Shown here one piece after another: positions 1-61,692 of a DNA stretch of 61,692 nucleotides (position 1 is its first letter; every line of letters begins with the position of its first letter). The notes beneath the pieces are model-generated. The model saw nothing but the letters and a program-made list of their open reading frames with translations, searched no databases and was not told where the DNA came from. Origin of the DNA: a bacterium (GTDB taxonomy: Bacteria; UBP14; UBA6098); the NCBI GenBank assembly GCA_023145965.1, contig JAGLDC010000042.1, forward strand, positions 1 to 61,692, written 5' to 3'. A program made the position numbers and the translations under genes.

Positions 1-392
1 CGGCAAAAAAGTTTCTCGAACAGGTCGTGGACGAGTGTGCTTATACCGCAGAACTGTATTACACCGACAATGGCAGAGAATACAAAGGAAACCCAAATCA
101 TCACGAGTTTATGTTGACATGCAAAGAACATAAGATAGAACAAGGGTTTACGCGGGTAAGAACGCCCAGGACAAACGGAAAAGCCGAAAGAGTTATACGA
201 ACAATTATGGAGCAATGGCATTATAAAATCAGATTCAACTCATCCGCACACAGAATCAATGAACTCAAGCGTTATCTCAACTATTATAACTCGGTCAAAC
301 CACATAAAGGTATCGGGGGGTTTACTCCAATGGAAAAACTAATCGAGTATTTTTATCCCGATAAACTGTAAATAACGCTGGTGATTCTAACA
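1..392 (+). mobile_element. Right part of an IS481-like insertion sequence
   Basis: The transposase gene stops at 371 and is followed by a short non-coding end. I place the element end near 392, where the sequence reads TCTAACA, because elements of this family commonly end in TGT/ACA. The left end is outside the window, so neither the inverted-repeat partner nor a target duplication can be checked. The next gene (rlmN) ends 24 bases further on and is not disrupted. Confidence 0.5.
3..371 (+). CDS. IS481-like transposase, C-terminal part (partial at left edge)
   Basis: The frame is open to the left edge, so only the last ~122 codons of an integrase-core (rve) transposase are visible. YYTDNG supplies the second catalytic Asp and NGKAER the catalytic Glu, 39 residues apart, as expected for a DDE enzyme. 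The tail (YNSVKPHKGIGGFTPMEKL) is the usual end of IS481/IS3-type integrases. It would cut and join DNA ends of its own element. The N-terminal HTH and first Asp lie outside the window, so intactness cannot be judged. IS481 is preferred over IS3 because of the compact tail, but that is inference. Confidence 0.85.
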   Translation, partial: AKKFLEQVVDECAYTAELYYTDNGREYKGNPNHHEFMLTCKEHKIEQGFTRVRTPRTNGKAERVIRTIMEQWHYKIRFNSSAHRINELKRYLNYYNSVKPHKGIGGFTPMEKLIEYFYPDKL

Positions 393-415
393 TATTAAGG
401 GTAAATATGCTTGTT

Positions 416-1483
416 TTATATATTCGATTTTGTTGCCGCAAGTTGACCGCATGCCGCCGAAATCTTCTGGCCTTTACTCTGTCGTAAAGTCGCAGTGAGA
501 CCAGCGGAACAGAGATAAGAAAGAAATTTTTCCACAGAGGTATTGGTTGGAGTAGAAAAACCGAGACCCGGAACTTCGTTGTAACGAATCAAGTTGATTT
601 TGCAGGGCAGGTCAAAAAGTAATTCGGCTAATCTATCCGCGTGGCTAAGGCTGTCATTAACGTCTTTTAAAAGGACATACTCGACTGTGAACCAACGCGC
701 GGTCATGTTGGCATATTGCGACGCAGCAAGAAGAATATCCCTTATCGGTGAAATTTTAGAGGCCTTGGGCATCAAGTGTGAGCGTAGTTTATCGTCGGGG
801 GCATTCAGAGAAATGGCGAGTTTGGGTTTCATCCCGGATTGCAGTAATTCATCGATCTTATCAGGAATACCCACTGTGGAAAGAGTCACTCTACGGTGCC
901 CAAGAGCAATTGCATTGTCGTCGGAAAAAATATCTAAAGCTTTAATAACCTCATCGAGGTTTTGAAGCGGTTCGCCCATGCCCATAAGGACAACATTAGA
1001 TAGTTTAATACCAAGTTCTTCTTCCAAGCTCAAAAACTGCCCGACAATTTCTCCTGATGTAAGGTTGCGTTTAAAACCAAGCTTGCCGGTGGCACAAAAA
1101 CGACAAGTCATTTTACACCCGACTTGTGTGGAAAGACAGGCTGTATTACGCTCCTCGGCAGGGATATGGACTGCCTCAATTAAGGTGTTATCATTCAATG
1201 TGAAAAGGAGTTTCGTGGCACCATCGCTGGAAGTTATCTTCTCGGCAATTTTCAGCCTTCCAATAGAAAAGTTCTCGGCAAGCCTTGCTCTCAAAGGGAT
1301 TGGCATATCTGTCATAGGCTCGAAATCGCGAAAACGGTGCCGATATATCCATTTAAGCAATTGCTTGGCGCGGAAAGGCTTTTCGCCTAGAGAGGCGAAA
1401 AGGTCCTCAAGTTGTGGGCGGGCCAAACCAAGGAGGTCAATTCTTTCAGGAATAGTTATGTTGATTGGATATACTTTCTCCAT
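416..1483 (-). CDS. rlmN: 23S rRNA (adenine2503-C2)-methyltransferase RlmN
   Basis: Radical-SAM enzyme that methylates C2 of A2503 in 23S rRNA, and often A37 of some tRNAs. From the chosen start it has 355 residues, normal for the family. The CxxxCxxC [4Fe-4S] motif GCKMTCRFC gives C123, C127 and C130; the C-terminal Cys that forms the methyl-adenine thioether intermediate is C345 (SAACGQ). MGMGEPLQN is the conserved SAM-binding stretch. I take the ATG at 1483 rather than the frame's first ATG at 1522: the family's N-terminus begins just after it and overlap with the upstream gene falls to 38 bases. Probably co-transcribed with the ABC exporter. Confidence 0.93.
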   Translation of the reverse strand: MEKVYPINITIPERIDLLGLARPQLEDLFASLGEKPFRAKQLLKWIYRHRFRDFEPMTDMPIPLRARLAENFSIGRLKIAEKITSSDGATKLLFTLNDNTLIEAVHIPAEERNTACLSTQVGCKMTCRFCATGKLGFKRNLTSGEIVGQFLSLEEELGIKLSNVVLMGMGEPLQNLDEVIKALDIFSDDNAIALGHRRVTLSTVGIPDKIDELLQSGMKPKLAISLNAPDDKLRSHLMPKASKISPIRDILLAASQYANMTARWFTVEYVLLKDVNDSLSHADRLAELLFDLPCKINLIRYNEVPGLGFSTPTNTSVEKFLSYLCSAGLTATLRQSKGQKISAACGQLAATKSNI

Positions 1484-3506
1484 GTGGATGAAGTCCTTTG
1501 TCCTTTTTAATAATAAGCGCAAAACACAGCGTAAAAATGGCTATAGCAATAATAATCAACCAGATAGGAGCGAGTTGTTCGCCGGAGAAATATCTTTCGC
1601 AAATAGATTCACCATAGATACTAGCTAAAAAAGCGCACGAATTATTGATTACATGAGCTCCCATGCCATAGAAGATCGAACCGCGACGGAAGACCATTAT
1701 ACCATAAACAATACCGAGAAGAGAAGCAGGTATCAGCCTGAATGGATCGAGATGGAATGCTCCAAATAGCACGCCAGCAATGACTATACCCAAAATCGGT
1801 CCCCATTTTCTTGTGAGACCATCGAGAATGTAACCCCTAAAAAGGATTTCCTCGCATATCGCAGGAATAACGGCCAAAACCGCTAATCCACCCACAATGC
1901 CAAGGGAGGCTATGTCGTTGAGCATGCCCTCGAATTGTTGGAGATAATCCGGAGAGATGGGCGAGATCATATTTGATAACACTTGAAATTGTGTTATCAA
2001 TACGAAACCGGCGATACCGAGTGGTATAGTAAGAAATATCCTCGGTAAATTGGGGTTTTTAATGCGGAATGTTTCTTTAATGTTAAGATTGAGCCTTCTT
2101 GCAAGAAGATAAGCCGGTGCACTCACCAATAAGACTTCAGTTATTAAAAGTCCTGCGACAATATCCCTCATTTGAACTGGTGTGCCGACCCACCATAGCA
2201 AAGCCACTGCAACAGCAAATAGGAAAAAGGCGTCGCTTGCTCCAGCATGGTTTTTTTTTGTTTTAAGAGATTTATTACTGGCAAAAGCCCTCGATAATGG
2301 TGAACCACCGGATTCAGAAAGCAAGGCCTCCTCATTTGAGATTATCGACGATGCCCATTTTAGGGCTAGAATTGCAAAGATCGCAGTCGAAATCCAAACT
2401 ATGGCGAAGTTGATTATGCCAACTGAACCGACCATAAGCTGTTTAATTAGAAGCGAAACGTTTAACACTGGGACAAAGGCCAGCCCGGTATTGAGTTCGA
2501 GACCGGGAAGAAGCGCAGCCATCGCAGGAAGTTCTGCAGCGATCAGCAACGGAGTGAGGTAGCCTTGAGCCTCTTTGTAGCTTTTAGCTGAAGACGATAT
2601 AGCTAGGAAAGCGGCGGAAAAAAGCGCTGCAAGAGGAATTAGTTGTATTAAAATAAGCGCAAGCGTTCCTGGAGCAAGCGAAAGGGAGAGAAAATTTGAG
2701 AGTTCGCCACCCATAGCATCAATGCCAACGCTCATAGTCAGACCCATGGAAACGAGATTAAGAAGGGCATTGACAAAGGCCATTATAAGCACGGTTAAAT
2801 ATTTCCCGATGACGATTTCCATTCTTCCTGCCGGTGAAACCAGAAGGGTTTCAAGGGTGCCACGCTCTTTTTCTCCGGCCACCATATCGATACTTGAATA
2901 ATATGCCCCGGATATAACCATGAGAACCAGTATCATGGCGAGCACGCGCCCGAAGACCATTCCTCCCATTTTTTCTTTTGTAGCAATATTTTCACGGATG
3001 GTTACGATAGGATCGGTAACGAAGCTATCGAGTCCCGCTGAAGTAACCCTCTTTGTAACGATATGTTTTTCATAGCTGTCGAGTATTTCCAAAATATGAG
3101 AAAGGGCGAATTCACTTCGCTCCTCGGCACCATTGAAAAAGATTTGGAGTGTATCCCTTTCGCCTGAGTTTATTTTTCCACTAAAGCCATCCGAGATGGT
3201 GACTTTAGCGAGTATATCGCCGTTGGCAAGTTGCGAATCGGGATTATCGGATGTAACAATTGTGAGCTGCGTATCTTCTTCGAATAAAGCCATAAGTTCC
3301 GGAGAGGATTCCCTGTTTTCAATAATTACAGGAAAAAGCTCTTTCTCCATTTTGCCCACTAAGAAGATGGACATTTGCGCGAAGCCCACTATCATGATTG
3401 GGTAAAGAAGTAATGGCAGTATGAAAATAACGAAGATAGCCCTTCGGTCGCGAAGAATCTCGACAAGCTGTTTCTTGAATATTATGCCGATAACCTTTGC
3501 TCTCAA
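1446..3506 (-). CDS. ABC-2 type permease fused to CPBP intramembrane protease
   Basis: 686 residues with two modules. Residues 1-390 are an ABC-2 exporter permease: a first helix near 24-45, a large external loop to ~185, then helices with the EKERGT motif at 212-217 (NatB-like). Residues ~425-686 are a multi-helix CPBP (CAAX-like) domain with its glutamate pair and Arg (E552, E553, R557), FxxxH ending at H585, and H618 in the HxxxN region, so the protease site looks intact. The ATPase partner lies directly upstream with a 4-base ATGA overlap. Na+ or peptide export is the usual guess for NatAB-type systems; the substrate is unknown here. The same fusion exists in other bacteria. Confidence 0.88.
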   Translation of the reverse strand: MRAKVIGIIFKKQLVEILRDRRAIFVIFILPLLLYPIMIVGFAQMSIFLVGKMEKELFPVIIENRESSPELMALFEEDTQLTIVTSDNPDSQLANGDILAKVTISDGFSGKINSGERDTLQIFFNGAEERSEFALSHILEILDSYEKHIVTKRVTSAGLDSFVTDPIVTIRENIATKEKMGGMVFGRVLAMILVLMVISGAYYSSIDMVAGEKERGTLETLLVSPAGRMEIVIGKYLTVLIMAFVNALLNLVSMGLTMSVGIDAMGGELSNFLSLSLAPGTLALILIQLIPLAALFSAAFLAISSSAKSYKEAQGYLTPLLIAAELPAMAALLPGLELNTGLAFVPVLNVSLLIKQLMVGSVGIINFAIVWISTAIFAILALKWASSIISNEEALLSESGGSPLSRAFASNKSLKTKKNHAGASDAFFLFAVAVALLWWVGTPVQMRDIVAGLLITEVLLVSAPAYLLARRLNLNIKETFRIKNPNLPRIFLTIPLGIAGFVLITQFQVLSNMISPISPDYLQQFEGMLNDIASLGIVGGLAVLAVIPAICEEILFRGYILDGLTRKWGPILGIVIAGVLFGAFHLDPFRLIPASLLGIVYGIMVFRRGSIFYGMGAHVINNSCAFLASIYGESICERYFSGEQLAPIWLIIIAIAIFTLCFALIIKKDKGLHPHGESISNQHNYS

Positions 3507-4261
3507 AATATTAACTCCTCGGTGCCTGTTAGCTCGAAAAAGGCATCTTCGAGGTTGGAAGTGTTGGTTTGATCGAGGAGTTCCTCCAAGGTTCCGACCG
3601 AAAGTAAGCTTCCTTGATGGATTATGCCAATCCGATCACAAAGGCGCTCAGCCTCTCGCATAATATGTGTGCTGAAAATAACCGTCTTGCGGTTTTTTTT
3701 AAGGCTGAGGATAAAATCCGTAAGTGATCGAGCAACCATAACATCGAGGCCGACCGTAGGTTCATCGAAAACTAGAATCGGTGGATCATGAACCATGGTT
3801 CGGGCGATATTCACTTTTTGTTTCGTGCCCGAGGAAAGAGAATCGCACATAGTCTCGGCATACTGTTTCATGTCAAGGATGCCGAAAAGTTCATCTACTC
3901 GGTTTTTAAGAAAAACCTCATTCATACCGTAAAGACGCCCAAAGAACTCGACCATTTCGCAGGCCTTGAGGCGTTTGTATAAGCCCGTGTTGCCGGAAAG
4001 GAAACCTAGTTTTCTACGAACTTTGTCGGATTCGGTAACTGTATCGTGGCCATCAATCAATATCTTGCCGCGAGTGGGCTGAAGCAAGGTCGAAATCATT
4101 CGCAGGGTTGTAGTTTTTCCCGCGCCATTCGGACCGAGAAGCCCAAAAATCTCGCCTTCAGGAATAGTTAGGTCCAAACCGTTGACAGCAACAACGGGTT
4201 CACCCTTTGGGGGATCGAAAATTTTCGTGACCCCGATAAGATGTATAGATTTATCTCCCAT
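3503..4261 (-). CDS. ABC transporter ATP-binding protein (NatA-like)
   Basis: 252-residue nucleotide-binding subunit that powers the permease/protease encoded by the next gene. Walker A GPNGAGKT is at 43-50, a signature variant LSSGTKQK at 142-149, Walker B LVFDEP at 163-168, and the switch His sits in STHIM near 198. The D-loop region VGLDV follows Walker B. The signature deviates slightly from LSGGQ (SSGTKQ), which is common in NatA/CcmA-type exporters. Start at 4261 needs no revision. It overlaps the permease start by 4 bases, a sign of translational coupling. Confidence 0.92.
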   Translation of the reverse strand: MGDKSIHLIGVTKIFDPPKGEPVVAVNGLDLTIPEGEIFGLLGPNGAGKTTTLRMISTLLQPTRGKILIDGHDTVTESDKVRRKLGFLSGNTGLYKRLKACEMVEFFGRLYGMNEVFLKNRVDELFGILDMKQYAETMCDSLSSGTKQKVNIARTMVHDPPILVFDEPTVGLDVMVARSLTDFILSLKKNRKTVIFSTHIMREAERLCDRIGIIHQGSLLSVGTLEELLDQTNTSNLEDAFFELTGTEELIF

Positions 4262-4303
4262 CGAAAAGAGAAGCGAATCCTATGAATTTGGGAGAATAAC
4301 GAC

Positions 4304-4600
4304 TCAGGATTTTTTTTCCTTAGGAATCCACTTGGTGAGAGCATCGATAAGCTTATTGGCCTGTGAAGCACTCGAAATATTGAATTTTGACTGTTGCATG
4401 TATTGGTCTTTAACTTTGCGATAACGTCTTATGCTGTATCGATCATCGCTATATTCGCTTTTCGTCCTGTTCCATTGCCGATATCTGAAAACAATAGTGC
4501 ACCATGCAGCGCGAGAGAGGATTACTTTATCTAGCTCGTCAACTATCACAACATCGTCTTCCTCATAACGGATCGTTAAATCATCTATTTTTTCGGCCAT
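4304..4600 (-). CDS. Small conserved-looking protein of unknown function
   Basis: 98 residues, charged, no signal peptide or membrane segment. The middle has an aromatic/basic stretch (CTIVFRYRQWNRT, then RRYRKVKDQYMQQSKFNIS) followed by an amphipathic helix ending LTKWIPKEKKS. The pattern (beta strands rich in Y/R, then a short helix with a tryptophan) recalls compact nucleic-acid-binding folds such as PC4-like proteins, but I cannot confirm this. An AAAGG Shine-Dalgarno lies seven bases before the ATG. It sits 42 bases upstream of the ABC exporter and may be co-transcribed. Its low-complexity-free composition argues for a real gene. Confidence 0.65.
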   Translation of the reverse strand: MAEKIDDLTIRYEEDDVVIVDELDKVILSRAAWCTIVFRYRQWNRTKSEYSDDRYSIRRYRKVKDQYMQQSKFNISSASQANKLIDALTKWIPKEKKS

Positions 4601-4749
4601 TGCACACCTTTCTTAAGTTCACAAAAAAAACATATTAGCATTATAAGAAAATATTTTTGAAATGAAATAGTTTGTCCAAAAAATTCAAAAATTATTTATA
4701 TTTTTCAAAAAAAGGCGGGCCATCCAAAATTAATTAAGCTGTATAAAAG

Positions 4750-4790
4750 GAGGGCGTCGGCCATCTTGGCAAAAAAACCGACGCCCCCCG
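4750..4790. repeat. Palindromic repeat, short member (element A)
   Basis: Left arm GGGCGTCGG (4752-4760) and right arm CCGACGCCC (4778-4786, extended by more C to 4789) form a 9-bp stem. The inside is short: CCA-TCT-TGG makes a mini-hairpin followed by CAAAAAAA. Reading inward from the right arm on the minus strand, the border (G-run, CGTCGG, T-run, GCCAA) matches the ends of the two larger elements at 18446 and 21979. It lies about 45 bases after the bamA stop. It could help end bamA transcription, but the T-run follows the first arm rather than the stem. Confidence 0.7.
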
Positions 4791-4836
4791 AAAAGGTTGC
4801 TATTAGCAAAATATAAAATCTAGTAAAAAATATATT

Positions 4837-7200
4837 CTATTCAGGACCGATCTGGAAATGCCATTGCCAACCAGAAATTTCGTTTCTCAAATCGTCTTTA
4901 TCGAAGCCGTAACCGACATCGATGCCCATGACTCCAAGCATGGGAATGACCAATCTTACGCCCGCGCCGGCACCTCTCTTCAATTGTGAGAAATCAACAT
5001 CATCTAGGCCGCGCCATGAATTGCCCATGTCGCCAAATAACGCAATATAGAATTGGTCGCGCGAAATGGGAACTCTAAGCTCCATAGTGAGTTGGGTTAT
5101 AACTCTTCCGCCCAATCGGAAAGTTTGTTCCGGTGAGGTGAGTGGCAGTCTCCCTGATATGTCTGGTGTAGCTGAGGAGTCGTATTCGGCTTCAGAGGTG
5201 TCAATAGGAGATATGCCCCTGTCGGTATAACCGCGTATTTGACCCTCATACCCATAACTTCCGAAAAAATATCTCTCGGAATAAGGAACATCATTAGGAT
5301 CGTCATTAAAGACATTGGAGAGGTATCCAATTTTGGCCTTTCCTACAACTGTTAAATACTTGTGAAGCGGAAAATACCAGCCAGTGGAGAAATCCTGTTT
5401 TAGAAAGGAGACATTGCCGCCAAGGAAGCCTCCGGCAACCTCTACAGTATAGCTATTTCTGCTTCCTCTTGCAGCAAACATTTTGGAATCGCGCGAGTCC
5501 CGTTGAATAACCATTCTCGAAGCGGATTCCACTTGCGGCCATTCGACCTCTCTGAGATCATATTGGGAAGTAGGACTATAACTCGAGGAGAATTCGTAGT
5601 ATTTAAATTGCTCTAGTTTGTATCTCCAATAAAGGGTGAAATAATCATCTGGCCAACTTAGTCTGCGACCTAGGCGTAACGCGCCGCCGGTGCGAAGCTC
5701 TGTGTAATAATTTGACCAAACCAGCTCGGTGTTATAGATATCAAAACCAACCGTAGTCGGAACGCCCATAAACCAGGGTTCAGTAAAACTTAAAGAGATG
5801 TTTTTACGATTGGCGCCGAATTCCCATGTAAATTCGGTCTCCCAGCCTCTTCCTAACATGTTTGGCCAACCGATGGATATATTACCAACGATTTTGTCTC
5901 GAGAGTTATATGTTCCACCAATCTGGAATCGTCCGATGGGCTTTTCCTCGACTTGCATAATGAGGTCGACATCGCCGTTGGGAAGAATCTCAAAATCGGG
6001 GAGGACATCGTTAAAGTAGTTAAGATAATAGATATTGCGCACCGAGCGCATCATTTTGCTTCTTTGGAAAACCTCGTCGGGATATATTGACATCTCCCTT
6101 CGAATAACTCTATCGAAAGTGCGTGTATTTCCGGCGATCTCTATTTTGCGGACATGCGCCTCGATACCTTCATTTAAGGCAATGCTCAGCTCGACTGTGT
6201 CAGCTGTGAGTTTTCTAGTGTCTTGAACATCGGCGTAAATGTGGCCTTTTTCTTGGTAAAGAAAATAAACTTCCGCCAGGGATTCATCGAGTTTTTCACC
6301 GCTGAAGACATCGCCCTTTTCGAATCTTAACACAGCATCGATATCGTCTTCGTTGTAAATAGTATTGCCGGAGATTGCTATATCACCAAAATAATAACAA
6401 CGGCCCTCTTCGAGCCAGATATCCAGATTTAAGCGCGAATCGGTGGTGTCCGTAGTAACAGAATCTGCGAGAATATTCGCGGTTATGTAACCGTTGTTGT
6501 GATAGATATCCTCGATTTTTTCAAGGTCCTCTTGATATTTGGTCTCAGAGAATTTCCCACCTCGAAAAAAGGATTTTTGTTTTGTTTCAATCTTACGGCG
6601 AAGTTTCGAGTCGGAGAAAACCTCGTTTCCATGAAAAGCGATGTTTCCTATACGAACCTCATGGCCTTCATCGATAATGAAGGTTATATTAACTCGGCCT
6701 TTTGCTGTTTCGATTGCAGATGTTTCGATCTCGACATTGGGATAACCTTCTTCGATATAGGCTTCCTTGAGGTTTTTTACAGCATGGAAGGTTTTTTTAG
6801 GAGAGAGGAAATCATTAAGAGTAAGGTCTGCCTTTTTCAGGAGGTCTTTTTCTTTAATTGCTTTATTGTCCTCGAAAAGGATTTTAGATACTATTGGAAA
6901 CTCAACTACCTCGATCTCCAGATCGACAATATTCCCGCTTTGCGAACCACGAATAGAGACATCATCGAAGAAGCCGAGTCTATATATTTTGCGGACAGCA
7001 TCCTCGAAAACGGAAGAACCGAAGGTTCCGCCCTCCATGAGTCCCGAGGTTGTTTTAATGAGGGCTTCCGAGGTGTTATTAGTTCCGACGACATTTACCT
7101 CACCGATAACCTCAGCACAAAGTGCTTCGGTGCCTATCGCTAAAAGGATAATTACCGCTAAGAAGGTAATGAAAAAAGATTTGCTTGTTTTATAGAGCAA
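4837..7200 (-). CDS. bamA: Outer membrane protein assembly factor BamA
   Basis: 787 residues. An N-terminal hydrophobic signal ends near AEALCA (about 29). Residues ~30-415 hold repeated POTRA-type units (VGTN..., EGYPNVEI, GYITANI, KGHIYADV), and the last ~370 residues form the 16-stranded Omp85 barrel. The conserved IRGY that matches the VRGF/Y lid-loop motif is at 655-658, and the chain ends in an aromatic-alternating strand. BamA folds barrel proteins into the outer membrane, which fits the PorV-like and TamA barrels found here. It starts 4 bases after rplU, so both likely share the rplU promoter, an unusual partnership. Confidence 0.93.
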   Translation of the reverse strand: MLYKTSKSFFITFLAVIILLAIGTEALCAEVIGEVNVVGTNNTSEALIKTTSGLMEGGTFGSSVFEDAVRKIYRLGFFDDVSIRGSQSGNIVDLEIEVVEFPIVSKILFEDNKAIKEKDLLKKADLTLNDFLSPKKTFHAVKNLKEAYIEEGYPNVEIETSAIETAKGRVNITFIIDEGHEVRIGNIAFHGNEVFSDSKLRRKIETKQKSFFRGGKFSETKYQEDLEKIEDIYHNNGYITANILADSVTTDTTDSRLNLDIWLEEGRCYYFGDIAISGNTIYNEDDIDAVLRFEKGDVFSGEKLDESLAEVYFLYQEKGHIYADVQDTRKLTADTVELSIALNEGIEAHVRKIEIAGNTRTFDRVIRREMSIYPDEVFQRSKMMRSVRNIYYLNYFNDVLPDFEILPNGDVDLIMQVEEKPIGRFQIGGTYNSRDKIVGNISIGWPNMLGRGWETEFTWEFGANRKNISLSFTEPWFMGVPTTVGFDIYNTELVWSNYYTELRTGGALRLGRRLSWPDDYFTLYWRYKLEQFKYYEFSSSYSPTSQYDLREVEWPQVESASRMVIQRDSRDSKMFAARGSRNSYTVEVAGGFLGGNVSFLKQDFSTGWYFPLHKYLTVVGKAKIGYLSNVFNDDPNDVPYSERYFFGSYGYEGQIRGYTDRGISPIDTSEAEYDSSATPDISGRLPLTSPEQTFRLGGRVITQLTMELRVPISRDQFYIALFGDMGNSWRGLDDVDFSQLKRGAGAGVRLVIPMLGVMGIDVGYGFDKDDLRNEISGWQWHFQIGPE

Positions 7201-7204
7201 TATC

Positions 7205-7522
7205 TCAGGCCGTAGCTATCTCTTCGATCATCAAACGGGTGTAATCTTGTCTGTGTCCCTGTTTTTTATGGTAACCGGTGCGGCGTTTCTTCTTGAAAAC
7301 GATGATTTTGTCATCGCGGAAGTGCTCGATTACTTTGGCTTTGATAGTTGCGCCCTCGATGTTGGGTTGTCCTATGACTGGTTCATCATCGCCGGAGAGC
7401 AGAATAACATGGTCGAGGACAATTTCGTCACCGGAAGTTCTATCGGCCATAAGCGGAACTATAACGGATTTGCCGGCTTCCACCTTGACCTGTTCGCCTT
7501 TAATGTTAACTATTGCATACAT
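7205..7522 (-). CDS. rplU: 50S ribosomal protein L21
   Basis: 105 residues starting MYAIVNIKGEQ, the family's normal N-terminus; the frame's upstream ATG (7534) would add four residues and is unlikely, since GGAGG sits just before the chosen start. The C-terminal rRNA-binding signature is clear (KKKRRTGYHKKQGHRQ). L21 binds 23S rRNA domain I with L20. In most bacteria rplU is followed by rpmA (L27) and obg; here bamA follows instead and no L27 is in the window. A strong promoter is visible upstream. Confidence 0.95.
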   Translation of the reverse strand: MYAIVNIKGEQVKVEAGKSVIVPLMADRTSGDEIVLDHVILLSGDDEPVIGQPNIEGATIKAKVIEHFRDDKIIVFKKKRRTGYHKKQGHRQDYTRLMIEEIATA

Positions 7523-7559
7523 ATGTTCCTCCAATGGGTTATTTCCGTAAAACTCGAAA

Positions 7560-7587
7560 AATATATCTTTTTATTACATTAAGTCAA
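7560..7587 (-). promoter_or_regulatory. Sigma-70-like promoter for rplU-bamA
   Basis: On the minus strand TTGACT (7587-7582) and TATATT (7565-7560) are separated by 16 bases, about 38 bases before the rplU start. The match to TTGACA/TATAAT is 5/6 at both boxes. The untranslated leader of roughly 30 bases includes the GGAGG ribosome site. Confidence 0.65.
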
Positions 7588-7762
7588 TTGAATTCTTAAA
7601 TAGGTTGTTTAATTAACATCAAAGAAAAAGAACTTTGCTAAGTCTTGATTCTCGAATTTTTAGCAAACAATCTAGATTATAATTTTTTTTTACTGGCAAA
7701 GGCAAATGAATCAGCACCTTTTAATATTATCCAATTCTCGATGAATAACTATATCGAGTCGA

Positions 7763-8197
7763 TCAGATTATTTTTTCGGCTTTGATAAGTATTATTCTTT
7801 GTTCAATTTCGATCTTGTTAAGCCTCACATTCATGGCCTCTAGTTGTGCGATGTAGGCCTCACGGAGTCTTTTTTCATCGATGTTTTCATACTCAGCTAA
7901 TATGCCTTCAATCTCGTTTTCAATTTTTTGAATAATATTTTTATTTTCTTTGGCAATAGCTGTCTTGAGTTTCAATCTAAGCGATACAATCCTTTGATAT
8001 GGATGCTCATTTTCGATCTGGAGTCTTTTTTGTTTAATTTTGTCTTTTTCGTTTTCAAGTGCGATATAATCTGGGCTTTCGTTTCTGATTCTTTTTGCGG
8101 CCTGGCGTTTTTTCCGTTTGAAATATCTCCATCCACTATTGACAACAACAAAAACGACGAAAAGGGCGATAAGTATGTAGAGAAGCTGTTTGAGCAT
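7763..8197 (-). CDS. Membrane-anchored coiled-coil protein, unknown function
   Basis: 144 residues. Residues 1-22 form one hydrophobic helix, followed directly by a very basic stretch (RYFKRKKRQAAKRIR), so the bulk is probably cytoplasmic. From ~40 to the end the sequence is heptad-rich and charged (EKDKIKQKRLQIE, NKIEIEQRIILIKAEKI), predicting a long coiled coil. No family recognised. It begins 6 bases after the stop of the DUF3047 gene and is probably in the same operon. A structural or scaffolding role would be a guess. Confidence 0.7.
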   Translation of the reverse strand: MLKQLLYILIALFVVFVVVNSGWRYFKRKKRQAAKRIRNESPDYIALENEKDKIKQKRLQIENEHPYQRIVSLRLKLKTAIAKENKNIIQKIENEIEGILAEYENIDEKRLREAYIAQLEAMNVRLNKIEIEQRIILIKAEKII

Positions 8198-8203
8198 CTA
8201 GTT

Positions 8204-8845
8204 TTATTTAGTAATAACGAAGTCGTCATAATCACCGGTGACGTGTGTGGCGGTGTTGTCAGAATCAGTAAGAACAGCTATGCCTTTGGCGGTAGGTTTT
8301 GCACCGGATTCGCCAAAAAGGCTTCGGTAATCTTCGAGGACATTGCGGGATTCGCCATGCCACTCATTGAGTCCATCTTCGCCGGTTTTTATGACTATCA
8401 TCTTGGTTTTAGCAGAATAAGGAGATTCGAGAATAGTGCCAATCGGAAGAGTCTCACTCCATATATACTTGATGGTTTTGGGAATTGGAAACCCTCCAAA
8501 TAACACATAAACACCGAGAACATCATCATTGCCGGATTTGATTTTTTCGTTTGTTCCAATAGGCATCTCGATAGGGCGCCAACGCCATTTGAGTTTGGGG
8601 TAATCGGAAAGATGCCATTCCTTGTCGAAGCCGATTGTGACACTTATTTTATCGGCTGTAGCATGAAGGAACTTGTTGTTGTCCTCCTTATTAATCTTAT
8701 AAACCTTTACCATATTAGTTTTATCTTTAGACGTCCAACCTTCGGGGAATGTATTAACAGCATCGTTTTCGAAGTCGATGCTGTGTGAAATGTCAGATGG
8801 AAATGCAGCAATAGCGCAAAAGAAAAACAGAATTAATTTTTTCAT
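8204..8845 (-). CDS. DUF3047 family exported protein
   Basis: 213 residues with a short signal peptide (MKKLILFFFCAIAAFPS). The family pattern is recognisable: FPEGWTSKDK near the start, KLKWRWRP in the middle, YIWSETLPIGT, then NEWHGESRNVLEDYRSLFGE and the final AVLTDSDNTATHVTGDYDDF. DUF3047 proteins are periplasmic beta-sandwich proteins of unknown role. GGAGG stands seven bases before the ATG. The coiled-coil gene follows at 6 bases, suggesting a two-gene unit. Confidence 0.8.
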   Translation of the reverse strand: MKKLILFFFCAIAAFPSDISHSIDFENDAVNTFPEGWTSKDKTNMVKVYKINKEDNNKFLHATADKISVTIGFDKEWHLSDYPKLKWRWRPIEMPIGTNEKIKSGNDDVLGVYVLFGGFPIPKTIKYIWSETLPIGTILESPYSAKTKMIVIKTGEDGLNEWHGESRNVLEDYRSLFGESGAKPTAKGIAVLTDSDNTATHVTGDYDDFVITK

Positions 8846-8965
8846 TATAAACCTCCAAATATGCTAATTTGTGAGCAATGGACATGCCAGAGGTGGAAGC
8901 TCGAAGTAAGATAATTTTGAATATCCTCGAGACCCAAAAAACAGACGACAAGATTTTCCTATTGG

Positions 8966-9739
8966 TTAAGGATTAGGTTCCTCCCACTCTAAAAGCATTC
9001 TACGAATCATGCCGCGCGAGTAAAAACAGGCGATCTTTGAGACGAAACATGGAAAGTCGATAATTGCCGAACGATTGGCCTTGTCCGATATCGCTCGAGT
9101 AACTACAAAAGGAATATCGTGTTCGAAACAGACTTGTGCTACTGCAGCTCCTTCCATCTCGACACATAAAAGGTCGTTAAGTTCTTGTTTTAGCTGTGAG
9201 ATTATCTTATGATCGGCTACAAAATGGTCTCCGCTGGCAATCAATCCTACCTTCACTCGAGGTTTTTTTATATCGAATTGTTCGAGTATTTCGGGTTCGA
9301 TTTCATTGAAGATTTCGCTTTCGACATATTTTTTGGCCGATATCTGCATTCGCTCGATAAAGACATTATTAGCGGCAAATCGAGATATTCCTAGAAGTGG
9401 AATTTCAAATTTGTTGAATGTGGGTAACGGGCTCACGTCCATATCATGCTGAATCAGTGCTGAGGAGATGACAATGTCGCCAATCTCAAGTTCGAGATCA
9501 GCTGCACCTGCAACCCCGGTGAAAACAATACCTTCGACACCGAATCTATCGATTAAAGTCGTTGCAGTCGAGGCAGAAGCGACTTTGCCCCATCTGGAGA
9601 AGACAAGAACCACATTTTTCCCATAGAGTTTACCCGACCAATAATGGCGTTTACCTATAACGAGGTCATTATCTTGGTCGAGATCGGCTTTCAATAGGTT
9701 AATTTCTTCATGCATCGAACAAATAATGCCAAATTTCAT
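8966..9739 (-). CDS. mtnN: 5'-methylthioadenosine/S-adenosylhomocysteine nucleosidase
   Basis: 257 residues, slightly longer than the ~230 usual. It hydrolyses MTA and SAH (and 5'-deoxyadenosine) to adenine plus the ribose product, clearing inhibitors of SAM enzymes such as the RlmN encoded nearby. Key residues are visible: catalytic Glu in the N-terminal EE pair (11-12), VFTGVAGA at 72-79, the VEMEGAA substrate loop at 193-199 and catalytic Asp in AISDKAN (D219). The extra length is an insertion around 135-165 (IFNEIEPEILEQF). No partner gene is close; it stands alone between two gaps. Confidence 0.9.
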   Translation of the reverse strand: MKFGIICSMHEEINLLKADLDQDNDLVIGKRHYWSGKLYGKNVVLVFSRWGKVASASTATTLIDRFGVEGIVFTGVAGAADLELEIGDIVISSALIQHDMDVSPLPTFNKFEIPLLGISRFAANNVFIERMQISAKKYVESEIFNEIEPEILEQFDIKKPRVKVGLIASGDHFVADHKIISQLKQELNDLLCVEMEGAAVAQVCFEHDIPFVVTRAISDKANRSAIIDFPCFVSKIACFYSRGMIRRMLLEWEEPNP

Positions 9740-10095
9740 TTAGCTTTTTCCAATAATATTTTTGATTGCTCATTAATGTAAAATCCTTATTAACTTAATG
9801 TCGATTTTCAATTATACAAGCTCATTCCCAGCTTAAGGGATTCTTTCTGGTCCGTTTGCTTACTCGAAAAGATTATCAAGTTACTGAGAGAATTTGAGTT
9901 AAATAAATGCTGATTTGAAGTATAATAACAAAACATGAATATTGTGAAGTAAGTGAGGTGTTGCCGATAGTTTAATATTTAGTTCACCTTTTTTCAGAAC
10001 AATACATTCGAGTGGTCAGAGAACTCAGAGCATTGTAGCTTGATTTTCCATTTTTTTTCTCTATAAAAAGTTGCATATTGAAGTGTTATTGACAT
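9740..10095. other. Gene-free AT-rich interval
   Basis: A 356-base region between the divergently transcribed nucleosidase and flippase-like genes. I see no convincing ORF, no long inverted repeat and no RNA fold. Apart from the plus-strand promoter candidate at 10040-10067, nothing can be named. It must also hold the promoter of the nucleosidase gene. Confidence 0.6.
10040..10067 (+). promoter_or_regulatory. Candidate sigma-70 promoter for the flippase-like gene
   Basis: TTGATT (10040-10045), a 16-base spacer and TATAAA (10062-10067), 28 bases before the GTG start. No clear Shine-Dalgarno follows, so the start at 10096 stays somewhat uncertain. Confidence 0.5.
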
Positions 10096-11010
10096 GTGAA
10101 AGGATTAGATTTTTTGAACAAACAAAAATGGTATAGCTGGGCATTGGCACTTCTAGTAGTAGTGGCTGTGGGATATATGATAGCTAGGAATTTCGGAGAG
10201 CTCAGGAAATACGATTTTGATTTTCGTTGGGGTTTTATAATCCTTGCTTTATTGAGTGAAGTTTCTGCTTATTTATCAAAGTTAGTAATTTGGCAACATC
10301 TTTCGCGTTCTTATGGTCTAAAAGTGCCTTTGATAAAAGCGGGCAAAGGCTTTTTTCTCTCTCAACTTGGGAGATATATTCCGGGAAAAGTTGGTCTTTT
10401 GCTAATTCGGATGGAAACCTATCGAGAGTATTCGCGTAAGAATACAGCTATAGCGACCGGTGTAGAGATGATTTCGACAATCGGCGGGGCATGTATCTTG
10501 GTGTTAATTGGTATTATAGCGGCGGGTGAATATCTTCCTTCTTATTCGATTTGGGTTGCTTTGATTGGATTTGCTGCGGTTTTGATTTTTTTATGGCCGG
10601 GCATTTTCAAACCCCTTGCCAATTTTGGGTTTAGATTAATAAAGCGTTCTCCGATGGAGGAGGTTCCTCCTTACAGCGTAACGCTCAAGTATGTAGCTGT
10701 GTATCTTTTTCCTGGGTTGCTTCATGGTCTTGGGTTATTTATGGTTTTGTGTTCGCTTTCCCCTATAAGTTTTGCATTTTATTTGCCAATAACTTCAATC
10801 TACTTTGCTGCGGGTATAGTAGGGTTGCTTGCTGTTTTCGTTCCGGCGGGACTCGGTGTTCGAGAGGGCGTAATGATGCTCGTTTTACCGCTCATTGTGG
10901 ACAAACCTATAGTAATAGTGGGAGTCATACTCTCTCGAATGGTTTTAACATTATCGGAGATATCTTTAGCCGGCATTTTCACAGTTTTAGATAAGTTTAA
11001 TTCAAAATAG
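10096..11010 (+). CDS. Lysylphosphatidylglycerol synthase TM-domain (UPF0104) membrane protein
   Basis: 304 residues, about eight hydrophobic helices (first at 13-30). The family hallmark FLSQLGRYIPGKVG lies near 88-101, with the second conserved region GLGVREGVMMLVLPL near 255-270. These proteins resemble the flippase half of MprF and stand-alone YbhN-like proteins; many act next to glycosyltransferases or in lipid transfer. No synthetase half is fused. The start is GTG at 10096; there is no good ribosome site, and an internal TTG is possible. Neighbours give no pathway clue. Confidence 0.8.
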   Translation: MKGLDFLNKQKWYSWALALLVVVAVGYMIARNFGELRKYDFDFRWGFIILALLSEVSAYLSKLVIWQHLSRSYGLKVPLIKAGKGFFLSQLGRYIPGKVGLLLIRMETYREYSRKNTAIATGVEMISTIGGACILVLIGIIAAGEYLPSYSIWVALIGFAAVLIFLWPGIFKPLANFGFRLIKRSPMEEVPPYSVTLKYVAVYLFPGLLHGLGLFMVLCSLSPISFAFYLPITSIYFAAGIVGLLAVFVPAGLGVREGVMMLVLPLIVDKPIVIVGVILSRMVLTLSEISLAGIFTVLDKFNSK

Positions 11011-11150
11011 CAATTAATTGATAACTCATAGTTTACCGAATTGATAGTTGAAAGAAGAATCTTATTTACAAATATTCCTAGTAGAAAGTTTTTTCAGGAA
11101 ATTCCAGAGGGGGTTTTCATTTTTTAAAATTTCTTTTTAGAAAATAATGC

Positions 11151-11180
11151 TTGCATGAGTTTTAAAAATCGGTTTATTAT
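11151..11180 (+). promoter_or_regulatory. Candidate sigma-70 promoter for the lipoprotein gene
   Basis: TTGCAT (11151-11156), 18-base spacer, TATTAT (11175-11180), followed by a GGAGG ribosome site just upstream of the ATG at 11209. Confidence 0.55.
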
Positions 11181-11208
11181 ACTGATAATAAAGTTAATTG
11201 GAGGATAA

Positions 11209-12156
11209 ATGTTGAAAAACAAAGTTTCTTTTGCTTCAATTCTAGCATTATTAATTTTGGGATGTAGTTCGCTTTTTAGTTCTGGTATCTATATAGAGCC
11301 GGGAGCATCCCTGACTTATGTTCGCAAGTTTGATAGCCAAACCCCCGGCAAGCCTTTGCGCATAATAAATATTAATTCTTCACCGATGGTTTACAACATC
11401 AGTGTTGTGGCAGACGAATATAGGCTTAAAGGCTATATTCCGATGCCGGATACGAATTGGGTTAAACCAATGAAGAATGATGTAAAAGTTGAGCCTTACG
11501 ACACGGTGGATATTCCGATTATGATTTCTATCCCGGAGAGCGATGAAAACTATAATCGTGCGTGGGTATGCGAGCTTTCGGTTATGCAAAGCGCGTGGAA
11601 GGATCCTTCTATTGGAGGCAAAGCTGGAACGGTTCTCCAGTTGGGTGCCAGAGCCACGTGGTTAATCGAAACGCCATTTAAGAAGGCTTTAGCTGCTATA
11701 AACAGCGATAAGTTATCAGTTGCGCCTGCAATACAGCCGATCCAATATGGCGATAGCACGATTAACAAAGGTGAGATTTTTATCACTATTCGCAATGATG
11801 ATGAAATTGAGCACGTGTATTCACTTGAGAGTTATATCCCGAATTTCGGTGATTCTATTATCGGGAGGGTACTTGATATTTTTCCGCTGACGACTGAAGA
11901 AACCGGTTGGATACTCGACCCCAATTGGATTTGTCCTAAGAAGAAAAAGCTTTTTGGAATATTCTCAAAGAGCCCAACGATCAAATTGGGTTCTGGGGAA
12001 GTTGGTAAATACCCAATTACAATCGATATGCCGCCTTCGGAAGAATTAAACCAAAGGCAATTCGAAGGTATTATTCTTATTCGGCCCGATGGTCAAAGAG
12101 AAGATAGTCGTTTTGTTCGTTATATCATATCGCCCGGATTGGAATACAAAGAGTAG
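11209..12156 (+). CDS. Putative exported lipoprotein with beta-sandwich domains
   Basis: 315 residues. The N-terminus MLKNKVSFASILALLILGC looks like a lipoprotein signal with Cys19 as the acylated residue, though Leu at -2 is not typical; cleavage at FSSG is the alternative. The mature protein is beta-rich; residues ~25-145 have the pattern of an Ig-like or chaperone-like fold (NSSPMVYNISVVADEYR, then PIMISIPE), with a second beta unit at 180-310. No family name can be given. It is monocistronic: own promoter upstream and a strong terminator 29 bases after the TAG stop. Confidence 0.75.
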   Translation: MLKNKVSFASILALLILGCSSLFSSGIYIEPGASLTYVRKFDSQTPGKPLRIININSSPMVYNISVVADEYRLKGYIPMPDTNWVKPMKNDVKVEPYDTVDIPIMISIPESDENYNRAWVCELSVMQSAWKDPSIGGKAGTVLQLGARATWLIETPFKKALAAINSDKLSVAPAIQPIQYGDSTINKGEIFITIRNDDEIEHVYSLESYIPNFGDSIIGRVLDIFPLTTEETGWILDPNWICPKKKKLFGIFSKSPTIKLGSGEVGKYPITIDMPPSEELNQRQFEGIILIRPDGQREDSRFVRYIISPGLEYKE

Positions 12157-12184
12157 ATAGAGTAGTATTTGCTTAGAACTATTG

Positions 12185-12213
12185 AAAGCCCTTCTTTGAA
12201 GGGCTTTTTTTAT
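12185..12213 (+). terminator. Rho-independent terminator after the lipoprotein gene
   Basis: AAAGCCCTTC / GAAGGGCTTT is a 10-bp perfect stem (12185-12194, 12198-12207) with loop TTT and a run of T behind it. Confidence 0.9.
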
Positions 12214-12225
12214 AGCTGATTTTAT

Positions 12226-12254
12226 TTGACTTTTTTGCTTTTAGTGGCTATTTT
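12226..12254 (+). promoter_or_regulatory. Candidate promoter for the fol-pan operon
   Basis: TTGACT (12226-12231), 17-base spacer, TATTTT (12249-12254). A start of transcription some seven bases on would leave only about five bases before the folB ATG at 12266, which lacks a Shine-Dalgarno site; the message may be nearly leaderless. Confidence 0.5.
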
Positions 12255-12265
12255 TAATAAATATT

Positions 12266-12625
12266 ATGGGAGTAATAAAAATACATAACATGTCTTTTTA
12301 TGGCTATCACGGTGTGACGGCGGCAGAGAAGGAGATTGGGAAGCGTTTTACTGTCGATGTCGAGATGGTAGTGGACACATATCATGCGGCGAAAACCGAT
12401 AATCTTATGGATACAGTTAATTATGAAGAGGTTTATAGGGTTGTTGGGGATTTTATCACTGAGAATATTTTCCATCTCACCGAGACTCTAGCCGAGGGCA
12501 TAGCCGATTTGTTGGAAAATTCTTTCACACAGAGCGGTGTAAGGGTTTGTGTTAGAAAGAGCAATCCGCCATTTCCTGGAAATCTGGATTATATTGAGGT
12601 TGAGGTTATACGTGGGGAGATATGA
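12266..12625 (+). CDS. folB: Dihydroneopterin aldolase
   Basis: 119 residues, the normal length. It splits 7,8-dihydroneopterin to 6-hydroxymethyl-dihydropterin and glycolaldehyde in folate synthesis. FYGYHGVTAAEKEIGKRF near the N-terminus carries the conserved pterin-site residues, NYEEVYR follows in the middle, and RKSNPPFPG near 100 contains the catalytic Lys. It overlaps folK by 4 bases (ATGA), which carries the next step. Confidence 0.92.
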   Translation: MGVIKIHNMSFYGYHGVTAAEKEIGKRFTVDVEMVVDTYHAAKTDNLMDTVNYEEVYRVVGDFITENIFHLTETLAEGIADLLENSFTQSGVRVCVRKSNPPFPGNLDYIEVEVIRGEI

Positions 12626-13131
12626 TAGCAGCTTTGGTTCTTGGATCGAATGTTGGTGACAGGGTAGGTTTTTTAATTAAAGCTGTGGGGAAAATTGGTG
12701 AATTTGGGGCAATAAAGGGGATTAGCGGCCTTTTTATTAGCAAGGCATACGGTGTTGAAGACCAGGATGATTTTATAAACGCCGCTCTTCTTCTTTCGAC
12801 GAACATTGATCCTCGAGGATTATTATATGAGCTTAAAAAGATCGAGAAGGAGCTTGGCCGGGAGGAGATTTTTCGTTGGGGGCCGCGCAAAATCGACATA
12901 GATATAGCGCTATTTGATGGTCTTATTATAGATTTGGTTGATTTGACAATTCCTCATAAGGGTCTTATTGAACGCGATTTTTTTCTGGATCCGCTTATCG
13001 AGTTGATACCGGAAGTGGCCGATCCCATTTCGGGGAAGACGTTATCGAAGTTGAGAGAGGAATTACCTAAAGCTGAAAATAAAGTAGTCTCTAAGTATAT
13101 TGATAAAAGATGGCAAGTCCTCATTACATAG
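12622..13131 (+). CDS. folK: Hydroxymethyl-dihydropterin pyrophosphokinase (HPPK)
   Basis: 169 residues. Transfers pyrophosphate from ATP to 6-hydroxymethyl-dihydropterin, directly after FolB. LGSNVGDR at 8-15 is the start motif, and WGPRKIDIDIALF near 92-104 is the HPPK signature that binds Mg-ATP through the two Asp. The C-terminal IPHKGLIERDFFLDPL is also typical. It overlaps folB by 4 bases and the following kinase gene by 22. Confidence 0.93.
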   Translation: MIAALVLGSNVGDRVGFLIKAVGKIGEFGAIKGISGLFISKAYGVEDQDDFINAALLLSTNIDPRGLLYELKKIEKELGREEIFRWGPRKIDIDIALFDGLIIDLVDLTIPHKGLIERDFFLDPLIELIPEVADPISGKTLSKLREELPKAENKVVSKYIDKRWQVLIT

Positions 13132-13754
13132 CAATCGAAGGTGTTATCGGAGTTGGCAAGACTACCCTTGCCAAGAAACTCGCCGATAGATTTAACGGTC
13201 GATTGGTTTTAGAGCGGTTTGATGAGAATCCGTTCCTTCCTGATTTTTACAAAAATCCGGTTTACAATGCTTTTACCACTCAGATATTTTTCCTTTTATC
13301 AAGGTATAGGCAGTTGAATCAGCTTCATAATTATGATCTTTTTCACGAGGCCATCATCGCTGATTATATGTTTGAGAAGGATGCAATATTTGCCAATATC
13401 AATCTTTCGGATTTGGAGATACGGCTCTACAATGAGGTTGCGCGTCATCTTGCCAGCGAGATACCTAAGCCCAATCTTGTAATTTATCTTCAGGCCAGCT
13501 CATTAGCATTAATGAAGCGCATACGCAAGCGTGGCAGGAATTATGAGAAGAAGATTCCGGAAAGATATATAGAAAACCTAGTCGAGGCTTATGAGCATTA
13601 TTTCTTTAATTATCGTGAATCGGCATTATTGGTAATAAACACCGAAAGACTCGATCTTGAGGTTGATTTAGTGATCGATGAGTTATTTCATAGGTTGGAA
13701 AAGCCTATTAGAGGGACAGAATTCTACAATCCTGATGTTACGCTTTGGGAGTGA
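13110..13754 (+). CDS. Deoxynucleoside kinase (dGK/dAK type)
   Basis: 214 residues. Phosphorylates deoxynucleosides to dNMP for salvage. P-loop GVIGVGKTT is at 11-19; ERFDENPFLPDFY near 36-48 contains the catalytic Glu of the ERxxE/DENPF motif; a basic lid RIRKRGRNYEKKIP is near 137-150. The DENPF form is typical of the bacterial dAK/dGK group, so deoxyadenosine or deoxyguanosine is likely but not proven. Its start lies inside folK (22-base overlap) and panB follows 4 bases after its stop, so it is embedded in a cofactor operon. Confidence 0.88.
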   Translation: MASPHYIAIEGVIGVGKTTLAKKLADRFNGRLVLERFDENPFLPDFYKNPVYNAFTTQIFFLLSRYRQLNQLHNYDLFHEAIIADYMFEKDAIFANINLSDLEIRLYNEVARHLASEIPKPNLVIYLQASSLALMKRIRKRGRNYEKKIPERYIENLVEAYEHYFFNYRESALLVINTERLDLEVDLVIDELFHRLEKPIRGTEFYNPDVTLWE

Positions 13755-13758
13755 GATA

Positions 13759-14556
13759 ATGGCTGATAAATTAACAATACTAGACATATTGGCGAGCAAA
13801 AAGAGGGGCGAGCAAATCGCCGCTTTAACAGCATACGATTATTTTATGGCCAAGTTTTTGGATAGAGCCGGTATAGATGTAATCCTTGTGGGTGATTCTA
13901 TGAACATGGTTGTTTATGGCGCGAAAAATACTCTTACGCTTGAACTCGATGTTATGTTACCGCATATTCAGTCGGTTAGTTCTGCCGCGAAGCGCGCCCT
14001 CGTTGTTGGAGATTTGCCTTTTATGAGCTATCAACCTTCGGTTCGGGATGCTGTGATTTCTTCGGGGCGTATGGTAAAGGCTGGTGCGCAGTCGGTTAAG
14101 CTGGAGGGTGGGAGCGCATTTATCGAGCATATAAAGGCTATCCTTGATGCTGGTATCCCGGTTATGGGGCACCTTGGCATGACCCCACAGTCTATACATA
14201 CAATTGGTGGGTATCGGCTTATTGGGAAGAGCGAGCTCGAGGCAGATCGTGTTTTCGATGAAGCCTTGGCGCTCGAAGAAGCGGGCATATTTTCACTCGT
14301 TTTGGAGAAGGTCCCGAGTGAGTTAGCGACTAGGATAACAGAATCATTATCTATTCCAGTGATCGGTATTGGTGCGGGTTGTGGTTGTGATGGACAGATA
14401 TTGGTTGTAAATGATATATTGGGATTGTTTGACGAATTTACCCCGAAGTTTGTCAGAAAATATGCTGCATTGTCCGAGGTTATTACTGAATCTGTCAAAA
14501 GCTATGTTTCAGATGTCAAGAATGGAGCCTTTCCAAATTCTAAAGAAAGCTATTAA
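13759..14556 (+). CDS. panB: 3-methyl-2-oxobutanoate hydroxymethyltransferase
   Basis: 265 residues. Makes ketopantoate from alpha-ketoisovalerate and methylene-THF, so it uses the folate made by the genes just upstream. The Mg-binding motif GDSMNMVVYG is near 40-49 and VKLEGG near 107; VIGIGAGCGCDGQILV is the family's C-terminal signature. I chose the ATG at 13759 over an in-frame ATG at 13678: GGGAG sits just before it, it matches the usual N-terminus, and the longer form would overlap the kinase by 77 bases. panC follows 5 bases later. Confidence 0.94.
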   Translation: MADKLTILDILASKKRGEQIAALTAYDYFMAKFLDRAGIDVILVGDSMNMVVYGAKNTLTLELDVMLPHIQSVSSAAKRALVVGDLPFMSYQPSVRDAVISSGRMVKAGAQSVKLEGGSAFIEHIKAILDAGIPVMGHLGMTPQSIHTIGGYRLIGKSELEADRVFDEALALEEAGIFSLVLEKVPSELATRITESLSIPVIGIGAGCGCDGQILVVNDILGLFDEFTPKFVRKYAALSEVITESVKSYVSDVKNGAFPNSKESY

Positions 14557-14561
14557 GCCCA

Positions 14562-15413
14562 ATGGAGATAATCGACAATATATCGGTAATTAGTGGAAGA
14601 ATTCGTGAGTATAAGGTTTCCGGTTTAAAAGTTGGGTTTGTTCCTACGATGGGTTTTCTCCACGATGGTCACCTTTCGCTTGTGCATAGTGCAAAAAAAC
14701 TTGCCGACAGGGTGGTTGTTTCGATTTTTGTTAATCCAACACAGTTCAGTCCAGATGAGGATTTGGACTCCTACCCTCGGGATTTCCAACGAGATGAGAC
14801 GCTTTGTTCAAACGAGGGCGTCGATATTATTTTCTATCCGACTTCCAAGGTAATGTATCCGGATAATTTTTCCACCGAAATTAAGGTTCGCGGTTTTAGT
14901 CAGCTTCTTTGCGGACGCACCCGCCCGAACCATTTCGATGGAGTTACAACTGTTGTGGGTAAATTGTTTAATATAGTTCAGCCCGATCTTGCTATTTTTG
15001 GGAAGAAAGACTATCAGCAATTAACCATCATTAAGAGGATGGCTGCAGATCTTAATTTTCCCATCGAGATTATTGGGGGTGAGACTGTCCGAGAACACGA
15101 TGGTCTTGCTATGTCGAGCAGAAACAAATATCTTACGCCTATCGAGAGAGAGGTTGCACCTGTTTTATATCGGACGCTTCTTTTTACCAAAGACAGGATT
15201 GAAAACGGCAATGCTCAGGATTCGGGTGCATTGATTAGGGTGATGCGAGACCGTATTGAGGGCAGCGGTCCGTTCGATATTGATTATATTGAGATCGTGG
15301 ATACTTCAAGCTTAAAGCCCATCGATAATCCCTTTTCGAGGGAATGTGTGATTGTTTTAGCGGCGAGACTTGGCAAGGCACGTCTTATAGATAATATAGA
15401 AGTTGGTATTTAG
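14562..15413 (+). CDS. panC: Pantothenate synthetase
   Basis: 283 residues, normal length. Joins pantoate and beta-alanine with ATP. FVPTMGFLHDGHLSLV near 27-42 contains the HxGH nucleotide motif as HDGH, VNPTQF follows at ~60, and FGKKDYQQL and MSSRNKYL are the typical downstream motifs. panD and panE are not in the window. It ends 2 bases from the convergent DUF2520 gene with no obvious terminator hairpin between. Confidence 0.95.
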   Translation: MEIIDNISVISGRIREYKVSGLKVGFVPTMGFLHDGHLSLVHSAKKLADRVVVSIFVNPTQFSPDEDLDSYPRDFQRDETLCSNEGVDIIFYPTSKVMYPDNFSTEIKVRGFSQLLCGRTRPNHFDGVTTVVGKLFNIVQPDLAIFGKKDYQQLTIIKRMAADLNFPIEIIGGETVREHDGLAMSSRNKYLTPIEREVAPVLYRTLLFTKDRIENGNAQDSGALIRVMRDRIEGSGPFDIDYIEIVDTSSLKPIDNPFSRECVIVLAARLGKARLIDNIEVGI

Positions 15414-15415
15414 CC

Positions 15416-16228
15416 TTAATTTCCTTTTCGCAAGAGCTCTCTTATTTTTTCCAATCCAGCGATGTAGATATCGAGGTTGCCTGTTTGGTTAGCGGCAATA
15501 AGGTGTTGTGCGATAGTGAGTTCGTCATTACGGACAACCGGGCCTGTAGCTCCATTTGCAAACCCGAATTTACGGAAATTCTCTATAGCTTTCTCGACTA
15601 TCGATATTGTCATGTCGATAGCGTTTTTTTTCTGAATTCCCGAATCTTCGAGGAGTTTCGAGCAAATCTCCAGAAGGGCAAAGCTGTGGTTTGCGGCAAG
15701 GCTTGCGCCAAAATGGTATCGACCTTTCGTATTACAATCGATATGGATAAACTTGCCTTCGAGGGATGTAACGAGATTTTCAGCGATATCTGAGGCTGCA
15801 AGATCGCCTTCACATCCGAAAAAGAGGGATTTGAATGGATTCTCGGTTTTCGAGATTGATGATACGCCTCCGAATGGATGTATGCAATATACTGCTTTGT
15901 CTAAGCCTGCCAGGCGAAGTATTTTCGAAGGGAGTATTCCGCTTGTGTGAAATAGAAACTTTGCGCTGAAATCGCGTAATTCGCCAAGGTGCTCACAAAC
16001 CGATATTATTGCGTCGTCGGGAACAGTTATGAATAAGATTTCGCATCGATCAACGAGTTTTTCCATCGAATCGAATACACCACATGGAGTTATACGTGCA
16101 GCCTCGGCGGAGGACTTTTCGAGTATATCATAAAAACCAACGATTCGCCATCCGTTTCTGGCAAGCCAGAAAGCCATCGCCGATCCTATTCGTCCAGCGC
16201 CTATAATGCCGATTCCCAGCGATTTCAA
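15416..16228 (-). CDS. Rossmann-fold reductase with DUF2520 domain
   Basis: About 270 residues. N-terminal dinucleotide fold (GIGIIGAGRIGSAMA) followed by a helical DUF2520 domain (HPFGGVSS, YHFGASLAANHSFALLEI, FANGATGPVVRND), related to ketopantoate or pyrroline-carboxylate reductases. I place the start at TTG 16228: AAAGGA lies just upstream across the yggS stop, and the ATG at 16300 would overlap yggS by 67 bases and add a non-homologous leader. Its convergent position beside panB-panC, with no panE visible, makes a ketopantoate reductase role worth testing, but that is inference. Confidence 0.82.
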   Translation of the reverse strand: MKSLGIGIIGAGRIGSAMAFWLARNGWRIVGFYDILEKSSAEAARITPCGVFDSMEKLVDRCEILFITVPDDAIISVCEHLGELRDFSAKFLFHTSGILPSKILRLAGLDKAVYCIHPFGGVSSISKTENPFKSLFFGCEGDLAASDIAENLVTSLEGKFIHIDCNTKGRYHFGASLAANHSFALLEICSKLLEDSGIQKKNAIDMTISIVEKAIENFRKFGFANGATGPVVRNDELTIAQHLIAANQTGNLDIYIAGLEKIRELLRKGN

Positions 16229-16233
16229 GAGGA

Positions 16234-16908
16234 TTATCCTTTGAATATAGCCGAACCGATTCGGAGATGTGTTGCACCTTCCTCGATTGCAATATTCCAA
16301 TCATTGGTCATACCCATCGAGAGAATAGGTAGTTCGTTCCCCATTTTGGAGGAAATATTATCTCTAAGCTGTTTAAGTTTTTGAAAAGCGTTTCGGATTG
16401 AGTGTTCGTCGTCTGTGAATGGAGCCATAGTCATAAAGCCCTGTAAACTTATGTTTTCGAGTTGAAGAATGCGAGAGATATTACTAGATGCCTTTATTGC
16501 ATCGAATCCGAATTTGCTTTCTTCCGCGCTGACATTAACTTCGATGAGTATTTTCTGGAGAATGTTTCTTTCGGATGCCACTCTATCGATGCGTTCCGCT
16601 AATTCGAGTGAATCTATGGAGTGTATGAGGTCGAAAGCTCCCACGGTTTTAGTAACTTTATTGCTCTGTAGGTGCCCAAACATGTGCCAGATAATGTCTT
16701 TTGGAAGGGCTTCAATTTTAATGAGTGCATCCTTGACCTTGTTTTCCCCAAAATGTCTAAGCCCTGCCGAATAAGCCTCTTCGACTCCACCGGCATCGAC
16801 ATACTTGCTTGCGGCGATGAGCGTTATTTCTTCAGGATTGCGTCCACAGTTTGCACATTGAGCGGCAATCTTTTTTCCCAGTTTCTCTATATTGCTTTTG
16901 ATAGTCAT
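16234..16908 (-). CDS. YggS/PROSC family PLP homeostasis protein
   Basis: 224 residues. A PLP-binding, fold-type III protein without known catalysis that buffers pyridoxal phosphate and affects amino- and keto-acid pools. PLP Lys is K35 in AASKYV; HFGENKV, WHMFGHLQSNK and HSIDSLELA are family hallmarks, as is SMGMTNDWNIAIEEGATHLRIG near the end (split here: SMGMTNDW, then EGATHLRIG). The yggS-then-reductase order resembles the yggS-proC pairing seen in many bacteria, here with a DUF2520 enzyme. Two bases separate it from archease. Confidence 0.9.
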   Translation of the reverse strand: MTIKSNIEKLGKKIAAQCANCGRNPEEITLIAASKYVDAGGVEEAYSAGLRHFGENKVKDALIKIEALPKDIIWHMFGHLQSNKVTKTVGAFDLIHSIDSLELAERIDRVASERNILQKILIEVNVSAEESKFGFDAIKASSNISRILQLENISLQGFMTMAPFTDDEHSIRNAFQKLKQLRDNISSKMGNELPILSMGMTNDWNIAIEEGATHLRIGSAIFKG

Positions 16909-16910
16909 AA

Positions 16911-17330
16911 TTATAAATCGAAAATAATCCTCGTGGAATATGTTTCTTTTTCGTCCTTTTTAATTTCGAGTTGGTGACATGTTACCGCTTTAATTTCGTG
17001 TAAGACTGAATATTCCGGCAGGTTTTTCTGACCGCTAACCTCCGCAACGATAAAATCGTCGGTAAATTCTCCAATATTGATACCCCGCGCGGCAAAGCCG
17101 TCTAATAAAACGAGATCAAGTATCTCGTTTAGAAAACCGACAAGAAGCAGGTCGATTTTTTTTGAGGCTTTCGATACAATTCGAATAGTTCTGCTTTCAA
17201 TTTTTGAACTATCCAATAAAATTTCAAGCATTCCTTCCGTCGCACCTCTAAAGAGTTCTTCCGGGGAGTCTGCTAAGACGGTTATTCCTATATTTGCGTC
17301 GTGGTCGATTCTATCCACAGAAAACGGCAT
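16911..17330 (-). CDS. Archease family protein
   Basis: 139 residues. Archease activates the RNA ligase RtcB by aiding guanylylation and metal loading. The fold pattern is clear: RIDHDANIGITV at the start, EELFRGATEGMLEIL, VGFLNEILDLVLL, HEIKAVTCHQLEI and a final IIFDL with the conserved C-terminal Asp. The normally conserved DHTAD motif reads DHDAN, so an Asp of the metal site is Asn here. No rtcB is in the window. Its ATG follows the mazG stop with no gap. Confidence 0.85.
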   Translation of the reverse strand: MPFSVDRIDHDANIGITVLADSPEELFRGATEGMLEILLDSSKIESRTIRIVSKASKKIDLLLVGFLNEILDLVLLDGFAARGINIGEFTDDFIVAEVSGQKNLPEYSVLHEIKAVTCHQLEIKKDEKETYSTRIIFDL

Positions 17331-18119
17331 TTAATTTTGTCTTTCCATTTTTTTGGCCTCTTCCCAAAAGACATCCATAACTTCGAGGGGTGGGCGCTCG
17401 AGCCCCTTTTCTTTAACCCTTTTTTCGACGTGCGAGAATCGCGAGGCGAATTTTCGGATTGTTTTTCGAAGGGCCATCTCGCTCGATACTTCAAGGAAAC
17501 GCGCTAGATTAGTAATCGAAAAAAGTAAATCTCCAAGTTCGGACTCGATTTCTTCTATATCCTGTGATACAATCGCCTTTTCTAATTCGGAGAACTCCTC
17601 ACGAATTTTTTCCCATACAGGTTCGATTGTAGGCCAATCGAAACCAATGCGTGAGGCTTTTTCTTGTATTCTCTGCGCAACGAGCAGCGCCGACATAGAC
17701 ATGGGTAAACCATCTAGAAGGGAGGATTTACCTCGCTTTGCCTTTTTTTCTTTCAGTTTTATTTGTTCCCATTCCTGTAAAACTTGTTCTGCAGTTTCTA
17801 GCGAAGATTCACCAAAGACATGTGGATGTCTGTTTATCAATTTCTCCACAATGCCTTTCGTTATGTCATCGATATCGAAGGCTCCACGCTCGGAAGCCAT
17901 TTTGGCGTGAAATACAATTTGCAAAAGGACATCGCCTAATTCTTCGCATAGAGCGCTGTCGTCGTGGGCTTCGAGAGCCTCGATTACTTCGTAGGTTTCC
18001 TCGATTAGATACGGCTTAGCTGAATCGTGGGTTTGTATCTTGTCCCAAGGGCATCCATTTTCACCTCGAAGTTTGTCCACAACCTCAACTAATTCAATAA
18101 AATCAGGGTGCTTGCTCAT
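17331..18119 (-). CDS. mazG: Nucleoside triphosphate pyrophosphohydrolase MazG
   Basis: 262 residues, with the two tandem MazG domains of the long form. The first has NGCPWDKIQTHDSAKPYLIEE (read as CPWD near 23, then LIEE), EELGDVLLQIVFHA for the metal-binding ExxD helix, and NRHPHVFGE; the second repeats EELGDLLFSI-like motifs as SELGDLLFSITNLARF near 210-225. It degrades noncanonical or excess NTPs. It heads the mazG-archease-yggS-DUF2520 unit. Confidence 0.94.
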   Translation of the reverse strand: MSKHPDFIELVEVVDKLRGENGCPWDKIQTHDSAKPYLIEETYEVIEALEAHDDSALCEELGDVLLQIVFHAKMASERGAFDIDDITKGIVEKLINRHPHVFGESSLETAEQVLQEWEQIKLKEKKAKRGKSSLLDGLPMSMSALLVAQRIQEKASRIGFDWPTIEPVWEKIREEFSELEKAIVSQDIEEIESELGDLLFSITNLARFLEVSSEMALRKTIRKFASRFSHVEKRVKEKGLERPPLEVMDVFWEEAKKMERQN

Positions 18120-18197
18120 TGTTCTCCAAATCTAAGATGTTGTTTCAAAATACAACATCAAAAATAAAAATCAAGTCTCGATATATCGGCTAAAGAT

Positions 18198-18222
18198 AAA
18201 AAAAGCCCGAATTACTTCGGGC
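18198..18222 (-). terminator. Rho-independent terminator of tRNA-Met
   Basis: On the minus strand GCCCGAA / TTCGGGC (18222-18216, 18211-18205) with a 4-base loop, then seven T. It lies 8 bases after the tRNA and upstream of mazG, separating the two units. Confidence 0.92.
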
Positions 18223-18230
18223 GGAATTTC

Positions 18231-18304
18231 TAGCGGCGGGGGGACTCGAACCCTCGACACGCGGATTATGATTCCGCTGCTCTGACCAACTGAGCTACGC
18301 CGCC
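18231..18304 (-). tRNA. tRNA-Met (CAT), elongator type
   Basis: 74-base cloverleaf on the minus strand. Acceptor GGCGGCG pairs with CGCCGCT (one G-U at 1-72); D arm GCTCAGTTGGTCAGAGC; anticodon stem GCGGA/TCCGC with loop ATCATAA, so anticodon CAT; T loop TTCGAGT with one A-C mismatch in its stem. The 3' CCA is not encoded. A G1-U72 pair and the standard D arm exclude the initiator. A lysidine-modified Ile2 tRNA also has CAT, so that alternative stays open. Confidence 0.95.
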
Positions 18305-18317
18305 ATTTCAAAGCCAT

Positions 18318-18345
18318 ATTATAATTCGTTCGCTATTTTTGTCAA
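18318..18345 (-). promoter_or_regulatory. Consensus promoter of tRNA-Met
   Basis: Minus strand TTGACA (18345-18340), 16-base spacer, TATAAT (18323-18318): full matches to both boxes. The -10 box ends 13 bases before the tRNA 5' end. Confidence 0.88.
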
Positions 18346-18445
18346 GGATAAAAAATTTATTAAGGCTTCAAAGTAAATCGCGCTAGTCGCTAGAATTCGT
18401 CGTTTGAGTTTTATAGCTAGTCAATGCCCCAAAAATATAGTGTTT

Positions 18446-18601
18446 CCGGGGGGCGTCGGATTTTGCAAACGCGGAAAACATGCTTTCCGCGTTTGCAAAA
18501 TTAGCGGACGGTCAAAATAAAAAAGTGGCGAATTATGCAAGATTGTCCGTTGACCGGACGCAAGCGGTAAGCCGAAGGCGCAACGCACGACGCCCCCCCG
18601 G
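18446..18601. repeat. Palindromic multi-hairpin repeat (element B)
   Basis: A 156-bp structured element in the divergent tRNA-Met/gltX gap. Outer arms CCGGGGGGCGTCG (18446-18458) and CGACGCCCCCCCGG (18588-18601) pair with one bulged C. Inside is a perfect 17-bp hairpin (18461-18477 / 18484-18500, loop ACATGC), then CGGTCAA/TTGACCG (18509-18515 / 18550-18556) that extends to GCG/CGC across a 2x2 internal loop. The left border matches the right borders, read on the minus strand, of elements at 4750 and 21979. The rest of the 505-base gap holds only the two promoters. Confidence 0.8.
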
Positions 18602-18754
18602 TGGTGCTTAACAAAACCAAAGATTCTCAAAATGGAATTATGGGATGTCTCGGTTATCTTTTTTCACGAGAAAAGGAGATAAATTTTATTGAAAAAATAA
18701 TTAGCAGGAATGAAATATAACACGCAAATCATTTCGTGAAGTCGGGTTAAGCAG

Positions 18755-18783
18755 TTGACATGGGTTTGGACGAAACTTATATT
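18755..18783 (+). promoter_or_regulatory. Consensus promoter of gltX
   Basis: TTGACA (18755-18760), 17-base spacer, TATATT (18778-18783). It is followed by AGGAGG at about 18801, well placed for the ATG at 18810. Confidence 0.85.
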
Positions 18784-18809
18784 GAATCTCAATTTTTATA
18801 GGAGGTTTT

Positions 18810-20267
18810 ATGTCGATTAGAGTAAGATTTGCACCTTCGCCAACAGGCCAACCGCATGTGGGCGTTATTCGCACGGCCATTTTCGATTGGCTTTTGGCAA
18901 GGCATTACAATGGGGAATTTATCCTAAGAATAGAAGATACTGACCGCTCACGCTATGTAGAGGGGGCGGTGGAGGAGATTATTGGTGCGCTTAATTGGCT
19001 GGGGATGGACATCGATGAAGGTCCCGAACCTATAAATGGTGAACACGGGCCTTATTTTCAAAGCGAAAGGCTAAAGCTATATTATCGATATGCCAATTAT
19101 CTCTTGGAAACGGGAAAGGCATATTGGTGTGAATGCTCCATTGAAAGGCTTGGCGAGCTTCGCGCATCTCAGGAGACCGCAAAAAAAGATATTCGTTATG
19201 ATAATCGCTGTCGTGATCTCGAACTTAATGGCCTACCGGGCGATGACAAGCATGTCCTTCGTTTTAAAATACCCGAGGGAGGAACAACGACTTTCCACGA
19301 CGAACTTCGCGGCGATATTACGGTCTTAAATTCCACACTGGATGATTTTGTTATAATAAAGCGCGATGGTTTCCCAACATACCATTTTGCAAGTTGTATC
19401 GATGACCATCACATGGCGATTAGCCATGTCTTTCGTGGTGAAGAATGGATTTCATCGGCGCCCAAGCATAAACTTATTTATGATGCCATAGGTATCGAGC
19501 CGCCGAAATTTGTTCATGTGCCTGTGATACTCGGCACAGATAAGAAGAAGTTATCTAAACGCCACGGTGCCACAAATACGCTCGATTACAAAAATATGGG
19601 ATACCTTCCAGAGGCTTTATTCAATTTCCTCGCGCTAATAGGATGGAATCCGGGCGGTGTCGAGGAGATTCTTCCCAAGGAAAAGCTTATTGAGGCCTTT
19701 TCAATCGATAGAATTAACACATCCGCCGGGGTATTCGATATAGAAAAGCTCAACTGGATGAACGGTGCTTATATTCGTGCAATGAAGATCGAAGAACTTA
19801 CAGAGAGATTGAAACCCTTCATGGCTGAATGGGGTTGGATAGGCGCGAACTGGGAACCGATGGGTGAAGCCTATGTCAAATCGGTAGTCAGTTTAATGCA
19901 AGAGCGCTTAGCCCGCCTTGTCGAGCTTAAAGAAAGGGCATTTTATTTCTTTGAAGAGATCGAAGGTTACGAACCAAAAGGTGTGAAGAAGAGCTTCAAA
20001 GGCGAGGATATAATAGATCGCTTAAGAGCTGCTCACATAGCGCTTTCAGATTGTGATTTCACTCACGATGGCCTCGAAGCTGCAATTCGTGGCGTGGCCG
20101 AAGTGTTTGAAGTTGGTGCTGGGAAGATTATTCATCCTATAAGATTGGCGGTAAGTGGTATAACAGCAGGCCCCAGCCTTTTTGAGATGCTCGAACTTTT
20201 AGGCCAAGAAAGAGTATTAGAGCGTGTAGAATGCGCGATACAGTGGTTGCAAGAAAACAAGCGGTAG
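18810..20267 (+). CDS. gltX: Glutamyl-tRNA synthetase
   Basis: 485 residues. Charges tRNA-Glu. Class I catalytic motifs: PSPTGQPHVGV near 9-19 (HIGH box as HVGV at 16-19) and KLSKR at 247-251 (KMSKS box). LRIEDTDRSRYVEGAVEEI is typical of bacterial GluRS. Because a GlnRS gene lies 2 kb away, this enzyme is probably discriminating (tRNA-Glu only). The ATG follows AGGAGG. The gene has its own strong promoter. Confidence 0.96.
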   Translation: MSIRVRFAPSPTGQPHVGVIRTAIFDWLLARHYNGEFILRIEDTDRSRYVEGAVEEIIGALNWLGMDIDEGPEPINGEHGPYFQSERLKLYYRYANYLLETGKAYWCECSIERLGELRASQETAKKDIRYDNRCRDLELNGLPGDDKHVLRFKIPEGGTTTFHDELRGDITVLNSTLDDFVIIKRDGFPTYHFASCIDDHHMAISHVFRGEEWISSAPKHKLIYDAIGIEPPKFVHVPVILGTDKKKLSKRHGATNTLDYKNMGYLPEALFNFLALIGWNPGGVEEILPKEKLIEAFSIDRINTSAGVFDIEKLNWMNGAYIRAMKIEELTERLKPFMAEWGWIGANWEPMGEAYVKSVVSLMQERLARLVELKERAFYFFEEIEGYEPKGVKKSFKGEDIIDRLRAAHIALSDCDFTHDGLEAAIRGVAEVFEVGAGKIIHPIRLAVSGITAGPSLFEMLELLGQERVLERVECAIQWLQENKR

Positions 20268-20430
20268 AACTGATATTTGTAGTCTTAATAGGATATTGAA
20301 AAGCGAGGTTTCTGCAGAATAAAAGATACTTGAGATGCTTTTGAATTAAACGATAGTAATTGTTTAATTGTCTTCAGATGTTCTTATTGGTCCGGTTTCA
20401 AGGGTATCAAGCTAATGTGTTAGTGAAGTT

Positions 20431-21672
20431 TTACTTTGGTGATCTGTTTTCTGTAAGCTTATTATAAAGCTCGAGAGCGCGCTTTTTTAGAGCCTCGAAT
20501 GAAAATTCTATCGACCTTTCTTTAGCGGCCTCACCAAGCCGGATTCTTAAGTCTTCGTTTGTTATTAAAAGTGAGATAGCTAGAGCAAGGTCCTCGACGA
20601 AAGTGGCGTAATCTGTTAACTTGATTTTTATTCCACATTCTTCGGTCACTGAGATCGATGGTCCTCCGTAATCCGCAACTATCAGAGGAAGCCCCAGAGC
20701 CATACCTTCGAGGACGGCTGTCCCACCGGGTTCGCGTATTGCAGGATTACATAAAATATCCGAATTTGCGACGATTTCCAGAGTTTCTTTTCGTGGTATT
20801 TTCCCTAGAAAACTAACGCGATTCGATAACCCATATTTAGCGGAGTGGCGTTCACACTTGGAGCGAAGAGGGCCATCACCGAGAATTTTTACATCGATTG
20901 CGTTCCATACTTGTGGACGCTCTTTTTTTATTTTTCCTAGCGCATCGATTAGCATGGTAATACCTTTAATTGCAATCAATCTTCCGCAAAAAACCAATTT
21001 CACTTTTTCTGAATGGACTTTTGGGACAGGTTTCAATTCTTCCTCGATCGATGTATCAAATATATAACGGACTTTATTATGCACCTCCACAGGAATAATA
21101 GGCATAATAAATTTTGTGCCGGCGATAATTGCCGAGGAGCATTTAAGGTAGTTTTTGAAAGTCTTTTTGTATTTCAAAGAAATGTGAAATAGAGATCTTA
21201 ATTTTGAACTAAGCAAAGCGTTCAGATTAAAAGCCTTGCTAAATCCTGGTGGTGTTTTGAGCCCTCCACCAATGGGTCCGATCAAATAAGGAATATCGAT
21301 TTTCTTATAAATATTATTGTATGTGTGTATTCCTGCCGGGGTAACAAAGTGTATAAGGGATATTTTTTTTTTGTGGCACAGTTCAAGAAGTATGGGAGTT
21401 AGTTGTTTTATGAAGGTTCTGTTCAACGTTCCGAAGAGTTTTAATTTGAAAAGAAATTGCCGTAACAAAGGGTTTATTTCAATATAGTGAAATTTAACAT
21501 TGGGACCGTAATCGAAATCCTCGATTGCATCTTTGTTGATAGATAGAGTGAAGACTTCGACATAAAAATCCGAGGATATTGCCCTAAGCCACATATGCCC
21601 AACATGGGCCTCGGAACCCCATAGAGGATTTAGGTCAAAAGCTATGAAAGCTATTTTCTTCATAACCCTCAA
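20431..21672 (-). CDS. Family GT4 glycosyltransferase
   Basis: 413 residues with GT-B fold. N-terminal Rossmann half begins KKIAFIAFDLNPLWGSEAHVGHMW, read here only as a start pattern (FDLNPLWGSEAHVGH). The C-terminal half has VKLVFCGRLIAIKGI near 225-240, KILGDGPLRSKCER near 265, and the E-x7-E donor-binding motif REPGGTAVLEGMA near 335. It probably adds a sugar to an envelope glycan from a nucleotide-sugar donor; acceptor unknown. Start is ATG 21672 or 21663; both are possible. It stands alone, convergent with gltX. Confidence 0.88.
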   Translation of the reverse strand: MRVMKKIAFIAFDLNPLWGSEAHVGHMWLRAISSDFYVEVFTLSINKDAIEDFDYGPNVKFHYIEINPLLRQFLFKLKLFGTLNRTFIKQLTPILLELCHKKKISLIHFVTPAGIHTYNNIYKKIDIPYLIGPIGGGLKTPPGFSKAFNLNALLSSKLRSLFHISLKYKKTFKNYLKCSSAIIAGTKFIMPIIPVEVHNKVRYIFDTSIEEELKPVPKVHSEKVKLVFCGRLIAIKGITMLIDALGKIKKERPQVWNAIDVKILGDGPLRSKCERHSAKYGLSNRVSFLGKIPRKETLEIVANSDILCNPAIREPGGTAVLEGMALGLPLIVADYGGPSISVTEECGIKIKLTDYATFVEDLALAISLLITNEDLRIRLGEAAKERSIEFSFEALKKRALELYNKLTENRSPK

Positions 21673-21978
21673 TCTAATCGACTCACCATATTAAGTCAAG
21701 CGATGAAGCAAAAGACTGTATAGCTTTGCTTTATTACTAGGTTAGTGGATATTCAATTAGAATAAGCTTATTTTCAGCCAAATGGCCTTTTTCCTTTAAT
21801 AAATGATTACACTGAAAGGAAAAATGCGGTTTTTGTGTATCGAGGTTCCATGAACGGGCTTGAGAAAACATATGCCAATATTCACGGGATCTGACTACCC
21901 AATAATATTTCCTTGCAATGAAGGCTGTATAACTCTCAGCTCATGGAATAATCGAGCTGGATTTGAAAAAACATTATA
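21673..21978. other. Gene-free interval before element C
   Basis: A 306-base stretch between the start of the minus-strand glycosyltransferase gene and the repeat at 21979. I find no ORF with a ribosome site and no hairpin of note; it should contain the glycosyltransferase promoter. Confidence 0.6.
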
Positions 21979-22148
21979 GGGGGCGTCGGGGCTATGATTT
22001 TCGGGAAGCACGCTTCCCGAAAATCATAGCTACCTGCAGGTCGGAGCAAGCTTGCTGGATTAGGGTTAATTTTTGGCCGACCTGCAGGTGATTTCTTTGC
22101 CAAAAGGAAAGTGAACTTTCCTTTTGGCAAAGAAATTCCGACGCCCCC
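21979..22148. repeat. Palindromic multi-hairpin repeat, large member (element C)
   Basis: A 170-bp element upstream of glnS. Outer stem GGGGGCGTCGG (21979-21989) with CCGACGCCCCC (22138-22148), 11 bp, perfect. It encloses three hairpins: an 18-bp perfect stem (21991-22008 / 22013-22030, loop CACG); a 13-bp perfect stem ACCTGCAGGTCGG (22032-22044 / 22077-22089) whose loop holds the 12-bp palindrome AGCAAGCTTGCT; and a 21-bp perfect stem (22091-22111 / 22116-22136, loop TGAA). Almost every base pairs. No ORF lies inside. Confidence 0.9.
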
Positions 22149-22269
22149 GGGGCTGGAAGCAATATTATCTGCTCAGAAGCAGCTTTTCGCAAATTGTTAT
22201 ACATTATTCTCATATTGAGTATATATTATCGAGGTAATTCAACAGATTGGATAGAATTCGAGGGAAATT

Positions 22270-23973
22270 ATGGAAAACGAAAAGAGAGAAATTAGCGAAA
22301 AAAGTAAGAAATATAAAGACTTCATTCGTCAGGCAATAGACGAAGACTTGGCCTCCGGAAGGTCCGACCATGTCCACACGCGTTTTCCGCCCGAGCCAAA
22401 TGGCTATCTTCATATCGGACATGCAAAAGCGATCTGTATTAATTTCGGTATTGCCGAGGATTACGGTGGTAAATGCAATCTCCGTTTCGACGATACGAAT
22501 CCATCAAAAGAGGAAAGAGAATTTGTCGATTCAATTATTGATGATGTTCATTGGCTTGGTTTTGACTGGAAGGACAGACTGTTTTTTGCCTCGGATTATT
22601 TTAAGGGGCTGTTTGAACTTGCGGTGCAACTTATCGAGAAAGGCTCGGCTTTTGTCTGTGATTTAACCTCCGATGAGATCCGCGAATATCGCGGAACGTT
22701 GAGAGAACCGGGAAAGAATAGTCCCTATCGCGACAGAACCATCGAAGAAAACCTCGATCTTTTCAGAAGAATGAGAGCCAGCGAGTTTCCAAACGGCGCG
22801 CGAACACTTCGTGCTAAGATCGATATGTCCTCATCGAACATCAACATGCGCGATCCTGTAATGTATCGGATACTCCATAGTGCACACCATCGCCAAGGGG
22901 ATAAATGGTGTATATACCCCAGTTATGACTGGGCGCACGGTCTCGAGGATTCTTTGGAGGGCATAACCCACTCACTTTGTTCGCTCGAGTTTGAGGATCA
23001 TCGGCCATTATACGACTGGTTTATCGATGAACTGGGTGTTTATCACCCACGCCAAATAGAATTTGCGCGCCTGAATATTACAAATACTGTGCTTAGCAAA
23101 CGCTCTTTGCGCGGTCTTGTCGAGGGTGGTTATGTTGACGGCTGGGATGACCCCAGAATGCCCACTCTGTCCGGTCTTCGGCGACGCGGGTACACCCCCT
23201 TGTCTATTCGAGAGTTCTGTAGTCGGATAGGCATCGCGAAGGCTGACAGTTTAGTAGATATTGCCCTTTTAGAACACTGTATTCGGAAAGAGCTTAACAT
23301 TACAGCGAAAAGGTTTATGGCTGTCCTAAGGCCATTGAAGGTAATAATTGATAACTATCCAGAGGGCAAAACCGAGTGGTTCGACGCCATAGACAATCCA
23401 GAGGATGAGAATTCTACTATACACAAGATACCCTTCTCGCGCGAGATATTCATTGAGCGTAAAGATTTCATGGAGGATCCTCCAAAAAAGTATTTCCGCC
23501 TTTCACCGGGGAAAGAGGTTCGACTTAAATACGCTTATTATATTACATGCACGGGGGTGGTCAAAGATGAGTCTGGTGAGGTAACAGAAGTCCATTGTGA
23601 ATATGATCCTGAATCTCGTGGAGGGGGAACTCCCGATGGCAGACGCATAAAAGGCACTCTCCATTTTGTCGATGCGGGTTATGCTAAGCCTTGTAGAGTA
23701 AGGCTTTACGACCGCCTATTCACAGAGGAAAATATGGGTGATATCGAAGAAGGCAAAACCGCTATCGATTATATCAATCCCGATTCCTGCTTTGTCCTCG
23801 ATAAATGTGTGGCCGAACCGGAAATAGCCTCGCTTGAGGTCGGGGAAAGAATACAACTTTTAAGGCATGGATATTTTGTTGTGGATAAAGATTCAAAAGA
23901 TGATCTTAAGGTTCTCAATATGACAGTTTCGCTCAAGGACTCATGGGCTAAGATTCAGCGAAGGAAAAGTTAA
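22270..23973 (+). CDS. glnS: Glutaminyl-tRNA synthetase
   Basis: 567 residues. Charges tRNA-Gln directly. [17 protein letters not shown] near 39-55 includes HIGH at 48-51, LRFDDTNP at 71-78 is the GlnRS signature, and VLSKR at 274-278 is the KMSKS box. The C-terminal beta-barrel anticodon domains are complete (FHFVDAG-like stretch [15 protein letters not shown] near 465). Its presence implies that Gln-tRNA need not be made by GatCAB. Bacterial GlnRS has a history of transfer from eukaryotes. Element C lies 121 bases upstream. Confidence 0.96.
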
Positions 23974-24026
23974 GTCTGCAAATTAATGTGGTTTATCGGG
24001 ATTTTATTCTTATAATTTATAGTGAT

Positions 24027-24437
24027 ATGGGAAGATTTAATTTACTTCTACTAGCCGTTCTAATATCGATTACCTCGATATACTCTCAAAATACATCCTC
24101 AGATGGGGTTTATGATTACCTTCAAATCGGGCATGTTCCCGTTATGGTTGATTCCGGAAAGCCTTGTTACCCGGATTCCGCGTTTAAAAAGCGTGTCGAT
24201 GGTGTCGTTCTTGTCGATATAATTATCGATGAAGCGGGCAAGGTTATATCTGCGGAAGTTTCGGAATCATTACCAGAGGATATTTTCGATGCTGTCGCAC
24301 TTGATGCTGCTTTTGAATGCACTTTCGAGCCTATGGCTTTCGATGGACACCCCATAAAAGTTAAATATCGTATTCCATTTCTATTTGGTCGCGGCCAGTA
24401 TAATCTCAAGCGATGTAGCAAAGTTAAAAAAGATTAG
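24027..24437 (+). CDS. Exported TonB C-terminal domain protein
   Basis: 136 residues from the ATG at 24027 (MGRFNLLLLAVLISITSIYSQ), which gives a clean signal peptide; the frame's first ATG at 23988 would put 13 odd residues before it. The mature part is one TonB-C/energy-transducer domain: YPDSAFKKRVDGVVLVDIIID, in pieces YPDSAFKKRVDG, GKVISAEVSES, and LDAAFECTFEPMAFDGHPI. It lacks the transmembrane anchor plus Pro-rich linker of true TonB, so it is probably a periplasmic domain of unknown partner. It follows glnS by 53 bases and ends at a terminator. Confidence 0.8.
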   Translation: MGRFNLLLLAVLISITSIYSQNTSSDGVYDYLQIGHVPVMVDSGKPCYPDSAFKKRVDGVVLVDIIIDEAGKVISAEVSESLPEDIFDAVALDAAFECTFEPMAFDGHPIKVKYRIPFLFGRGQYNLKRCSKVKKD

Positions 24438-24458
24438 TTGTGTGTCATTTTTCTCCTT

Positions 24459-24488
24459 ATATCCCGATCTTTGATCGGGATATTTTTA
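24459..24488 (+). terminator. Rho-independent terminator after glnS and the TonB-C gene
   Basis: ATATCCCGATC / GATCGGGATAT is an 11-bp perfect stem (24459-24469, 24473-24483) with loop TTT and a T-run. Confidence 0.9.
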
Positions 24489-24554
24489 TATTATTATTGT
24501 GTATAAAAAAACATATTTAAAAAAGAGATTGCTTTTATTTGTATTAAAATTATT

Positions 24555-24583
24555 TTGACAATATTAATTTTATTATCAATATT
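24555..24583 (+). promoter_or_regulatory. Candidate promoter of ackA
   Basis: TTGACA (24555-24560) is a full -35 match; 17 bases later AATATT (24578-24583) is a weaker -10. The region is very AT-rich, so chance is possible. A GGGAG site precedes the ATG at 24621. Confidence 0.45.
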
Positions 24584-24620
24584 CAATTTTTAATAACTAG
24601 ACCCAAAAAATGGGAGAAAA

Positions 24621-25832
24621 ATGAAAATTCTCGTTCTTAATTCTGGAAGCTCTTCAGTAAAATACCAGCTTTGGAATACGACCGGAGATGGTGTTATTGC
24701 TAAGGGCCTTGTCCAGAGGATCGGAATCGAAAATCCACAGCTCGATCATCAGCGCACCGGAGAAGATAAGATAAGGATCGAACCGGAGGGTATTATAGAT
24801 CACACCGAGGCCATCGAGCTAGTTCTCAAGGCTATAACTGATCCTGATTATGGTGTTTTGCAGGATATTTCCGAGATCAATGCAGTTGGACACAGGGTTG
24901 TGCATGGTGCTGAGGAGTTTGCTGATAGCACAATCATCACGGATGAAGCTATTGCGGCTATAAGGCGCTGCGTTCCGCTAGCACCGCTTCATAATCCTCC
25001 TAACCTTAAAGGTATCGAGGCCTGCATGGTCGATCTTCCCGGTGTTCCTCAGGTTGGGGTGTTCGACACGGCTTTCCATCACACAATACCGGAACACGCA
25101 TATCTCTATGGTTTGCCAATTGAATTGTATCATAAGCATAAGATTCGCCGTTATGGTTTCCATGGCACAAGCCATTATTATGTTGCCCATAAGGCGGCTG
25201 AGTTTCTCGGGAAACCAATCGAGGAGCTGAAGATAATCACCGCTCACCTCGGAAATGGTGCTTCTATAACCGCTATCGATCACGGAGAGTCAATCGATAC
25301 CTCGATGGGTCTCACTCCTCTCGAGGGTCTCATTATGGGAACCCGTAGTGGTGATATGGATCCGTATATACCTCTTCTTATTCAGAAAAGCGAAGATTTA
25401 ACGCCCGACGAGACCAGCAATCTTCTCAATAAAAAGAGTGGTTTACTCGGTATCACGGGGAAATACGCCGATATGCGCGATATTCTAGAAGCTAATAAAA
25501 CCGGCGATAAATCATGTGCTCTAGCGATTAAGATGTATTGTTATCGGATTAAAAAATATATTGGTGCTTATGCTGCGGCCATGGGTGGACTCGATGTTTT
25601 AGTTTTTACTGCCGGTGTTGGCGAGAACTCCGACGAGATTCGCGGGAGAGTTGTCGATGGTCTTCAGTTTTTTGGTGTTGAGATCGACGCAAAACTCAAT
25701 TTCGATGCGTGGCATGTTCTCATGGATATTTCCACTCAGGATGCCAAAGTTCGCACAGTCGTAGTTCCAACGGACGAAGAGTATGTTATAGCTCACGAGA
25801 CCGAGAGATTGGTTTCTGCTTCTAAGAAATAA
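24621..25832 (+). CDS. ackA: Acetate kinase
   Basis: 403 residues. Interconverts acetyl phosphate and acetate with ATP, giving substrate-level phosphorylation in fermentation. VLNSGSSSVKYQL at 4-16 and GHRVVHG near 91-97 are the family signatures; HLGNGASITAI holds the phosphate site, and FTAGVGENSDEIR near 330 the adenosine site. No pta is next to it. It has its own promoter and is followed 30 bases later by a barrel gene; both may end at the terminator at 27081. Confidence 0.96.
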   Translation: MKILVLNSGSSSVKYQLWNTTGDGVIAKGLVQRIGIENPQLDHQRTGEDKIRIEPEGIIDHTEAIELVLKAITDPDYGVLQDISEINAVGHRVVHGAEEFADSTIITDEAIAAIRRCVPLAPLHNPPNLKGIEACMVDLPGVPQVGVFDTAFHHTIPEHAYLYGLPIELYHKHKIRRYGFHGTSHYYVAHKAAEFLGKPIEELKIITAHLGNGASITAIDHGESIDTSMGLTPLEGLIMGTRSGDMDPYIPLLIQKSEDLTPDETSNLLNKKSGLLGITGKYADMRDILEANKTGDKSCALAIKMYCYRIKKYIGAYAAAMGGLDVLVFTAGVGENSDEIRGRVVDGLQFFGVEIDAKLNFDAWHVLMDISTQDAKVRTVVVPTDEEYVIAHETERLVSASKK

Positions 25833-25862
25833 AAAACAACAATTTTATAAAAAGGGGAAACA

Positions 25863-27065
25863 ATGAGAAAATTGTTAATTCTATCGGCTTTAATTGCTTT
25901 TGTATTCGTAGCATATGCCGAATACATTCCGGTTGGGATGGACGCTCGCGCCTATTCGATGGGCAATGCTGTTGCGACAGGTTCTGTTGGACCAGCCTCC
26001 ATACTTCGCAATCCCTCCGGTATCGGTTGGATGGAAACAGGTGCAATCTCACTTACCGGTAAGTTGGTTGTTCTTGGTAGCATGGGTTTTGAAGACGATG
26101 TGTATGAAGACCAAGGACTCGAAGACCATACGATGGCCGAACAAATGAACGCCAAGATTCCCGGTGTTGCATTTGCGACTCCGTTACCGATTGATGCGCC
26201 ATTCGATCTGGTCGGCGGAATTGCTTGGGGTCAGTTCTTCGATTTTTCTGGGAAAGTCAAAGAGACTTACACAGTCAGTTCAACGAACACTGAATACGAG
26301 AATATCAATACCAACAAGGGCGGCTTCAATCTTCTCACTCCGGCGATTGCTGCGCGTTTTGCAGGCAATTATGTCGTCGGTCTTAGCTATGGTTTTGCTT
26401 TCCTTTCTAATGCGAACTCTTCTGGCACAGGGGAAACCTCGAATCCTAGCAGCGAAAGCGAATACGAAATGACTCGCAAAGTCACGGGTTCCATGCTTCA
26501 GCTTTCTGCACAGGGAAAATTTCTCGATAAGCTTACAGTTGGTTTCAGCTTTGCACCCGCTTTTAAAATGGAATACGAAGATATAGAATATGATGATGGA
26601 ACCAACAGTTATGATATAGATGATGTCAAGTATGAATTCCCGGCCTACATGGCTTTCGGCGCTTCTTTTGATGTTACTCAAGATGTGACAATTTTAGGAG
26701 AATATCAGAATCGCCCCTATGATGATACCGAGGTTGAAAATGTTGACTCCGGTATTGAGAATGGGTCTTCCATTCGTTTAGGTGTGGAATATCGTGGCCC
26801 GGTTGCTCTCCGTGCCGGGTTCTTCACCGACAAGATAATGACTCCCGCCGAGCCGGGAGAAGATGAGCCTGCCGGTGCCATGGGAATCACCGCCGGTCTC
26901 GGCGTTGCGGTTGGTCCGGTGGGACTCGATCTCGGTGCTTTTTATCAGAGTGCCAAATGGGAAAGCAATACGGGTATGGGAACCGGAAACGATGAAGATT
27001 TCTCAACTAATCTTGTAGGTATTGCCGTTACTGCGACCTATGAGCTCGATGTATTCGGGAAATAA
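25863..27065 (+). CDS. PorV/FadL-like outer membrane beta-barrel protein
   Basis: 400 residues. Signal peptide MRKLLILSALIAFVFVAYA ends at ~19. The start of the mature part, GMDARAYSMGNAVATGS followed by ILRNPSGIGW, is the pattern of PorV/UPF0164 and FadL-type barrels in FCB phyla (conserved NP-G near a plug-like N-terminus). The rest alternates hydrophobic/polar strands with acidic, Ser-rich loops and ends in a short aromatic strand (ATYELDVFGK). In type IX secretion PorV shuttles cargo to the outer membrane, which would fit the sorting-domain proteins downstream, but the assignment is only at fold level. Confidence 0.75.
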   Translation: MRKLLILSALIAFVFVAYAEYIPVGMDARAYSMGNAVATGSVGPASILRNPSGIGWMETGAISLTGKLVVLGSMGFEDDVYEDQGLEDHTMAEQMNAKIPGVAFATPLPIDAPFDLVGGIAWGQFFDFSGKVKETYTVSSTNTEYENINTNKGGFNLLTPAIAARFAGNYVVGLSYGFAFLSNANSSGTGETSNPSSESEYEMTRKVTGSMLQLSAQGKFLDKLTVGFSFAPAFKMEYEDIEYDDGTNSYDIDDVKYEFPAYMAFGASFDVTQDVTILGEYQNRPYDDTEVENVDSGIENGSSIRLGVEYRGPVALRAGFFTDKIMTPAEPGEDEPAGAMGITAGLGVAVGPVGLDLGAFYQSAKWESNTGMGTGNDEDFSTNLVGIAVTATYELDVFGK

Positions 27066-27080
27066 CTAAAAGCCACCATG

Positions 27081-27135
27081 TTCCGGTTATTTTTACCGGA
27101 ATTCAGAGGCCGCCTTTCGGGGCGGCCTTTTTTTA
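27081..27135 (+). terminator. Double terminator hairpin after the barrel gene
   Basis: A first stem TTCCGGT/ACCGGAA (27081-27087, 27095-27101) is followed by AGGCCGCC/GGCGGCCT (27107-27114, 27121-27128) with seven T behind. The second is a strong intrinsic terminator. The remaining ~200 bases to the next gene hold nothing I can identify. Confidence 0.88.
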
Positions 27136-27334
27136 TTTGGGTCTTTATCGCAATATGAGGGCTCCGGGCAGATAATATTATTTGGAAGTTGCGTTTATTT
27201 AAACAGGCCGCAAGGTTTCTCGATGGTCGGCTATTTCAATACAATATCGATTGCCACACTACAGCATTAGCTAGCAATGCCGACAGATGATTTGCTTGAA
27301 GGCTTAGCTTAATCGCTACTTATAACCAAGATTC

Positions 27335-29269
27335 TCATTTCAGATATATTATCTTCGTGCAGATGGCTGAAGCTGTCTGTTCAGAGAATGTCGCCCGGAT
27401 GAGATAGACTCCGGAGGTGATAGTTGGGCTGGGTGTCCAGATGAACTCGTTTTTCCCGTCATTTCGGCCCGAAGGGAAAAAATCTCCATCGTGTTTTATA
27501 GGATTTCTCGCTACACTCGAAATGATATCGACACGTCGCCCGTCGAGGTCGAAGATTTCCACCAATGCAATGCAGGGCAAAGGACTCCCGTTAATGGAAA
27601 CCTTTACAGTAGAATTGAAGGGATTTGGATAGGTGGAAATAGTGTATTCTCTAGGAAGGTTTCTATCTTGAATGCCAATTGAGTATGTTGAAAAATACCA
27701 ACTTTGATTGAGCACATTTGGCCCGCAGGAATCGGGTTTATCCTGAATCGAAACCTCGACCCAGACAGTATCACCGGCTTCTATTTCTATTCCAGCTGTT
27801 GGAAGATGAACTAAAAATGTGTCGGAGTCCAAGATGACCGCAGGTGATGCGAGGGTTAGGGTTTCAGAATTGAATATCGCATAGAATGAAGATGTGTCGA
27901 GCCCTGAACCTTCGTCTTGGAAATAGAGTTTTGCAGTTATTTCTTCGTCATCGATTACCTCTGCTGAATCGGGATATCTATAATTCAATCGAGGTGAAGA
28001 GCGATCGACAAAAGCGAGCCATGAAAGCGGTAGCGTTTCGCAAGGATTACCAAGAAGGTCATCGACGGAAGTCAATTCGAAGAGTAAAGTATCACCATCA
28101 GAAAAAGAAGTCGAGAAGATCAGGCCGCTATCGGAAAGGCATAGTTCGTCGTCGTAGCAATCGTAAGCAACACCTCCTACGCTGAAGGAAATCGAAGTGC
28201 TATCTATTCCATCGGCATCACGCAGGCGCACGAACACATCGAAATCGGTGCAGGCTATCCATGTGCTGTCGGCGGGCCAGAATTCGCTCACAATCGGGCC
28301 TTCCGTGAAAGGAATTGCCTGTATTCTCTTTATGCCTAAGCGATCTGTTCCGATATACCAATAATCTCCAAGTGAAGGATGGGGTCCGACGGCGAAATCT
28401 AAAACTTGACATGTAATCGAATCTCCCAGAGGTGACCACGTTGTGCCCCGGTCGGAGGATATTTTTACGCCGTAACCACCACCAATTATAAGATAATCGG
28501 AGGAGATGTCTGATGCCCAGATACAGTTTGAGGGCGGTTCTGCAAGAGAATGATTTTCCCAATCGAGACCGCAATTTCGGCTAATTGCCAGGCCTCCCCA
28601 ACACGCTGCGAAGAGCATCGAGGAGTCTTCGTGTGATACTACAATATCGTTTGGACTCATCGACTCTGTAAAGACGAAAATTGAGCGCCATGATTCACCG
28701 TAATCTACCGAGCCGAAGAATTCGCCTGCATTATCCCATGCATAGACTCTGTGATTATAGACGGGATCGACTACAACACCACCAAAGGTTCCTCCTGCCG
28801 GTGTTGAAAGGACAGATTCCCATGTGGCTCCACCATCGGTTGATCGGATAACCTCAGCACCCCAAGCATATACAAGGGAATAATCTAAAGGGTCGAAGAC
28901 TGCACCATCGGCATGGAATAGCCATGATGGTGGGGGAAAATCGAATGTAGTGCCGTAATCGTTGCTTCGCCATATGCCATCTGAGAATGAACCACTGCCC
29001 AGCGCGGCGAATATAGTTTCAGCTGTAGCCGGATGTAGTGCTCCTCCCTGATAGTGGCCCAGTGTATCCCAGCTATGACCGGCATCTGGTGTTCGAAAAA
29101 GCTCGAGCCTGATGTCGGATGGAGCACCTAAAACAGTATAAATCGAGTCGGGATTAACCGGGTCTGGCATTACCACGAGGCTAGAGCGTCCCACCGGGCC
29201 AATGTCCTCCCATGTTTGAGCGAAAGTAAGAATAGAGATAGATATTAATATAACTAAAAAATATTTCAT
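27335..29269 (-). CDS. Secreted BNR/sortilin-repeat protein with C-terminal sorting domain
   Basis: 644 residues. Signal peptide MKYFLVILISISILTFA. Residues ~18-330 hold repeated BNR/beta-propeller blades (SxDxGxTW-type: TPDAGHSWDTLG, STDGGATWESVL, SVDYGESWRSIF, SSDRGTTWSPLG). An Ig-like region follows to ~540, and the end (YPNPFNSTVKVS ... TSGVYLIRATF) is a FlgD-like or type IX sorting domain, with an unusual insert between its strands. It is probably surface-attached or secreted and binds glycans or protein. Starts 10 bases after the cyclase gene with AGGAG before the ATG, so it is part of that operon. Confidence 0.85.
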   Translation of the reverse strand: MKYFLVILISISILTFAQTWEDIGPVGRSSLVVMPDPVNPDSIYTVLGAPSDIRLELFRTPDAGHSWDTLGHYQGGALHPATAETIFAALGSGSFSDGIWRSNDYGTTFDFPPPSWLFHADGAVFDPLDYSLVYAWGAEVIRSTDGGATWESVLSTPAGGTFGGVVVDPVYNHRVYAWDNAGEFFGSVDYGESWRSIFVFTESMSPNDIVVSHEDSSMLFAACWGGLAISRNCGLDWENHSLAEPPSNCIWASDISSDYLIIGGGYGVKISSDRGTTWSPLGDSITCQVLDFAVGPHPSLGDYWYIGTDRLGIKRIQAIPFTEGPIVSEFWPADSTWIACTDFDVFVRLRDADGIDSTSISFSVGGVAYDCYDDELCLSDSGLIFSTSFSDGDTLLFELTSVDDLLGNPCETLPLSWLAFVDRSSPRLNYRYPDSAEVIDDEEITAKLYFQDEGSGLDTSSFYAIFNSETLTLASPAVILDSDTFLVHLPTAGIEIEAGDTVWVEVSIQDKPDSCGPNVLNQSWYFSTYSIGIQDRNLPREYTISTYPNPFNSTVKVSINGSPLPCIALVEIFDLDGRRVDIISSVARNPIKHDGDFFPSGRNDGKNEFIWTPSPTITSGVYLIRATFSEQTASAICTKIIYLK

Positions 29270-29279
29270 CTGTCCACTC

Positions 29280-32243
29280 CTATGGTTTTGTTATTTTTCC
29301 CAATCTTTCCAATGCCGATGGGTTGTTTTCGGCAATAACCTGTTTGAGGTTTTTTTTAAGAATATGGTATGCACTCTTATCGCCGGTTTTAGAGTAAAGA
29401 TCGAGTAGAGCTATTCCTGTATCGATTTGACCTTCCCAGTCACCGGAGGAAGCTGCAATTTTATAGGCTTTTTTTACACCTTTGATAGCGGCATCGAATT
29501 TGCCATCGATGGCATCTTCCATAGCAAGGCCTAATTCTGCATCGACGATTCGTTGAGAATCGTCGATTTCGCGGGCGATCAGAAGGGCTTTTCGATGGAA
29601 TTTTCTTGCTTGGACGATGTTGCCCATTTCACGCGAAGTATCTCCTAGATTTGAAAAACAGAGGGCTACGCCGCGCCTATCGCCGATCTGTTCAAAAATT
29701 TTAAGGGCGGTCGTATATTGTTCCGCTTCGTTTTTTTTATCACCTCTAAGTCGATATATTTGAGCCAGATTTACTGAATTGATAGCACTTCCTCGAAGAT
29801 TGCCGAGTTTATTATCGATTTTGCCGGAGCGTTCGAGATATTCCTCAGCTAAATTCAGTTCTCCAATCTGTGCTTCGAGCCAACCGAGGTTTCCCATAAG
29901 ATTTGCTACTCCAGGAGAATCTGCTGTTTTAGGAGTATTGGCCAGACCCGACAAATAGAGTTTTTTTGCTTTGTCAAGATCTCCGAGGTCGGAGAGGAGA
30001 GTGCCGTAGTTTGTGAGTGCTTGAAGAAGGCGTTCGTTTTCCTTCGGCATAGATTTAAGCATCACGAGGAGCTTTTCATAAAGTTTCATGGCAGAATCGA
30101 ATTTACCCAGTTCGTGATTAGCTAGGGCAATACGATTAAGGGAATCGCTTTCGATTGTTTTTCGATTTTGAGAAACAGCCAGTGCAAGTGAGCGTTTGTT
30201 TAAAGCGATGACTCTATCGAGGTTTCCAGCATACCAGTAGAGTTTTCCGGCTAATTCAATTGCTGTGAATATTTCATCGGTAAGTTTCCAATTTATCGCG
30301 TTTTTGTCTGGTGTTGCAAGAGCTTTTTCATAGTAATATAATGCCTCGCGGTTTGCGAACTTATTTTCCTGTTTTTTACCTGCTTTTATACTATAGATAA
30401 GAGCCTTGTCATCAATATCACCGAGACTGTAATGTTGGGCGAGGACTTCATAAAAATCCTGAACACTATCGGCGTAAAGTAGTTCGATTTCCTTGGCGGC
30501 ATCTATGTGGATTTTTTTTCTCGAGGATAAAAACAGAGATTCATATGCAGCCAGCATCGTTGGAAGAGATATAAATTTTAGATTATTTCCAATTCGAGAA
30601 AGGAAATCTGCAGAAATCAGATCGTCGAGCCCGTGTTCAATTAAAGATTCCCCGGCAAGATTAGTTAATAATCTTTCTGGGAATTCTATTCCGAAAACGG
30701 AGGCAAGGCGAACTAGCTCGCGTGCATCTGGTGGAAGATTATCTATTCTGGCTGCCATTATGTTTTCGATTCCCCCGGGGAGGATTCGGTTTAAATTACC
30801 ATCGAGAGTAGCAACGCCCCTAGAGAATTTAATTTTATTTTGTTCTTTAAGCAGTTTAGCCAATTCGACTATATAGCCCGGGTGTCCTTTTGTTGTTTTG
30901 TAAACGATGTCGGCTAACTCACTAGAAATTCTATTCGTTCCTAGGGAATATTTAAGTAGGCTTTTTGAAGACTTGGCGTTGAGAGATCTAAATTTCACCA
31001 CATTTTGTGAGATTTTGGTTATCCATTCATCGATTTGTCGCGCGGAAATTATCTGGGTAAACCTGGGCAAGCCGGTAATTGAGTCTAAAATACGAATTGT
31101 TGAGGGGTCCAGGTTTTCAGCCCCATCAACAAAGAAGAATATTTTCTTGTTTTTGTTAATAGTTGAAAAAAGTTCGATTATCATTTTATCGAGTATGTCT
31201 CGCTTTTCCGTAGGTTTAAGAAAGCGAGTCTTATCAGTATCCGGGATATGTATATTCAGTATTCCGGAGAAAAGCGGGAAGGTATCGTTCAGTTCAGGTA
31301 GTAGTTGTTTTATTTTTTTCTGGGGATTTGAGCCGAGTATTTGACCTATCAGCCTTTGTAATGGGGCATATGGTATATTTTCGCTCCATCTAGCGCCTTC
31401 GATAAAGATCGATGAATATCCCGAGGTTGCGATTTTTCTTCGAAGGTGATTAAGCATCAGAGTTTTACCGTAACCAGCTTCTCCAAGAATAATTGTATTT
31501 GTATCTTCCGATAATAAGCGCGTAAGATATTTTAATTCATTCTCCCTACCTATAAGCTGGGGTATCTTGTTGACTGCGTCCCTGTTTTTAATACAAATAG
31601 CCCTTCTGGCTTGTATAGGTTTGTTTTTGCCTTTTAATAGGAGGGCGCGAGGTTTTGAGTAAATAAACAGGTCTTTGGTTTTTTTGTATGTTTCCGGGCC
31701 AACCAGGATTTCGCCGCTTGAAGCCGAGCTTTCCAGGCGAGAGGCTATATTCACGGCATCGCCGATGGTAGTGTATTCTCTATGTTGATTATTGCCAACA
31801 ACACCGGCAACGACCTGTCCGGTGTTAATCCCGATAGAAACCTCGAGGCCTTCGATTTCAGCCACGCGATCGATTATCTCCAGAGATGCTGCTATAGCGC
31901 GCTTGGGATCATCCTCGTGGAAGACCGGAGCGCCAAAGAGAATCATTGCGGCATCGCCCATGAATTTATCGACGGTGCCGTCATATTTACTGACTGGTTC
32001 CAGTATCTTGGAAAAAAGATCGTTCAGAAGGAAAATGACTTCCTCGGCATCGCGTCCTTCGCAAAGGGGAGTGAAGCCAGCAATATCAACAAAAATAATA
32101 GAGACTTCCCTTCGTTCGCCGACTCTATCTAGATTATCGGGATTTCGCGATACCCTCTCGAAAACCTGTTTTGGTATGAATGAAGCGATCGCACTTAAGA
32201 CGCGTGGATCTTTAAGTAATAGATATTCGCTTTCAATGGCCAT
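29280..32243 (-). CDS. Class III adenylate cyclase/AAA ATPase/TPR regulatory protein
   Basis: 987 residues in three parts. 45-175 is a class III nucleotide cyclase with both metal Asp (FVDIAGF D53; GDAAM D97) and the transition-state pair in NIASRL (N165, R169), so it should be active, most likely on ATP. 225-590 is an AAA/STAND-type ATPase with Walker A GEAGYGKT at 254-261 and Walker B KIFFFVDGAE. ~610-960 is a run of TPR repeats (ALTNYGTLLSDLGDLDKA, split motif NYGTLLSDLGDL). A signalling hub that makes cAMP or uses the domain as a switch. The genes around it are a sigma-54 activator and secreted proteins. Confidence 0.9.
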   Translation of the reverse strand: MAIESEYLLLKDPRVLSAIASFIPKQVFERVSRNPDNLDRVGERREVSIIFVDIAGFTPLCEGRDAEEVIFLLNDLFSKILEPVSKYDGTVDKFMGDAAMILFGAPVFHEDDPKRAIAASLEIIDRVAEIEGLEVSIGINTGQVVAGVVGNNQHREYTTIGDAVNIASRLESSASSGEILVGPETYKKTKDLFIYSKPRALLLKGKNKPIQARRAICIKNRDAVNKIPQLIGRENELKYLTRLLSEDTNTIILGEAGYGKTLMLNHLRRKIATSGYSSIFIEGARWSENIPYAPLQRLIGQILGSNPQKKIKQLLPELNDTFPLFSGILNIHIPDTDKTRFLKPTEKRDILDKMIIELFSTINKNKKIFFFVDGAENLDPSTIRILDSITGLPRFTQIISARQIDEWITKISQNVVKFRSLNAKSSKSLLKYSLGTNRISSELADIVYKTTKGHPGYIVELAKLLKEQNKIKFSRGVATLDGNLNRILPGGIENIMAARIDNLPPDARELVRLASVFGIEFPERLLTNLAGESLIEHGLDDLISADFLSRIGNNLKFISLPTMLAAYESLFLSSRKKIHIDAAKEIELLYADSVQDFYEVLAQHYSLGDIDDKALIYSIKAGKKQENKFANREALYYYEKALATPDKNAINWKLTDEIFTAIELAGKLYWYAGNLDRVIALNKRSLALAVSQNRKTIESDSLNRIALANHELGKFDSAMKLYEKLLVMLKSMPKENERLLQALTNYGTLLSDLGDLDKAKKLYLSGLANTPKTADSPGVANLMGNLGWLEAQIGELNLAEEYLERSGKIDNKLGNLRGSAINSVNLAQIYRLRGDKKNEAEQYTTALKIFEQIGDRRGVALCFSNLGDTSREMGNIVQARKFHRKALLIAREIDDSQRIVDAELGLAMEDAIDGKFDAAIKGVKKAYKIAASSGDWEGQIDTGIALLDLYSKTGDKSAYHILKKNLKQVIAENNPSALERLGKITKP

Positions 32244-32269
32244 TTAAAGTCCGATATAAGCTAACAAAC

Positions 32270-32656
32270 CTATTTGATAGCATCGTCAACCAGATTTTTT
32301 GGTTGACCGTCATTCAATATTATCCATACATCGATAGTTTTATCATTATCGATATTTCCTTCGGCCCTTAATGAGAAATATGTGGTTTTAATATCTGTTA
32401 CCTTCATTTTATAATATGTTCCTTTTGAAGGTATGTCTAGGCTGTCCAGATACCAAGTATATTTGCTATTTCGAGCTTGATATGATTTTTGTTTAATCTG
32501 GGCTTTTCTTAGCATCTGTTGTGCTTCTCTTTGTCTAAGTCTAATACTATCGACCGAAACATTCTCGAATTTTGGTCCATTAATAAGCGGCATGCCATAT
32601 TCGAAGAAGAGATAAAAAGCTCCTGCGATCAGTAAAATAATGAAGACTACTTTCAT
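32270..32656 (-). CDS. Pseudopilin-like small membrane protein
   Basis: 128 residues: one N-terminal hydrophobic helix (VFIILLIAGAFYLFFEYG), a helix rich in Q/R (QREAQQMLRKAQIKQKSYQ), then a small beta domain (YTWYLDSLD, TYYKMKVTDI, FSLRAEGNIDNDKTIDVWII). The layout, with YxxxY after the helix and the GNIDNDKTIDVW strand, resembles the globular part of type IV pilins or GspG-like pseudopilins, but there is no prepilin peptidase motif (G followed by FxxxE), so it is not a standard pilin. Function unknown. It lies 26 bases upstream of the cyclase gene. Confidence 0.65.
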   Translation of the reverse strand: MKVVFIILLIAGAFYLFFEYGMPLINGPKFENVSVDSIRLRQREAQQMLRKAQIKQKSYQARNSKYTWYLDSLDIPSKGTYYKMKVTDIKTTYFSLRAEGNIDNDKTIDVWIILNDGQPKNLVDDAIK

Positions 32657-32726
32657 TAACGACCTCCTTTATATTGTTATTATAAATGCTTAAACATACA
32701 AAACCAAGGCTAAAGTAATTTTGAAA

Positions 32727-34127
32727 CTACTTTATTCCATATTTATTCAATTTTCTGTATAGTGTTCTCAAGCTGATATTTAATGCTTTTGCCGTTAAAG
32801 GTTTATCAAAATTGTTTTCCTCGAGAGTTCCAATAATGAGGTGTTTTTTTTGTTCATCGATATCTAATTCTACGCTTCGAATGGTGGAATTTTCAAGTAT
32901 ATCCAGCCGTGATTGTATTTCTGACAATTTGGAGAATATGAGCATTAGAGCTTTTTCGATGTTTGCATAACTATTAACATTGATGTCATTTTTTTCCAGC
33001 AGGACTGGTAGAGGCCTTCCAAAAAGCTCATGTTCTTTGAAATATGAATCGAAATCCGATGGAGAAACTGTTTTTTCGCCTGAAAGGAGTATTGCATTTT
33101 CAACGAGGTTTTTTAATTCACGCACATTTCCCGGCCAATGATAATCCATCATATGCGTGATTGTTGCCGAGTTGAATCCTCTGTTGTCGATTTTTCTTTG
33201 TTCGGCAATTTCCGATGAGAATTTATAGATGAGTATTGGTATATCTTCCGGTCGTTCCCTTAAAGGGGGAATCTTAATTTTAACTGCCGCAAGGCGGTAG
33301 TATAGGTCTTGTCGGAATTTTCGAGCCAGTGTTTCGTTTATCAAGTCTTTATTGGTGGCACATAGGAGTCTAATATTAATTTGTATCGGTTCTTTTCCTC
33401 CAACGCGAATAATGTCTCGGGTTTCAAGAACTCGAAGTAGTTTAGCTTGAACCGGCAATGGGAGTTCACCAATTTCGTCGAGGAAAAGGGTTCCTCCCTC
33501 GGCCTGTTCGAAGAAGCCTTGGTGTTTATTCACTGCACCCGTGAAAGATCCTTTTTCATGGCCAAAAAGCTCGCTTTCGAGAGTGCCGGGAGCGATAGCT
33601 GCAGCGTTGATCGGCAGGAATGGCCTCGATGCTCGTTTACTGAGCTTATGTATTGCTTTTGCGACCAATTCCTTTCCTGTGCCGGATTCGCCCACAATAA
33701 GGATGGATAGGTCGGTCGAGGCGACGCGATAAATAAGTTCGCTTATGGCCTTTATCTCAGGCGATTTTCCAACAAGGTTACATTCTGTCAGAAGACGCTT
33801 AGTTTGAATGAGGCGTTGGATATTTTGAGCTAAATTTTCTTTATCTGTGAGTTTTCGAATAGCCAAATCGACCAGTGAAAGCGCGACCTTATCAGAGAGA
33901 ATTGTATCTCCGATAAGAACAACGCTCATAAGCGGGTTCTTTTTTGATATTTTTCGAATTATCGATTCAATAGAAAGAGAATAATTGCCGGGGCATATGA
34001 CAATAACCTCGAATTTTCTTTGGTTGAGGATTTTAAACGCATCTGCTACGCCGATTGAAATCTCATCATCTTTTTTGAGATCTATTGGGCATTTACCCCT
34101 TTGTGTAAGAAAGAGTGTGCCTTTCAT
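32727..34127 (-). CDS. Sigma-54 dependent transcription activator (NtrC family)
   Basis: 466 residues. 1-110 is a receiver-like domain without the usual phospho-Asp pocket (VIVICPGNYS where DxxxPG would be), so input may not be phosphorylation. 118-345 is the AAA+ sigma-54 contact domain: Walker A GESGTGKE (146-153), GSFTGA loop (193-198), Walker B LFLDEI (214-219). 430-466 is a Fis-type HTH (ALNISLRTLYRKLNKYG). It should switch on sigma-54 promoters. The ATG overlaps the rseP stop by one base (TAATG), and the pseudopilin/cyclase genes follow. Confidence 0.92.
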   Translation of the reverse strand: MKGTLFLTQRGKCPIDLKKDDEISIGVADAFKILNQRKFEVIVICPGNYSLSIESIIRKISKKNPLMSVVLIGDTILSDKVALSLVDLAIRKLTDKENLAQNIQRLIQTKRLLTECNLVGKSPEIKAISELIYRVASTDLSILIVGESGTGKELVAKAIHKLSKRASRPFLPINAAAIAPGTLESELFGHEKGSFTGAVNKHQGFFEQAEGGTLFLDEIGELPLPVQAKLLRVLETRDIIRVGGKEPIQINIRLLCATNKDLINETLARKFRQDLYYRLAAVKIKIPPLRERPEDIPILIYKFSSEIAEQRKIDNRGFNSATITHMMDYHWPGNVRELKNLVENAILLSGEKTVSPSDFDSYFKEHELFGRPLPVLLEKNDINVNSYANIEKALMLIFSKLSEIQSRLDILENSTIRSVELDIDEQKKHLIIGTLEENNFDKPLTAKALNISLRTLYRKLNKYGIK

Positions 34128-35185
34128 TATTTCCCAAAAAGTGTTGTAATATCGTTAAAAGTCACATAAATCATAAGCGCCAGGATTAATAGAAAACCGA
34201 TTTGTTGTATAGCTATACGAATTTTGAAAGATAGTGGTTTGCGAGTGATTGCCTCGATAGCTACTAATAAGAGTTGGCCGCCATCGAGGGCTGGAAGTGG
34301 AAGCAGATTCAGAAGGCCGAGGTTGACCGACAATGCTGCGAGAAAGAATAAGAATGATGCCCAACCGGATTTGGCACTTGCACCGGCCATTTTGGCTATT
34401 AGAATCGGTCCACCGATGTCGCCTTTTGATACACCTGAAGTGAATATTTTCTTAAAGAATGATGCCATGGAAACAAAGACATCGCCCATTAAAGCAAAAG
34501 AAGCTGGAACGGCTCGAAGGGCACCCATGGGGGTGAAGTCAATGTTTGGTTGGATACCGATCAAACCTATTTTTATTGCACCAGAATCTGTTGAGAACTC
34601 TTGTTCGGCAGGAACGATTGGGAGTGTTATTATCTCATCGGCGCGGGAAAGCGAAAATACGATTCGTTCATTTGGTTTGTTATGGACATATTCTGCGAGT
34701 TGATCCCAGCTTGCGATTGCAATGCCATCGATAGAGACAATACTATCTGAAGCGATAACACCGGCGGAGTCAGCCGGTGTTCCCTCTATAACACCACCGA
34801 TAACAGCGTTACTTGAAACATCACCCATTCCGTGAAAGGCAATGACTGCCCAAAATAGGAATATAGCTAGAACAAAGTTCATGAATGGTCCCGCAATCAT
34901 GATGGATGCCCGTATCCATTTTGGGCGAGCAGAGAGTTCATGTGGTAGGGGAGGTTTGTCAGCGCGTTCGGCATTCTCGCCGGCCAACTTGACATAACCA
35001 CCAAAAGGTATTGCGCCAATAGCATAGACTGTTTCGCCGATTGTCTTTTTAAGAAGTGTTGGAGGAAAGCCAATAGAGAACTTTTCTACACGCACACCGC
35101 CGAGTTTTGACATAGCAAAATGTCCGAATTCGTGGACAAATACTATAACGCTGATAACTATAATTGTCGAAAGTAAAGTGATCAT
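34127..35185 (-). CDS. rseP: RIP metalloprotease RseP
   Basis: 352 residues, site-2 protease. Zinc motif HEFGH at 18-22 in the first helix, one PDZ domain in the middle (GVIASDSIVSIDGIAI), and the LDGG motif in LLPLPALDGGQLLLV near 300. It cleaves anti-sigma factors in the membrane during envelope stress. In many bacteria rseP sits by dxr, cdsA or bamA; here it is followed by the sigma-54 activator, coupled by TAATG. The gene starts 82 bases from the divergent YoaP-like gene. Confidence 0.92.
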   Translation of the reverse strand: MITLLSTIIVISVIVFVHEFGHFAMSKLGGVRVEKFSIGFPPTLLKKTIGETVYAIGAIPFGGYVKLAGENAERADKPPLPHELSARPKWIRASIMIAGPFMNFVLAIFLFWAVIAFHGMGDVSSNAVIGGVIEGTPADSAGVIASDSIVSIDGIAIASWDQLAEYVHNKPNERIVFSLSRADEIITLPIVPAEQEFSTDSGAIKIGLIGIQPNIDFTPMGALRAVPASFALMGDVFVSMASFFKKIFTSGVSKGDIGGPILIAKMAGASAKSGWASFLFFLAALSVNLGLLNLLPLPALDGGQLLLVAIEAITRKPLSFKIRIAIQQIGFLLILALMIYVTFNDITTLFGK

Positions 35186-35267
35186 TAAATCTCGATTTGC
35201 TAATAAATATTGAATAACCTATTTTTTAATATATCATTAATAGATATTATTTCAATTCACAAAAAAA

Positions 35268-36038
35268 ATGTCTATAAAAATATTCAAGTCTAAACCTGAG
35301 AATTTCCCCGAAAAGGTAGCACTTTGCGGCGGTAATGTATTAGAAAAAAAATTATTGATGGGTGCTTATCGAAAAAGAACAGAATGGGTTTATGATAATC
35401 TTCGAATTGGAATAAAAATAAATACTGCAATGGATTGCGGTGAGGCTGTCGGGCAGATTACAGCTTTGCCTATTTACAACAGTCCTATTGAGCTTAAGGG
35501 CGATGGCTTGTGGTATATTCCTTGTATCTGGATGAATCCTCGAGCGGCCTCGCCGATGTTAGGGGAGCAGTTAATAGCAAGTCTTGTGGAGGATTTACAA
35601 AAAAGCGCAAAGGGGATTATCACTCTTTCCAGCGAATTATGGATGAATCATCGAAGCTTTCTAGAGCGTTTTGGGTTTGTCGAGGTCATTAAATTTAAGC
35701 GTATAGATTCTATAGTCGATGTTATGGGTTTGTCTCTGGATGGCTCGCCAATGGATGTCAGTCTTATATCTCCCAGGTCTCCAGAGGGGATTGCGCCTCG
35801 CCTGGATATGTTTTATAGCTCCCATTGCCCAGTGCATACAGCGACCGCATATCGATTATCAAAAGAGCATAAGAAACTCGAGAGGCAAGTCCAGCTTGTT
35901 ATTCATAACACGAACGACCGTTCGATAATCGAGCGCTATGGTTATAGTTTTGCCCTTCTTTTTAATTCACAGTATGATCTTTTAAGGCCTTATCTTTCCG
36001 GCTCTTCATTAGAGGAAGTGTTGGAGGAATATCTCTAA
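35268..36038 (+). CDS. GNAT-like protein with YoaP-type thioredoxin-like C-terminus
   Basis: 256 residues. The first ~155 follow the GNAT pattern (GEAVGQITALPIYNSP, WYIPCIWMNP, ITLSSELWMNHRSFLERFGF), but the Q/RxxGxG/A acetyl-CoA loop is replaced by NPRAASPMLGEQ, so it may not bind acetyl-CoA normally. 170-256 matches the YoaP-like region: FYSSHCPVHTATAY with one Cys, then RYGYSFALLFNSQ. The reaction is unknown. It is followed by a short ORF at 36048. Confidence 0.65.
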   Translation: MSIKIFKSKPENFPEKVALCGGNVLEKKLLMGAYRKRTEWVYDNLRIGIKINTAMDCGEAVGQITALPIYNSPIELKGDGLWYIPCIWMNPRAASPMLGEQLIASLVEDLQKSAKGIITLSSELWMNHRSFLERFGFVEVIKFKRIDSIVDVMGLSLDGSPMDVSLISPRSPEGIAPRLDMFYSSHCPVHTATAYRLSKEHKKLERQVQLVIHNTNDRSIIERYGYSFALLFNSQYDLLRPYLSGSSLEEVLEEYL

Positions 36039-36047
36039 AGCTTTGCA

Positions 36048-36164
36048 ATGAAAATCACGGTCGAGGCAGGCAAACCCCACGGGGATTATGATATTGAGCG
36101 TGATGACGTTGTCATTGCAACCTCGAAGGATGTGGCAATCTTCAGGGCTTCGATATTATTTTGA
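36048..36164 (+). CDS. Short ORF after the YoaP-like gene (38 aa, doubtful)
   Basis: MKITVEAGKPHGDYDIERDD followed by VVIATSKDVAIFRASILF encodes 38 residues in the same direction, starting 9 bases after the previous stop. The amino-acid mix is protein-like (regular V/I spacing, no low complexity). There is no clear ribosome site; translational coupling would be needed. It could be a tiny protein, or the broken start of a lost downstream gene. Confidence 0.35.
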   Translation: MKITVEAGKPHGDYDIERDDVVIATSKDVAIFRASILF

Positions 36165-36227
36165 CATAAGAGGGAAATTCCCTTTTAATATACCAAAGAA
36201 CCCTTCGCGATTTGCTCCTCTCGGGGC

Positions 36228-39200
36228 TTATTTCAAATACACCAATCTTTTCAGAGCTGTTTGATTATTCCCGATTCGTGCACGAACGAAGTAAACGCCG
36301 GACGTAATATCCCCAGATGGCGTCCATATGAATTCAGTTCTCATCTGTTCTTCGGACTCCTTTTCTTGGAGGGCGAAGGAATGCGTTTTCTTTTTCTCCG
36401 AGGAGATTTTCGGGGGTGAAGGTAGCTGTGCAATATACCGGCCCGAGAGGTCGAAGACCTCGACCTTTAGGGGCGCTATTTCCGCGTTTTCATTATATGG
36501 GTTGGGGGATTCGGCCTCTCGGGGTGTATCAAAGGATATTTTTACCGAGCTGTTAAATGGGTTTGGATAGGCGGTGATGCCGATTTTATAGGGTTTATAG
36601 CTTTCAGCGACAGACATTGTCGAATAGAGCCCCCGTGCGGAGGCTGCATTTGTTTGGAAATCGCTGTAATCGGTTCCGGCAATAACTGCAATGGCCCAAA
36701 CAAAATTGCCCCATGCTGGAATAGTTAAAGGCCCTTCGGAAAGGATGATCGACCAATCGTCTGCGGGTGAGCCGTTGCCGATGGAGAAGTCTCCAGACAT
36801 GAAGTTATATTTCACGGTGTCGTCCCAGCCCATACCCTCGGGATAGATATAGGAGCTATTATCGATCACGCTACCGTGTGCAATTCCTGAAAGACCTACA
36901 ATACCGACATAACCGGTGAAACGGGGTGTGGATGCTTCGTCCCACATGTTAACCCATTGGTCTGATGAAGAGTATTGGGCGCGGTCGAACCATGTGGTAG
37001 TGGTGCCATCGGAGGTAACATGTATATCGAAATCGAGATAGAAGCCGATATATAGATTGTGGAAAGATAAGTCTGAATAGTTTTTCACTGTGAAGCGCAT
37101 GATAATGAAGTCTTCATTTGGCGAAGTATTGCACGTTGTGCTTTTTTGGTCGATAATCAGTCCGTTGACGGGTGTTGCATAAGAGGTGTAAAAGCTGGTA
37201 TCGGTGGATGAGGCCTCTAATACCAATGATCGGAGTGGAAGAAATTCGCTTGTATTACCATTCTCACCGGTGAATACTGAATCATAAGCCGTCGAAATAA
37301 AAAAACCACCGCCATACAGCGTGTTGGTATCTCCGAACTCGAAACCTTGTCCCATAATCGATGAGCTCGAGGCTGTGGGGTCATAGTAGCCAAATTCACC
37401 AAAGTTAGTAACAGTTGTGGCTAATGTTGGAGTGTTGTGGTTGGCGTAATTCCGTGGATAAACCCCAGTGCTTATCTGGATTGTATCTACAAAGGAATAT
37501 GCTCCACTTGTCATCGTGATTTGAACATAAACCAAATGAGCTGCCGGTGTTCCGAGAGCTGCTGAGAGTGTAATCGGGTCGGAAGTGTCAGATGCGGTTG
37601 CGCCTGTTGCGATAGTGCCAAGGTCCGAGGTGGCATCGACGATAGAGATGTAAGGATCGCCGGCAATTATTGCTGTAACTGTTACAGCACTTGCCGAAGC
37701 GCCGCGATTATATACTTCGATAATGAGTTTCACCGTTTCGTCGGCATCAAATACACCCGAACCGTTACCTACTGGGGCCGAATCGTCGATACTGTGGTCC
37801 TCGATGGATAGAATAGGGAAAGTCGGCAGGGGCGTATCGTCGATAAGTTCGTCGCAGTTCAAAAGCCCGGCGCCGAAAAGCGTGTCGTGTCCGGAGACAC
37901 CCATGTCTGTTGCTGAAAATCGAAGAAGCGAATCGATTTCTTCGGGAGAAAGCGAGGGATTTTTCGACAGCACGAGCGCCATCGCGCCGGCGACGATGGG
38001 GCAAGCAGCGCTGGTGCCGTTAAACCAAAAATTATATCTATTATCCTCTTCATACGATGTTGCTGTGACATATTGTCCCGGCGCTGATATCTCCGGTTTT
38101 ATGAGGCCAGCAGGATATGGAAAGTCGGTATAGTCGTCGGTGTTCCATTCGGTTGGGCCATAAGACGAAAAATTCGCTATACCTGTTCCTGCGTAATCGA
38201 CCGCGCCGACTGCGACTATCGCGGTGTTGGAGCTTGCACCCGATTGCCACGGCGATGGGCCATCGGCAGGCGCGCTTATATCGTTTGGCACTGCATAATG
38301 TCCTCCGGAAGACCGCCCGTTGCCAGCAGAAACTGCTGCGATCACACCGGTTGCGAGAACATCCTCAAAAACGCTTCGATAATATTCCCTTATAGCCTCG
38401 GTTGGGTCCTCCCACCCAAGCGAAATTGAAAGAACATTCGCGCCCATATCGACAGCATATTGGACGGCATCGTTAACATCGCTTGGAATTCCACTTCCGG
38501 TGGAATCAATAACCTTCAAGGCCATGATTAACGCATCCGGTGCAGTGCCGGTCTGATTTCCTGCGGTTCCATCGCCCGAAGCAAGGCCAGCACAGCTTGT
38601 GCCATGACCATAATCGTCCCAGGGATCGCCATCGGAGTTGACAAAATCATAGCCGTAATAATCGTCGGTGTAACCGTTCATGTCGTCATCGGAGCCGTTG
38701 CTTGCGATCTCGTCGTCGTTAATCCACATATGACTTTCTAGGTCATCATGTGTATATCTAACACCAGAATCGAGAATGGCAATCAATACCCTCTCGCCGG
38801 TAATACCCAACGCCCAAGCGTCATCGGCATTCACCTGTGTCATGGCAGTGCTAACGGCCATGGCCTCGGCAGGCTCCTCCGGTCGAGCAAGCCAAAGGTT
38901 ATTCTCAACGCGATTAATAAGGCAACTCGGTGTATTGTCAATAACAAGGTCGATACCCTCGGTTTTTACAAAGTCCATAAGAAAAGAGCTTTTTATCTCA
39001 AATGAGATAGAACCTCCAAGCCACATAGGATATATGTTCTTGACTGAACCTGTAAGTTCGAGCTCTCGGAGTTCAATCAAAATAGGGGCTTCAAATTCCT
39101 GCGCAAGGCGCTTTAACTCCGCTATCGCAAAGTTTCTGCGTTCAGACATAGGCAAACGCTTTGCATAAGCAATTATCTCAGCTCTTCCTGGCCGTTCGAC

Positions 39201-39329
39201 CGAAAGCAAGATAGGAATGTAACTATCCTCGTTCGATTTCTCTAATTTGGCTAAAATGCTAGAGTCTATAGTCATCGAAAAACAAGCACTACTGAAAATC
39301 GCTATAGATAAAAAAAACAAAAAGCGCAA
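36228..39329 (-). CDS. Secreted subtilisin-like serine protease with sorting domain
   Basis: 1033 residues. Signal peptide (MRFLFFLSIAIFSSACFS), an I9-like prodomain region to ~160, then an S8 catalytic domain: Asp187 in ILDSGV, His242 in GHGTSCAG, Ser440 in NGTSAACP, all intact. Ca-binding-like DDE/DGDPWDDY loops lie between. ~520-640 is CARDB/Ig-like and the C-terminus is a sorting domain (YPNPFNSSVKISF ... SGVYFVRARIG) like that of the BNR protein. It is probably an extracellular or surface protease. Element D lies 75 bases upstream of its start. Confidence 0.93.
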   Translation of the reverse strand: MRFLFFLSIAIFSSACFSMTIDSSILAKLEKSNEDSYIPILLSVERPGRAEIIAYAKRLPMSERRNFAIAELKRLAQEFEAPILIELRELELTGSVKNIYPMWLGGSISFEIKSSFLMDFVKTEGIDLVIDNTPSCLINRVENNLWLARPEEPAEAMAVSTAMTQVNADDAWALGITGERVLIAILDSGVRYTHDDLESHMWINDDEIASNGSDDDMNGYTDDYYGYDFVNSDGDPWDDYGHGTSCAGLASGDGTAGNQTGTAPDALIMALKVIDSTGSGIPSDVNDAVQYAVDMGANVLSISLGWEDPTEAIREYYRSVFEDVLATGVIAAVSAGNGRSSGGHYAVPNDISAPADGPSPWQSGASSNTAIVAVGAVDYAGTGIANFSSYGPTEWNTDDYTDFPYPAGLIKPEISAPGQYVTATSYEEDNRYNFWFNGTSAACPIVAGAMALVLSKNPSLSPEEIDSLLRFSATDMGVSGHDTLFGAGLLNCDELIDDTPLPTFPILSIEDHSIDDSAPVGNGSGVFDADETVKLIIEVYNRGASASAVTVTAIIAGDPYISIVDATSDLGTIATGATASDTSDPITLSAALGTPAAHLVYVQITMTSGAYSFVDTIQISTGVYPRNYANHNTPTLATTVTNFGEFGYYDPTASSSSIMGQGFEFGDTNTLYGGGFFISTAYDSVFTGENGNTSEFLPLRSLVLEASSTDTSFYTSYATPVNGLIIDQKSTTCNTSPNEDFIIMRFTVKNYSDLSFHNLYIGFYLDFDIHVTSDGTTTTWFDRAQYSSSDQWVNMWDEASTPRFTGYVGIVGLSGIAHGSVIDNSSYIYPEGMGWDDTVKYNFMSGDFSIGNGSPADDWSIILSEGPLTIPAWGNFVWAIAVIAGTDYSDFQTNAASARGLYSTMSVAESYKPYKIGITAYPNPFNSSVKISFDTPREAESPNPYNENAEIAPLKVEVFDLSGRYIAQLPSPPKISSEKKKTHSFALQEKESEEQMRTEFIWTPSGDITSGVYFVRARIGNNQTALKRLVYLK

Positions 39330-39403
39330 TGTGACTCCTTAATAAACTCCGTTTTAAAAGAGTATATCGTAAATTTGAAGTTTTTCAAATAATTATTGGT
39401 TAT

Positions 39404-39535
39404 AGGCCGGTCGGCACCGAATTACTAAATATGCTTTTAAACCGGTGTGACGTAGTCGCCGGAAGCTCGATAACTCGGCGAAAAACAGGGAAGCCGAAAA
39501 CAAAATCATGCGGCATAGTGTGTGCCGACCGGCCT
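39404..39535. repeat. Inverted-repeat element with 14-bp arms (element D)
   Basis: AGGCCGGTCGGCAC (39404-39417) and GTGCCGACCGGCCT (39522-39535) are perfect 14-bp complements enclosing 104 bases. Inside, TCGCCG/CGGCGA (39456-39461 / 39476-39481) makes a second hairpin. The plan (long outer stem plus inner hairpin, intergenic) resembles elements B and C, but the arm sequence differs. It lies between the subtilase start and the GWxTD gene's end. A terminator role for the GWxTD operon is possible, although no T-run follows on the minus strand. Confidence 0.75.
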
Positions 39536-39549
39536 TTGCTTGAATAAGT

Positions 39550-40908
39550 TTATTTTATCTCAATTTCCCGAGAGGTGTCGTGTGGATTTTTCAATTCATT
39601 AAGCCAGGATGTGTTGAAGATCTCGCCATTGGCGGTTGAGTGCGCGAGTCTATATCTTCCTATGCCGAGCTCATCGGTGAAGATAAAATATACACCCCCC
39701 TGGAGAGCAAAATAATCCCATTGTTCCCATGGATTGCTTTCCATAACAAATTCGCTTTTTTCGATATTATCCGGTGATCCATAGAGAATATATATTCTTC
39801 CTCTATCGGTTAGCCATCCAGCACCATCTCCGCCTTCTTTAAAAGTAGAATTGGCAAAAATCCATCTATTTATTACTGTTTGACGGAATTCGTTCTCAGG
39901 CGTTCGCAGATCAGGATCACGGTTTTCCCACCAACGAAGCAGGAATTCGGCTTTGCCTTCTATACTTAATTTCTTATAGAATTTTTTTTCGCTAGTGGAT
40001 ATTAAATAACTAATATATTTATATTCGGTTTCGATATCTGTTGTGTCGGGTCGATATACTATGTTCGGTGGTTCTAGCTTGGTTTTTATCACCGAAAAAG
40101 ATTTACTCGATATTGAAGTTAGTTTTTTCTTTCTGTTTATTGCCTTAACATCCAGTTTATATGCACCTTCTGGAAAACCAATAACGTTCAAACCGTTCAG
40201 TATCGGTAGCGATTTGTCCTTCGATACCTTGGGATCGATATTGAATTCTTTTACCAGATTTCCAGAGGTATCAAAAACCGAATAGGACACATCGATTGTA
40301 TCGTTTTTTGATAAACCATATATTTCGAGGTAAAAATACATTGTGGGAAACGATGTTCCAAAAGCCTTTGCGGGATTAGGGAGCATTTTCAAACCATTTG
40401 TGGTGAATGGCCCTTCGAGGCTGTCCCTCGATACGTTGGTAAGTAATGATATATCGGACATAGAAAGTTCTGTTTTAAGTGCTTTTACTTCAAATTCGGT
40501 CGTCAACGAATTTGTGTCTCCATCTCCCAAATCTGTTGCGACGAAAACCACTTTATATTCACTTGGTTCAAGAGCTACGGAATATTTGTCGAATAGCAGG
40601 TAATCACGGCTGACCATTTCACCGCGTGGTATTTGAATAATCCTCTTCAAATATATTGAATCGATAAGCTTATTTTTTGAGAAAATCTCTATATCGAATA
40701 ATACCGTATCGGCCCAGACCGAATCAAGCCTCTCGAAAGCGAGATTACCACGATTAATCGACCATACAATTTCTGTAATAGAATTTTTCTCTGCACCACC
40801 GAAAGAAATAACATCGAGGGAGAAACCATCGATTATCGCCCAAATATTGCTAGAAATTATAAGCAATACAATTAACAGCACGAGTGCGTGTCCATTTTTT
40901 TTCATCAT
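39550..40908 (-). CDS. GWxTD domain-containing exported protein (second of pair)
   Basis: 452 residues. Hydrophobic signal (HALVLLIVLLIISSNIWA). A long beta-rich middle is followed by the C-terminal GWxTD domain: RWIFANSTFKEGG, GWLTDRGRIYILYGSPD, WEQWDYFALQGGVYFIF. The domain is common in FCB and Acidobacteria genomes, usually exported, of unknown function. It overlaps the first GWxTD gene by 4 bases (ATGA), so the two are translationally coupled and may form a heteromer. Confidence 0.88.
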   Translation of the reverse strand: MMKKNGHALVLLIVLLIISSNIWAIIDGFSLDVISFGGAEKNSITEIVWSINRGNLAFERLDSVWADTVLFDIEIFSKNKLIDSIYLKRIIQIPRGEMVSRDYLLFDKYSVALEPSEYKVVFVATDLGDGDTNSLTTEFEVKALKTELSMSDISLLTNVSRDSLEGPFTTNGLKMLPNPAKAFGTSFPTMYFYLEIYGLSKNDTIDVSYSVFDTSGNLVKEFNIDPKVSKDKSLPILNGLNVIGFPEGAYKLDVKAINRKKKLTSISSKSFSVIKTKLEPPNIVYRPDTTDIETEYKYISYLISTSEKKFYKKLSIEGKAEFLLRWWENRDPDLRTPENEFRQTVINRWIFANSTFKEGGDGAGWLTDRGRIYILYGSPDNIEKSEFVMESNPWEQWDYFALQGGVYFIFTDELGIGRYRLAHSTANGEIFNTSWLNELKNPHDTSREIEIK

Positions 40909-42116
40909 TCTTGCCTCACAAGTTCATAAGTGCCATCGCCCCATCTATCCTCAAAATAGAAGGTTCTTTTCGGGCTATAATAATACCATATCTCATATGC
41001 TCTATTGTCCAAATCGAAAGGATGGCTTTCGGTATCATTGGGTTCGCCATAAATTATGTATATTCTACCTCTATCCGATTTCCAACCGGTTCTCGAACTC
41101 CTGAAACGAATATTTGCAATAGCTATTCTACGATAAAATTCTTCGCGAAACTCGTTAAGTTTGGTGTTTGGGGTTGGATCCTTTACCGCCCAAAAAAGCT
41201 CGATAAGACTATCCACTATTTCTGGTGTATCTTCGAGAGCTTTTCTGATGGACTTCAATTCAGACCCTCGTTCGATAAGGCTCAGTTGAGCAACGAGTTC
41301 TTCGTTATCTTTGGCGTAGTTTTTATACCTCAGTGTGGCTACGAGAATATCCTTTTTCCGTTCGCTTCTAATTAAAAAATCTTCGATAAGGCGCATTCGC
41401 AATGTGAATCGCGAAAGTCCATCAGGAATTGGTAGTGAACTATCTATTTTTATCGAACCAGCTACATCAAGGATTGTATCCGCGAAATAAACAGAGTCAT
41501 CGCTTACTATATCATTGATAAGAGAATAATTGTCTGTTTTAGATGTGTAAAAGGACACTCTAAAATAGATAGAATCTCCCGGAGGATAATACTCGCCGGG
41601 GATAAAAATCCCTTCTTTGTTGACCAGAATTATTGAACCGAATAGCGGTATAGAATCCGCAGAAAAAGCTGGAACCTCTATTTCAGCCTCTTTGATAAAT
41701 TTTTCATCAGATTCTAAATCTGTCACCGAAATAAATAGCCGATATTCGTCTGATATTATATTCTTAATACAAAAAGGAACCGGATTAGCGCTTTCTCGCG
41801 AATCGGTGGCGTTGTATTCGGCAACTTCGCTCGAGTCGCGCCGTCGGTCTTTTGCGATAAGCCTATCCTCTTTGTAGAGTGCGATGAGGATATCGAAATA
41901 AGAGCGATAGACATCGTCGCGTTTTATAAATTGAAGCCCTGAATTCGGTATAGTGATATAAACCTCGACATCGGCGAAGGGGAGGCTCTCCGATGGCGAA
42001 AAATAGATATTGTTGTGGAAAATGGGCTTACCCAGGTTTTCCGTGGGCATTCCTTGTGCCCAAATCGAAGACACTGCAATAAATAGTGTTATTATATATA
42101 GCTTCCACTTCATCAT
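40905..42116 (-). CDS. GWxTD domain-containing exported protein (first of pair)
   Basis: About 403 residues from ATG 42116 (MMKWKLYIITLFIAVSSIWA), which places a proper signal peptide first; GAGAGG lies before it across the end of xerC. The frame's ATG at 42170 would add 18 odd residues within xerC. C-terminal GWxTD domain reads GWKSDRGRIYIIYGEPND with YEIWYYYSPKRTFYF after it; Ser replaces Thr of the motif. Same general plan as the protein encoded next, and probably a paralogue. Confidence 0.87.
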   Translation of the reverse strand: MMKWKLYIITLFIAVSSIWAQGMPTENLGKPIFHNNIYFSPSESLPFADVEVYITIPNSGLQFIKRDDVYRSYFDILIALYKEDRLIAKDRRRDSSEVAEYNATDSRESANPVPFCIKNIISDEYRLFISVTDLESDEKFIKEAEIEVPAFSADSIPLFGSIILVNKEGIFIPGEYYPPGDSIYFRVSFYTSKTDNYSLINDIVSDDSVYFADTILDVAGSIKIDSSLPIPDGLSRFTLRMRLIEDFLIRSERKKDILVATLRYKNYAKDNEELVAQLSLIERGSELKSIRKALEDTPEIVDSLIELFWAVKDPTPNTKLNEFREEFYRRIAIANIRFRSSRTGWKSDRGRIYIIYGEPNDTESHPFDLDNRAYEIWYYYSPKRTFYFEDRWGDGTYELVRQE

Positions 42117-42117
42117 C

Positions 42118-43026
42118 TTAACCTCTCGGGTGGAATTTGTGATACACTGCGTGGAGATAATCTTTTCCAATATTTGTATATATCTGTGTTGTGCTTATAT
42201 CTTCGTGACCCAACATTTCTTGAACCGACCTAAGGTCAGCGCCGCCTTCTATAAGATGAGTTGCGAAAGAGTGCCGGAACATATGTGGATGAACCCCTTC
42301 TATTCCAGCGGCTTCAGCCCATTTTCGGACTATCTTATATAGGCCCATTCTGCTTAGTTTTCCCCCACGGCAATTTAAAAATAAAATTGGCGTTCGATTG
42401 GTTTTCTTTAATTTAGGGCGCGAATCGCGCCTATATCTATCTATCCAATAAAGAGCGGAATCGTTTATTGGCACAAGGCGCTCTTTCTTGCCCTTACCAA
42501 AAAGCCTAACAAAGGCTATATCCTCATAAACATCCGCAGTCTCCATGCCGATAATTTCTGACTCGCGCGCGCCCGTGCCGTAAAGGGTTTCCAGTATTGC
42601 CCTATCCCTGATGCCCAGTCCTTTTGGATGTTCGAGTTTTACTTTATCGAGGATTTTCTCTATGTCTTGAAAGCTCAGTATCTCAGGAAGCAAAGATGGC
42701 ATCTTGGGAAGCCTTAGACCTTCGGTGGGGTCTTTTTTAAGGATGCCTTCTGAGATGCAATATTTAAAAAGCCCTCGAATACTACTCATCTTGCGTGCGA
42801 GGGACCTCGATGACATCCCTATATCCGATAGCGCACGGACATGATTGGCTATGATAATTGGTGTTACTTGGGCGAGATCGCCTATCCCATTTGCATCGAG
42901 CCATTCGGCGAAATCGCGAAGGTCTCTTGAGTATGCTTCGTTTGTGTTGTCCGATAGACCTTTGTCGATTTGTGTCCATTGGAGGAAACCGTCGATAGAC
43001 CTTCCTATGTCAAGCTTTTTCTGTAT
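42118..43026 (-). CDS. xerC: Tyrosine recombinase XerC/XerD, non-canonical ATA start
   Basis: 302 residues if read from ATA 43026, the normal Xer length. The core-binding domain starts GFLQWTQIDKGLSDNT with AYSRDLRDFAEWL; the catalytic set is R154 (GTGARESE), H248 and R251 (HPHMFRHSFATHL), H274 (LGHED) and Y283. There is no ATG, GTG, TTG or CTG before codon 71; the ATG at 42816 would delete the whole core-binding domain. AGGTGAT, a perfect anti-SD complement, lies three bases before the ATA. It resolves chromosome dimers at dif; XerC vs XerD cannot be separated. Confidence 0.86.
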   Translation of the reverse strand: MQKKLDIGRSIDGFLQWTQIDKGLSDNTNEAYSRDLRDFAEWLDANGIGDLAQVTPIIIANHVRALSDIGMSSRSLARKMSSIRGLFKYCISEGILKKDPTEGLRLPKMPSLLPEILSFQDIEKILDKVKLEHPKGLGIRDRAILETLYGTGARESEIIGMETADVYEDIAFVRLFGKGKKERLVPINDSALYWIDRYRRDSRPKLKKTNRTPILFLNCRGGKLSRMGLYKIVRKWAEAAGIEGVHPHMFRHSFATHLIEGGADLRSVQEMLGHEDISTTQIYTNIGKDYLHAVYHKFHPRG

Positions 43027-43953
43027 CTAATCACCTAATATTTCAGGAACTGTAAAGTCAGTTATCTTGCGAAAGTGTTGCATTCTATTTTCAATATCTT
43101 GCATAGTAACACTGGTGAGTTTTTCGAGACTAAAGCCTTCTACATTAAAGCTTGCAACAACTGTGCCTGCAACAAGGGCGCCTTTTAGCTCTTCGATATT
43201 GACTCGACCACGCGAAGCAAGAAAACCCATGAATCCACCCGCGAAGCTGTCCCCTGCGCCGGTGGGGTCTTTGACGACCTCTATAGGATAGGCGGGTAGG
43301 ATAAACAGTTCATCCTGAGTTATTAGCATAGAACCGAATTCACCGCGTTTAATAACGAGTATCTTAGGTCCCATGGAAAGCACTTTCCGTGCGCCGGCGA
43401 GTATGTTGCGTTCGTCTGAGAGCAGCCTAACTTCCATAGCATTGATGACCAGCAGATCTACGCGAGCGATGAGTTTTTTCAATTCCTCCAGTTTTCCCTC
43501 TATCCAGAAATTCATTGTATCTGCGGCTATTAACGAAGGTGAATGAATCTGGTCAACAACCTTGCCCTGAAGTGTTGGGTCTATATTGCCGAGAAAAACG
43601 AATTTGCTTCCGCAATAGTGTTTTGGAAGCACGGGTGAAAAGAACTCGAAAACATTAAGTTGGGTATCCAAGGTTTCGGGATCACCGAAGTTCTCGTCGT
43701 ATTCGCCGGCCCAACGGAAGGTTTTTCCCTTTGTAATTTGAAGTCCATCGATGTTAACACCTTTACCGAGAAGCATTTCGACATGCTTCTTAGGAAAATC
43801 CTCACCGACCACAGCGACAATATTAACCGGTGGCCCAAAAAGCCTCGCGGCGATGGAGAAATAGGTAGCGCTACCGCCCAATGCATCGTCGATTTTACCA
43901 TCTGGAGTGGAAACAGTATCTAAAGCTACGGAACCAACAATAAGTAATGACAT
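43027..43953 (-). CDS. PfkB family carbohydrate/nucleoside kinase
   Basis: 308 residues of the ribokinase fold. GGSATYFSIAARLFG near 26-40 is the substrate side, and DPTGAGDSFAGGFMGF near 230-245 holds the anion hole and catalytic Asp. Similar enzymes act on adenosine, ribose or ADP-heptose-like sugars; the substrate cannot be told from sequence here. Its TAG stop is followed at once and in the same frame by xerC. It begins 35 bases after pheT. Confidence 0.85.
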   Translation of the reverse strand: MSLLIVGSVALDTVSTPDGKIDDALGGSATYFSIAARLFGPPVNIVAVVGEDFPKKHVEMLLGKGVNIDGLQITKGKTFRWAGEYDENFGDPETLDTQLNVFEFFSPVLPKHYCGSKFVFLGNIDPTLQGKVVDQIHSPSLIAADTMNFWIEGKLEELKKLIARVDLLVINAMEVRLLSDERNILAGARKVLSMGPKILVIKRGEFGSMLITQDELFILPAYPIEVVKDPTGAGDSFAGGFMGFLASRGRVNIEELKGALVAGTVVASFNVEGFSLEKLTSVTMQDIENRMQHFRKITDFTVPEILGD

Positions 43954-43988
43954 ATTATCCTTTCAATTTCATCGAGTTTGAGAAAAAA

Positions 43989-46355
43989 CTAATTTCTAAT
44001 TGTCGCACAAAACCGCTCGACAAGGCCATTTACTAGCGCTTGATGAAGCTCGTTAGCCACAGTGTCGGTTATAGTCTCGTCGAGGTCGCGGAATATAGTC
44101 GCGACGCCGACGGATTTTTTTTCCTTGCCTATACTTGTGTCTTCATAGATATCGAAAATGAAGGCTTTCTCTAGTTTAGTAGGGAAGTTATCTCTCGCGA
44201 ATTTAAGTATCTCCCCTGCCGGCACAGATTTATCCACGATAAGCGCGACATCGCGCCGGGTCGAGGGGAAGCGGGGAATCCCGCGATACTGCTTTATCCT
44301 ATCTCTCGCGAAGATGAAGGCCGCAAGCGGTAATTCCGCTGCGAAGATCGGCATCTCGATGTCCCATTTCGAAGCGATCTTCGGTGCTACCATGCCCGCG
44401 AAACCGGCCTTGCCACCCTCGAACGAAACTACGAAGGACTTACCTTCATCTAAACCGGAAACCGGTTTCTCGCCTATCGAATAATCCACATCGAAGTATT
44501 CGAGGAGTTGTTCGACCACGCCTTTAAGATCGAAGAAATCCACATTTCGCGAGATGCCACTCCAATCCTCGGGTGCAACCACTCCTCCTATAAGAAAAGC
44601 GATTTTATTTTGTTCGGCGAATTCATTTTTATTTTTATAATAGACCTTGTCTATCTCATAGATGTGGATCGAGTCGGATTCTCTGTTGATGTTATAGCCT
44701 GCAATTCGCAGTAAGCCCGGGATAAGCATGGGTCTCATTACCGCGAAATCATTGGAGATGGGATTTCGCAGTTTTACAATTTCACTCGTTAAAAAGGATT
44801 TATAATCGCTTTCACGCCCCATGCTATCGGACATGATTTCGTCGAAACCCATACCTCTGAGCATTGCGCCGATCTTATTGGATGTTATATTTTCTGGGCT
44901 TTTATGTGCGGGTATTGGCCCCGCGCCGGCGAGGGTTGCCTCCAGAGTATCATAACCATACAGTCGGCCTACTTCCTCCACAAGGTCGATCTCTCTGGTC
45001 ACATCGGGTCGGTATGTTGGAATTATCCAGCCCTTTGCGATTTTTTCGAAACCGAGGGCATTAAGCTGTGGGGTATAGCTTTTCTCTGGAATATCTACAC
45101 CGATTACAGATTTAACTTTTTTAGGTGAAAGCTTGATTTGAAGCGGTTCGATCGGTTCCGGGTATTCATCCACTATGCCTCTTCGGACAGAGCCACCAGC
45201 AGTTTCGCTGATAATTGCAGCGCATTCGTCGGCAGCGCGAGCTATGCCGTTGGGATCGACTCCACGCTCGAAGCGTGTAGAGCTTTCGGATACCAGAGCC
45301 AGCTTTCGTGAAGAAATTCTTATCCTCCTAGGATTAAAATATGCCGATTCGATGAGAATACGCTTGGTATTTGGTGTAACCTCGCTATCGAATCCACCCA
45401 TAACTCCTGCAATAGCGACAGCTCTATCCTGTGTGGCTATCATCAGGTTATTTTTATTAAGCGTTCGCTTTCCACCATCAAGTGTAGTAAACACCTCGCC
45501 ATCGCGCGCAGACCTGACAATTATGGTGTCAGATTCCAGGCGGTCAAGATCGAAGGCATGAAGCGGTTGAGACAGAAACATCATGACATAATTTGTGGCA
45601 TCGACGACATTATTTATAGGTCGAATACCGCAACTGAACAGTCTCCCCATCATTGATAGCGGTGAAGGCCCTATTTTGATATTTTCGACAATTCGCGCGC
45701 CGTATCGAGGACAACCGAAACTATCCTCGAGGATTATTTTGATGAAATTCGAGGCCTCTTCACCTGTTTGAGGAGGAAGATTTCTTTTATCGATAATAGG
45801 CTGACCAGTAAGAGCAGAGAGCTCGCGTGCGAGAGAAAGAAGTCCATAACAATCTGGGCGGTTTGGGGTTATCTCCAATTCGAAAATATGGTCGTCCCAT
45901 CCGAGAAGCGCTAGGATATCGCCGCCTATAGGGGAGGATTCGTGTAGTTCGAGAAGGTTGTCTTTTGGATTGCCAAGACCGATCTCGACACCCGAGCAGA
46001 GCATCCCCTCGGATTTCACGCCTTCGAATTCGACAATACCAATAGTTTTACCATCGAAAAGTCGTGCTCCCAGGGGTGCAAATGGATATTTTGCACCGAT
46101 ACGAATTCCTGGTGCTCTGGATAAGACAACCGCCGGGATTTCCGAGCCATAATCCACAGAGCATTTGGACATACCGGGAAGAGGCGTATTTTCCTCGATG
46201 TTTTTGATTTGGCCGACCAAAACATCAGAGATGCGAGAAGAGAAGTTTTGAATATCCTCAACCTCGGAGCCGCTGAAGGTAAGAAGGTCAGCGATCTTAT
46301 CGGGTGTGGCATCATATGGACAAAGTTCGAGTAGCCATTTCAATGGAAATTTCAT
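43989..46355 (-). CDS. pheT: Phenylalanyl-tRNA synthetase beta subunit
   Basis: 788 residues, full length. N-terminal EMAP-like tRNA-binding domain (VLVGQIKNIEENTPL near 45), B3/B4 editing domain in the middle (GCPRYGARIVENI, then NYVMMFLSQPLHAFD), B5 domain (LSPKKVKSVIGVDIPEKSY, in pieces), the inactive synthetase-like core, and a C-terminal FDX-ACB domain (RFPSTRRDVALIVD near 692). With PheS it charges tRNA-Phe. The alpha-subunit gene pheS, normally directly upstream, is not adjacent here. Confidence 0.95.
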   Translation of the reverse strand: MKFPLKWLLELCPYDATPDKIADLLTFSGSEVEDIQNFSSRISDVLVGQIKNIEENTPLPGMSKCSVDYGSEIPAVVLSRAPGIRIGAKYPFAPLGARLFDGKTIGIVEFEGVKSEGMLCSGVEIGLGNPKDNLLELHESSPIGGDILALLGWDDHIFELEITPNRPDCYGLLSLARELSALTGQPIIDKRNLPPQTGEEASNFIKIILEDSFGCPRYGARIVENIKIGPSPLSMMGRLFSCGIRPINNVVDATNYVMMFLSQPLHAFDLDRLESDTIIVRSARDGEVFTTLDGGKRTLNKNNLMIATQDRAVAIAGVMGGFDSEVTPNTKRILIESAYFNPRRIRISSRKLALVSESSTRFERGVDPNGIARAADECAAIISETAGGSVRRGIVDEYPEPIEPLQIKLSPKKVKSVIGVDIPEKSYTPQLNALGFEKIAKGWIIPTYRPDVTREIDLVEEVGRLYGYDTLEATLAGAGPIPAHKSPENITSNKIGAMLRGMGFDEIMSDSMGRESDYKSFLTSEIVKLRNPISNDFAVMRPMLIPGLLRIAGYNINRESDSIHIYEIDKVYYKNKNEFAEQNKIAFLIGGVVAPEDWSGISRNVDFFDLKGVVEQLLEYFDVDYSIGEKPVSGLDEGKSFVVSFEGGKAGFAGMVAPKIASKWDIEMPIFAAELPLAAFIFARDRIKQYRGIPRFPSTRRDVALIVDKSVPAGEILKFARDNFPTKLEKAFIFDIYEDTSIGKEKKSVGVATIFRDLDETITDTVANELHQALVNGLVERFCATIRN

Positions 46356-46562
46356 CTATATCCTCGCTTCGAATTATTGCGCTTTATGTGCACTATTCAT
46401 GTTATTTCTGCGTTAGCGATTTATTATTCCAAATATTTTACTTCCCTTAATTTCCGGGAATGAGAATCGAATAGAAGCGCCGTAGTAGCCGATTCTTTTG
46501 ATAGCTTGATTACAAATTTCTATAGAATAGCTTTATAACGGCTTAAACGCAACCAAAAAACC

Positions 46563-47015
46563 TTATCTCTTCCAGAAAGAGGCTGGTGCGCGGAAGGTTC
46601 CATTGCTGACCCTGTGTGTCCCAGCACCTACACCAACCGAACCGGATATCTTACCAGAAACGAATGTGCCGTCGACGTCGGTTATTTCGACAATAATCCC
46701 GAGGTCAGGTTCTTCGAAACTGACATTATTATTGCTGTAAACAGCTCGGAATTTTTTGGCACGGATTTTCATTCCACGCCAACGCTCGATGTCTTTAAAT
46801 CGTGTTTCCCAAACGATTTTTATTTCCGGTCTTTTTGTAGCGAGGAGAACATAAAAACTCTCTGAGCCTATTTGAGAAATAGCTATTTGAGCATTTTCAG
46901 CGGATATCTCGTCTCCATCGACGGTCATACGTATGTTTCTCGTATCGCCGAAATTGCAAGCCATAGATAATAGTATGAATGCGAATATAGGGAATATTAG
47001 TTCTTTAATCTTCAT
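46563..47015 (-). CDS. Small exported protein, possible lipoprotein
   Basis: 150 residues. The N-terminus [20 protein letters not shown] resembles a lipoprotein signal with Cys20, though the residues at -3/-2 (S, M) are not classic. The mature part is beta-rich ([45 protein letters not shown]) and ends in an aromatic/basic tail ([10 protein letters not shown]). No family recognised. It overlaps the dCMP deaminase gene by 11 bases. Confidence 0.7.
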
Positions 47016-47499
47016 TCGTTCTACAATCCTTCAATGGAAGATAATCGACTATTATGCCGGCTTCTTTCGTGAAGCTATCCGCGAGGTTGTCGTTATATAA
47101 TTCTGATACGACAAAGCGCTTTATTCCAGCGTTAATTAGCATTTTTGTGCAAATGATACATGGTTTGGTTGTGCAATAGAGCACCGAGCCTCGGGTGCTC
47201 ACCCCGAAAAGAGCAGCCTGAATTATTGTATTCTGTTCGGCATGGATGCCCCTACAAAGCTCGTGTCTCTCGCCGCTTGGCACTCCCAGTTTTTCGCGAA
47301 GACATCCTACCTCCGAGCAATGACGAAGGCCTTGCGGTGCTCCATTGTAACCGGTGGCTAGAATGTGTTTGTCTCGCACCAATATCGCCCCGACTTTTCG
47401 CCTAAGGCAGGTCGAGCGTGTGGCAACTAATTCGGCCATAAGCATGAAATATGAGTCCCAATCGGGCCTTTTAAAATCAGTATGATTATTATTCTTCAA
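47005..47499 (-). CDS. Deoxycytidylate (dCMP) deaminase
   Basis: 164 residues. Converts dCMP to dUMP, precursor of dTTP. Zinc and catalytic motif HAEQN (H86, E88) with PCIICTKM (C114, C117), and a second Cys/His cluster ([12 protein letters not shown], then ERHELCRG) typical of ComEB/dCMP deaminases. [21 protein letters not shown] is diagnostic of the family (read as KVGAILV and GYNGAP). Neighbours are not nucleotide genes, but dNK and MazG lie elsewhere in the window. Confidence 0.93.
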
Positions 47500-47556
47500 A
47501 ATATCTCCTTGACTTTTAGATCATCTCACTTATTTTTTCTCGAACTGGAGGTAATT

Positions 47557-47730
47557 ATGTTTGAATGGTTAGTTTGGTTATTATTTTCTTTGTTACCGGC
47601 TATTTTTACCATAATCGGTGATTTGGAACTTCAAGTGATGGTGGTACTTTATTTTATCGCTGTAGCGGGCGCTGTTATTTTTTGGCGTGTTCGCGATAGA
47701 ATGCGGGCGAAAAGACCGGACACGATTTAA
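47557..47730 (+). CDS. Small two-helix membrane protein, unknown
   Basis: 57 residues from ATG 47557, which has GGAGGT just before it; the frame's earlier ATG (47482) lies in the deaminase gene and is unlikely. Two hydrophobic helices (WLVWLLFSLLPAIFTIIG and VMVVLYFIAVAGAVIFW) with a short acidic turn, ending in a basic tail RVRDRMRAKRPDT. It is the only plus-strand gene in a long minus-strand block and overlaps the asd end tail to tail by four bases. Confidence 0.7.
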   Translation: MFEWLVWLLFSLLPAIFTIIGDLELQVMVVLYFIAVAGAVIFWRVRDRMRAKRPDTI

Positions 47731-48722
47731 AGTTTTCTGGCCATAACCTCCATTAAATCGACCGCATTACTTGCGGCGCCTCTTCTTAAATTATCAAAAG
47801 AAATAAACATGCTCAGAATATTGAGATTTGAGGGTGTGTTTCTGATTCTACCCACGAGAACGTCGTCGATATCTGCGGCCTCGAGTGGTGTTGGGTAATC
47901 TGGAATTTGGATTAATTTTAGGCCGGGGGCTGTCGTGAGATTTTTTATTGCTTCGGCTGCTGGGGTGGGAGAGTCGAAAACCAGAGTAACCGCCTCAGAG
48001 TGGGAGAGCATAATTGGGATGCGCACGGCTGTAGCGGTGATGTTTAGCTCCGGCGCACCGAGAATTTTGCGTGTTTCCGCAACGAGTTTGGTTTCTTCGA
48101 TATTAAAACCAAACTCGTCTATTTCGCCTATAATTGGGATGACATTATCGAAAATGCTTTTTTCAAAGATGCCGGTGCAAGTGTCGCCTTTGCGTTGTTT
48201 TTGGAGAGCGTAATTGCCGCGTTTGCCTGCACCGGAAACAGATTGATAAGTTGCCACAAAAATATATTGAGGTATTCCAAATCTAGCTAGGATCGGTTTG
48301 AGTGCAATAACGAGTCCCGAAGTGCTGCAATTAGGGCTTGCCACGATTTTTTTTGGAATATCATCTAAAGCCTCGGGATTCACCTGGGGCACGACTAATG
48401 GGCATTTTGGGTCGGTTCGCCAGGCACTGGATTTATCTATCACAATGCTGCCATTTTCTGCGAAACGGGGTGCCCATTTTATTGAGACCTTTGATCCTGC
48501 GGCAAAGATAGCAATATCGAACCTTTTTTTTATGGCTTCATCGAGTGTGATGACTCGCGACTCTTTGCCATTGTAAATAATAGTCTTTCCAGACGATCTT
48601 TCCGAAGCTACGAATTCGATTTTTGCGGGGGAAATTTCGCGTTCGGTCATTATTTCCAAAACCTTGTTCCCTACAAGGCCTGTAGCGCCTACGATGACGA
48701 GTTTGATTTCGTCGATTCTCAA
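47727..48722 (-). CDS. asd: Aspartate-semialdehyde dehydrogenase
   Basis: 331 residues. Reduces aspartyl phosphate to the semialdehyde with NADPH, toward lysine/DAP, threonine and methionine. GATGLVGNK at 12-20 binds NADP; catalytic Cys132 is in SPNCSTSG and His241 in [14 protein letters not shown] residues of the signature (SVSGAGKRG) are present. It overlaps lysC by 4 bases, so the first two steps of the pathway are coupled. Confidence 0.95.
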
Positions 48723-49909
48723 AAGGCTTCCCCCCTGATGAATCTATCGTGAATAGCTTTTTCTATCTCGGTGCCACAGGAGTTTTGCATTATCATGGCT
48801 ATACTAACCTGAGAGGATTCGATCAAGAAAGGCCTTACTCCAATTTTTTCGAGGAAAACCAGAAGTTCTGCAATAACTCCCGGTCGTTGAGCGATTTCCT
48901 CTCCGACCAGCCCCATAAGGCAGACATTCGAGTCAATCTCGATGCCAAATTTTGTTTTGAGTATTTTTAGGCGTTCTAGGTCTTTTTCCTCGGCCCAAAA
49001 ATTAACACTCCAGGCGTTCTGAATTTTCCGGATTCGCGGAAAACCAATTCTCATACGCCCTTTTTCAATTGATTCCATCAATTCGCTAACCAATTTATAA
49101 TCATCCAATTCGACATTGCAGAGACAAATATCGTCCCTACGAGAGAGACCTACAAATCTCGGGCGTTCCATCCCTTGGATTTTTTCCATGATAAGTGTCC
49201 CTTTCTTGTTTAGGAGACTCGATGCAATGATTAACGGCATTTTAGAAACTCTGGCCAATTCGACCGCTCTTGAATGGACTACATTTGCACCGAAATATGC
49301 CAGGTCAAGTGCTTCCTCGAAAGTAAGTTTGTCTATTTGTCGTGCGGATTCAATCTTTTTTGGGTCGGCGGAGAATACGCCTTTAACATCTGTATAAATT
49401 TCGCAAATTTCGGCACCGAGCGCGACACCAAGCGCAACTGCAGTTGTATCTGAGCCACCGCGCCCAAGTGTAGTAACTTCTTTTTTCCCTGAAACCCCTT
49501 GGAAACCGGCTACTATGGCTATTGCACCGGAGTTTATTGTTTCTATGATGCGTGTTGGGCGAACATCGATGATGCGCGCCCTCGTGTGGTCGTCATCGGT
49601 GATTATGCCGCTCTGGCTTCCGGTGAAACTCACGGCTCGCAAACCGAATTTTTGGATAGCAATAGATAATAACGCCATGCTTATTCTCTCGCCGGCTGTA
49701 AGCAACATATCGAATTCGCGTTCTGGCGGATTTTTATCCAAATCCAATGCAAGTTTTATAAGATTGTCGGTTGTATTGGCCATTGCGGAAACCACAACAG
49801 CCATGTCGTCCCCTTTTTTCTTTCGTTCGGCAACGCGCCTTGCGACATTAATAATGTGATCTTTATCTGCAACGCTAGAGCCACCATATTTCTGGACAAT
49901 CATTGCCAA
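48719..49909 (-). CDS. lysC: Aspartate kinase
   Basis: 396 residues, the mono-functional short form. Phosphorylates aspartate. KYGGSSV at 7-13 (the KFGGTSV box), [15 protein letters not shown] near 150-164, and [12 protein letters not shown] near 172. The last ~130 residues are two ACT domains that bind the feedback amino acid. The Tyr for Phe and Ser for Thr in the first motif are conservative. It follows a small membrane protein gene by 2 bases and is coupled to asd. Confidence 0.95.
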
Positions 49910-49911
49910 AA

Positions 49912-50217
49912 TTACATCCTGTTAAGAAGAATATATTTGTAAATAATCATTGAGATGGCAACGATGGCCGGAACAAACGAAACGTATACTTCGATATAAC
50001 CTAGCAGGTCGAGCCCATAGGGGTCATGGCCGAGCATCTGTTCGGTGTTTGGAAAAATTCTTCCGTTGAGAATAAGCGCGATTATTCCTGTGATAAAGGC
50101 TAGTGCCCATAGAGCAAGTGATATCCAGAATGCTGATGGTGCGATTAAAAAGACAAATAGGCCCAAAATAACGATAGCGAGATCAATATGTGCATATATG
50201 CGCGGTTTATTTTTCAT
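49912..50217 (-). CDS. Small three-helix membrane protein, unknown
   Basis: 101 residues with about three hydrophobic helices (11-30, 35-50, 72-95) and a polar loop ([18 protein letters not shown]). No family recognised. It ends 2 bases before the lysC start, so it probably heads that transcript. The 174-base gap upstream shows no other feature. Confidence 0.65.
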
Positions 50218-50391
50218 CTTTTAGAAAGTAAACTAATAGTATAATTGGCTTTATTTGACATTCCCGACTCCGATCAGGTTTCTATTTGTTGTGTTATCTG
50301 GGTTTTAGCTCTCAGTTTAATAGCACTTTTTAGATATGAATTAATAAACAGTTATATTTTTCAATTTAGCATAATAATACCTGAAACAAAT

Positions 50392-51468
50392 CTATTCAAT
50401 TATTATTTCTTCAATGCGTTTGGGCAGGCTTGTTAAGACTTCACAACCATCTTCCAAGATGAGGACATCGTCTTCGATACGGACACCTCCAAATTCGGGA
50501 ATGTATATTCCCGGTTCGATAGTAATTATCGAGTTTACTGGCAAAATGTTTTCTGCTCGCGAGCTTACACGCGGGCTATCGTGCACGAGAAGTCCCAGTC
50601 CGTGTCCCAGTCCATGTCCGAAGAACTCGGCATATCCGGCGCTATCGATGATGTCGCGTGCTATCTTGTCGAGTTTCATTCCGCTGATGCCTGCTCGTGC
50701 GGCTTTTATTGCGCTGGCTTGAGCGCTATATACTAATTCGTATATCTCTCTTTGTTTGGCTGTTGGTTCGCCCATTATGAATGTTCTTGTGATGTCGCTA
50801 GCCCAGCCATCGACAAAGGCGCCGTAATCTATAGTAACGAAATCACCGGCTTCGATGACCTTATCGGCGGCTATACCGTGAACAATTGCGCTTCGTAGGC
50901 CGCTGACTACTATTGTATCGAAGGAATTTTTTTCGGCGCCAGCTTTTCTCATGTTGTATTCGAGTTCCGCAGCGAAATCCCTTTCGACAATTCCCGGTTT
51001 TAAATGGGGAAGTGTTGCTTTCAGGCCGGTTTCGGCAGCTCTGACAGCTTCACGGATTTTGTCTATCTCTTGCGGATTTTTAACGGCTCGCATTTTGGAA
51101 AGGAAATCCTCCATGGGGCGCCACTCGATTTTTGCTGGCAATATGTTTTTAAGGATTTCGAGCGCAAAATATGGAAGTGATTTTTCAAAACCGATATTCG
51201 ATAAAGTCTTAATCTCAGGTCTTTCGGCGAGTTCCTCATAAAGAGATATTCCCATTTTTGGAAAGATTATCTCAGCGCCTTTAACTTCTTGTGGGGCTTG
51301 AGTCTTGTATCTGAAATCAGTAAAAAAAATGGTTTTATTGGGTGTTATAAGAAGAAGGCCGTTCGAGCCTGAATAGCCACATAGAAAACGGATATTAGTT
51401 CTATCGGTTATAAGTGCGGCATCGAGGTGCTTGGTTTTAATCATTTTGCGGACTTTATCTATTCTCAT
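50392..51468 (-). CDS. M24 family Xaa-Pro aminopeptidase
   Basis: 358 residues. Cleaves the bond before proline in short peptides. The five metal ligands are D214 (VTIDYG), D225 (SDITRTF), H289 (GHGLGHG), E318 (TIEPGIY) and E332 (VRIEDD), all intact. The N-terminal creatinase-like domain is complete (FLCGYSGSNGLLL). It follows the flavoprotein gene by 2 bases. PepP/PepQ-type enzymes are hard to tell apart; PepQ-like size fits best. Confidence 0.9.
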   Translation of the reverse strand: MRIDKVRKMIKTKHLDAALITDRTNIRFLCGYSGSNGLLLITPNKTIFFTDFRYKTQAPQEVKGAEIIFPKMGISLYEELAERPEIKTLSNIGFEKSLPYFALEILKNILPAKIEWRPMEDFLSKMRAVKNPQEIDKIREAVRAAETGLKATLPHLKPGIVERDFAAELEYNMRKAGAEKNSFDTIVVSGLRSAIVHGIAADKVIEAGDFVTIDYGAFVDGWASDITRTFIMGEPTAKQREIYELVYSAQASAIKAARAGISGMKLDKIARDIIDSAGYAEFFGHGLGHGLGLLVHDSPRVSSRAENILPVNSIITIEPGIYIPEFGGVRIEDDVLILEDGCEVLTSLPKRIEEIIIE

Positions 51469-51470
51469 GG

Positions 51471-52061
51471 TTACTCCTTTGTAATAAATCTAGATAAGAA
51501 TGCTTCTCCGTAGACCGAGGCGGAATTCAGGGCCTCGGTGCTTAAATCCTCTTGAATACAATCTATATGCCTGAGCGCAAGCGGTTTAGGCATATAGATA
51601 GAGATACTATCGAGGAAATACTTTATTGTCAAGTTAATTCCGTCGAATACTCGATTTCCGCCCGAGGCGGCTATTTCGATTATGGCGCACGGTCTCGTTG
51701 GCAACCTTTCTGCAAGAAGATACTTTCGTGCCCAAAAAACTTGACATCTGTCAATAAGGGCTTTGGCGCATGCAGGGACATTGTAGAAATAGACCGGTGT
51801 TGAAATAAAAAGGCCATTAGCGGTGGCGAGATGTTCGTAGATCGGTGTCATGTCGTCTCGAATAGGGCAGGGCGAGCCATCGTAGCAGATTTCGCAGGCA
51901 TTACACGGATCGATTCGAAACTCAGAAAGGTTATAACGAATAATTTCGATATTTTCATTCTCAGCTTTTTGCAGCGCAATATCGAGCAGCCTAGAGCTGT
52001 TAGACTTTTTTCGAGGGCTGAAACATATGGCCAATAATTTTTTTCGTGCATTTTGTTTCAT
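51471..52061 (-). CDS. NAD(P)H-dependent FMN reductase/iron-sulfur flavoprotein-like
   Basis: 196 residues, flavodoxin-like. FSPRKKSNSSRLLDIAL near 13-29 is the FMN phosphate loop (normally GSPR.. S.s..L), and CNACEICYDGSPCPIRDD near 53-70 is the Cys cluster seen in iron-sulfur flavoproteins (compact C-x2-C-x2-C-x5-C). STPVYFYNVPACAKALIDR contains the TPVY stretch. Substrate unknown. AAGGAT precedes the ATG. Its start is 20 bases from that of murJ, facing away. Confidence 0.85.
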   Translation of the reverse strand: MKQNARKKLLAICFSPRKKSNSSRLLDIALQKAENENIEIIRYNLSEFRIDPCNACEICYDGSPCPIRDDMTPIYEHLATANGLFISTPVYFYNVPACAKALIDRCQVFWARKYLLAERLPTRPCAIIEIAASGGNRVFDGINLTIKYFLDSISIYMPKPLALRHIDCIQEDLSTEALNSASVYGEAFLSRFITKE

Positions 52062-52081
52062 AGTGTTTTATCCTTAAGTTT

Positions 52082-53683
52082 ATGGATGAACGAAGGAAAA
52101 TCGCAGTATCCGCATTCTGGGTAAGTCTCGGGACGCTCGTTTCACGGATATTTGGTCTGCTTCGCGAGGTCGCGATGGCGGCGGTATTCGGTACTGGTGT
52201 TGCTGCCGATGCCTTTTCAGTGGCTTTTCGGTTTCCCAATCTCCTTAGAAATTTAGTTGGTGAAGGTGCTCTTTCTGCCGCTTTTCTTCCGAAACTCACC
52301 GAGGTCGAGCAAAAGGAGGGTCCCGAAGTCGCATATAAATTGGCCTCGGCAGTGTTAAGCACGCTGATAGCTTGTCTTATCATTATATGTTCTCTAGGTA
52401 TAATCTTTGCTCCTCAATTGATAAGCATCATTGTTGTCGGTTGGCAAGATGATCCACAAAGGAGGTTTCTTGCGGTCAAACTCGTGCGTATCCTTTTTGG
52501 TTATGCCGGTTTTATGGGACTTGCGGCGTACTGCCAAGCAATACTCAACGCGAGAAGGCGTTTTTTTATAAGCTCGGTTGCACCGGCTTTTATGAATCTG
52601 CTATGGCTAATAGGCGTCGTAATAGCGGGTTATGTTTTTTCTCCTGAATCCGCTCGAATACAGGTGGTTGCGGTTTTCGTTGTCCTAGGAAGTTTCTTCC
52701 AGTTCCTCTGGCAATTCATCTGGATAAATAAACTCGGATGGAAATTTTCGTGGTCGATAAAATCTCAGATGCGTGACCTAATCGAGGTAGGAGTGCTTCT
52801 TCTTCCAAGCCTCCTGGCGCTTGCATCGTATCAGATAAATTACTTTGCCGATGTTTTTCTTGCATCGCTTCTTCCCGGTGGAAGTGTAAGCTCTTTAACC
52901 TATGCAAACCGTTTACTATTCCTTCCTTTGGGATTGATTGGATATGCGATTGCTACCGCTACTCTGCCGAGTTTATCCGTCTCTGCTGCCTTAAAAGAGC
53001 GCGATGAGCTTGCGAGGCTTTTATCCTACACAGTAAGGACGATATTTGCGCTTTTAGTTCCTATTGCGCTAGCAGCAATTACTCTTCGGACGGAGGTCGT
53101 CTCACTGCTTTTCGAGCGTGGGAGCTTCGATGCTGCACGTTCTACGCCTATGGTCTCGTTAGCCCTTGCTTGTTACATGGTTGGGCTTCCATTTTTCGGT
53201 TTAACGCGAGGCCTTACCCAGGGATTTTACGCTCTAAAAAACACCCTTATTCCGGTTCTGATAACTGCGACCGGAGTAATAGTGAATATCGAACTCAGCA
53301 TGATATTCATGTATTATTTCGACCATGGGGGGCTTGCATTGGGAACGAGTATCACAGGGATATTCAATACTTTTTTGTTTTTATATTACCTCAAGAAGCA
53401 ACTTCCCGAATTCAAGGTGCGGCCGATATTGTCTAACATGATACGCGTTCTTATTGCGGGAATACTCAGCGCTTTGACAGCTTGGCTTTTTATAGTGGAT
53501 TTCTCATCACAAATCAATACCGCTATCCCCATACTGACCAAGTTGTTGCGATTGGTTATACCAAGCGCGGTTTACTTTACGGTTTTTCTTTTATTTTCAA
53601 AGATACTATCTATTAGCGAGGTAAGTGAGATTTGGACTCGCCTCGTCGAGAGGGTTCTTTCCCGCAAAAAGCGGAATCATTAA
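52082..53683 (+). CDS. murJ: Lipid II flippase MurJ
   Basis: 533 residues, 14 hydrophobic helices. Moves lipid II across the inner membrane for peptidoglycan synthesis. The family start SRIFGLLREVAMAAVFGTG near 19-37 and FRFPNLLRNLVGEGALSAAFLP (here in parts: FRFPNLLRNL, GEGALSAAF) are diagnostic, with RLLFLPLGLIGYAIATATLP downstream. No strong ribosome site is visible before the ATG. The gene converges with nfi, 8 bases apart. Confidence 0.94.
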   Translation: MDERRKIAVSAFWVSLGTLVSRIFGLLREVAMAAVFGTGVAADAFSVAFRFPNLLRNLVGEGALSAAFLPKLTEVEQKEGPEVAYKLASAVLSTLIACLIIICSLGIIFAPQLISIIVVGWQDDPQRRFLAVKLVRILFGYAGFMGLAAYCQAILNARRRFFISSVAPAFMNLLWLIGVVIAGYVFSPESARIQVVAVFVVLGSFFQFLWQFIWINKLGWKFSWSIKSQMRDLIEVGVLLLPSLLALASYQINYFADVFLASLLPGGSVSSLTYANRLLFLPLGLIGYAIATATLPSLSVSAALKERDELARLLSYTVRTIFALLVPIALAAITLRTEVVSLLFERGSFDAARSTPMVSLALACYMVGLPFFGLTRGLTQGFYALKNTLIPVLITATGVIVNIELSMIFMYYFDHGGLALGTSITGIFNTFLFLYYLKKQLPEFKVRPILSNMIRVLIAGILSALTAWLFIVDFSSQINTAIPILTKLLRLVIPSAVYFTVFLLFSKILSISEVSEIWTRLVERVLSRKKRNH

Positions 53684-53691
53684 TTTGCTAG

Positions 53692-54381
53692 TCAATCGCA
53701 CAACACCTCATTTTTATATTTTGCAACCATTTTGTCGGCCTGCCTTGTAGGCTCGGGTATTCGATACTTTGTTGTGGCAGATAGGGCAATTCTGCTTGCA
53801 TTTTCGATTGAAATAAGATGTCCCGGCGAGACGAATATTGGTTTTACATTGTCGCGAGTTCTCAAGACCTTTCCGATCTCTTTCGATTTATAAATAAGTG
53901 GCGAGTTGTCACCTTTGTTAGGGCCGACTTCCTCCCAAGTGCCTACGAGTCTGCTTTTTGCGCAACCTATAGTCGGGATGTCTAGGAACAGGCCGAGGTG
54001 GCTGGCCAAGCCAATTCCTCTTGGATGGGCTATACCTTGTCCATCGGCTAAAACTACATCGGGAATTATTTCTAGCTTTTTAAAGAGCTTAAGAAGGACT
54101 TCCATCTCACGGAAAGTAAGAAATCCCGGAATATATGGGAATCTCAGCGAAGCCTCTCCGGAAATAGTCGAAAGGATTTCTAGGTCGGGATAGGACATGA
54201 GTACCAAGGAGCCATAGGCGATCTTGTTTTTTATATCGAAAGCCACATCGCATCCGGCGATAAAGTTGATATCCTTTATGGAAGGCCCACCTTTAGCTAG
54301 GACTTTAGGGGCAAGCTGTAATTGAATTGCCTTAGCTTCCTCGATTGTGACATCCCAGTTATGAATTGCCTTTAATTTCAT
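53692..54381 (-). CDS. nfi: Endonuclease V (deoxyinosine repair)
   Basis: 229 residues. Nicks DNA one base 3' of deoxyinosine. The catalytic and metal residues known from the Thermotoga enzyme are in place: D45 (GCDVAF), Y83 in the PYIP wedge, E92 (FREME), D113 (LADGQG) and K142 (GCAKSRLVG); GHLISIENA carries the late His. GAGGG precedes the ATG. It overlaps the Mut7-C gene by 23 bases, ending a long minus-strand chain. Confidence 0.94.
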   Translation of the reverse strand: MKLKAIHNWDVTIEEAKAIQLQLAPKVLAKGGPSIKDINFIAGCDVAFDIKNKIAYGSLVLMSYPDLEILSTISGEASLRFPYIPGFLTFREMEVLLKLFKKLEIIPDVVLADGQGIAHPRGIGLASHLGLFLDIPTIGCAKSRLVGTWEEVGPNKGDNSPLIYKSKEIGKVLRTRDNVKPIFVSPGHLISIENASRIALSATTKYRIPEPTRQADKMVAKYKNEVLCD

Positions 54382-54859
54382 TATTTCCCTCTTGAAAAGG
54401 CATAAATATTTCTTTCAATTGTTCGATGGCCAATTCTCTGTGACTGCCTGACCAATATATATTTTCGCAAGCCTGGCATTTTTTGAACACCTCGTGAGTT
54501 GCGTATGTATATTCAGGAACCTCGCCCTCGACTGTTTCCTTTGGCACTTGCGCGATTCTTCCTCCGCAGAGCGGGCAGATATCGCCGAACAGTTTCAATT
54601 CGAGGTTGAATTTTTTTATTACTGTAGCCAGTTGCTCGCGAAAGTCATCCGATTCCAGTAGAAAGCCTGATTGACTAGCCCTGTCCGCGAGCTGGTGATC
54701 GCGAGTCAGCAGGATACTTTTTCCCGAGATAGCACGCGCCAATAATGCTGAATCTTCACCGAATCTATCGTAATAAACACTGTATCCTAAAAGCCTTAGC
54801 CAGCGCGCAAGTCGCCCAAGCATAACATCTACAACGAAGCTGATATCTAATTTGTTCAT
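54359..54859 (-). CDS. Mut7-C RNase domain protein (PIN-like with zinc ribbon)
   Basis: 166 residues from ATG 54859, which shares a base with the TAA of the upstream barrel gene (TAATG). The N-terminal half is PIN-like: FVVDVMLGRLARWLRLLGY and LLTRDHQLADRA supply the acidic residues. The C-terminal half is a zinc ribbon (CPLCGGR ... CQACENIYW). The frame's ATG at 54889 would run into the barrel gene. RNase activity is predicted for the family but mostly untested. Confidence 0.9.
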   Translation of the reverse strand: MNKLDISFVVDVMLGRLARWLRLLGYSVYYDRFGEDSALLARAISGKSILLTRDHQLADRASQSGFLLESDDFREQLATVIKKFNLELKLFGDICPLCGGRIAQVPKETVEGEVPEYTYATHEVFKKCQACENIYWSGSHRELAIEQLKEIFMPFQEGNNEIKGNS

Positions 54860-56730
54860 TAGAATAGATACATGAGCGCAAGATGCCAATTGCTATTTGG
54901 TGGTTTTTCCTCTTTATTGAAAACCTGATAACCGTAATCGAATCTCACCGGCCCCACCGGAGTGATGATAGCTATTCCCCAGCCAATGCTTGTTTTGAAA
55001 TCGGTAATAGTAAAAGCCTCTGCGTGGCTCCATACATTACCCGCATCCAAAAAAACATGTCCCCATAAATGCCAAACCAGAGGCATTCTACATTCGATAT
55101 TGCCTAGCATCGCTAGTTTACCTCCAAGGGGATCGCCATTTTGGGAAATTGGTCCAATGGATCGTTCTTTCCAACCCCGCACTGAGTTTGCCCCGCCCAT
55201 GAAAAACCTGTCGTGTATAAGAACATACTCATTGTTACGCCAGTTACCTAAAACCGAGCTTTTGGCTCGCATTGCGAGAATATATCTATCCCTGAAGCTC
55301 AGGTATTTTCTGAAATCGAGCACTAACTTGTTATAATGTTTATCGCCACCGAGGAAATAGCCGGCCATTTCGCTTTGGCCAATGAAGTATGAACCTTCTG
55401 TCGGGACCAGGAGATTATCGCGCTTATCGTTGACCAGATTATATCCGATGCTACGAGTGAAGTATTGTCCTTCATTTTGAAATATTATTTCTTGGGCTTC
55501 CGGATCGTTGATATCGTAGATGTCGGCTATCTCGAATATTGTATATACAGTATGTGATTTATTTTGGCTTGGTTTGTATTCCCCGCTTATGCTAACACCG
55601 ATAAGTTGTATCGTATATTGTGGGATTTTAACGGAGTTTGCGGGTTCGTAATAGGGGTTCAATGTTACGGGAATTTTCCGGTTAAATATATATGGTTCAG
55701 TATATTTAAACTCTATTCTATTATTGAGATTAGACCAGTGTTTTATTATCTCGGAAAAATTTTCTTTTTCGGTATCAAGTTTCCAATCCGATATTAGCTC
55801 GATTGAAAACTCCCTCCCTGAGCCGAAGAGGTTTCTGTGTCCCCATACAGCGGCGAATTCTGTGATAAAATCATACTCCGCGTCGCTTCCAGTCCCTATT
55901 GAAAATGTTGTCCATCGGGGTGGTTTTTCAACGAGTGTAATATTATAGTCCAGGGTTTCCGGTTGCTCGTTAAAATTCTCAGGTTCTATAGCCACCGCAG
56001 AAAACAGTCCCGTTCCATATAGTGATTCTCTGGTTTTGGTTACATACTCGATGTTATATGGGCGTGAAAAGACTATCTTCAATTCCCGTTCGACCACATA
56101 GGGTTTGGTAAGGTTGATTCCTGTTATTTGTGTAGTTCCAAAATATGCATATTCTCCGAAGTCTACTTCATATATAACCTCGACACTGTCTTCCGAGGAT
56201 TTGTTCATATCCAATTTGACAGTGACATAAGGGTATCCCATTTCCCTGATATGTTGCTTGATTCTAAATAGATCAGACTGAAGCATTTGGGGATCGACAT
56301 GCTCGCCGATTTTAGAGTTGGCAATATCGAGCGTTTCATCATTTTGAATATATGACGGTATAATACCGGCTAACTCCAGTCTGCCGAGAAAATATTGTTT
56401 ACCTTCATCGATAAAAATATTAATATAAATACAATCGTTATCTTCGCCAAAGTGAGCATTGGCATTGACAGCGACATCGAGATAACCTGCGGAACGATAA
56501 TAGTTCTCGATTATCTTGAGGTCTTTTTCTAGTTGCCGTGATTTGAACAGTTCCTTTTTACCGATTATCTTATGATACCACGGAGATTCTCTAGTTCGTA
56601 TCAGCTTTTTGATTTTCCATTCCGCGATATGGTCGTTATCGAAAACGGCTATAGCGCAAACCCTCGGCTGGGCAAATATAGCCCAGCAAATCGAAAAGAA
56701 AAGGATCAAGCTTTTTTTTAATATTCCCAT
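54859..56730 (-). CDS. TamA-like Omp85 outer membrane protein
   Basis: 623 residues. Signal peptide ends near ICWAIFAQ. Residues ~25-300 are about three POTRA units (YRSAGYLDVAV, IREMGYPYVTV, LYGTGLFSAVAI), and the last ~310 a BamA-family barrel. VRGW (in GGANSVRGWKERS) is the lid-loop motif and GPVRFDYGY the usual penultimate strand of TamA/BamA. With TamB it forms an envelope-spanning complex for lipid transport and barrel assembly. It overlaps tamB by 13 bases, the strongest sign of its identity. Confidence 0.9.
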   Translation of the reverse strand: MGILKKSLILFFSICWAIFAQPRVCAIAVFDNDHIAEWKIKKLIRTRESPWYHKIIGKKELFKSRQLEKDLKIIENYYRSAGYLDVAVNANAHFGEDNDCIYINIFIDEGKQYFLGRLELAGIIPSYIQNDETLDIANSKIGEHVDPQMLQSDLFRIKQHIREMGYPYVTVKLDMNKSSEDSVEVIYEVDFGEYAYFGTTQITGINLTKPYVVERELKIVFSRPYNIEYVTKTRESLYGTGLFSAVAIEPENFNEQPETLDYNITLVEKPPRWTTFSIGTGSDAEYDFITEFAAVWGHRNLFGSGREFSIELISDWKLDTEKENFSEIIKHWSNLNNRIEFKYTEPYIFNRKIPVTLNPYYEPANSVKIPQYTIQLIGVSISGEYKPSQNKSHTVYTIFEIADIYDINDPEAQEIIFQNEGQYFTRSIGYNLVNDKRDNLLVPTEGSYFIGQSEMAGYFLGGDKHYNKLVLDFRKYLSFRDRYILAMRAKSSVLGNWRNNEYVLIHDRFFMGGANSVRGWKERSIGPISQNGDPLGGKLAMLGNIECRMPLVWHLWGHVFLDAGNVWSHAEAFTITDFKTSIGWGIAIITPVGPVRFDYGYQVFNKEEKPPNSNWHLALMYLF

Positions 56731-59700
56731 TTGAATTTTAAATCGAGTCTATAGTTTTCTTTTGCCTCGGGACCTGTTTCTCTTTGAGCTTCAATGGATA
56801 TTACATCGGTAATGCGATATTGGAGGTTTATTATATCCTCCGAGTTTTCATCGAAGGAAAGCGAACGAGTGTATTTTAAGTATATTTTATCGGTGAGATA
56901 TTTTCCGATTGTTACATTAGCCTGCGAGAAATCGAAGACATTTTCGTCGGATGGCTCAAATTCGAAGGTTTCCACGCCGAGAGTGGTTCTGGCGACATTT
57001 TCAAATTCTCGGGAAATATAACTCTGGACGACTTGAGGAAGCCTTTCTTCGATGAGATCGGATACCTGAAAACCGGTCGAGTCAGTTGAGCCGCCCTCAG
57101 TCCGGAATGCCAGAATAGATATAATTTGCCGTTGATCGTAAGGCAAACGGCTGCCGTCTTGATCTTCGGCATAAAGCGAAATAGTAGGGGTTTCTAGCTC
57201 ACCTGTAACATGAATGACGATTCTTGTCTGCCCTACTCGCGAGATAGCGATGATGTCCATCGTTGGATTTATCCCCTTGAAGGTTCTAAAACCTATCGAG
57301 CCTTCCTCTATTCTAAAGGTTTGCCCATAAAAGAAAACTTTACCTCGAATTACACTGAGGTCGCCGTAAAGGGCGAGTTGGTTATTTTCTGTGAGTATAT
57401 TTACTTTGCCGCTGATTTCTGATTCGAGTAATGTAGTATTGATATTTATATTTCTTGGAAGGTTTAAGACGATATTTAGGTCTAACGGTATTTCGCCAGA
57501 TCCTCCGTTTCCACCTCCGGTTTCGAGCTTAACTATGTTTGCATAATCGACATCGATTCGACCATCGATTCGCATCTTTTTATCCGAAATTAGATCGATA
57601 TCCGCGTTTAGTCGGGCGAAAATTCCATCCTCCGGGAAGTTTAAAGGGAGTGCCTTTGCCTTGAAGTTAATGTTTGGTTTAGGATTAGTTGGATTGGATA
57701 TATCGACATTACCTCTAGCGGAAAAGGTCCCATATTGTTTTCGATTCTTTGTAAAAAGTCTCTTAACTCTTTCCCATATTGATTTACTTTCGATTGGAAG
57801 CGCACCGATCATACCGGACAATGAATCGATGCTAATATTGTCGCCATCGAGGGTTAGTTGCACATTCATATTTTCTATAGGATCGGCCATATCGCGCAAT
57901 CCGAGTGTTCCTTTACGCCAATTGAAGCCGCCCTCCATGAAAAGGGAGTCTTTATTGCCGCTAGCTGAAACGGTGATATCGAAGGGTCCGACTATGGAAT
58001 CCACCTCCCAGACGAATGGAGGTAATGCCTCGACTCTTTCGCCCTTTCCATGAATCTCCATCGAGAAAGGGATTTTTTCGGCTTTCAGGTCGACGGTTCC
58101 ATTCATAACATATCTTTCTGTTTTACGAGAGACAAGCAATGGTTCGATAGTGAGAATGCCTGCATTGAGAAAGCCCTCGATTTTTGCTTCATCCCACCGA
58201 AGACCGCTGGTCGTGAAATCCTCGATATTGAGTTTGAAATTGCCAGTTCCTCCATTCCCCGAGGAGAAAAGCATTGATCCTCCAATATTCCCTTCAATAC
58301 CGGTGCTTCCAATTATTTTGCCTAATTTTTCGAATTGAAGGTTTTCAAGGACGGCATTGAAGGAGAAATTATCGGCGGTTCCATGGAGGTCTTTCACAAT
58401 TAATTCCCCGCCCATGGTTTGAGCGAGTATTGGAGAGGATGTTATTTTATCATTCACAAGGCTGATGGTGAAGGCCGAATCCAGAATTACTGGCTGCTCG
58501 ATAAATACGAGATCCAAACCTTCGATTTGAATGCCCATGGAGTCATCTTCAGAGAAGATTTCCGCTATACCTTTCACGGAAAGCGTGTCACCCCACATGC
58601 GAAGAGGTTTAACATAGTAGCGGTTGCCATGGATCTCGACATTTGTAAGAAGCGAGTCATAACCGAGTGGCCCGATAGCGCCCTCGCTAAGAAGGTATAT
58701 ATCGCCGTGTATATTTTTGGCGATATCGTAGAGTGTGACATCTCCAGATAGATGGTCGTGTTGAAAAAAAGCTGTTACAAGGGAGTCACTCATAATATCG
58801 AGGCTAAGAATAGGGTGATTAATATCACCCAATATCTTGCCATTTTCGAGTCGGAGTCTTCCGCCAATGACATCCTGAAGACCAAACCATCCTGCGATTT
58901 TCGAAACGTCCCGTGCCCATAGACCGAATTCGATGTAAATCTCATCATCGAATACAATAACTCCACCCAAGGAGAAGAAATTTCCACCAGAAAGAACCTC
59001 GAATCCAGGATAAAATCTAACTGAATCTTCAGAAACGAAGAGGCTTCCAGCGGCTTCATTAAAAGGATAATTTAGTATAGAACCATCGGCAAGGCTGCTA
59101 TGAATTAAAAGTTCGACCGCACCATCCATGATTCGGCCGTCAATTTTGGTTTTTCCTGTTAGGCTTGTTGGGAGGCTTCCATCGGGTATAAAGGCATTGA
59201 GGTTGAATCCCTGTGCTGTTCCATCGATAGAAAGCCCAATGCCGTTTTTTCCCTTTTCGGAAAAATCGAGCGACACGCTTGCCGATACCTGTGCGCCCCA
59301 GGCGCCGCCATGTATATTTGGAAGCGAGAGTTTTTGGTCTTTAAAAATGAGTCTAGTCGAGGTTTTTTGGGCTGGAATATCAAAAATCTCGCCGTCGATG
59401 TAAACATTACCCTCGATGTAATCATCGCCACCTGAGAGGTCAATGCGTACTTTGCCGTGTCCCACAAGAAAACCTAATCCAAGGATTGAGTCGATCTCGA
59501 CTAAATCGACTTTTTCCCCACCGGCGATGAAATGCCATTCGAATGGATCGAAGCTGGAAATTTGGCCTTTAACATCGAGCGAGCTTCGGGCCAAGATAAG
59601 ATTAATATCCATCTCCAGTATTTCATCGAAGGTCAGCTCTCCAGCAGCTTGAATAAGGCGGCCTCTTCCCGGAAGTAAGGCCCCCACGGAATCGATATTA

Positions 59701-60230
59701 AGCTCTATCCGTTTATCGGAATAGCCCATCGAACCCAGATAGCTGAAATTTTCTAAGGAGAAACCATCGGTATAGAAATACCCATTCGAGATATTAAGTG
59801 TATCTATTGTGAAATTCTTAATCTTATTAGAACTGCTTTTACCATTTTTATTCTGTGGAGTTGAGGGATTTTTGGATTCGCCAATTTTTATCGAAGGATT
59901 CCAGATAGCAAGGCGGCTAACTGCCATATTTTCTATGGAGAACCAAGCTTGTAGAGAATCCAATTCGATGGATAAACTGCCATCTTTCATTGAAAATTCG
60001 AGATTGTTAATATAGATGTAATTCAACCAAAAATCTAGGTTATCAAAATCGATTTCGGCTTCGATTTTTAGGAATCTCAAGGTCTTTTTCAAGGCGAGTT
60101 TTTGAAGAGGTGTCCATATCGTTAAAATATATACGCTTAAGGCGAAAAGCAATATCAGCCCCAGGGCTATGAGAAGAACTATAACCCCTTTTCGTTTGTG
60201 TTTCTTTTTATTCTCTGGTTTTTTCGCCAA
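56718..60230 (-). CDS. tamB: Translocation and assembly module protein TamB
   Basis: 1170 residues. One N-terminal transmembrane helix (IVLL..VYILTIW, 16-38) after a basic tail, then a very long beta-strand-rich AsmA-like region forming a hydrophobic groove, and a C-terminal DUF490 domain (TISLYAEDQDGSRLPYDQ, then LGVETFEFEP, ending LKFKWEY) that meets TamA. It moves phospholipids between membranes. TTG is the start codon, with GGAG just before it and the gtrA stop immediately upstream. It overlaps tamA by 13 bases. Confidence 0.92.
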   Translation of the reverse strand: MAKKPENKKKHKRKGVIVLLIALGLILLFALSVYILTIWTPLQKLALKKTLRFLKIEAEIDFDNLDFWLNYIYINNLEFSMKDGSLSIELDSLQAWFSIENMAVSRLAIWNPSIKIGESKNPSTPQNKNGKSSSNKIKNFTIDTLNISNGYFYTDGFSLENFSYLGSMGYSDKRIELNIDSVGALLPGRGRLIQAAGELTFDEILEMDINLILARSSLDVKGQISSFDPFEWHFIAGGEKVDLVEIDSILGLGFLVGHGKVRIDLSGGDDYIEGNVYIDGEIFDIPAQKTSTRLIFKDQKLSLPNIHGGAWGAQVSASVSLDFSEKGKNGIGLSIDGTAQGFNLNAFIPDGSLPTSLTGKTKIDGRIMDGAVELLIHSSLADGSILNYPFNEAAGSLFVSEDSVRFYPGFEVLSGGNFFSLGGVIVFDDEIYIEFGLWARDVSKIAGWFGLQDVIGGRLRLENGKILGDINHPILSLDIMSDSLVTAFFQHDHLSGDVTLYDIAKNIHGDIYLLSEGAIGPLGYDSLLTNVEIHGNRYYVKPLRMWGDTLSVKGIAEIFSEDDSMGIQIEGLDLVFIEQPVILDSAFTISLVNDKITSSPILAQTMGGELIVKDLHGTADNFSFNAVLENLQFEKLGKIIGSTGIEGNIGGSMLFSSGNGGTGNFKLNIEDFTTSGLRWDEAKIEGFLNAGILTIEPLLVSRKTERYVMNGTVDLKAEKIPFSMEIHGKGERVEALPPFVWEVDSIVGPFDITVSASGNKDSLFMEGGFNWRKGTLGLRDMADPIENMNVQLTLDGDNISIDSLSGMIGALPIESKSIWERVKRLFTKNRKQYGTFSARGNVDISNPTNPKPNINFKAKALPLNFPEDGIFARLNADIDLISDKKMRIDGRIDVDYANIVKLETGGGNGGSGEIPLDLNIVLNLPRNININTTLLESEISGKVNILTENNQLALYGDLSVIRGKVFFYGQTFRIEEGSIGFRTFKGINPTMDIIAISRVGQTRIVIHVTGELETPTISLYAEDQDGSRLPYDQRQIISILAFRTEGGSTDSTGFQVSDLIEERLPQVVQSYISREFENVARTTLGVETFEFEPSDENVFDFSQANVTIGKYLTDKIYLKYTRSLSFDENSEDIINLQYRITDVISIEAQRETGPEAKENYRLDLKFKWEY

Positions 60231-60641
60231 TTAGGTCTCCGCTTTGGCGTAAGTCCAATGGTGGTTTATTAAAAAATTTGCGAGCGAGGCAAATCCGACG
60301 CCGATAATGTTGGCTATAGCATAGTTAATACCCAATTGACTGCTTAGAATTAGCAGGATTGGGTAATTGACACCGTAGGCTGTGAATCCAGCCGAGAGAT
60401 TGTATCTCATTAGGCGTTTAATGCGATTTGCATTTCTACGATCTCGCCATGTCCATGAATCGTTAATGAACCAGTTTCCGATAATCGAAAGCTCGATAGC
60501 AATTGCGCTTCCCGACCACGTTTGCATGCCGGCCACACCGACCAATAGCATCAAGAATCCCTGATTCACAATGAAGCCGAAGATACCCACGATTCCAAAT
60601 TTCCATCCTCGGCGGAAATATTCACGAACCGGTATAGCCAA
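60231..60641 (-). CDS. GtrA family membrane protein
   Basis: About 136 residues from TTG 60641 (GGAG five bases upstream); GTG 60683 is the longer alternative without a ribosome site and overlaps the GT39 gene by 62 bases. Four helices: KFGIVGIFGFIVNQGFLMLL, then SAIAIELSIIGNWFIND with the conserved NWxxxDxWTW, and a C-terminal pair ending FASLANFLINHHWTY. GtrA proteins flip polyprenyl-linked sugars. It overlaps the upstream GT39 frame and is followed directly by tamB. Confidence 0.88.
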   Translation of the reverse strand: MAIPVREYFRRGWKFGIVGIFGFIVNQGFLMLLVGVAGMQTWSGSAIAIELSIIGNWFINDSWTWRDRRNANRIKRLMRYNLSAGFTAYGVNYPILLILSSQLGINYAIANIIGVGFASLANFLINHHWTYAKAET

Positions 60642-61689
60642 AGCATCTCCAGACTCTAAATGTAGTGGTCGGTTTGCCTGCACGAAGAGGTCTCAGTGTA
60701 TCCGGGCCTTCCACCTTTGTGAAATATTTTTCAATGAGGGCTTCTTCCCTGAAAGGCTCTCGTGCATCGGCTACAAAGATACAATTTTTCCCTATCAAGG
60801 AGTCGATTTCGGTCCAATAGCTGTAATTTAAGCCATGCTGGCCGAGGATTTCGTTTGAATGTGTTTCCGGTTTGCCTTCGAGATAGAATCGAAGTTCTGA
60901 AGGGACTTTATAGCCCCATCCTGCAATAAAAGGCTCATCGGGCATTTCGTTTCGAATGGAATCTACAGCCGATGCAAGTTCGCGCCAGCCCTCCCAATAT
61001 GATGCCTCGCCGCTCATGGGGATGAATGGTGTAAGCACTAGAATGTATAAAGCTAGGGTTTCAAATATTGCTATAGTTGCGGCCCATTTCAGGATTTTTA
61101 TCCCGCGTTTCCTTTGGAGAATGAGTCCAACAAATAGGATAAGTCCTGATATATATGCTGGCGCAAGCCAGTTCATTTTTACCCAATATCGGAGTGCAAC
61201 AAACGAGAAGAAAAGTAATGTCAATAGGGCGAAACAGGATAAATAGAGGTATCGGTTATCGATTATTGGTTTATGGTTTCTAGATTCCGAATTGTTAATA
61301 TCCTTATTCTGATAGGGATTTCGGCGAGGGAATATTCCTTTGAACGAGGCCCAAACCACTCCGACAAACAAAACAGGACTGACCACCAGCAACTGCGATA
61401 CTACCATTCCGCCAAAGAGGTCCAATCGCCATCTCGAAAGTTCGCTCGCTCTTCGTGTGGATTGGAAGGTGAAACTTGCCCATTCGTTTTGAGCGTTCCA
61501 TATAATCTGTGGTAAGAAAGCTACGATTGAGGCCAGTAAACCCAGATAGGGCCATGGAGTTAAAAGGTGTCTCCTTCCCTTTTTTGTGGATATTAGATAT
61601 AATCCAAAGCCCATGAATAAAAAGACAGCGGTATATTTTGAGAGCAAAGCCAAGCCGCATGCGAAGCCGGTTAAAATCCACCAGCTCTT
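60622..61689 (-). CDS. GT39-type polyprenyl glycosyltransferase, C-terminal part (broken or partial)
   Basis: About 355 residues of an ArnT/PMT_2-like integral membrane glycosyltransferase. WWILTGFACGLALLSKYTAV and PQIIWNAQNEWASFTFQ are the family's middle region, followed by five or so helices and a soluble tail. The N-terminal third, with the catalytic Asp/Glu, is missing. The frame is closed by TAA at 61690-61692, just at the window edge, so either the gene is frameshifted or split, or a short protein starts at TTG 61653. The homologous start lies about 150-200 residues further up. It pairs with gtrA. Confidence 0.75.
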   Translation of the reverse strand, partial: KSWWILTGFACGLALLSKYTAVFLFMGFGLYLISTKKGRRHLLTPWPYLGLLASIVAFLPQIIWNAQNEWASFTFQSTRRASELSRWRLDLFGGMVVSQLLVVSPVLFVGVVWASFKGIFPRRNPYQNKDINNSESRNHKPIIDNRYLYLSCFALLTLLFFSFVALRYWVKMNWLAPAYISGLILFVGLILQRKRGIKILKWAATIAIFETLALYILVLTPFIPMSGEASYWEGWRELASAVDSIRNEMPDEPFIAGWGYKVPSELRFYLEGKPETHSNEILGQHGLNYSYWTEIDSLIGKNCIFVADAREPFREEALIEKYFTKVEGPDTLRPLRAGKPTTTFRVWRCFGYTGS

Positions 61690-61692
61690 TTA

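Follow-up and report, generated by a model that had tools for sequence, protein, structure and literature searches.

Three elements, A, B and C, in a 61,692-nucleotide stretch of bacterial DNA (hereafter the window; lineage UBP14, UBA6098) are members of a previously unlisted family of ~150-bp DNA elements. Our preferred explanation, which we hold with moderate confidence, is that they form a non-coding, non-autonomous, palindromic family of REP/BIME/MITE-like character but new architecture (about 130-170 bp), which is copied in trans, whose palindromes are kept by DNA-level arm correction and/or selection, and which so far is confined to a single family within the UBP14/'Zixiibacteriota' group. 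The window comes from a 2.5-Mb genome (G000), and the family was followed in two congeners, G001 ('Zixiibacteriota' SpSt-1142) and G002 (UBP14_UBA6098), and in one genome of a sister genus (G003).

A dispersed family with a common four-stem plan

The original prediction held that A, B and C share their terminal arms, and indeed GGGGGCGTCGG/CCGACGCCCCC is perfect in C and differs at one position in A and at one in B. Within the window the case against chance is modest, with 6 arm sites at one mismatch or fewer against 2.2 expected, a number reached by 1 of 100 shuffles; the genome-wide arm count and the pairing of the arms are decisive. The exact 10-base arm GGGGCGTCGG occurs 21 times in the genome and its reversed control not once, and the exact arm sites are nearly all paired, ~140 bp apart. 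As far as exact arms go, these sites fall in short elements and none in a longer unit. The proposed common border of ~25 bases was overstated: TTTGCCAA/TTTGCAAA is present in A, B and C but absent from the other copies read, and the TTTGCC/AA border is thus no family feature. Shared beyond the arm are the A/T-rich positions (ATTT) at the base of the long side hairpin.

Folded singly, a typical copy forms four stems: one that closes the element, two side hairpins and, between these, a middle stem whose open loop measures 31-35 nt. The closing-stem consensus GGCGTCGG/CCGACGCC is invariant and the stem spans 7-12 bp, while the side hairpins are usually unequal in length and sequence, C being nearly symmetric. 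As single-stranded DNA, B, C and A all fold far better than their shuffles (z values below), and a copy in single-stranded or cruciform form can adopt a four-stem cross. The features in the window are as follows (CM, covariance model).

4750..4790, unstranded: element A, an arms-only family remnant, closing stem with a 17-nt loop (CM 26 bits, E 0.004; DNA fold z -4.2)
18448..18598, minus strand: element B, a full copy with four stems (CM 117.5 bits, E 5.5e-26; DNA fold z -8.0)
18448..18459, unstranded: left arm of B, GGGGGGCGTCGG, closing stem
18460..18501, unstranded: long A/T-based side hairpin of B, tip GGAAAACATGCTTTCC (DNA fold)
18504..18561, unstranded: middle stem of B, GCGGACGGTC / GACCGGACGC, its tip with a 38-nt unpaired region at 18514-18551 (DNA fold)
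18564..18586, unstranded: short G/C-rich side hairpin of B, imperfect (DNA fold)
18587..18598, unstranded: right arm of B, ACGACGCCCCCC, one mismatch against the left arm
21979..22148, unstranded: element C, a full, nearly symmetric copy (CM 94.5 / 93.5 bits on the two strands; DNA fold z -16.7)
21979..21989, unstranded: left arm of C, GGGGGCGTCGG
21990..22031, unstranded: side hairpin 1 of C, 19-bp arms with 2 nt between
22032..22089, unstranded: middle stem of C, ACCTGCAGGTCGG / CCGACCTGCAGGT, 32-nt loop at 22045-22076
22090..22137, unstranded: side hairpin 3 of C, 22-bp perfect arms, tip GGAAAGTGAACTTTCC
22138..22148, unstranded: right arm of C, CCGACGCCCCC

Sizes of 41, 151 and 170 bp hold for A, B and C. 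The interiors had been read as modular hairpins gained or lost between fixed ends, and this is borne out in part, in that a stem of the middle-arm type with a ~33-nt loop replaces a tight side hairpin in some copies; the changes are not arbitrary, however, B and C following one four-stem plan and A being a remnant of it. The mixed orientation likewise stands in part: B lies clearly on the minus strand, but placing it opposite to A and C goes too far, A and C scoring almost equally on both strands in the covariance model.

Element A, whose left arm carries its one change (GAGGGCGTCGG), lies 47 nt off the 3' end of a BamA/Omp85 gene (4837-7200, minus strand). Element B occupies the divergent region between a MazG gene (17331-18119, minus strand) and a GltX-like synthetase gene (18810-20267, plus strand). 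Element C precedes the GlnRS gene (22270-23973, plus strand) by 120 nt, and the 5' side of that gene carries an element in both congeners too (3 of 3 species); the stem equivalent to the middle stem of C reads GCAGGTCGG/CCGACCTGC in the sister genus. A 98-aa open reading frame (4304-4600, minus strand) is found between element A and ABC transporter genes.

The covariance model recovers ~28 full copies in G000. A wider model gives 46 matches in G000, 97 in G002, 82 in G001 and 25 in G003, counts that pool both strands and so exceed the copy numbers, which we estimate at ~28 for G000, 50 or more each for G002 and G001, and about 16 for G003. The search of the genome and its relatives thus yielded many further copies, and a dispersed family with fixed ends and variable cores, free of any attached transposase, is confirmed in four genomes; neither an absence of further copies nor a series of single-stem terminators describes what was found. 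The covariance model detected no element in 13 other genomes of the phylum (one of the same family, 80% complete, and 12 others), and the range so far is one family of the UBP14/'Zixiibacteriota' group. An Rfam scan of the window returned only a tRNA and nothing over A, B or C, and viral contigs scanned with the arm pair gave no match. Arm matches outside the group fall mostly in G/C-rich genomes (Streptomyces and others), have interiors that by eye lack side hairpins, and are read as chance.

Each genome has its own sequence dialect of the element. The middle stem hardly varies within G001, and the unpaired loop is highly variable there; a role of the 33-nt loop as a hypervariable guide or spacer is made less likely by the likeness among G001 loops, 54% against 37% when shuffled, with weakly conserved loop ends.

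Pairing is kept in DNA

The shape of the element is conserved while its letters change, pairing being kept as the stem sequence turns over. Double changes affect 26 of 50 pairs in a MAFFT alignment of ten copies, in which no model was used and which is the fairer basis for covariation, and 46 of 50 in a second, model-fitted alignment of 62 model hits from three genomes, a few of them reverse-strand hits of a near-symmetric copy already in the set. In this larger set, 94.9% of cells are paired, a share that sliding the partners by 1-3 columns lowers to 41-48%, and the covariation score is 0.637 against 0.164 when shuffled. The 2971 stem cells comprise 92.9% Watson-Crick pairs, 2.0% G.T and 1.4% A.C, and the single internal mismatches, read on the gene-coding strand, number 14 G.T against 10 A.C. 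A wobble pair becomes an A.C mismatch when the opposite strand is read; wobble is rare, and equally so on either strand, and therefore pairing is kept in DNA and not in RNA. The side-hairpin arms of G001 provide an example, with about 12 outer-arm sequences and 29 of 30 exactly matched.

Template switching inside hairpins is a known maker and keeper of perfect stems (PMC8794818). By such a route, a mutation in one arm could be copied to the other within the hairpin, with selection acting in addition on the folded form. Arm correction and selection on folded DNA would lead to a similar outcome.

Copies near gene ends and their turnover

In the window's genus, the copies read all lie between genes. 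Within co-directional gaps, 42 of 52 copies are nearer to the 3' end of the upstream gene (42:10; p 9e-6). The median distance of copies is 39 nt from 3' gene ends and 116 nt from 5' gene ends. Orientation relative to transcription is near even (23 same, 29 opposite), and of 89 classified copies 19 are found in divergent gaps. Among genes that have an element off their 3' end, a type IX sorting domain is encoded in 14 of 89 cases, against 21 of 543 other genes in the same stretches (p 9e-5), 3 of the 14 being one orthologous site; the enrichment is not significant (p 0.11) when the comparison is made with genes whose 5' end is the one next to an element (8 of 100).

Filled and empty sites were compared across species by searching the proteins that flank G000 copies in the two congeners and then reading the stretches, and both kinds were found. 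Ten G000 copies occupy the same gene end as a congener copy, and at L110 an element lies between the same two convergent genes in all three species. Empty sites with both neighbours kept are seen at L104 (a 62-nt gap in G002) and L119 (a 53-54-nt gap in G001 and G002), and many sites are filled in one species only. Same-site copies mostly differ in sequence and follow the dialects of their respective genomes; therefore either their contents have been replaced or the sites have been reused. No pair of intergenic copies in the window's genus is young enough to display a clean insertion. Against our preferred explanation, several gene ends are occupied in more than one of the species, in two or in all three, which could also mean old, functional, vertically kept sites.

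We consider it possible, though rather unlikely, that the family is a structural or regulatory chromosome element, serving either as a binding site of the REP/BIME kind or to end transcripts from both directions, held in position by selection on both the sequence and the shape of the stems and with mobility rare and incidental. The closeness of the copies to gene 3' ends, the ten gene ends shared with congeners and the almost invariant middle stem of G001 beside its highly variable loop would all be expected of such an element, yet it fits poorly with the copies between divergent genes, with the replacement of most same-site copies by another dialect and with the many sites filled in single species. 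Nor is the layout that of an intrinsic terminator, having four stems instead of one and no T-tract.

Gene order breaks at the element in L120/L229, L115/L248/L093 and L106/L086, which is suggestive only. In G000 (L120) a single element stands between adjacent SAICAR synthetase and RecD-like genes, which in G002 (L229:727-6491) are split by OTCase and Mg-chelatase/ComM-like genes with an element on each side. A gene cassette between two elements was considered for this locus and set aside, the enclosed genes being ordinary, in favour of an ordinary rearrangement near elements. Separately, G001 copies (L093-L171) carry the motif GATTTTC ... GAAAATC at a fixed 15-20 nt outside both arms, which is seen in G001 only, and a second short G001 repeat, CGCAACCCCCGTGCCAGCG..., is often found beside elements or gene ends (L095:2291, L097:4479, L161:4600 and others). 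Nested empty sites sought by way of this second repeat (CGCAACCCCCGTGCC...) gave no clean empty copy.

Transposase and target-site signatures

The suggestion that the elements might be mobilised by a RAYT elsewhere in the genome did not hold up, and we regard a REPIN/BIME served by the Y1_Tnp protein of G000:C80 as improbable. A Y1 (HUH) gene is present in every carrier genome, as a single copy (two in G002), and the elements do form an inverted hairpin pair whose two outer ends each bear a tag-like CGTC; but the gene sits in a conserved operon with no element or palindrome beside it, and is also present in G004, G007, G010 and G011, all of which are without the element. The CGTC/GACG ends, moreover, are fully paired within the closing stem and not displayed as an unpaired tag, no unpaired GTAG-type tetranucleotide accompanies the arms (GGGGGCGTCGG), and the side hairpins do not represent a single REP in duplicate. 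In G000, the gene (C80:26769-27101, L178) encodes a single-copy protein of 133 aa beside a TPR-like membrane protein gene, the same neighbour as in G003, and looks like a domesticated transposase.

Classical MITE-like behaviour, also proposed, was not seen either: flanking direct repeats of at least 6 nt occur in 10 of 100 cases against 8.8 in a swapped-flank control, and no transposase is attached to the elements. The stems and loops do not fit the CGTC-tagged REP layout (an 8-9-bp stem beginning AT, a 4-5-nt loop and a CCA tail), and the attC core RYYYAAC ... GTTRRRY is absent from the arms, which read GGCGTCGG/CCGACGCC.

Copies inside sorting domains of a sister genus

In G003, 12 of the 13 loci read carry the element in frame inside the coding sequence of a C-terminal type IX sorting domain (Por_Secre_tail, PF18962/TIGR04183). 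The host proteins are otherwise different (peptidases, a nucleotidase, an amidase, an FG-GAP protein), and 2 of the 12 in-gene copies have shortened reading frames. The middle loop encodes the sorting-domain motif (E)IFD[IL]TGRLV, and loci L048, L257-L260 and L262-L266 (about 1411-1765) give the consensus GVGATxRSQGQVGLEIFDITGRLVADLPxxRTES...SVRxPT. Sorting-domain genes number more than 100 per genome in most of these genomes, whether elements are present or not.

Two neighbouring G003 genes share a block of ~215 bp around the element that is 98-99% identical between flanks only about 45% alike. The block begins 7 nt before one arm and extends some 38 nt past the other. The shared block is direct evidence of recent copying between genes, in one case, although the copy could reflect gene conversion between sorting domains and not transposition.

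Intergenic loops resemble the sorting-motif loop by 4.5-5.5 standard errors above shuffled in G002, 2-4 in G001 and 0-2 in G000, depending on orientation. This likeness between sequences, in loops that are partly palindromic, is only suggestive of a common origin with the sorting motif. We give little credence to the bolder proposal that the elements are selfish DNA recognised by shape, with an open loop of ~33 nt that originated in the conserved IFD.TGRLV codons of type IX sorting domains, may pair with them and guides copying into sorting-domain genes, as seen in the sister genus, the intergenic copies being descendants that keep a faint likeness to the motif; if true, it would describe a structure-guided copy-in element aimed at a protein-export tag. 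A family of structured non-coding RNA genes, for which very strong covariation, a fixed architecture and the many, probably transcribed copies just downstream of genes might speak, is highly improbable given that wobble is nearly absent and no commoner than A.C, that orientation to genes is near even, that Rfam gives no match and that the G003 copies are protein-coding.

Discussion

Returning to a family that is copied in trans, we propose that spread would occur by a process acting on folded DNA, for which the copying agent may be a replication-linked copying event, recombination or, as a candidate, a single-strand recombinase. Copies would then persist near gene 3' ends, where they presumably disturb least and may stabilise or end transcripts, and in the sister genus the element would have become coding sequence of type IX sorting domains. 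The question raised is which enzyme copies folded DNA without target duplication. In this family nature offers a clean example of perfect stems that have diversified with no wobble intermediates and equally on the two strands, and it can therefore be used to test template switching in DNA against selection on RNA as the keeper of hairpins. It also shows that in the sister genus no fewer than ten exported proteins, different in other respects, have accepted a palindromic repeat into their coding sequence, and it supplies a precise model with which a poorly sampled bacterial group can be searched.

Integron attC sites have sequence-variable stems, as do the present elements, and are recognised by their folded shape, as these may be; unlike attC sites, the present elements have no RYYYAAC/GTTRRRY core, have four stems and not one, and have ordinary housekeeping genes, not cassettes, between copies. 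The Rickettsia palindromic elements in genes similarly place palindromic DNA in frame within unrelated proteins, whereas here this is confined to the sister genus, always involves a type IX sorting domain, and has the open loop coding for IFD.TGRLV. MITE-like repeats (Correia/NEMIS, ERIC, bcr1, Nezha) resemble the family in being 100-200 bp long, non-autonomous, strongly folded and mostly intergenic, with terminal inverted repeats, but here there is no target duplication and, among exact-arm sites, no end shared with a longer unit, and the interior is conserved in shape and not in sequence.

The RAYT-associated, GTAG-tagged REP/BIME/REPIN elements are likewise dispersed, extragenic, palindromic inverted hairpin pairs near gene 3' ends, and they too lack target duplication and form vertical, lineage-specific families (PMC3116915, PMC8266576). 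The present elements differ in their length of about 150 bp, their common closing stem, their third stem with a ~33-nt open loop and their unequal side hairpins, in having neither an unpaired GTAG nor a linked RAYT, and in a turnover of stem sequence during which pairing is kept. CGTC-tagged REPs, which include dRS3 and Rickettsia RPE-4/RPE-6, come close, with CGTC at their ends, often as inverted dimers, with no dedicated transposase and with some copies in genes. Their units, however, measure only 20-40 bp, have stems of 8-9 bp that open with AT, and carry a CCA tail (Di Nocera et al. 2013, PMC3733652), whereas here the CGTC is paired inside the closing stem, which is 7-12 bp long and one of four stems in the unit. 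Given these differences in stem size, tag, target duplication and transposase, we call the family a member of none of these classes and a new variant near REP/BIME/MITE elements and CGTC-tagged REPs.
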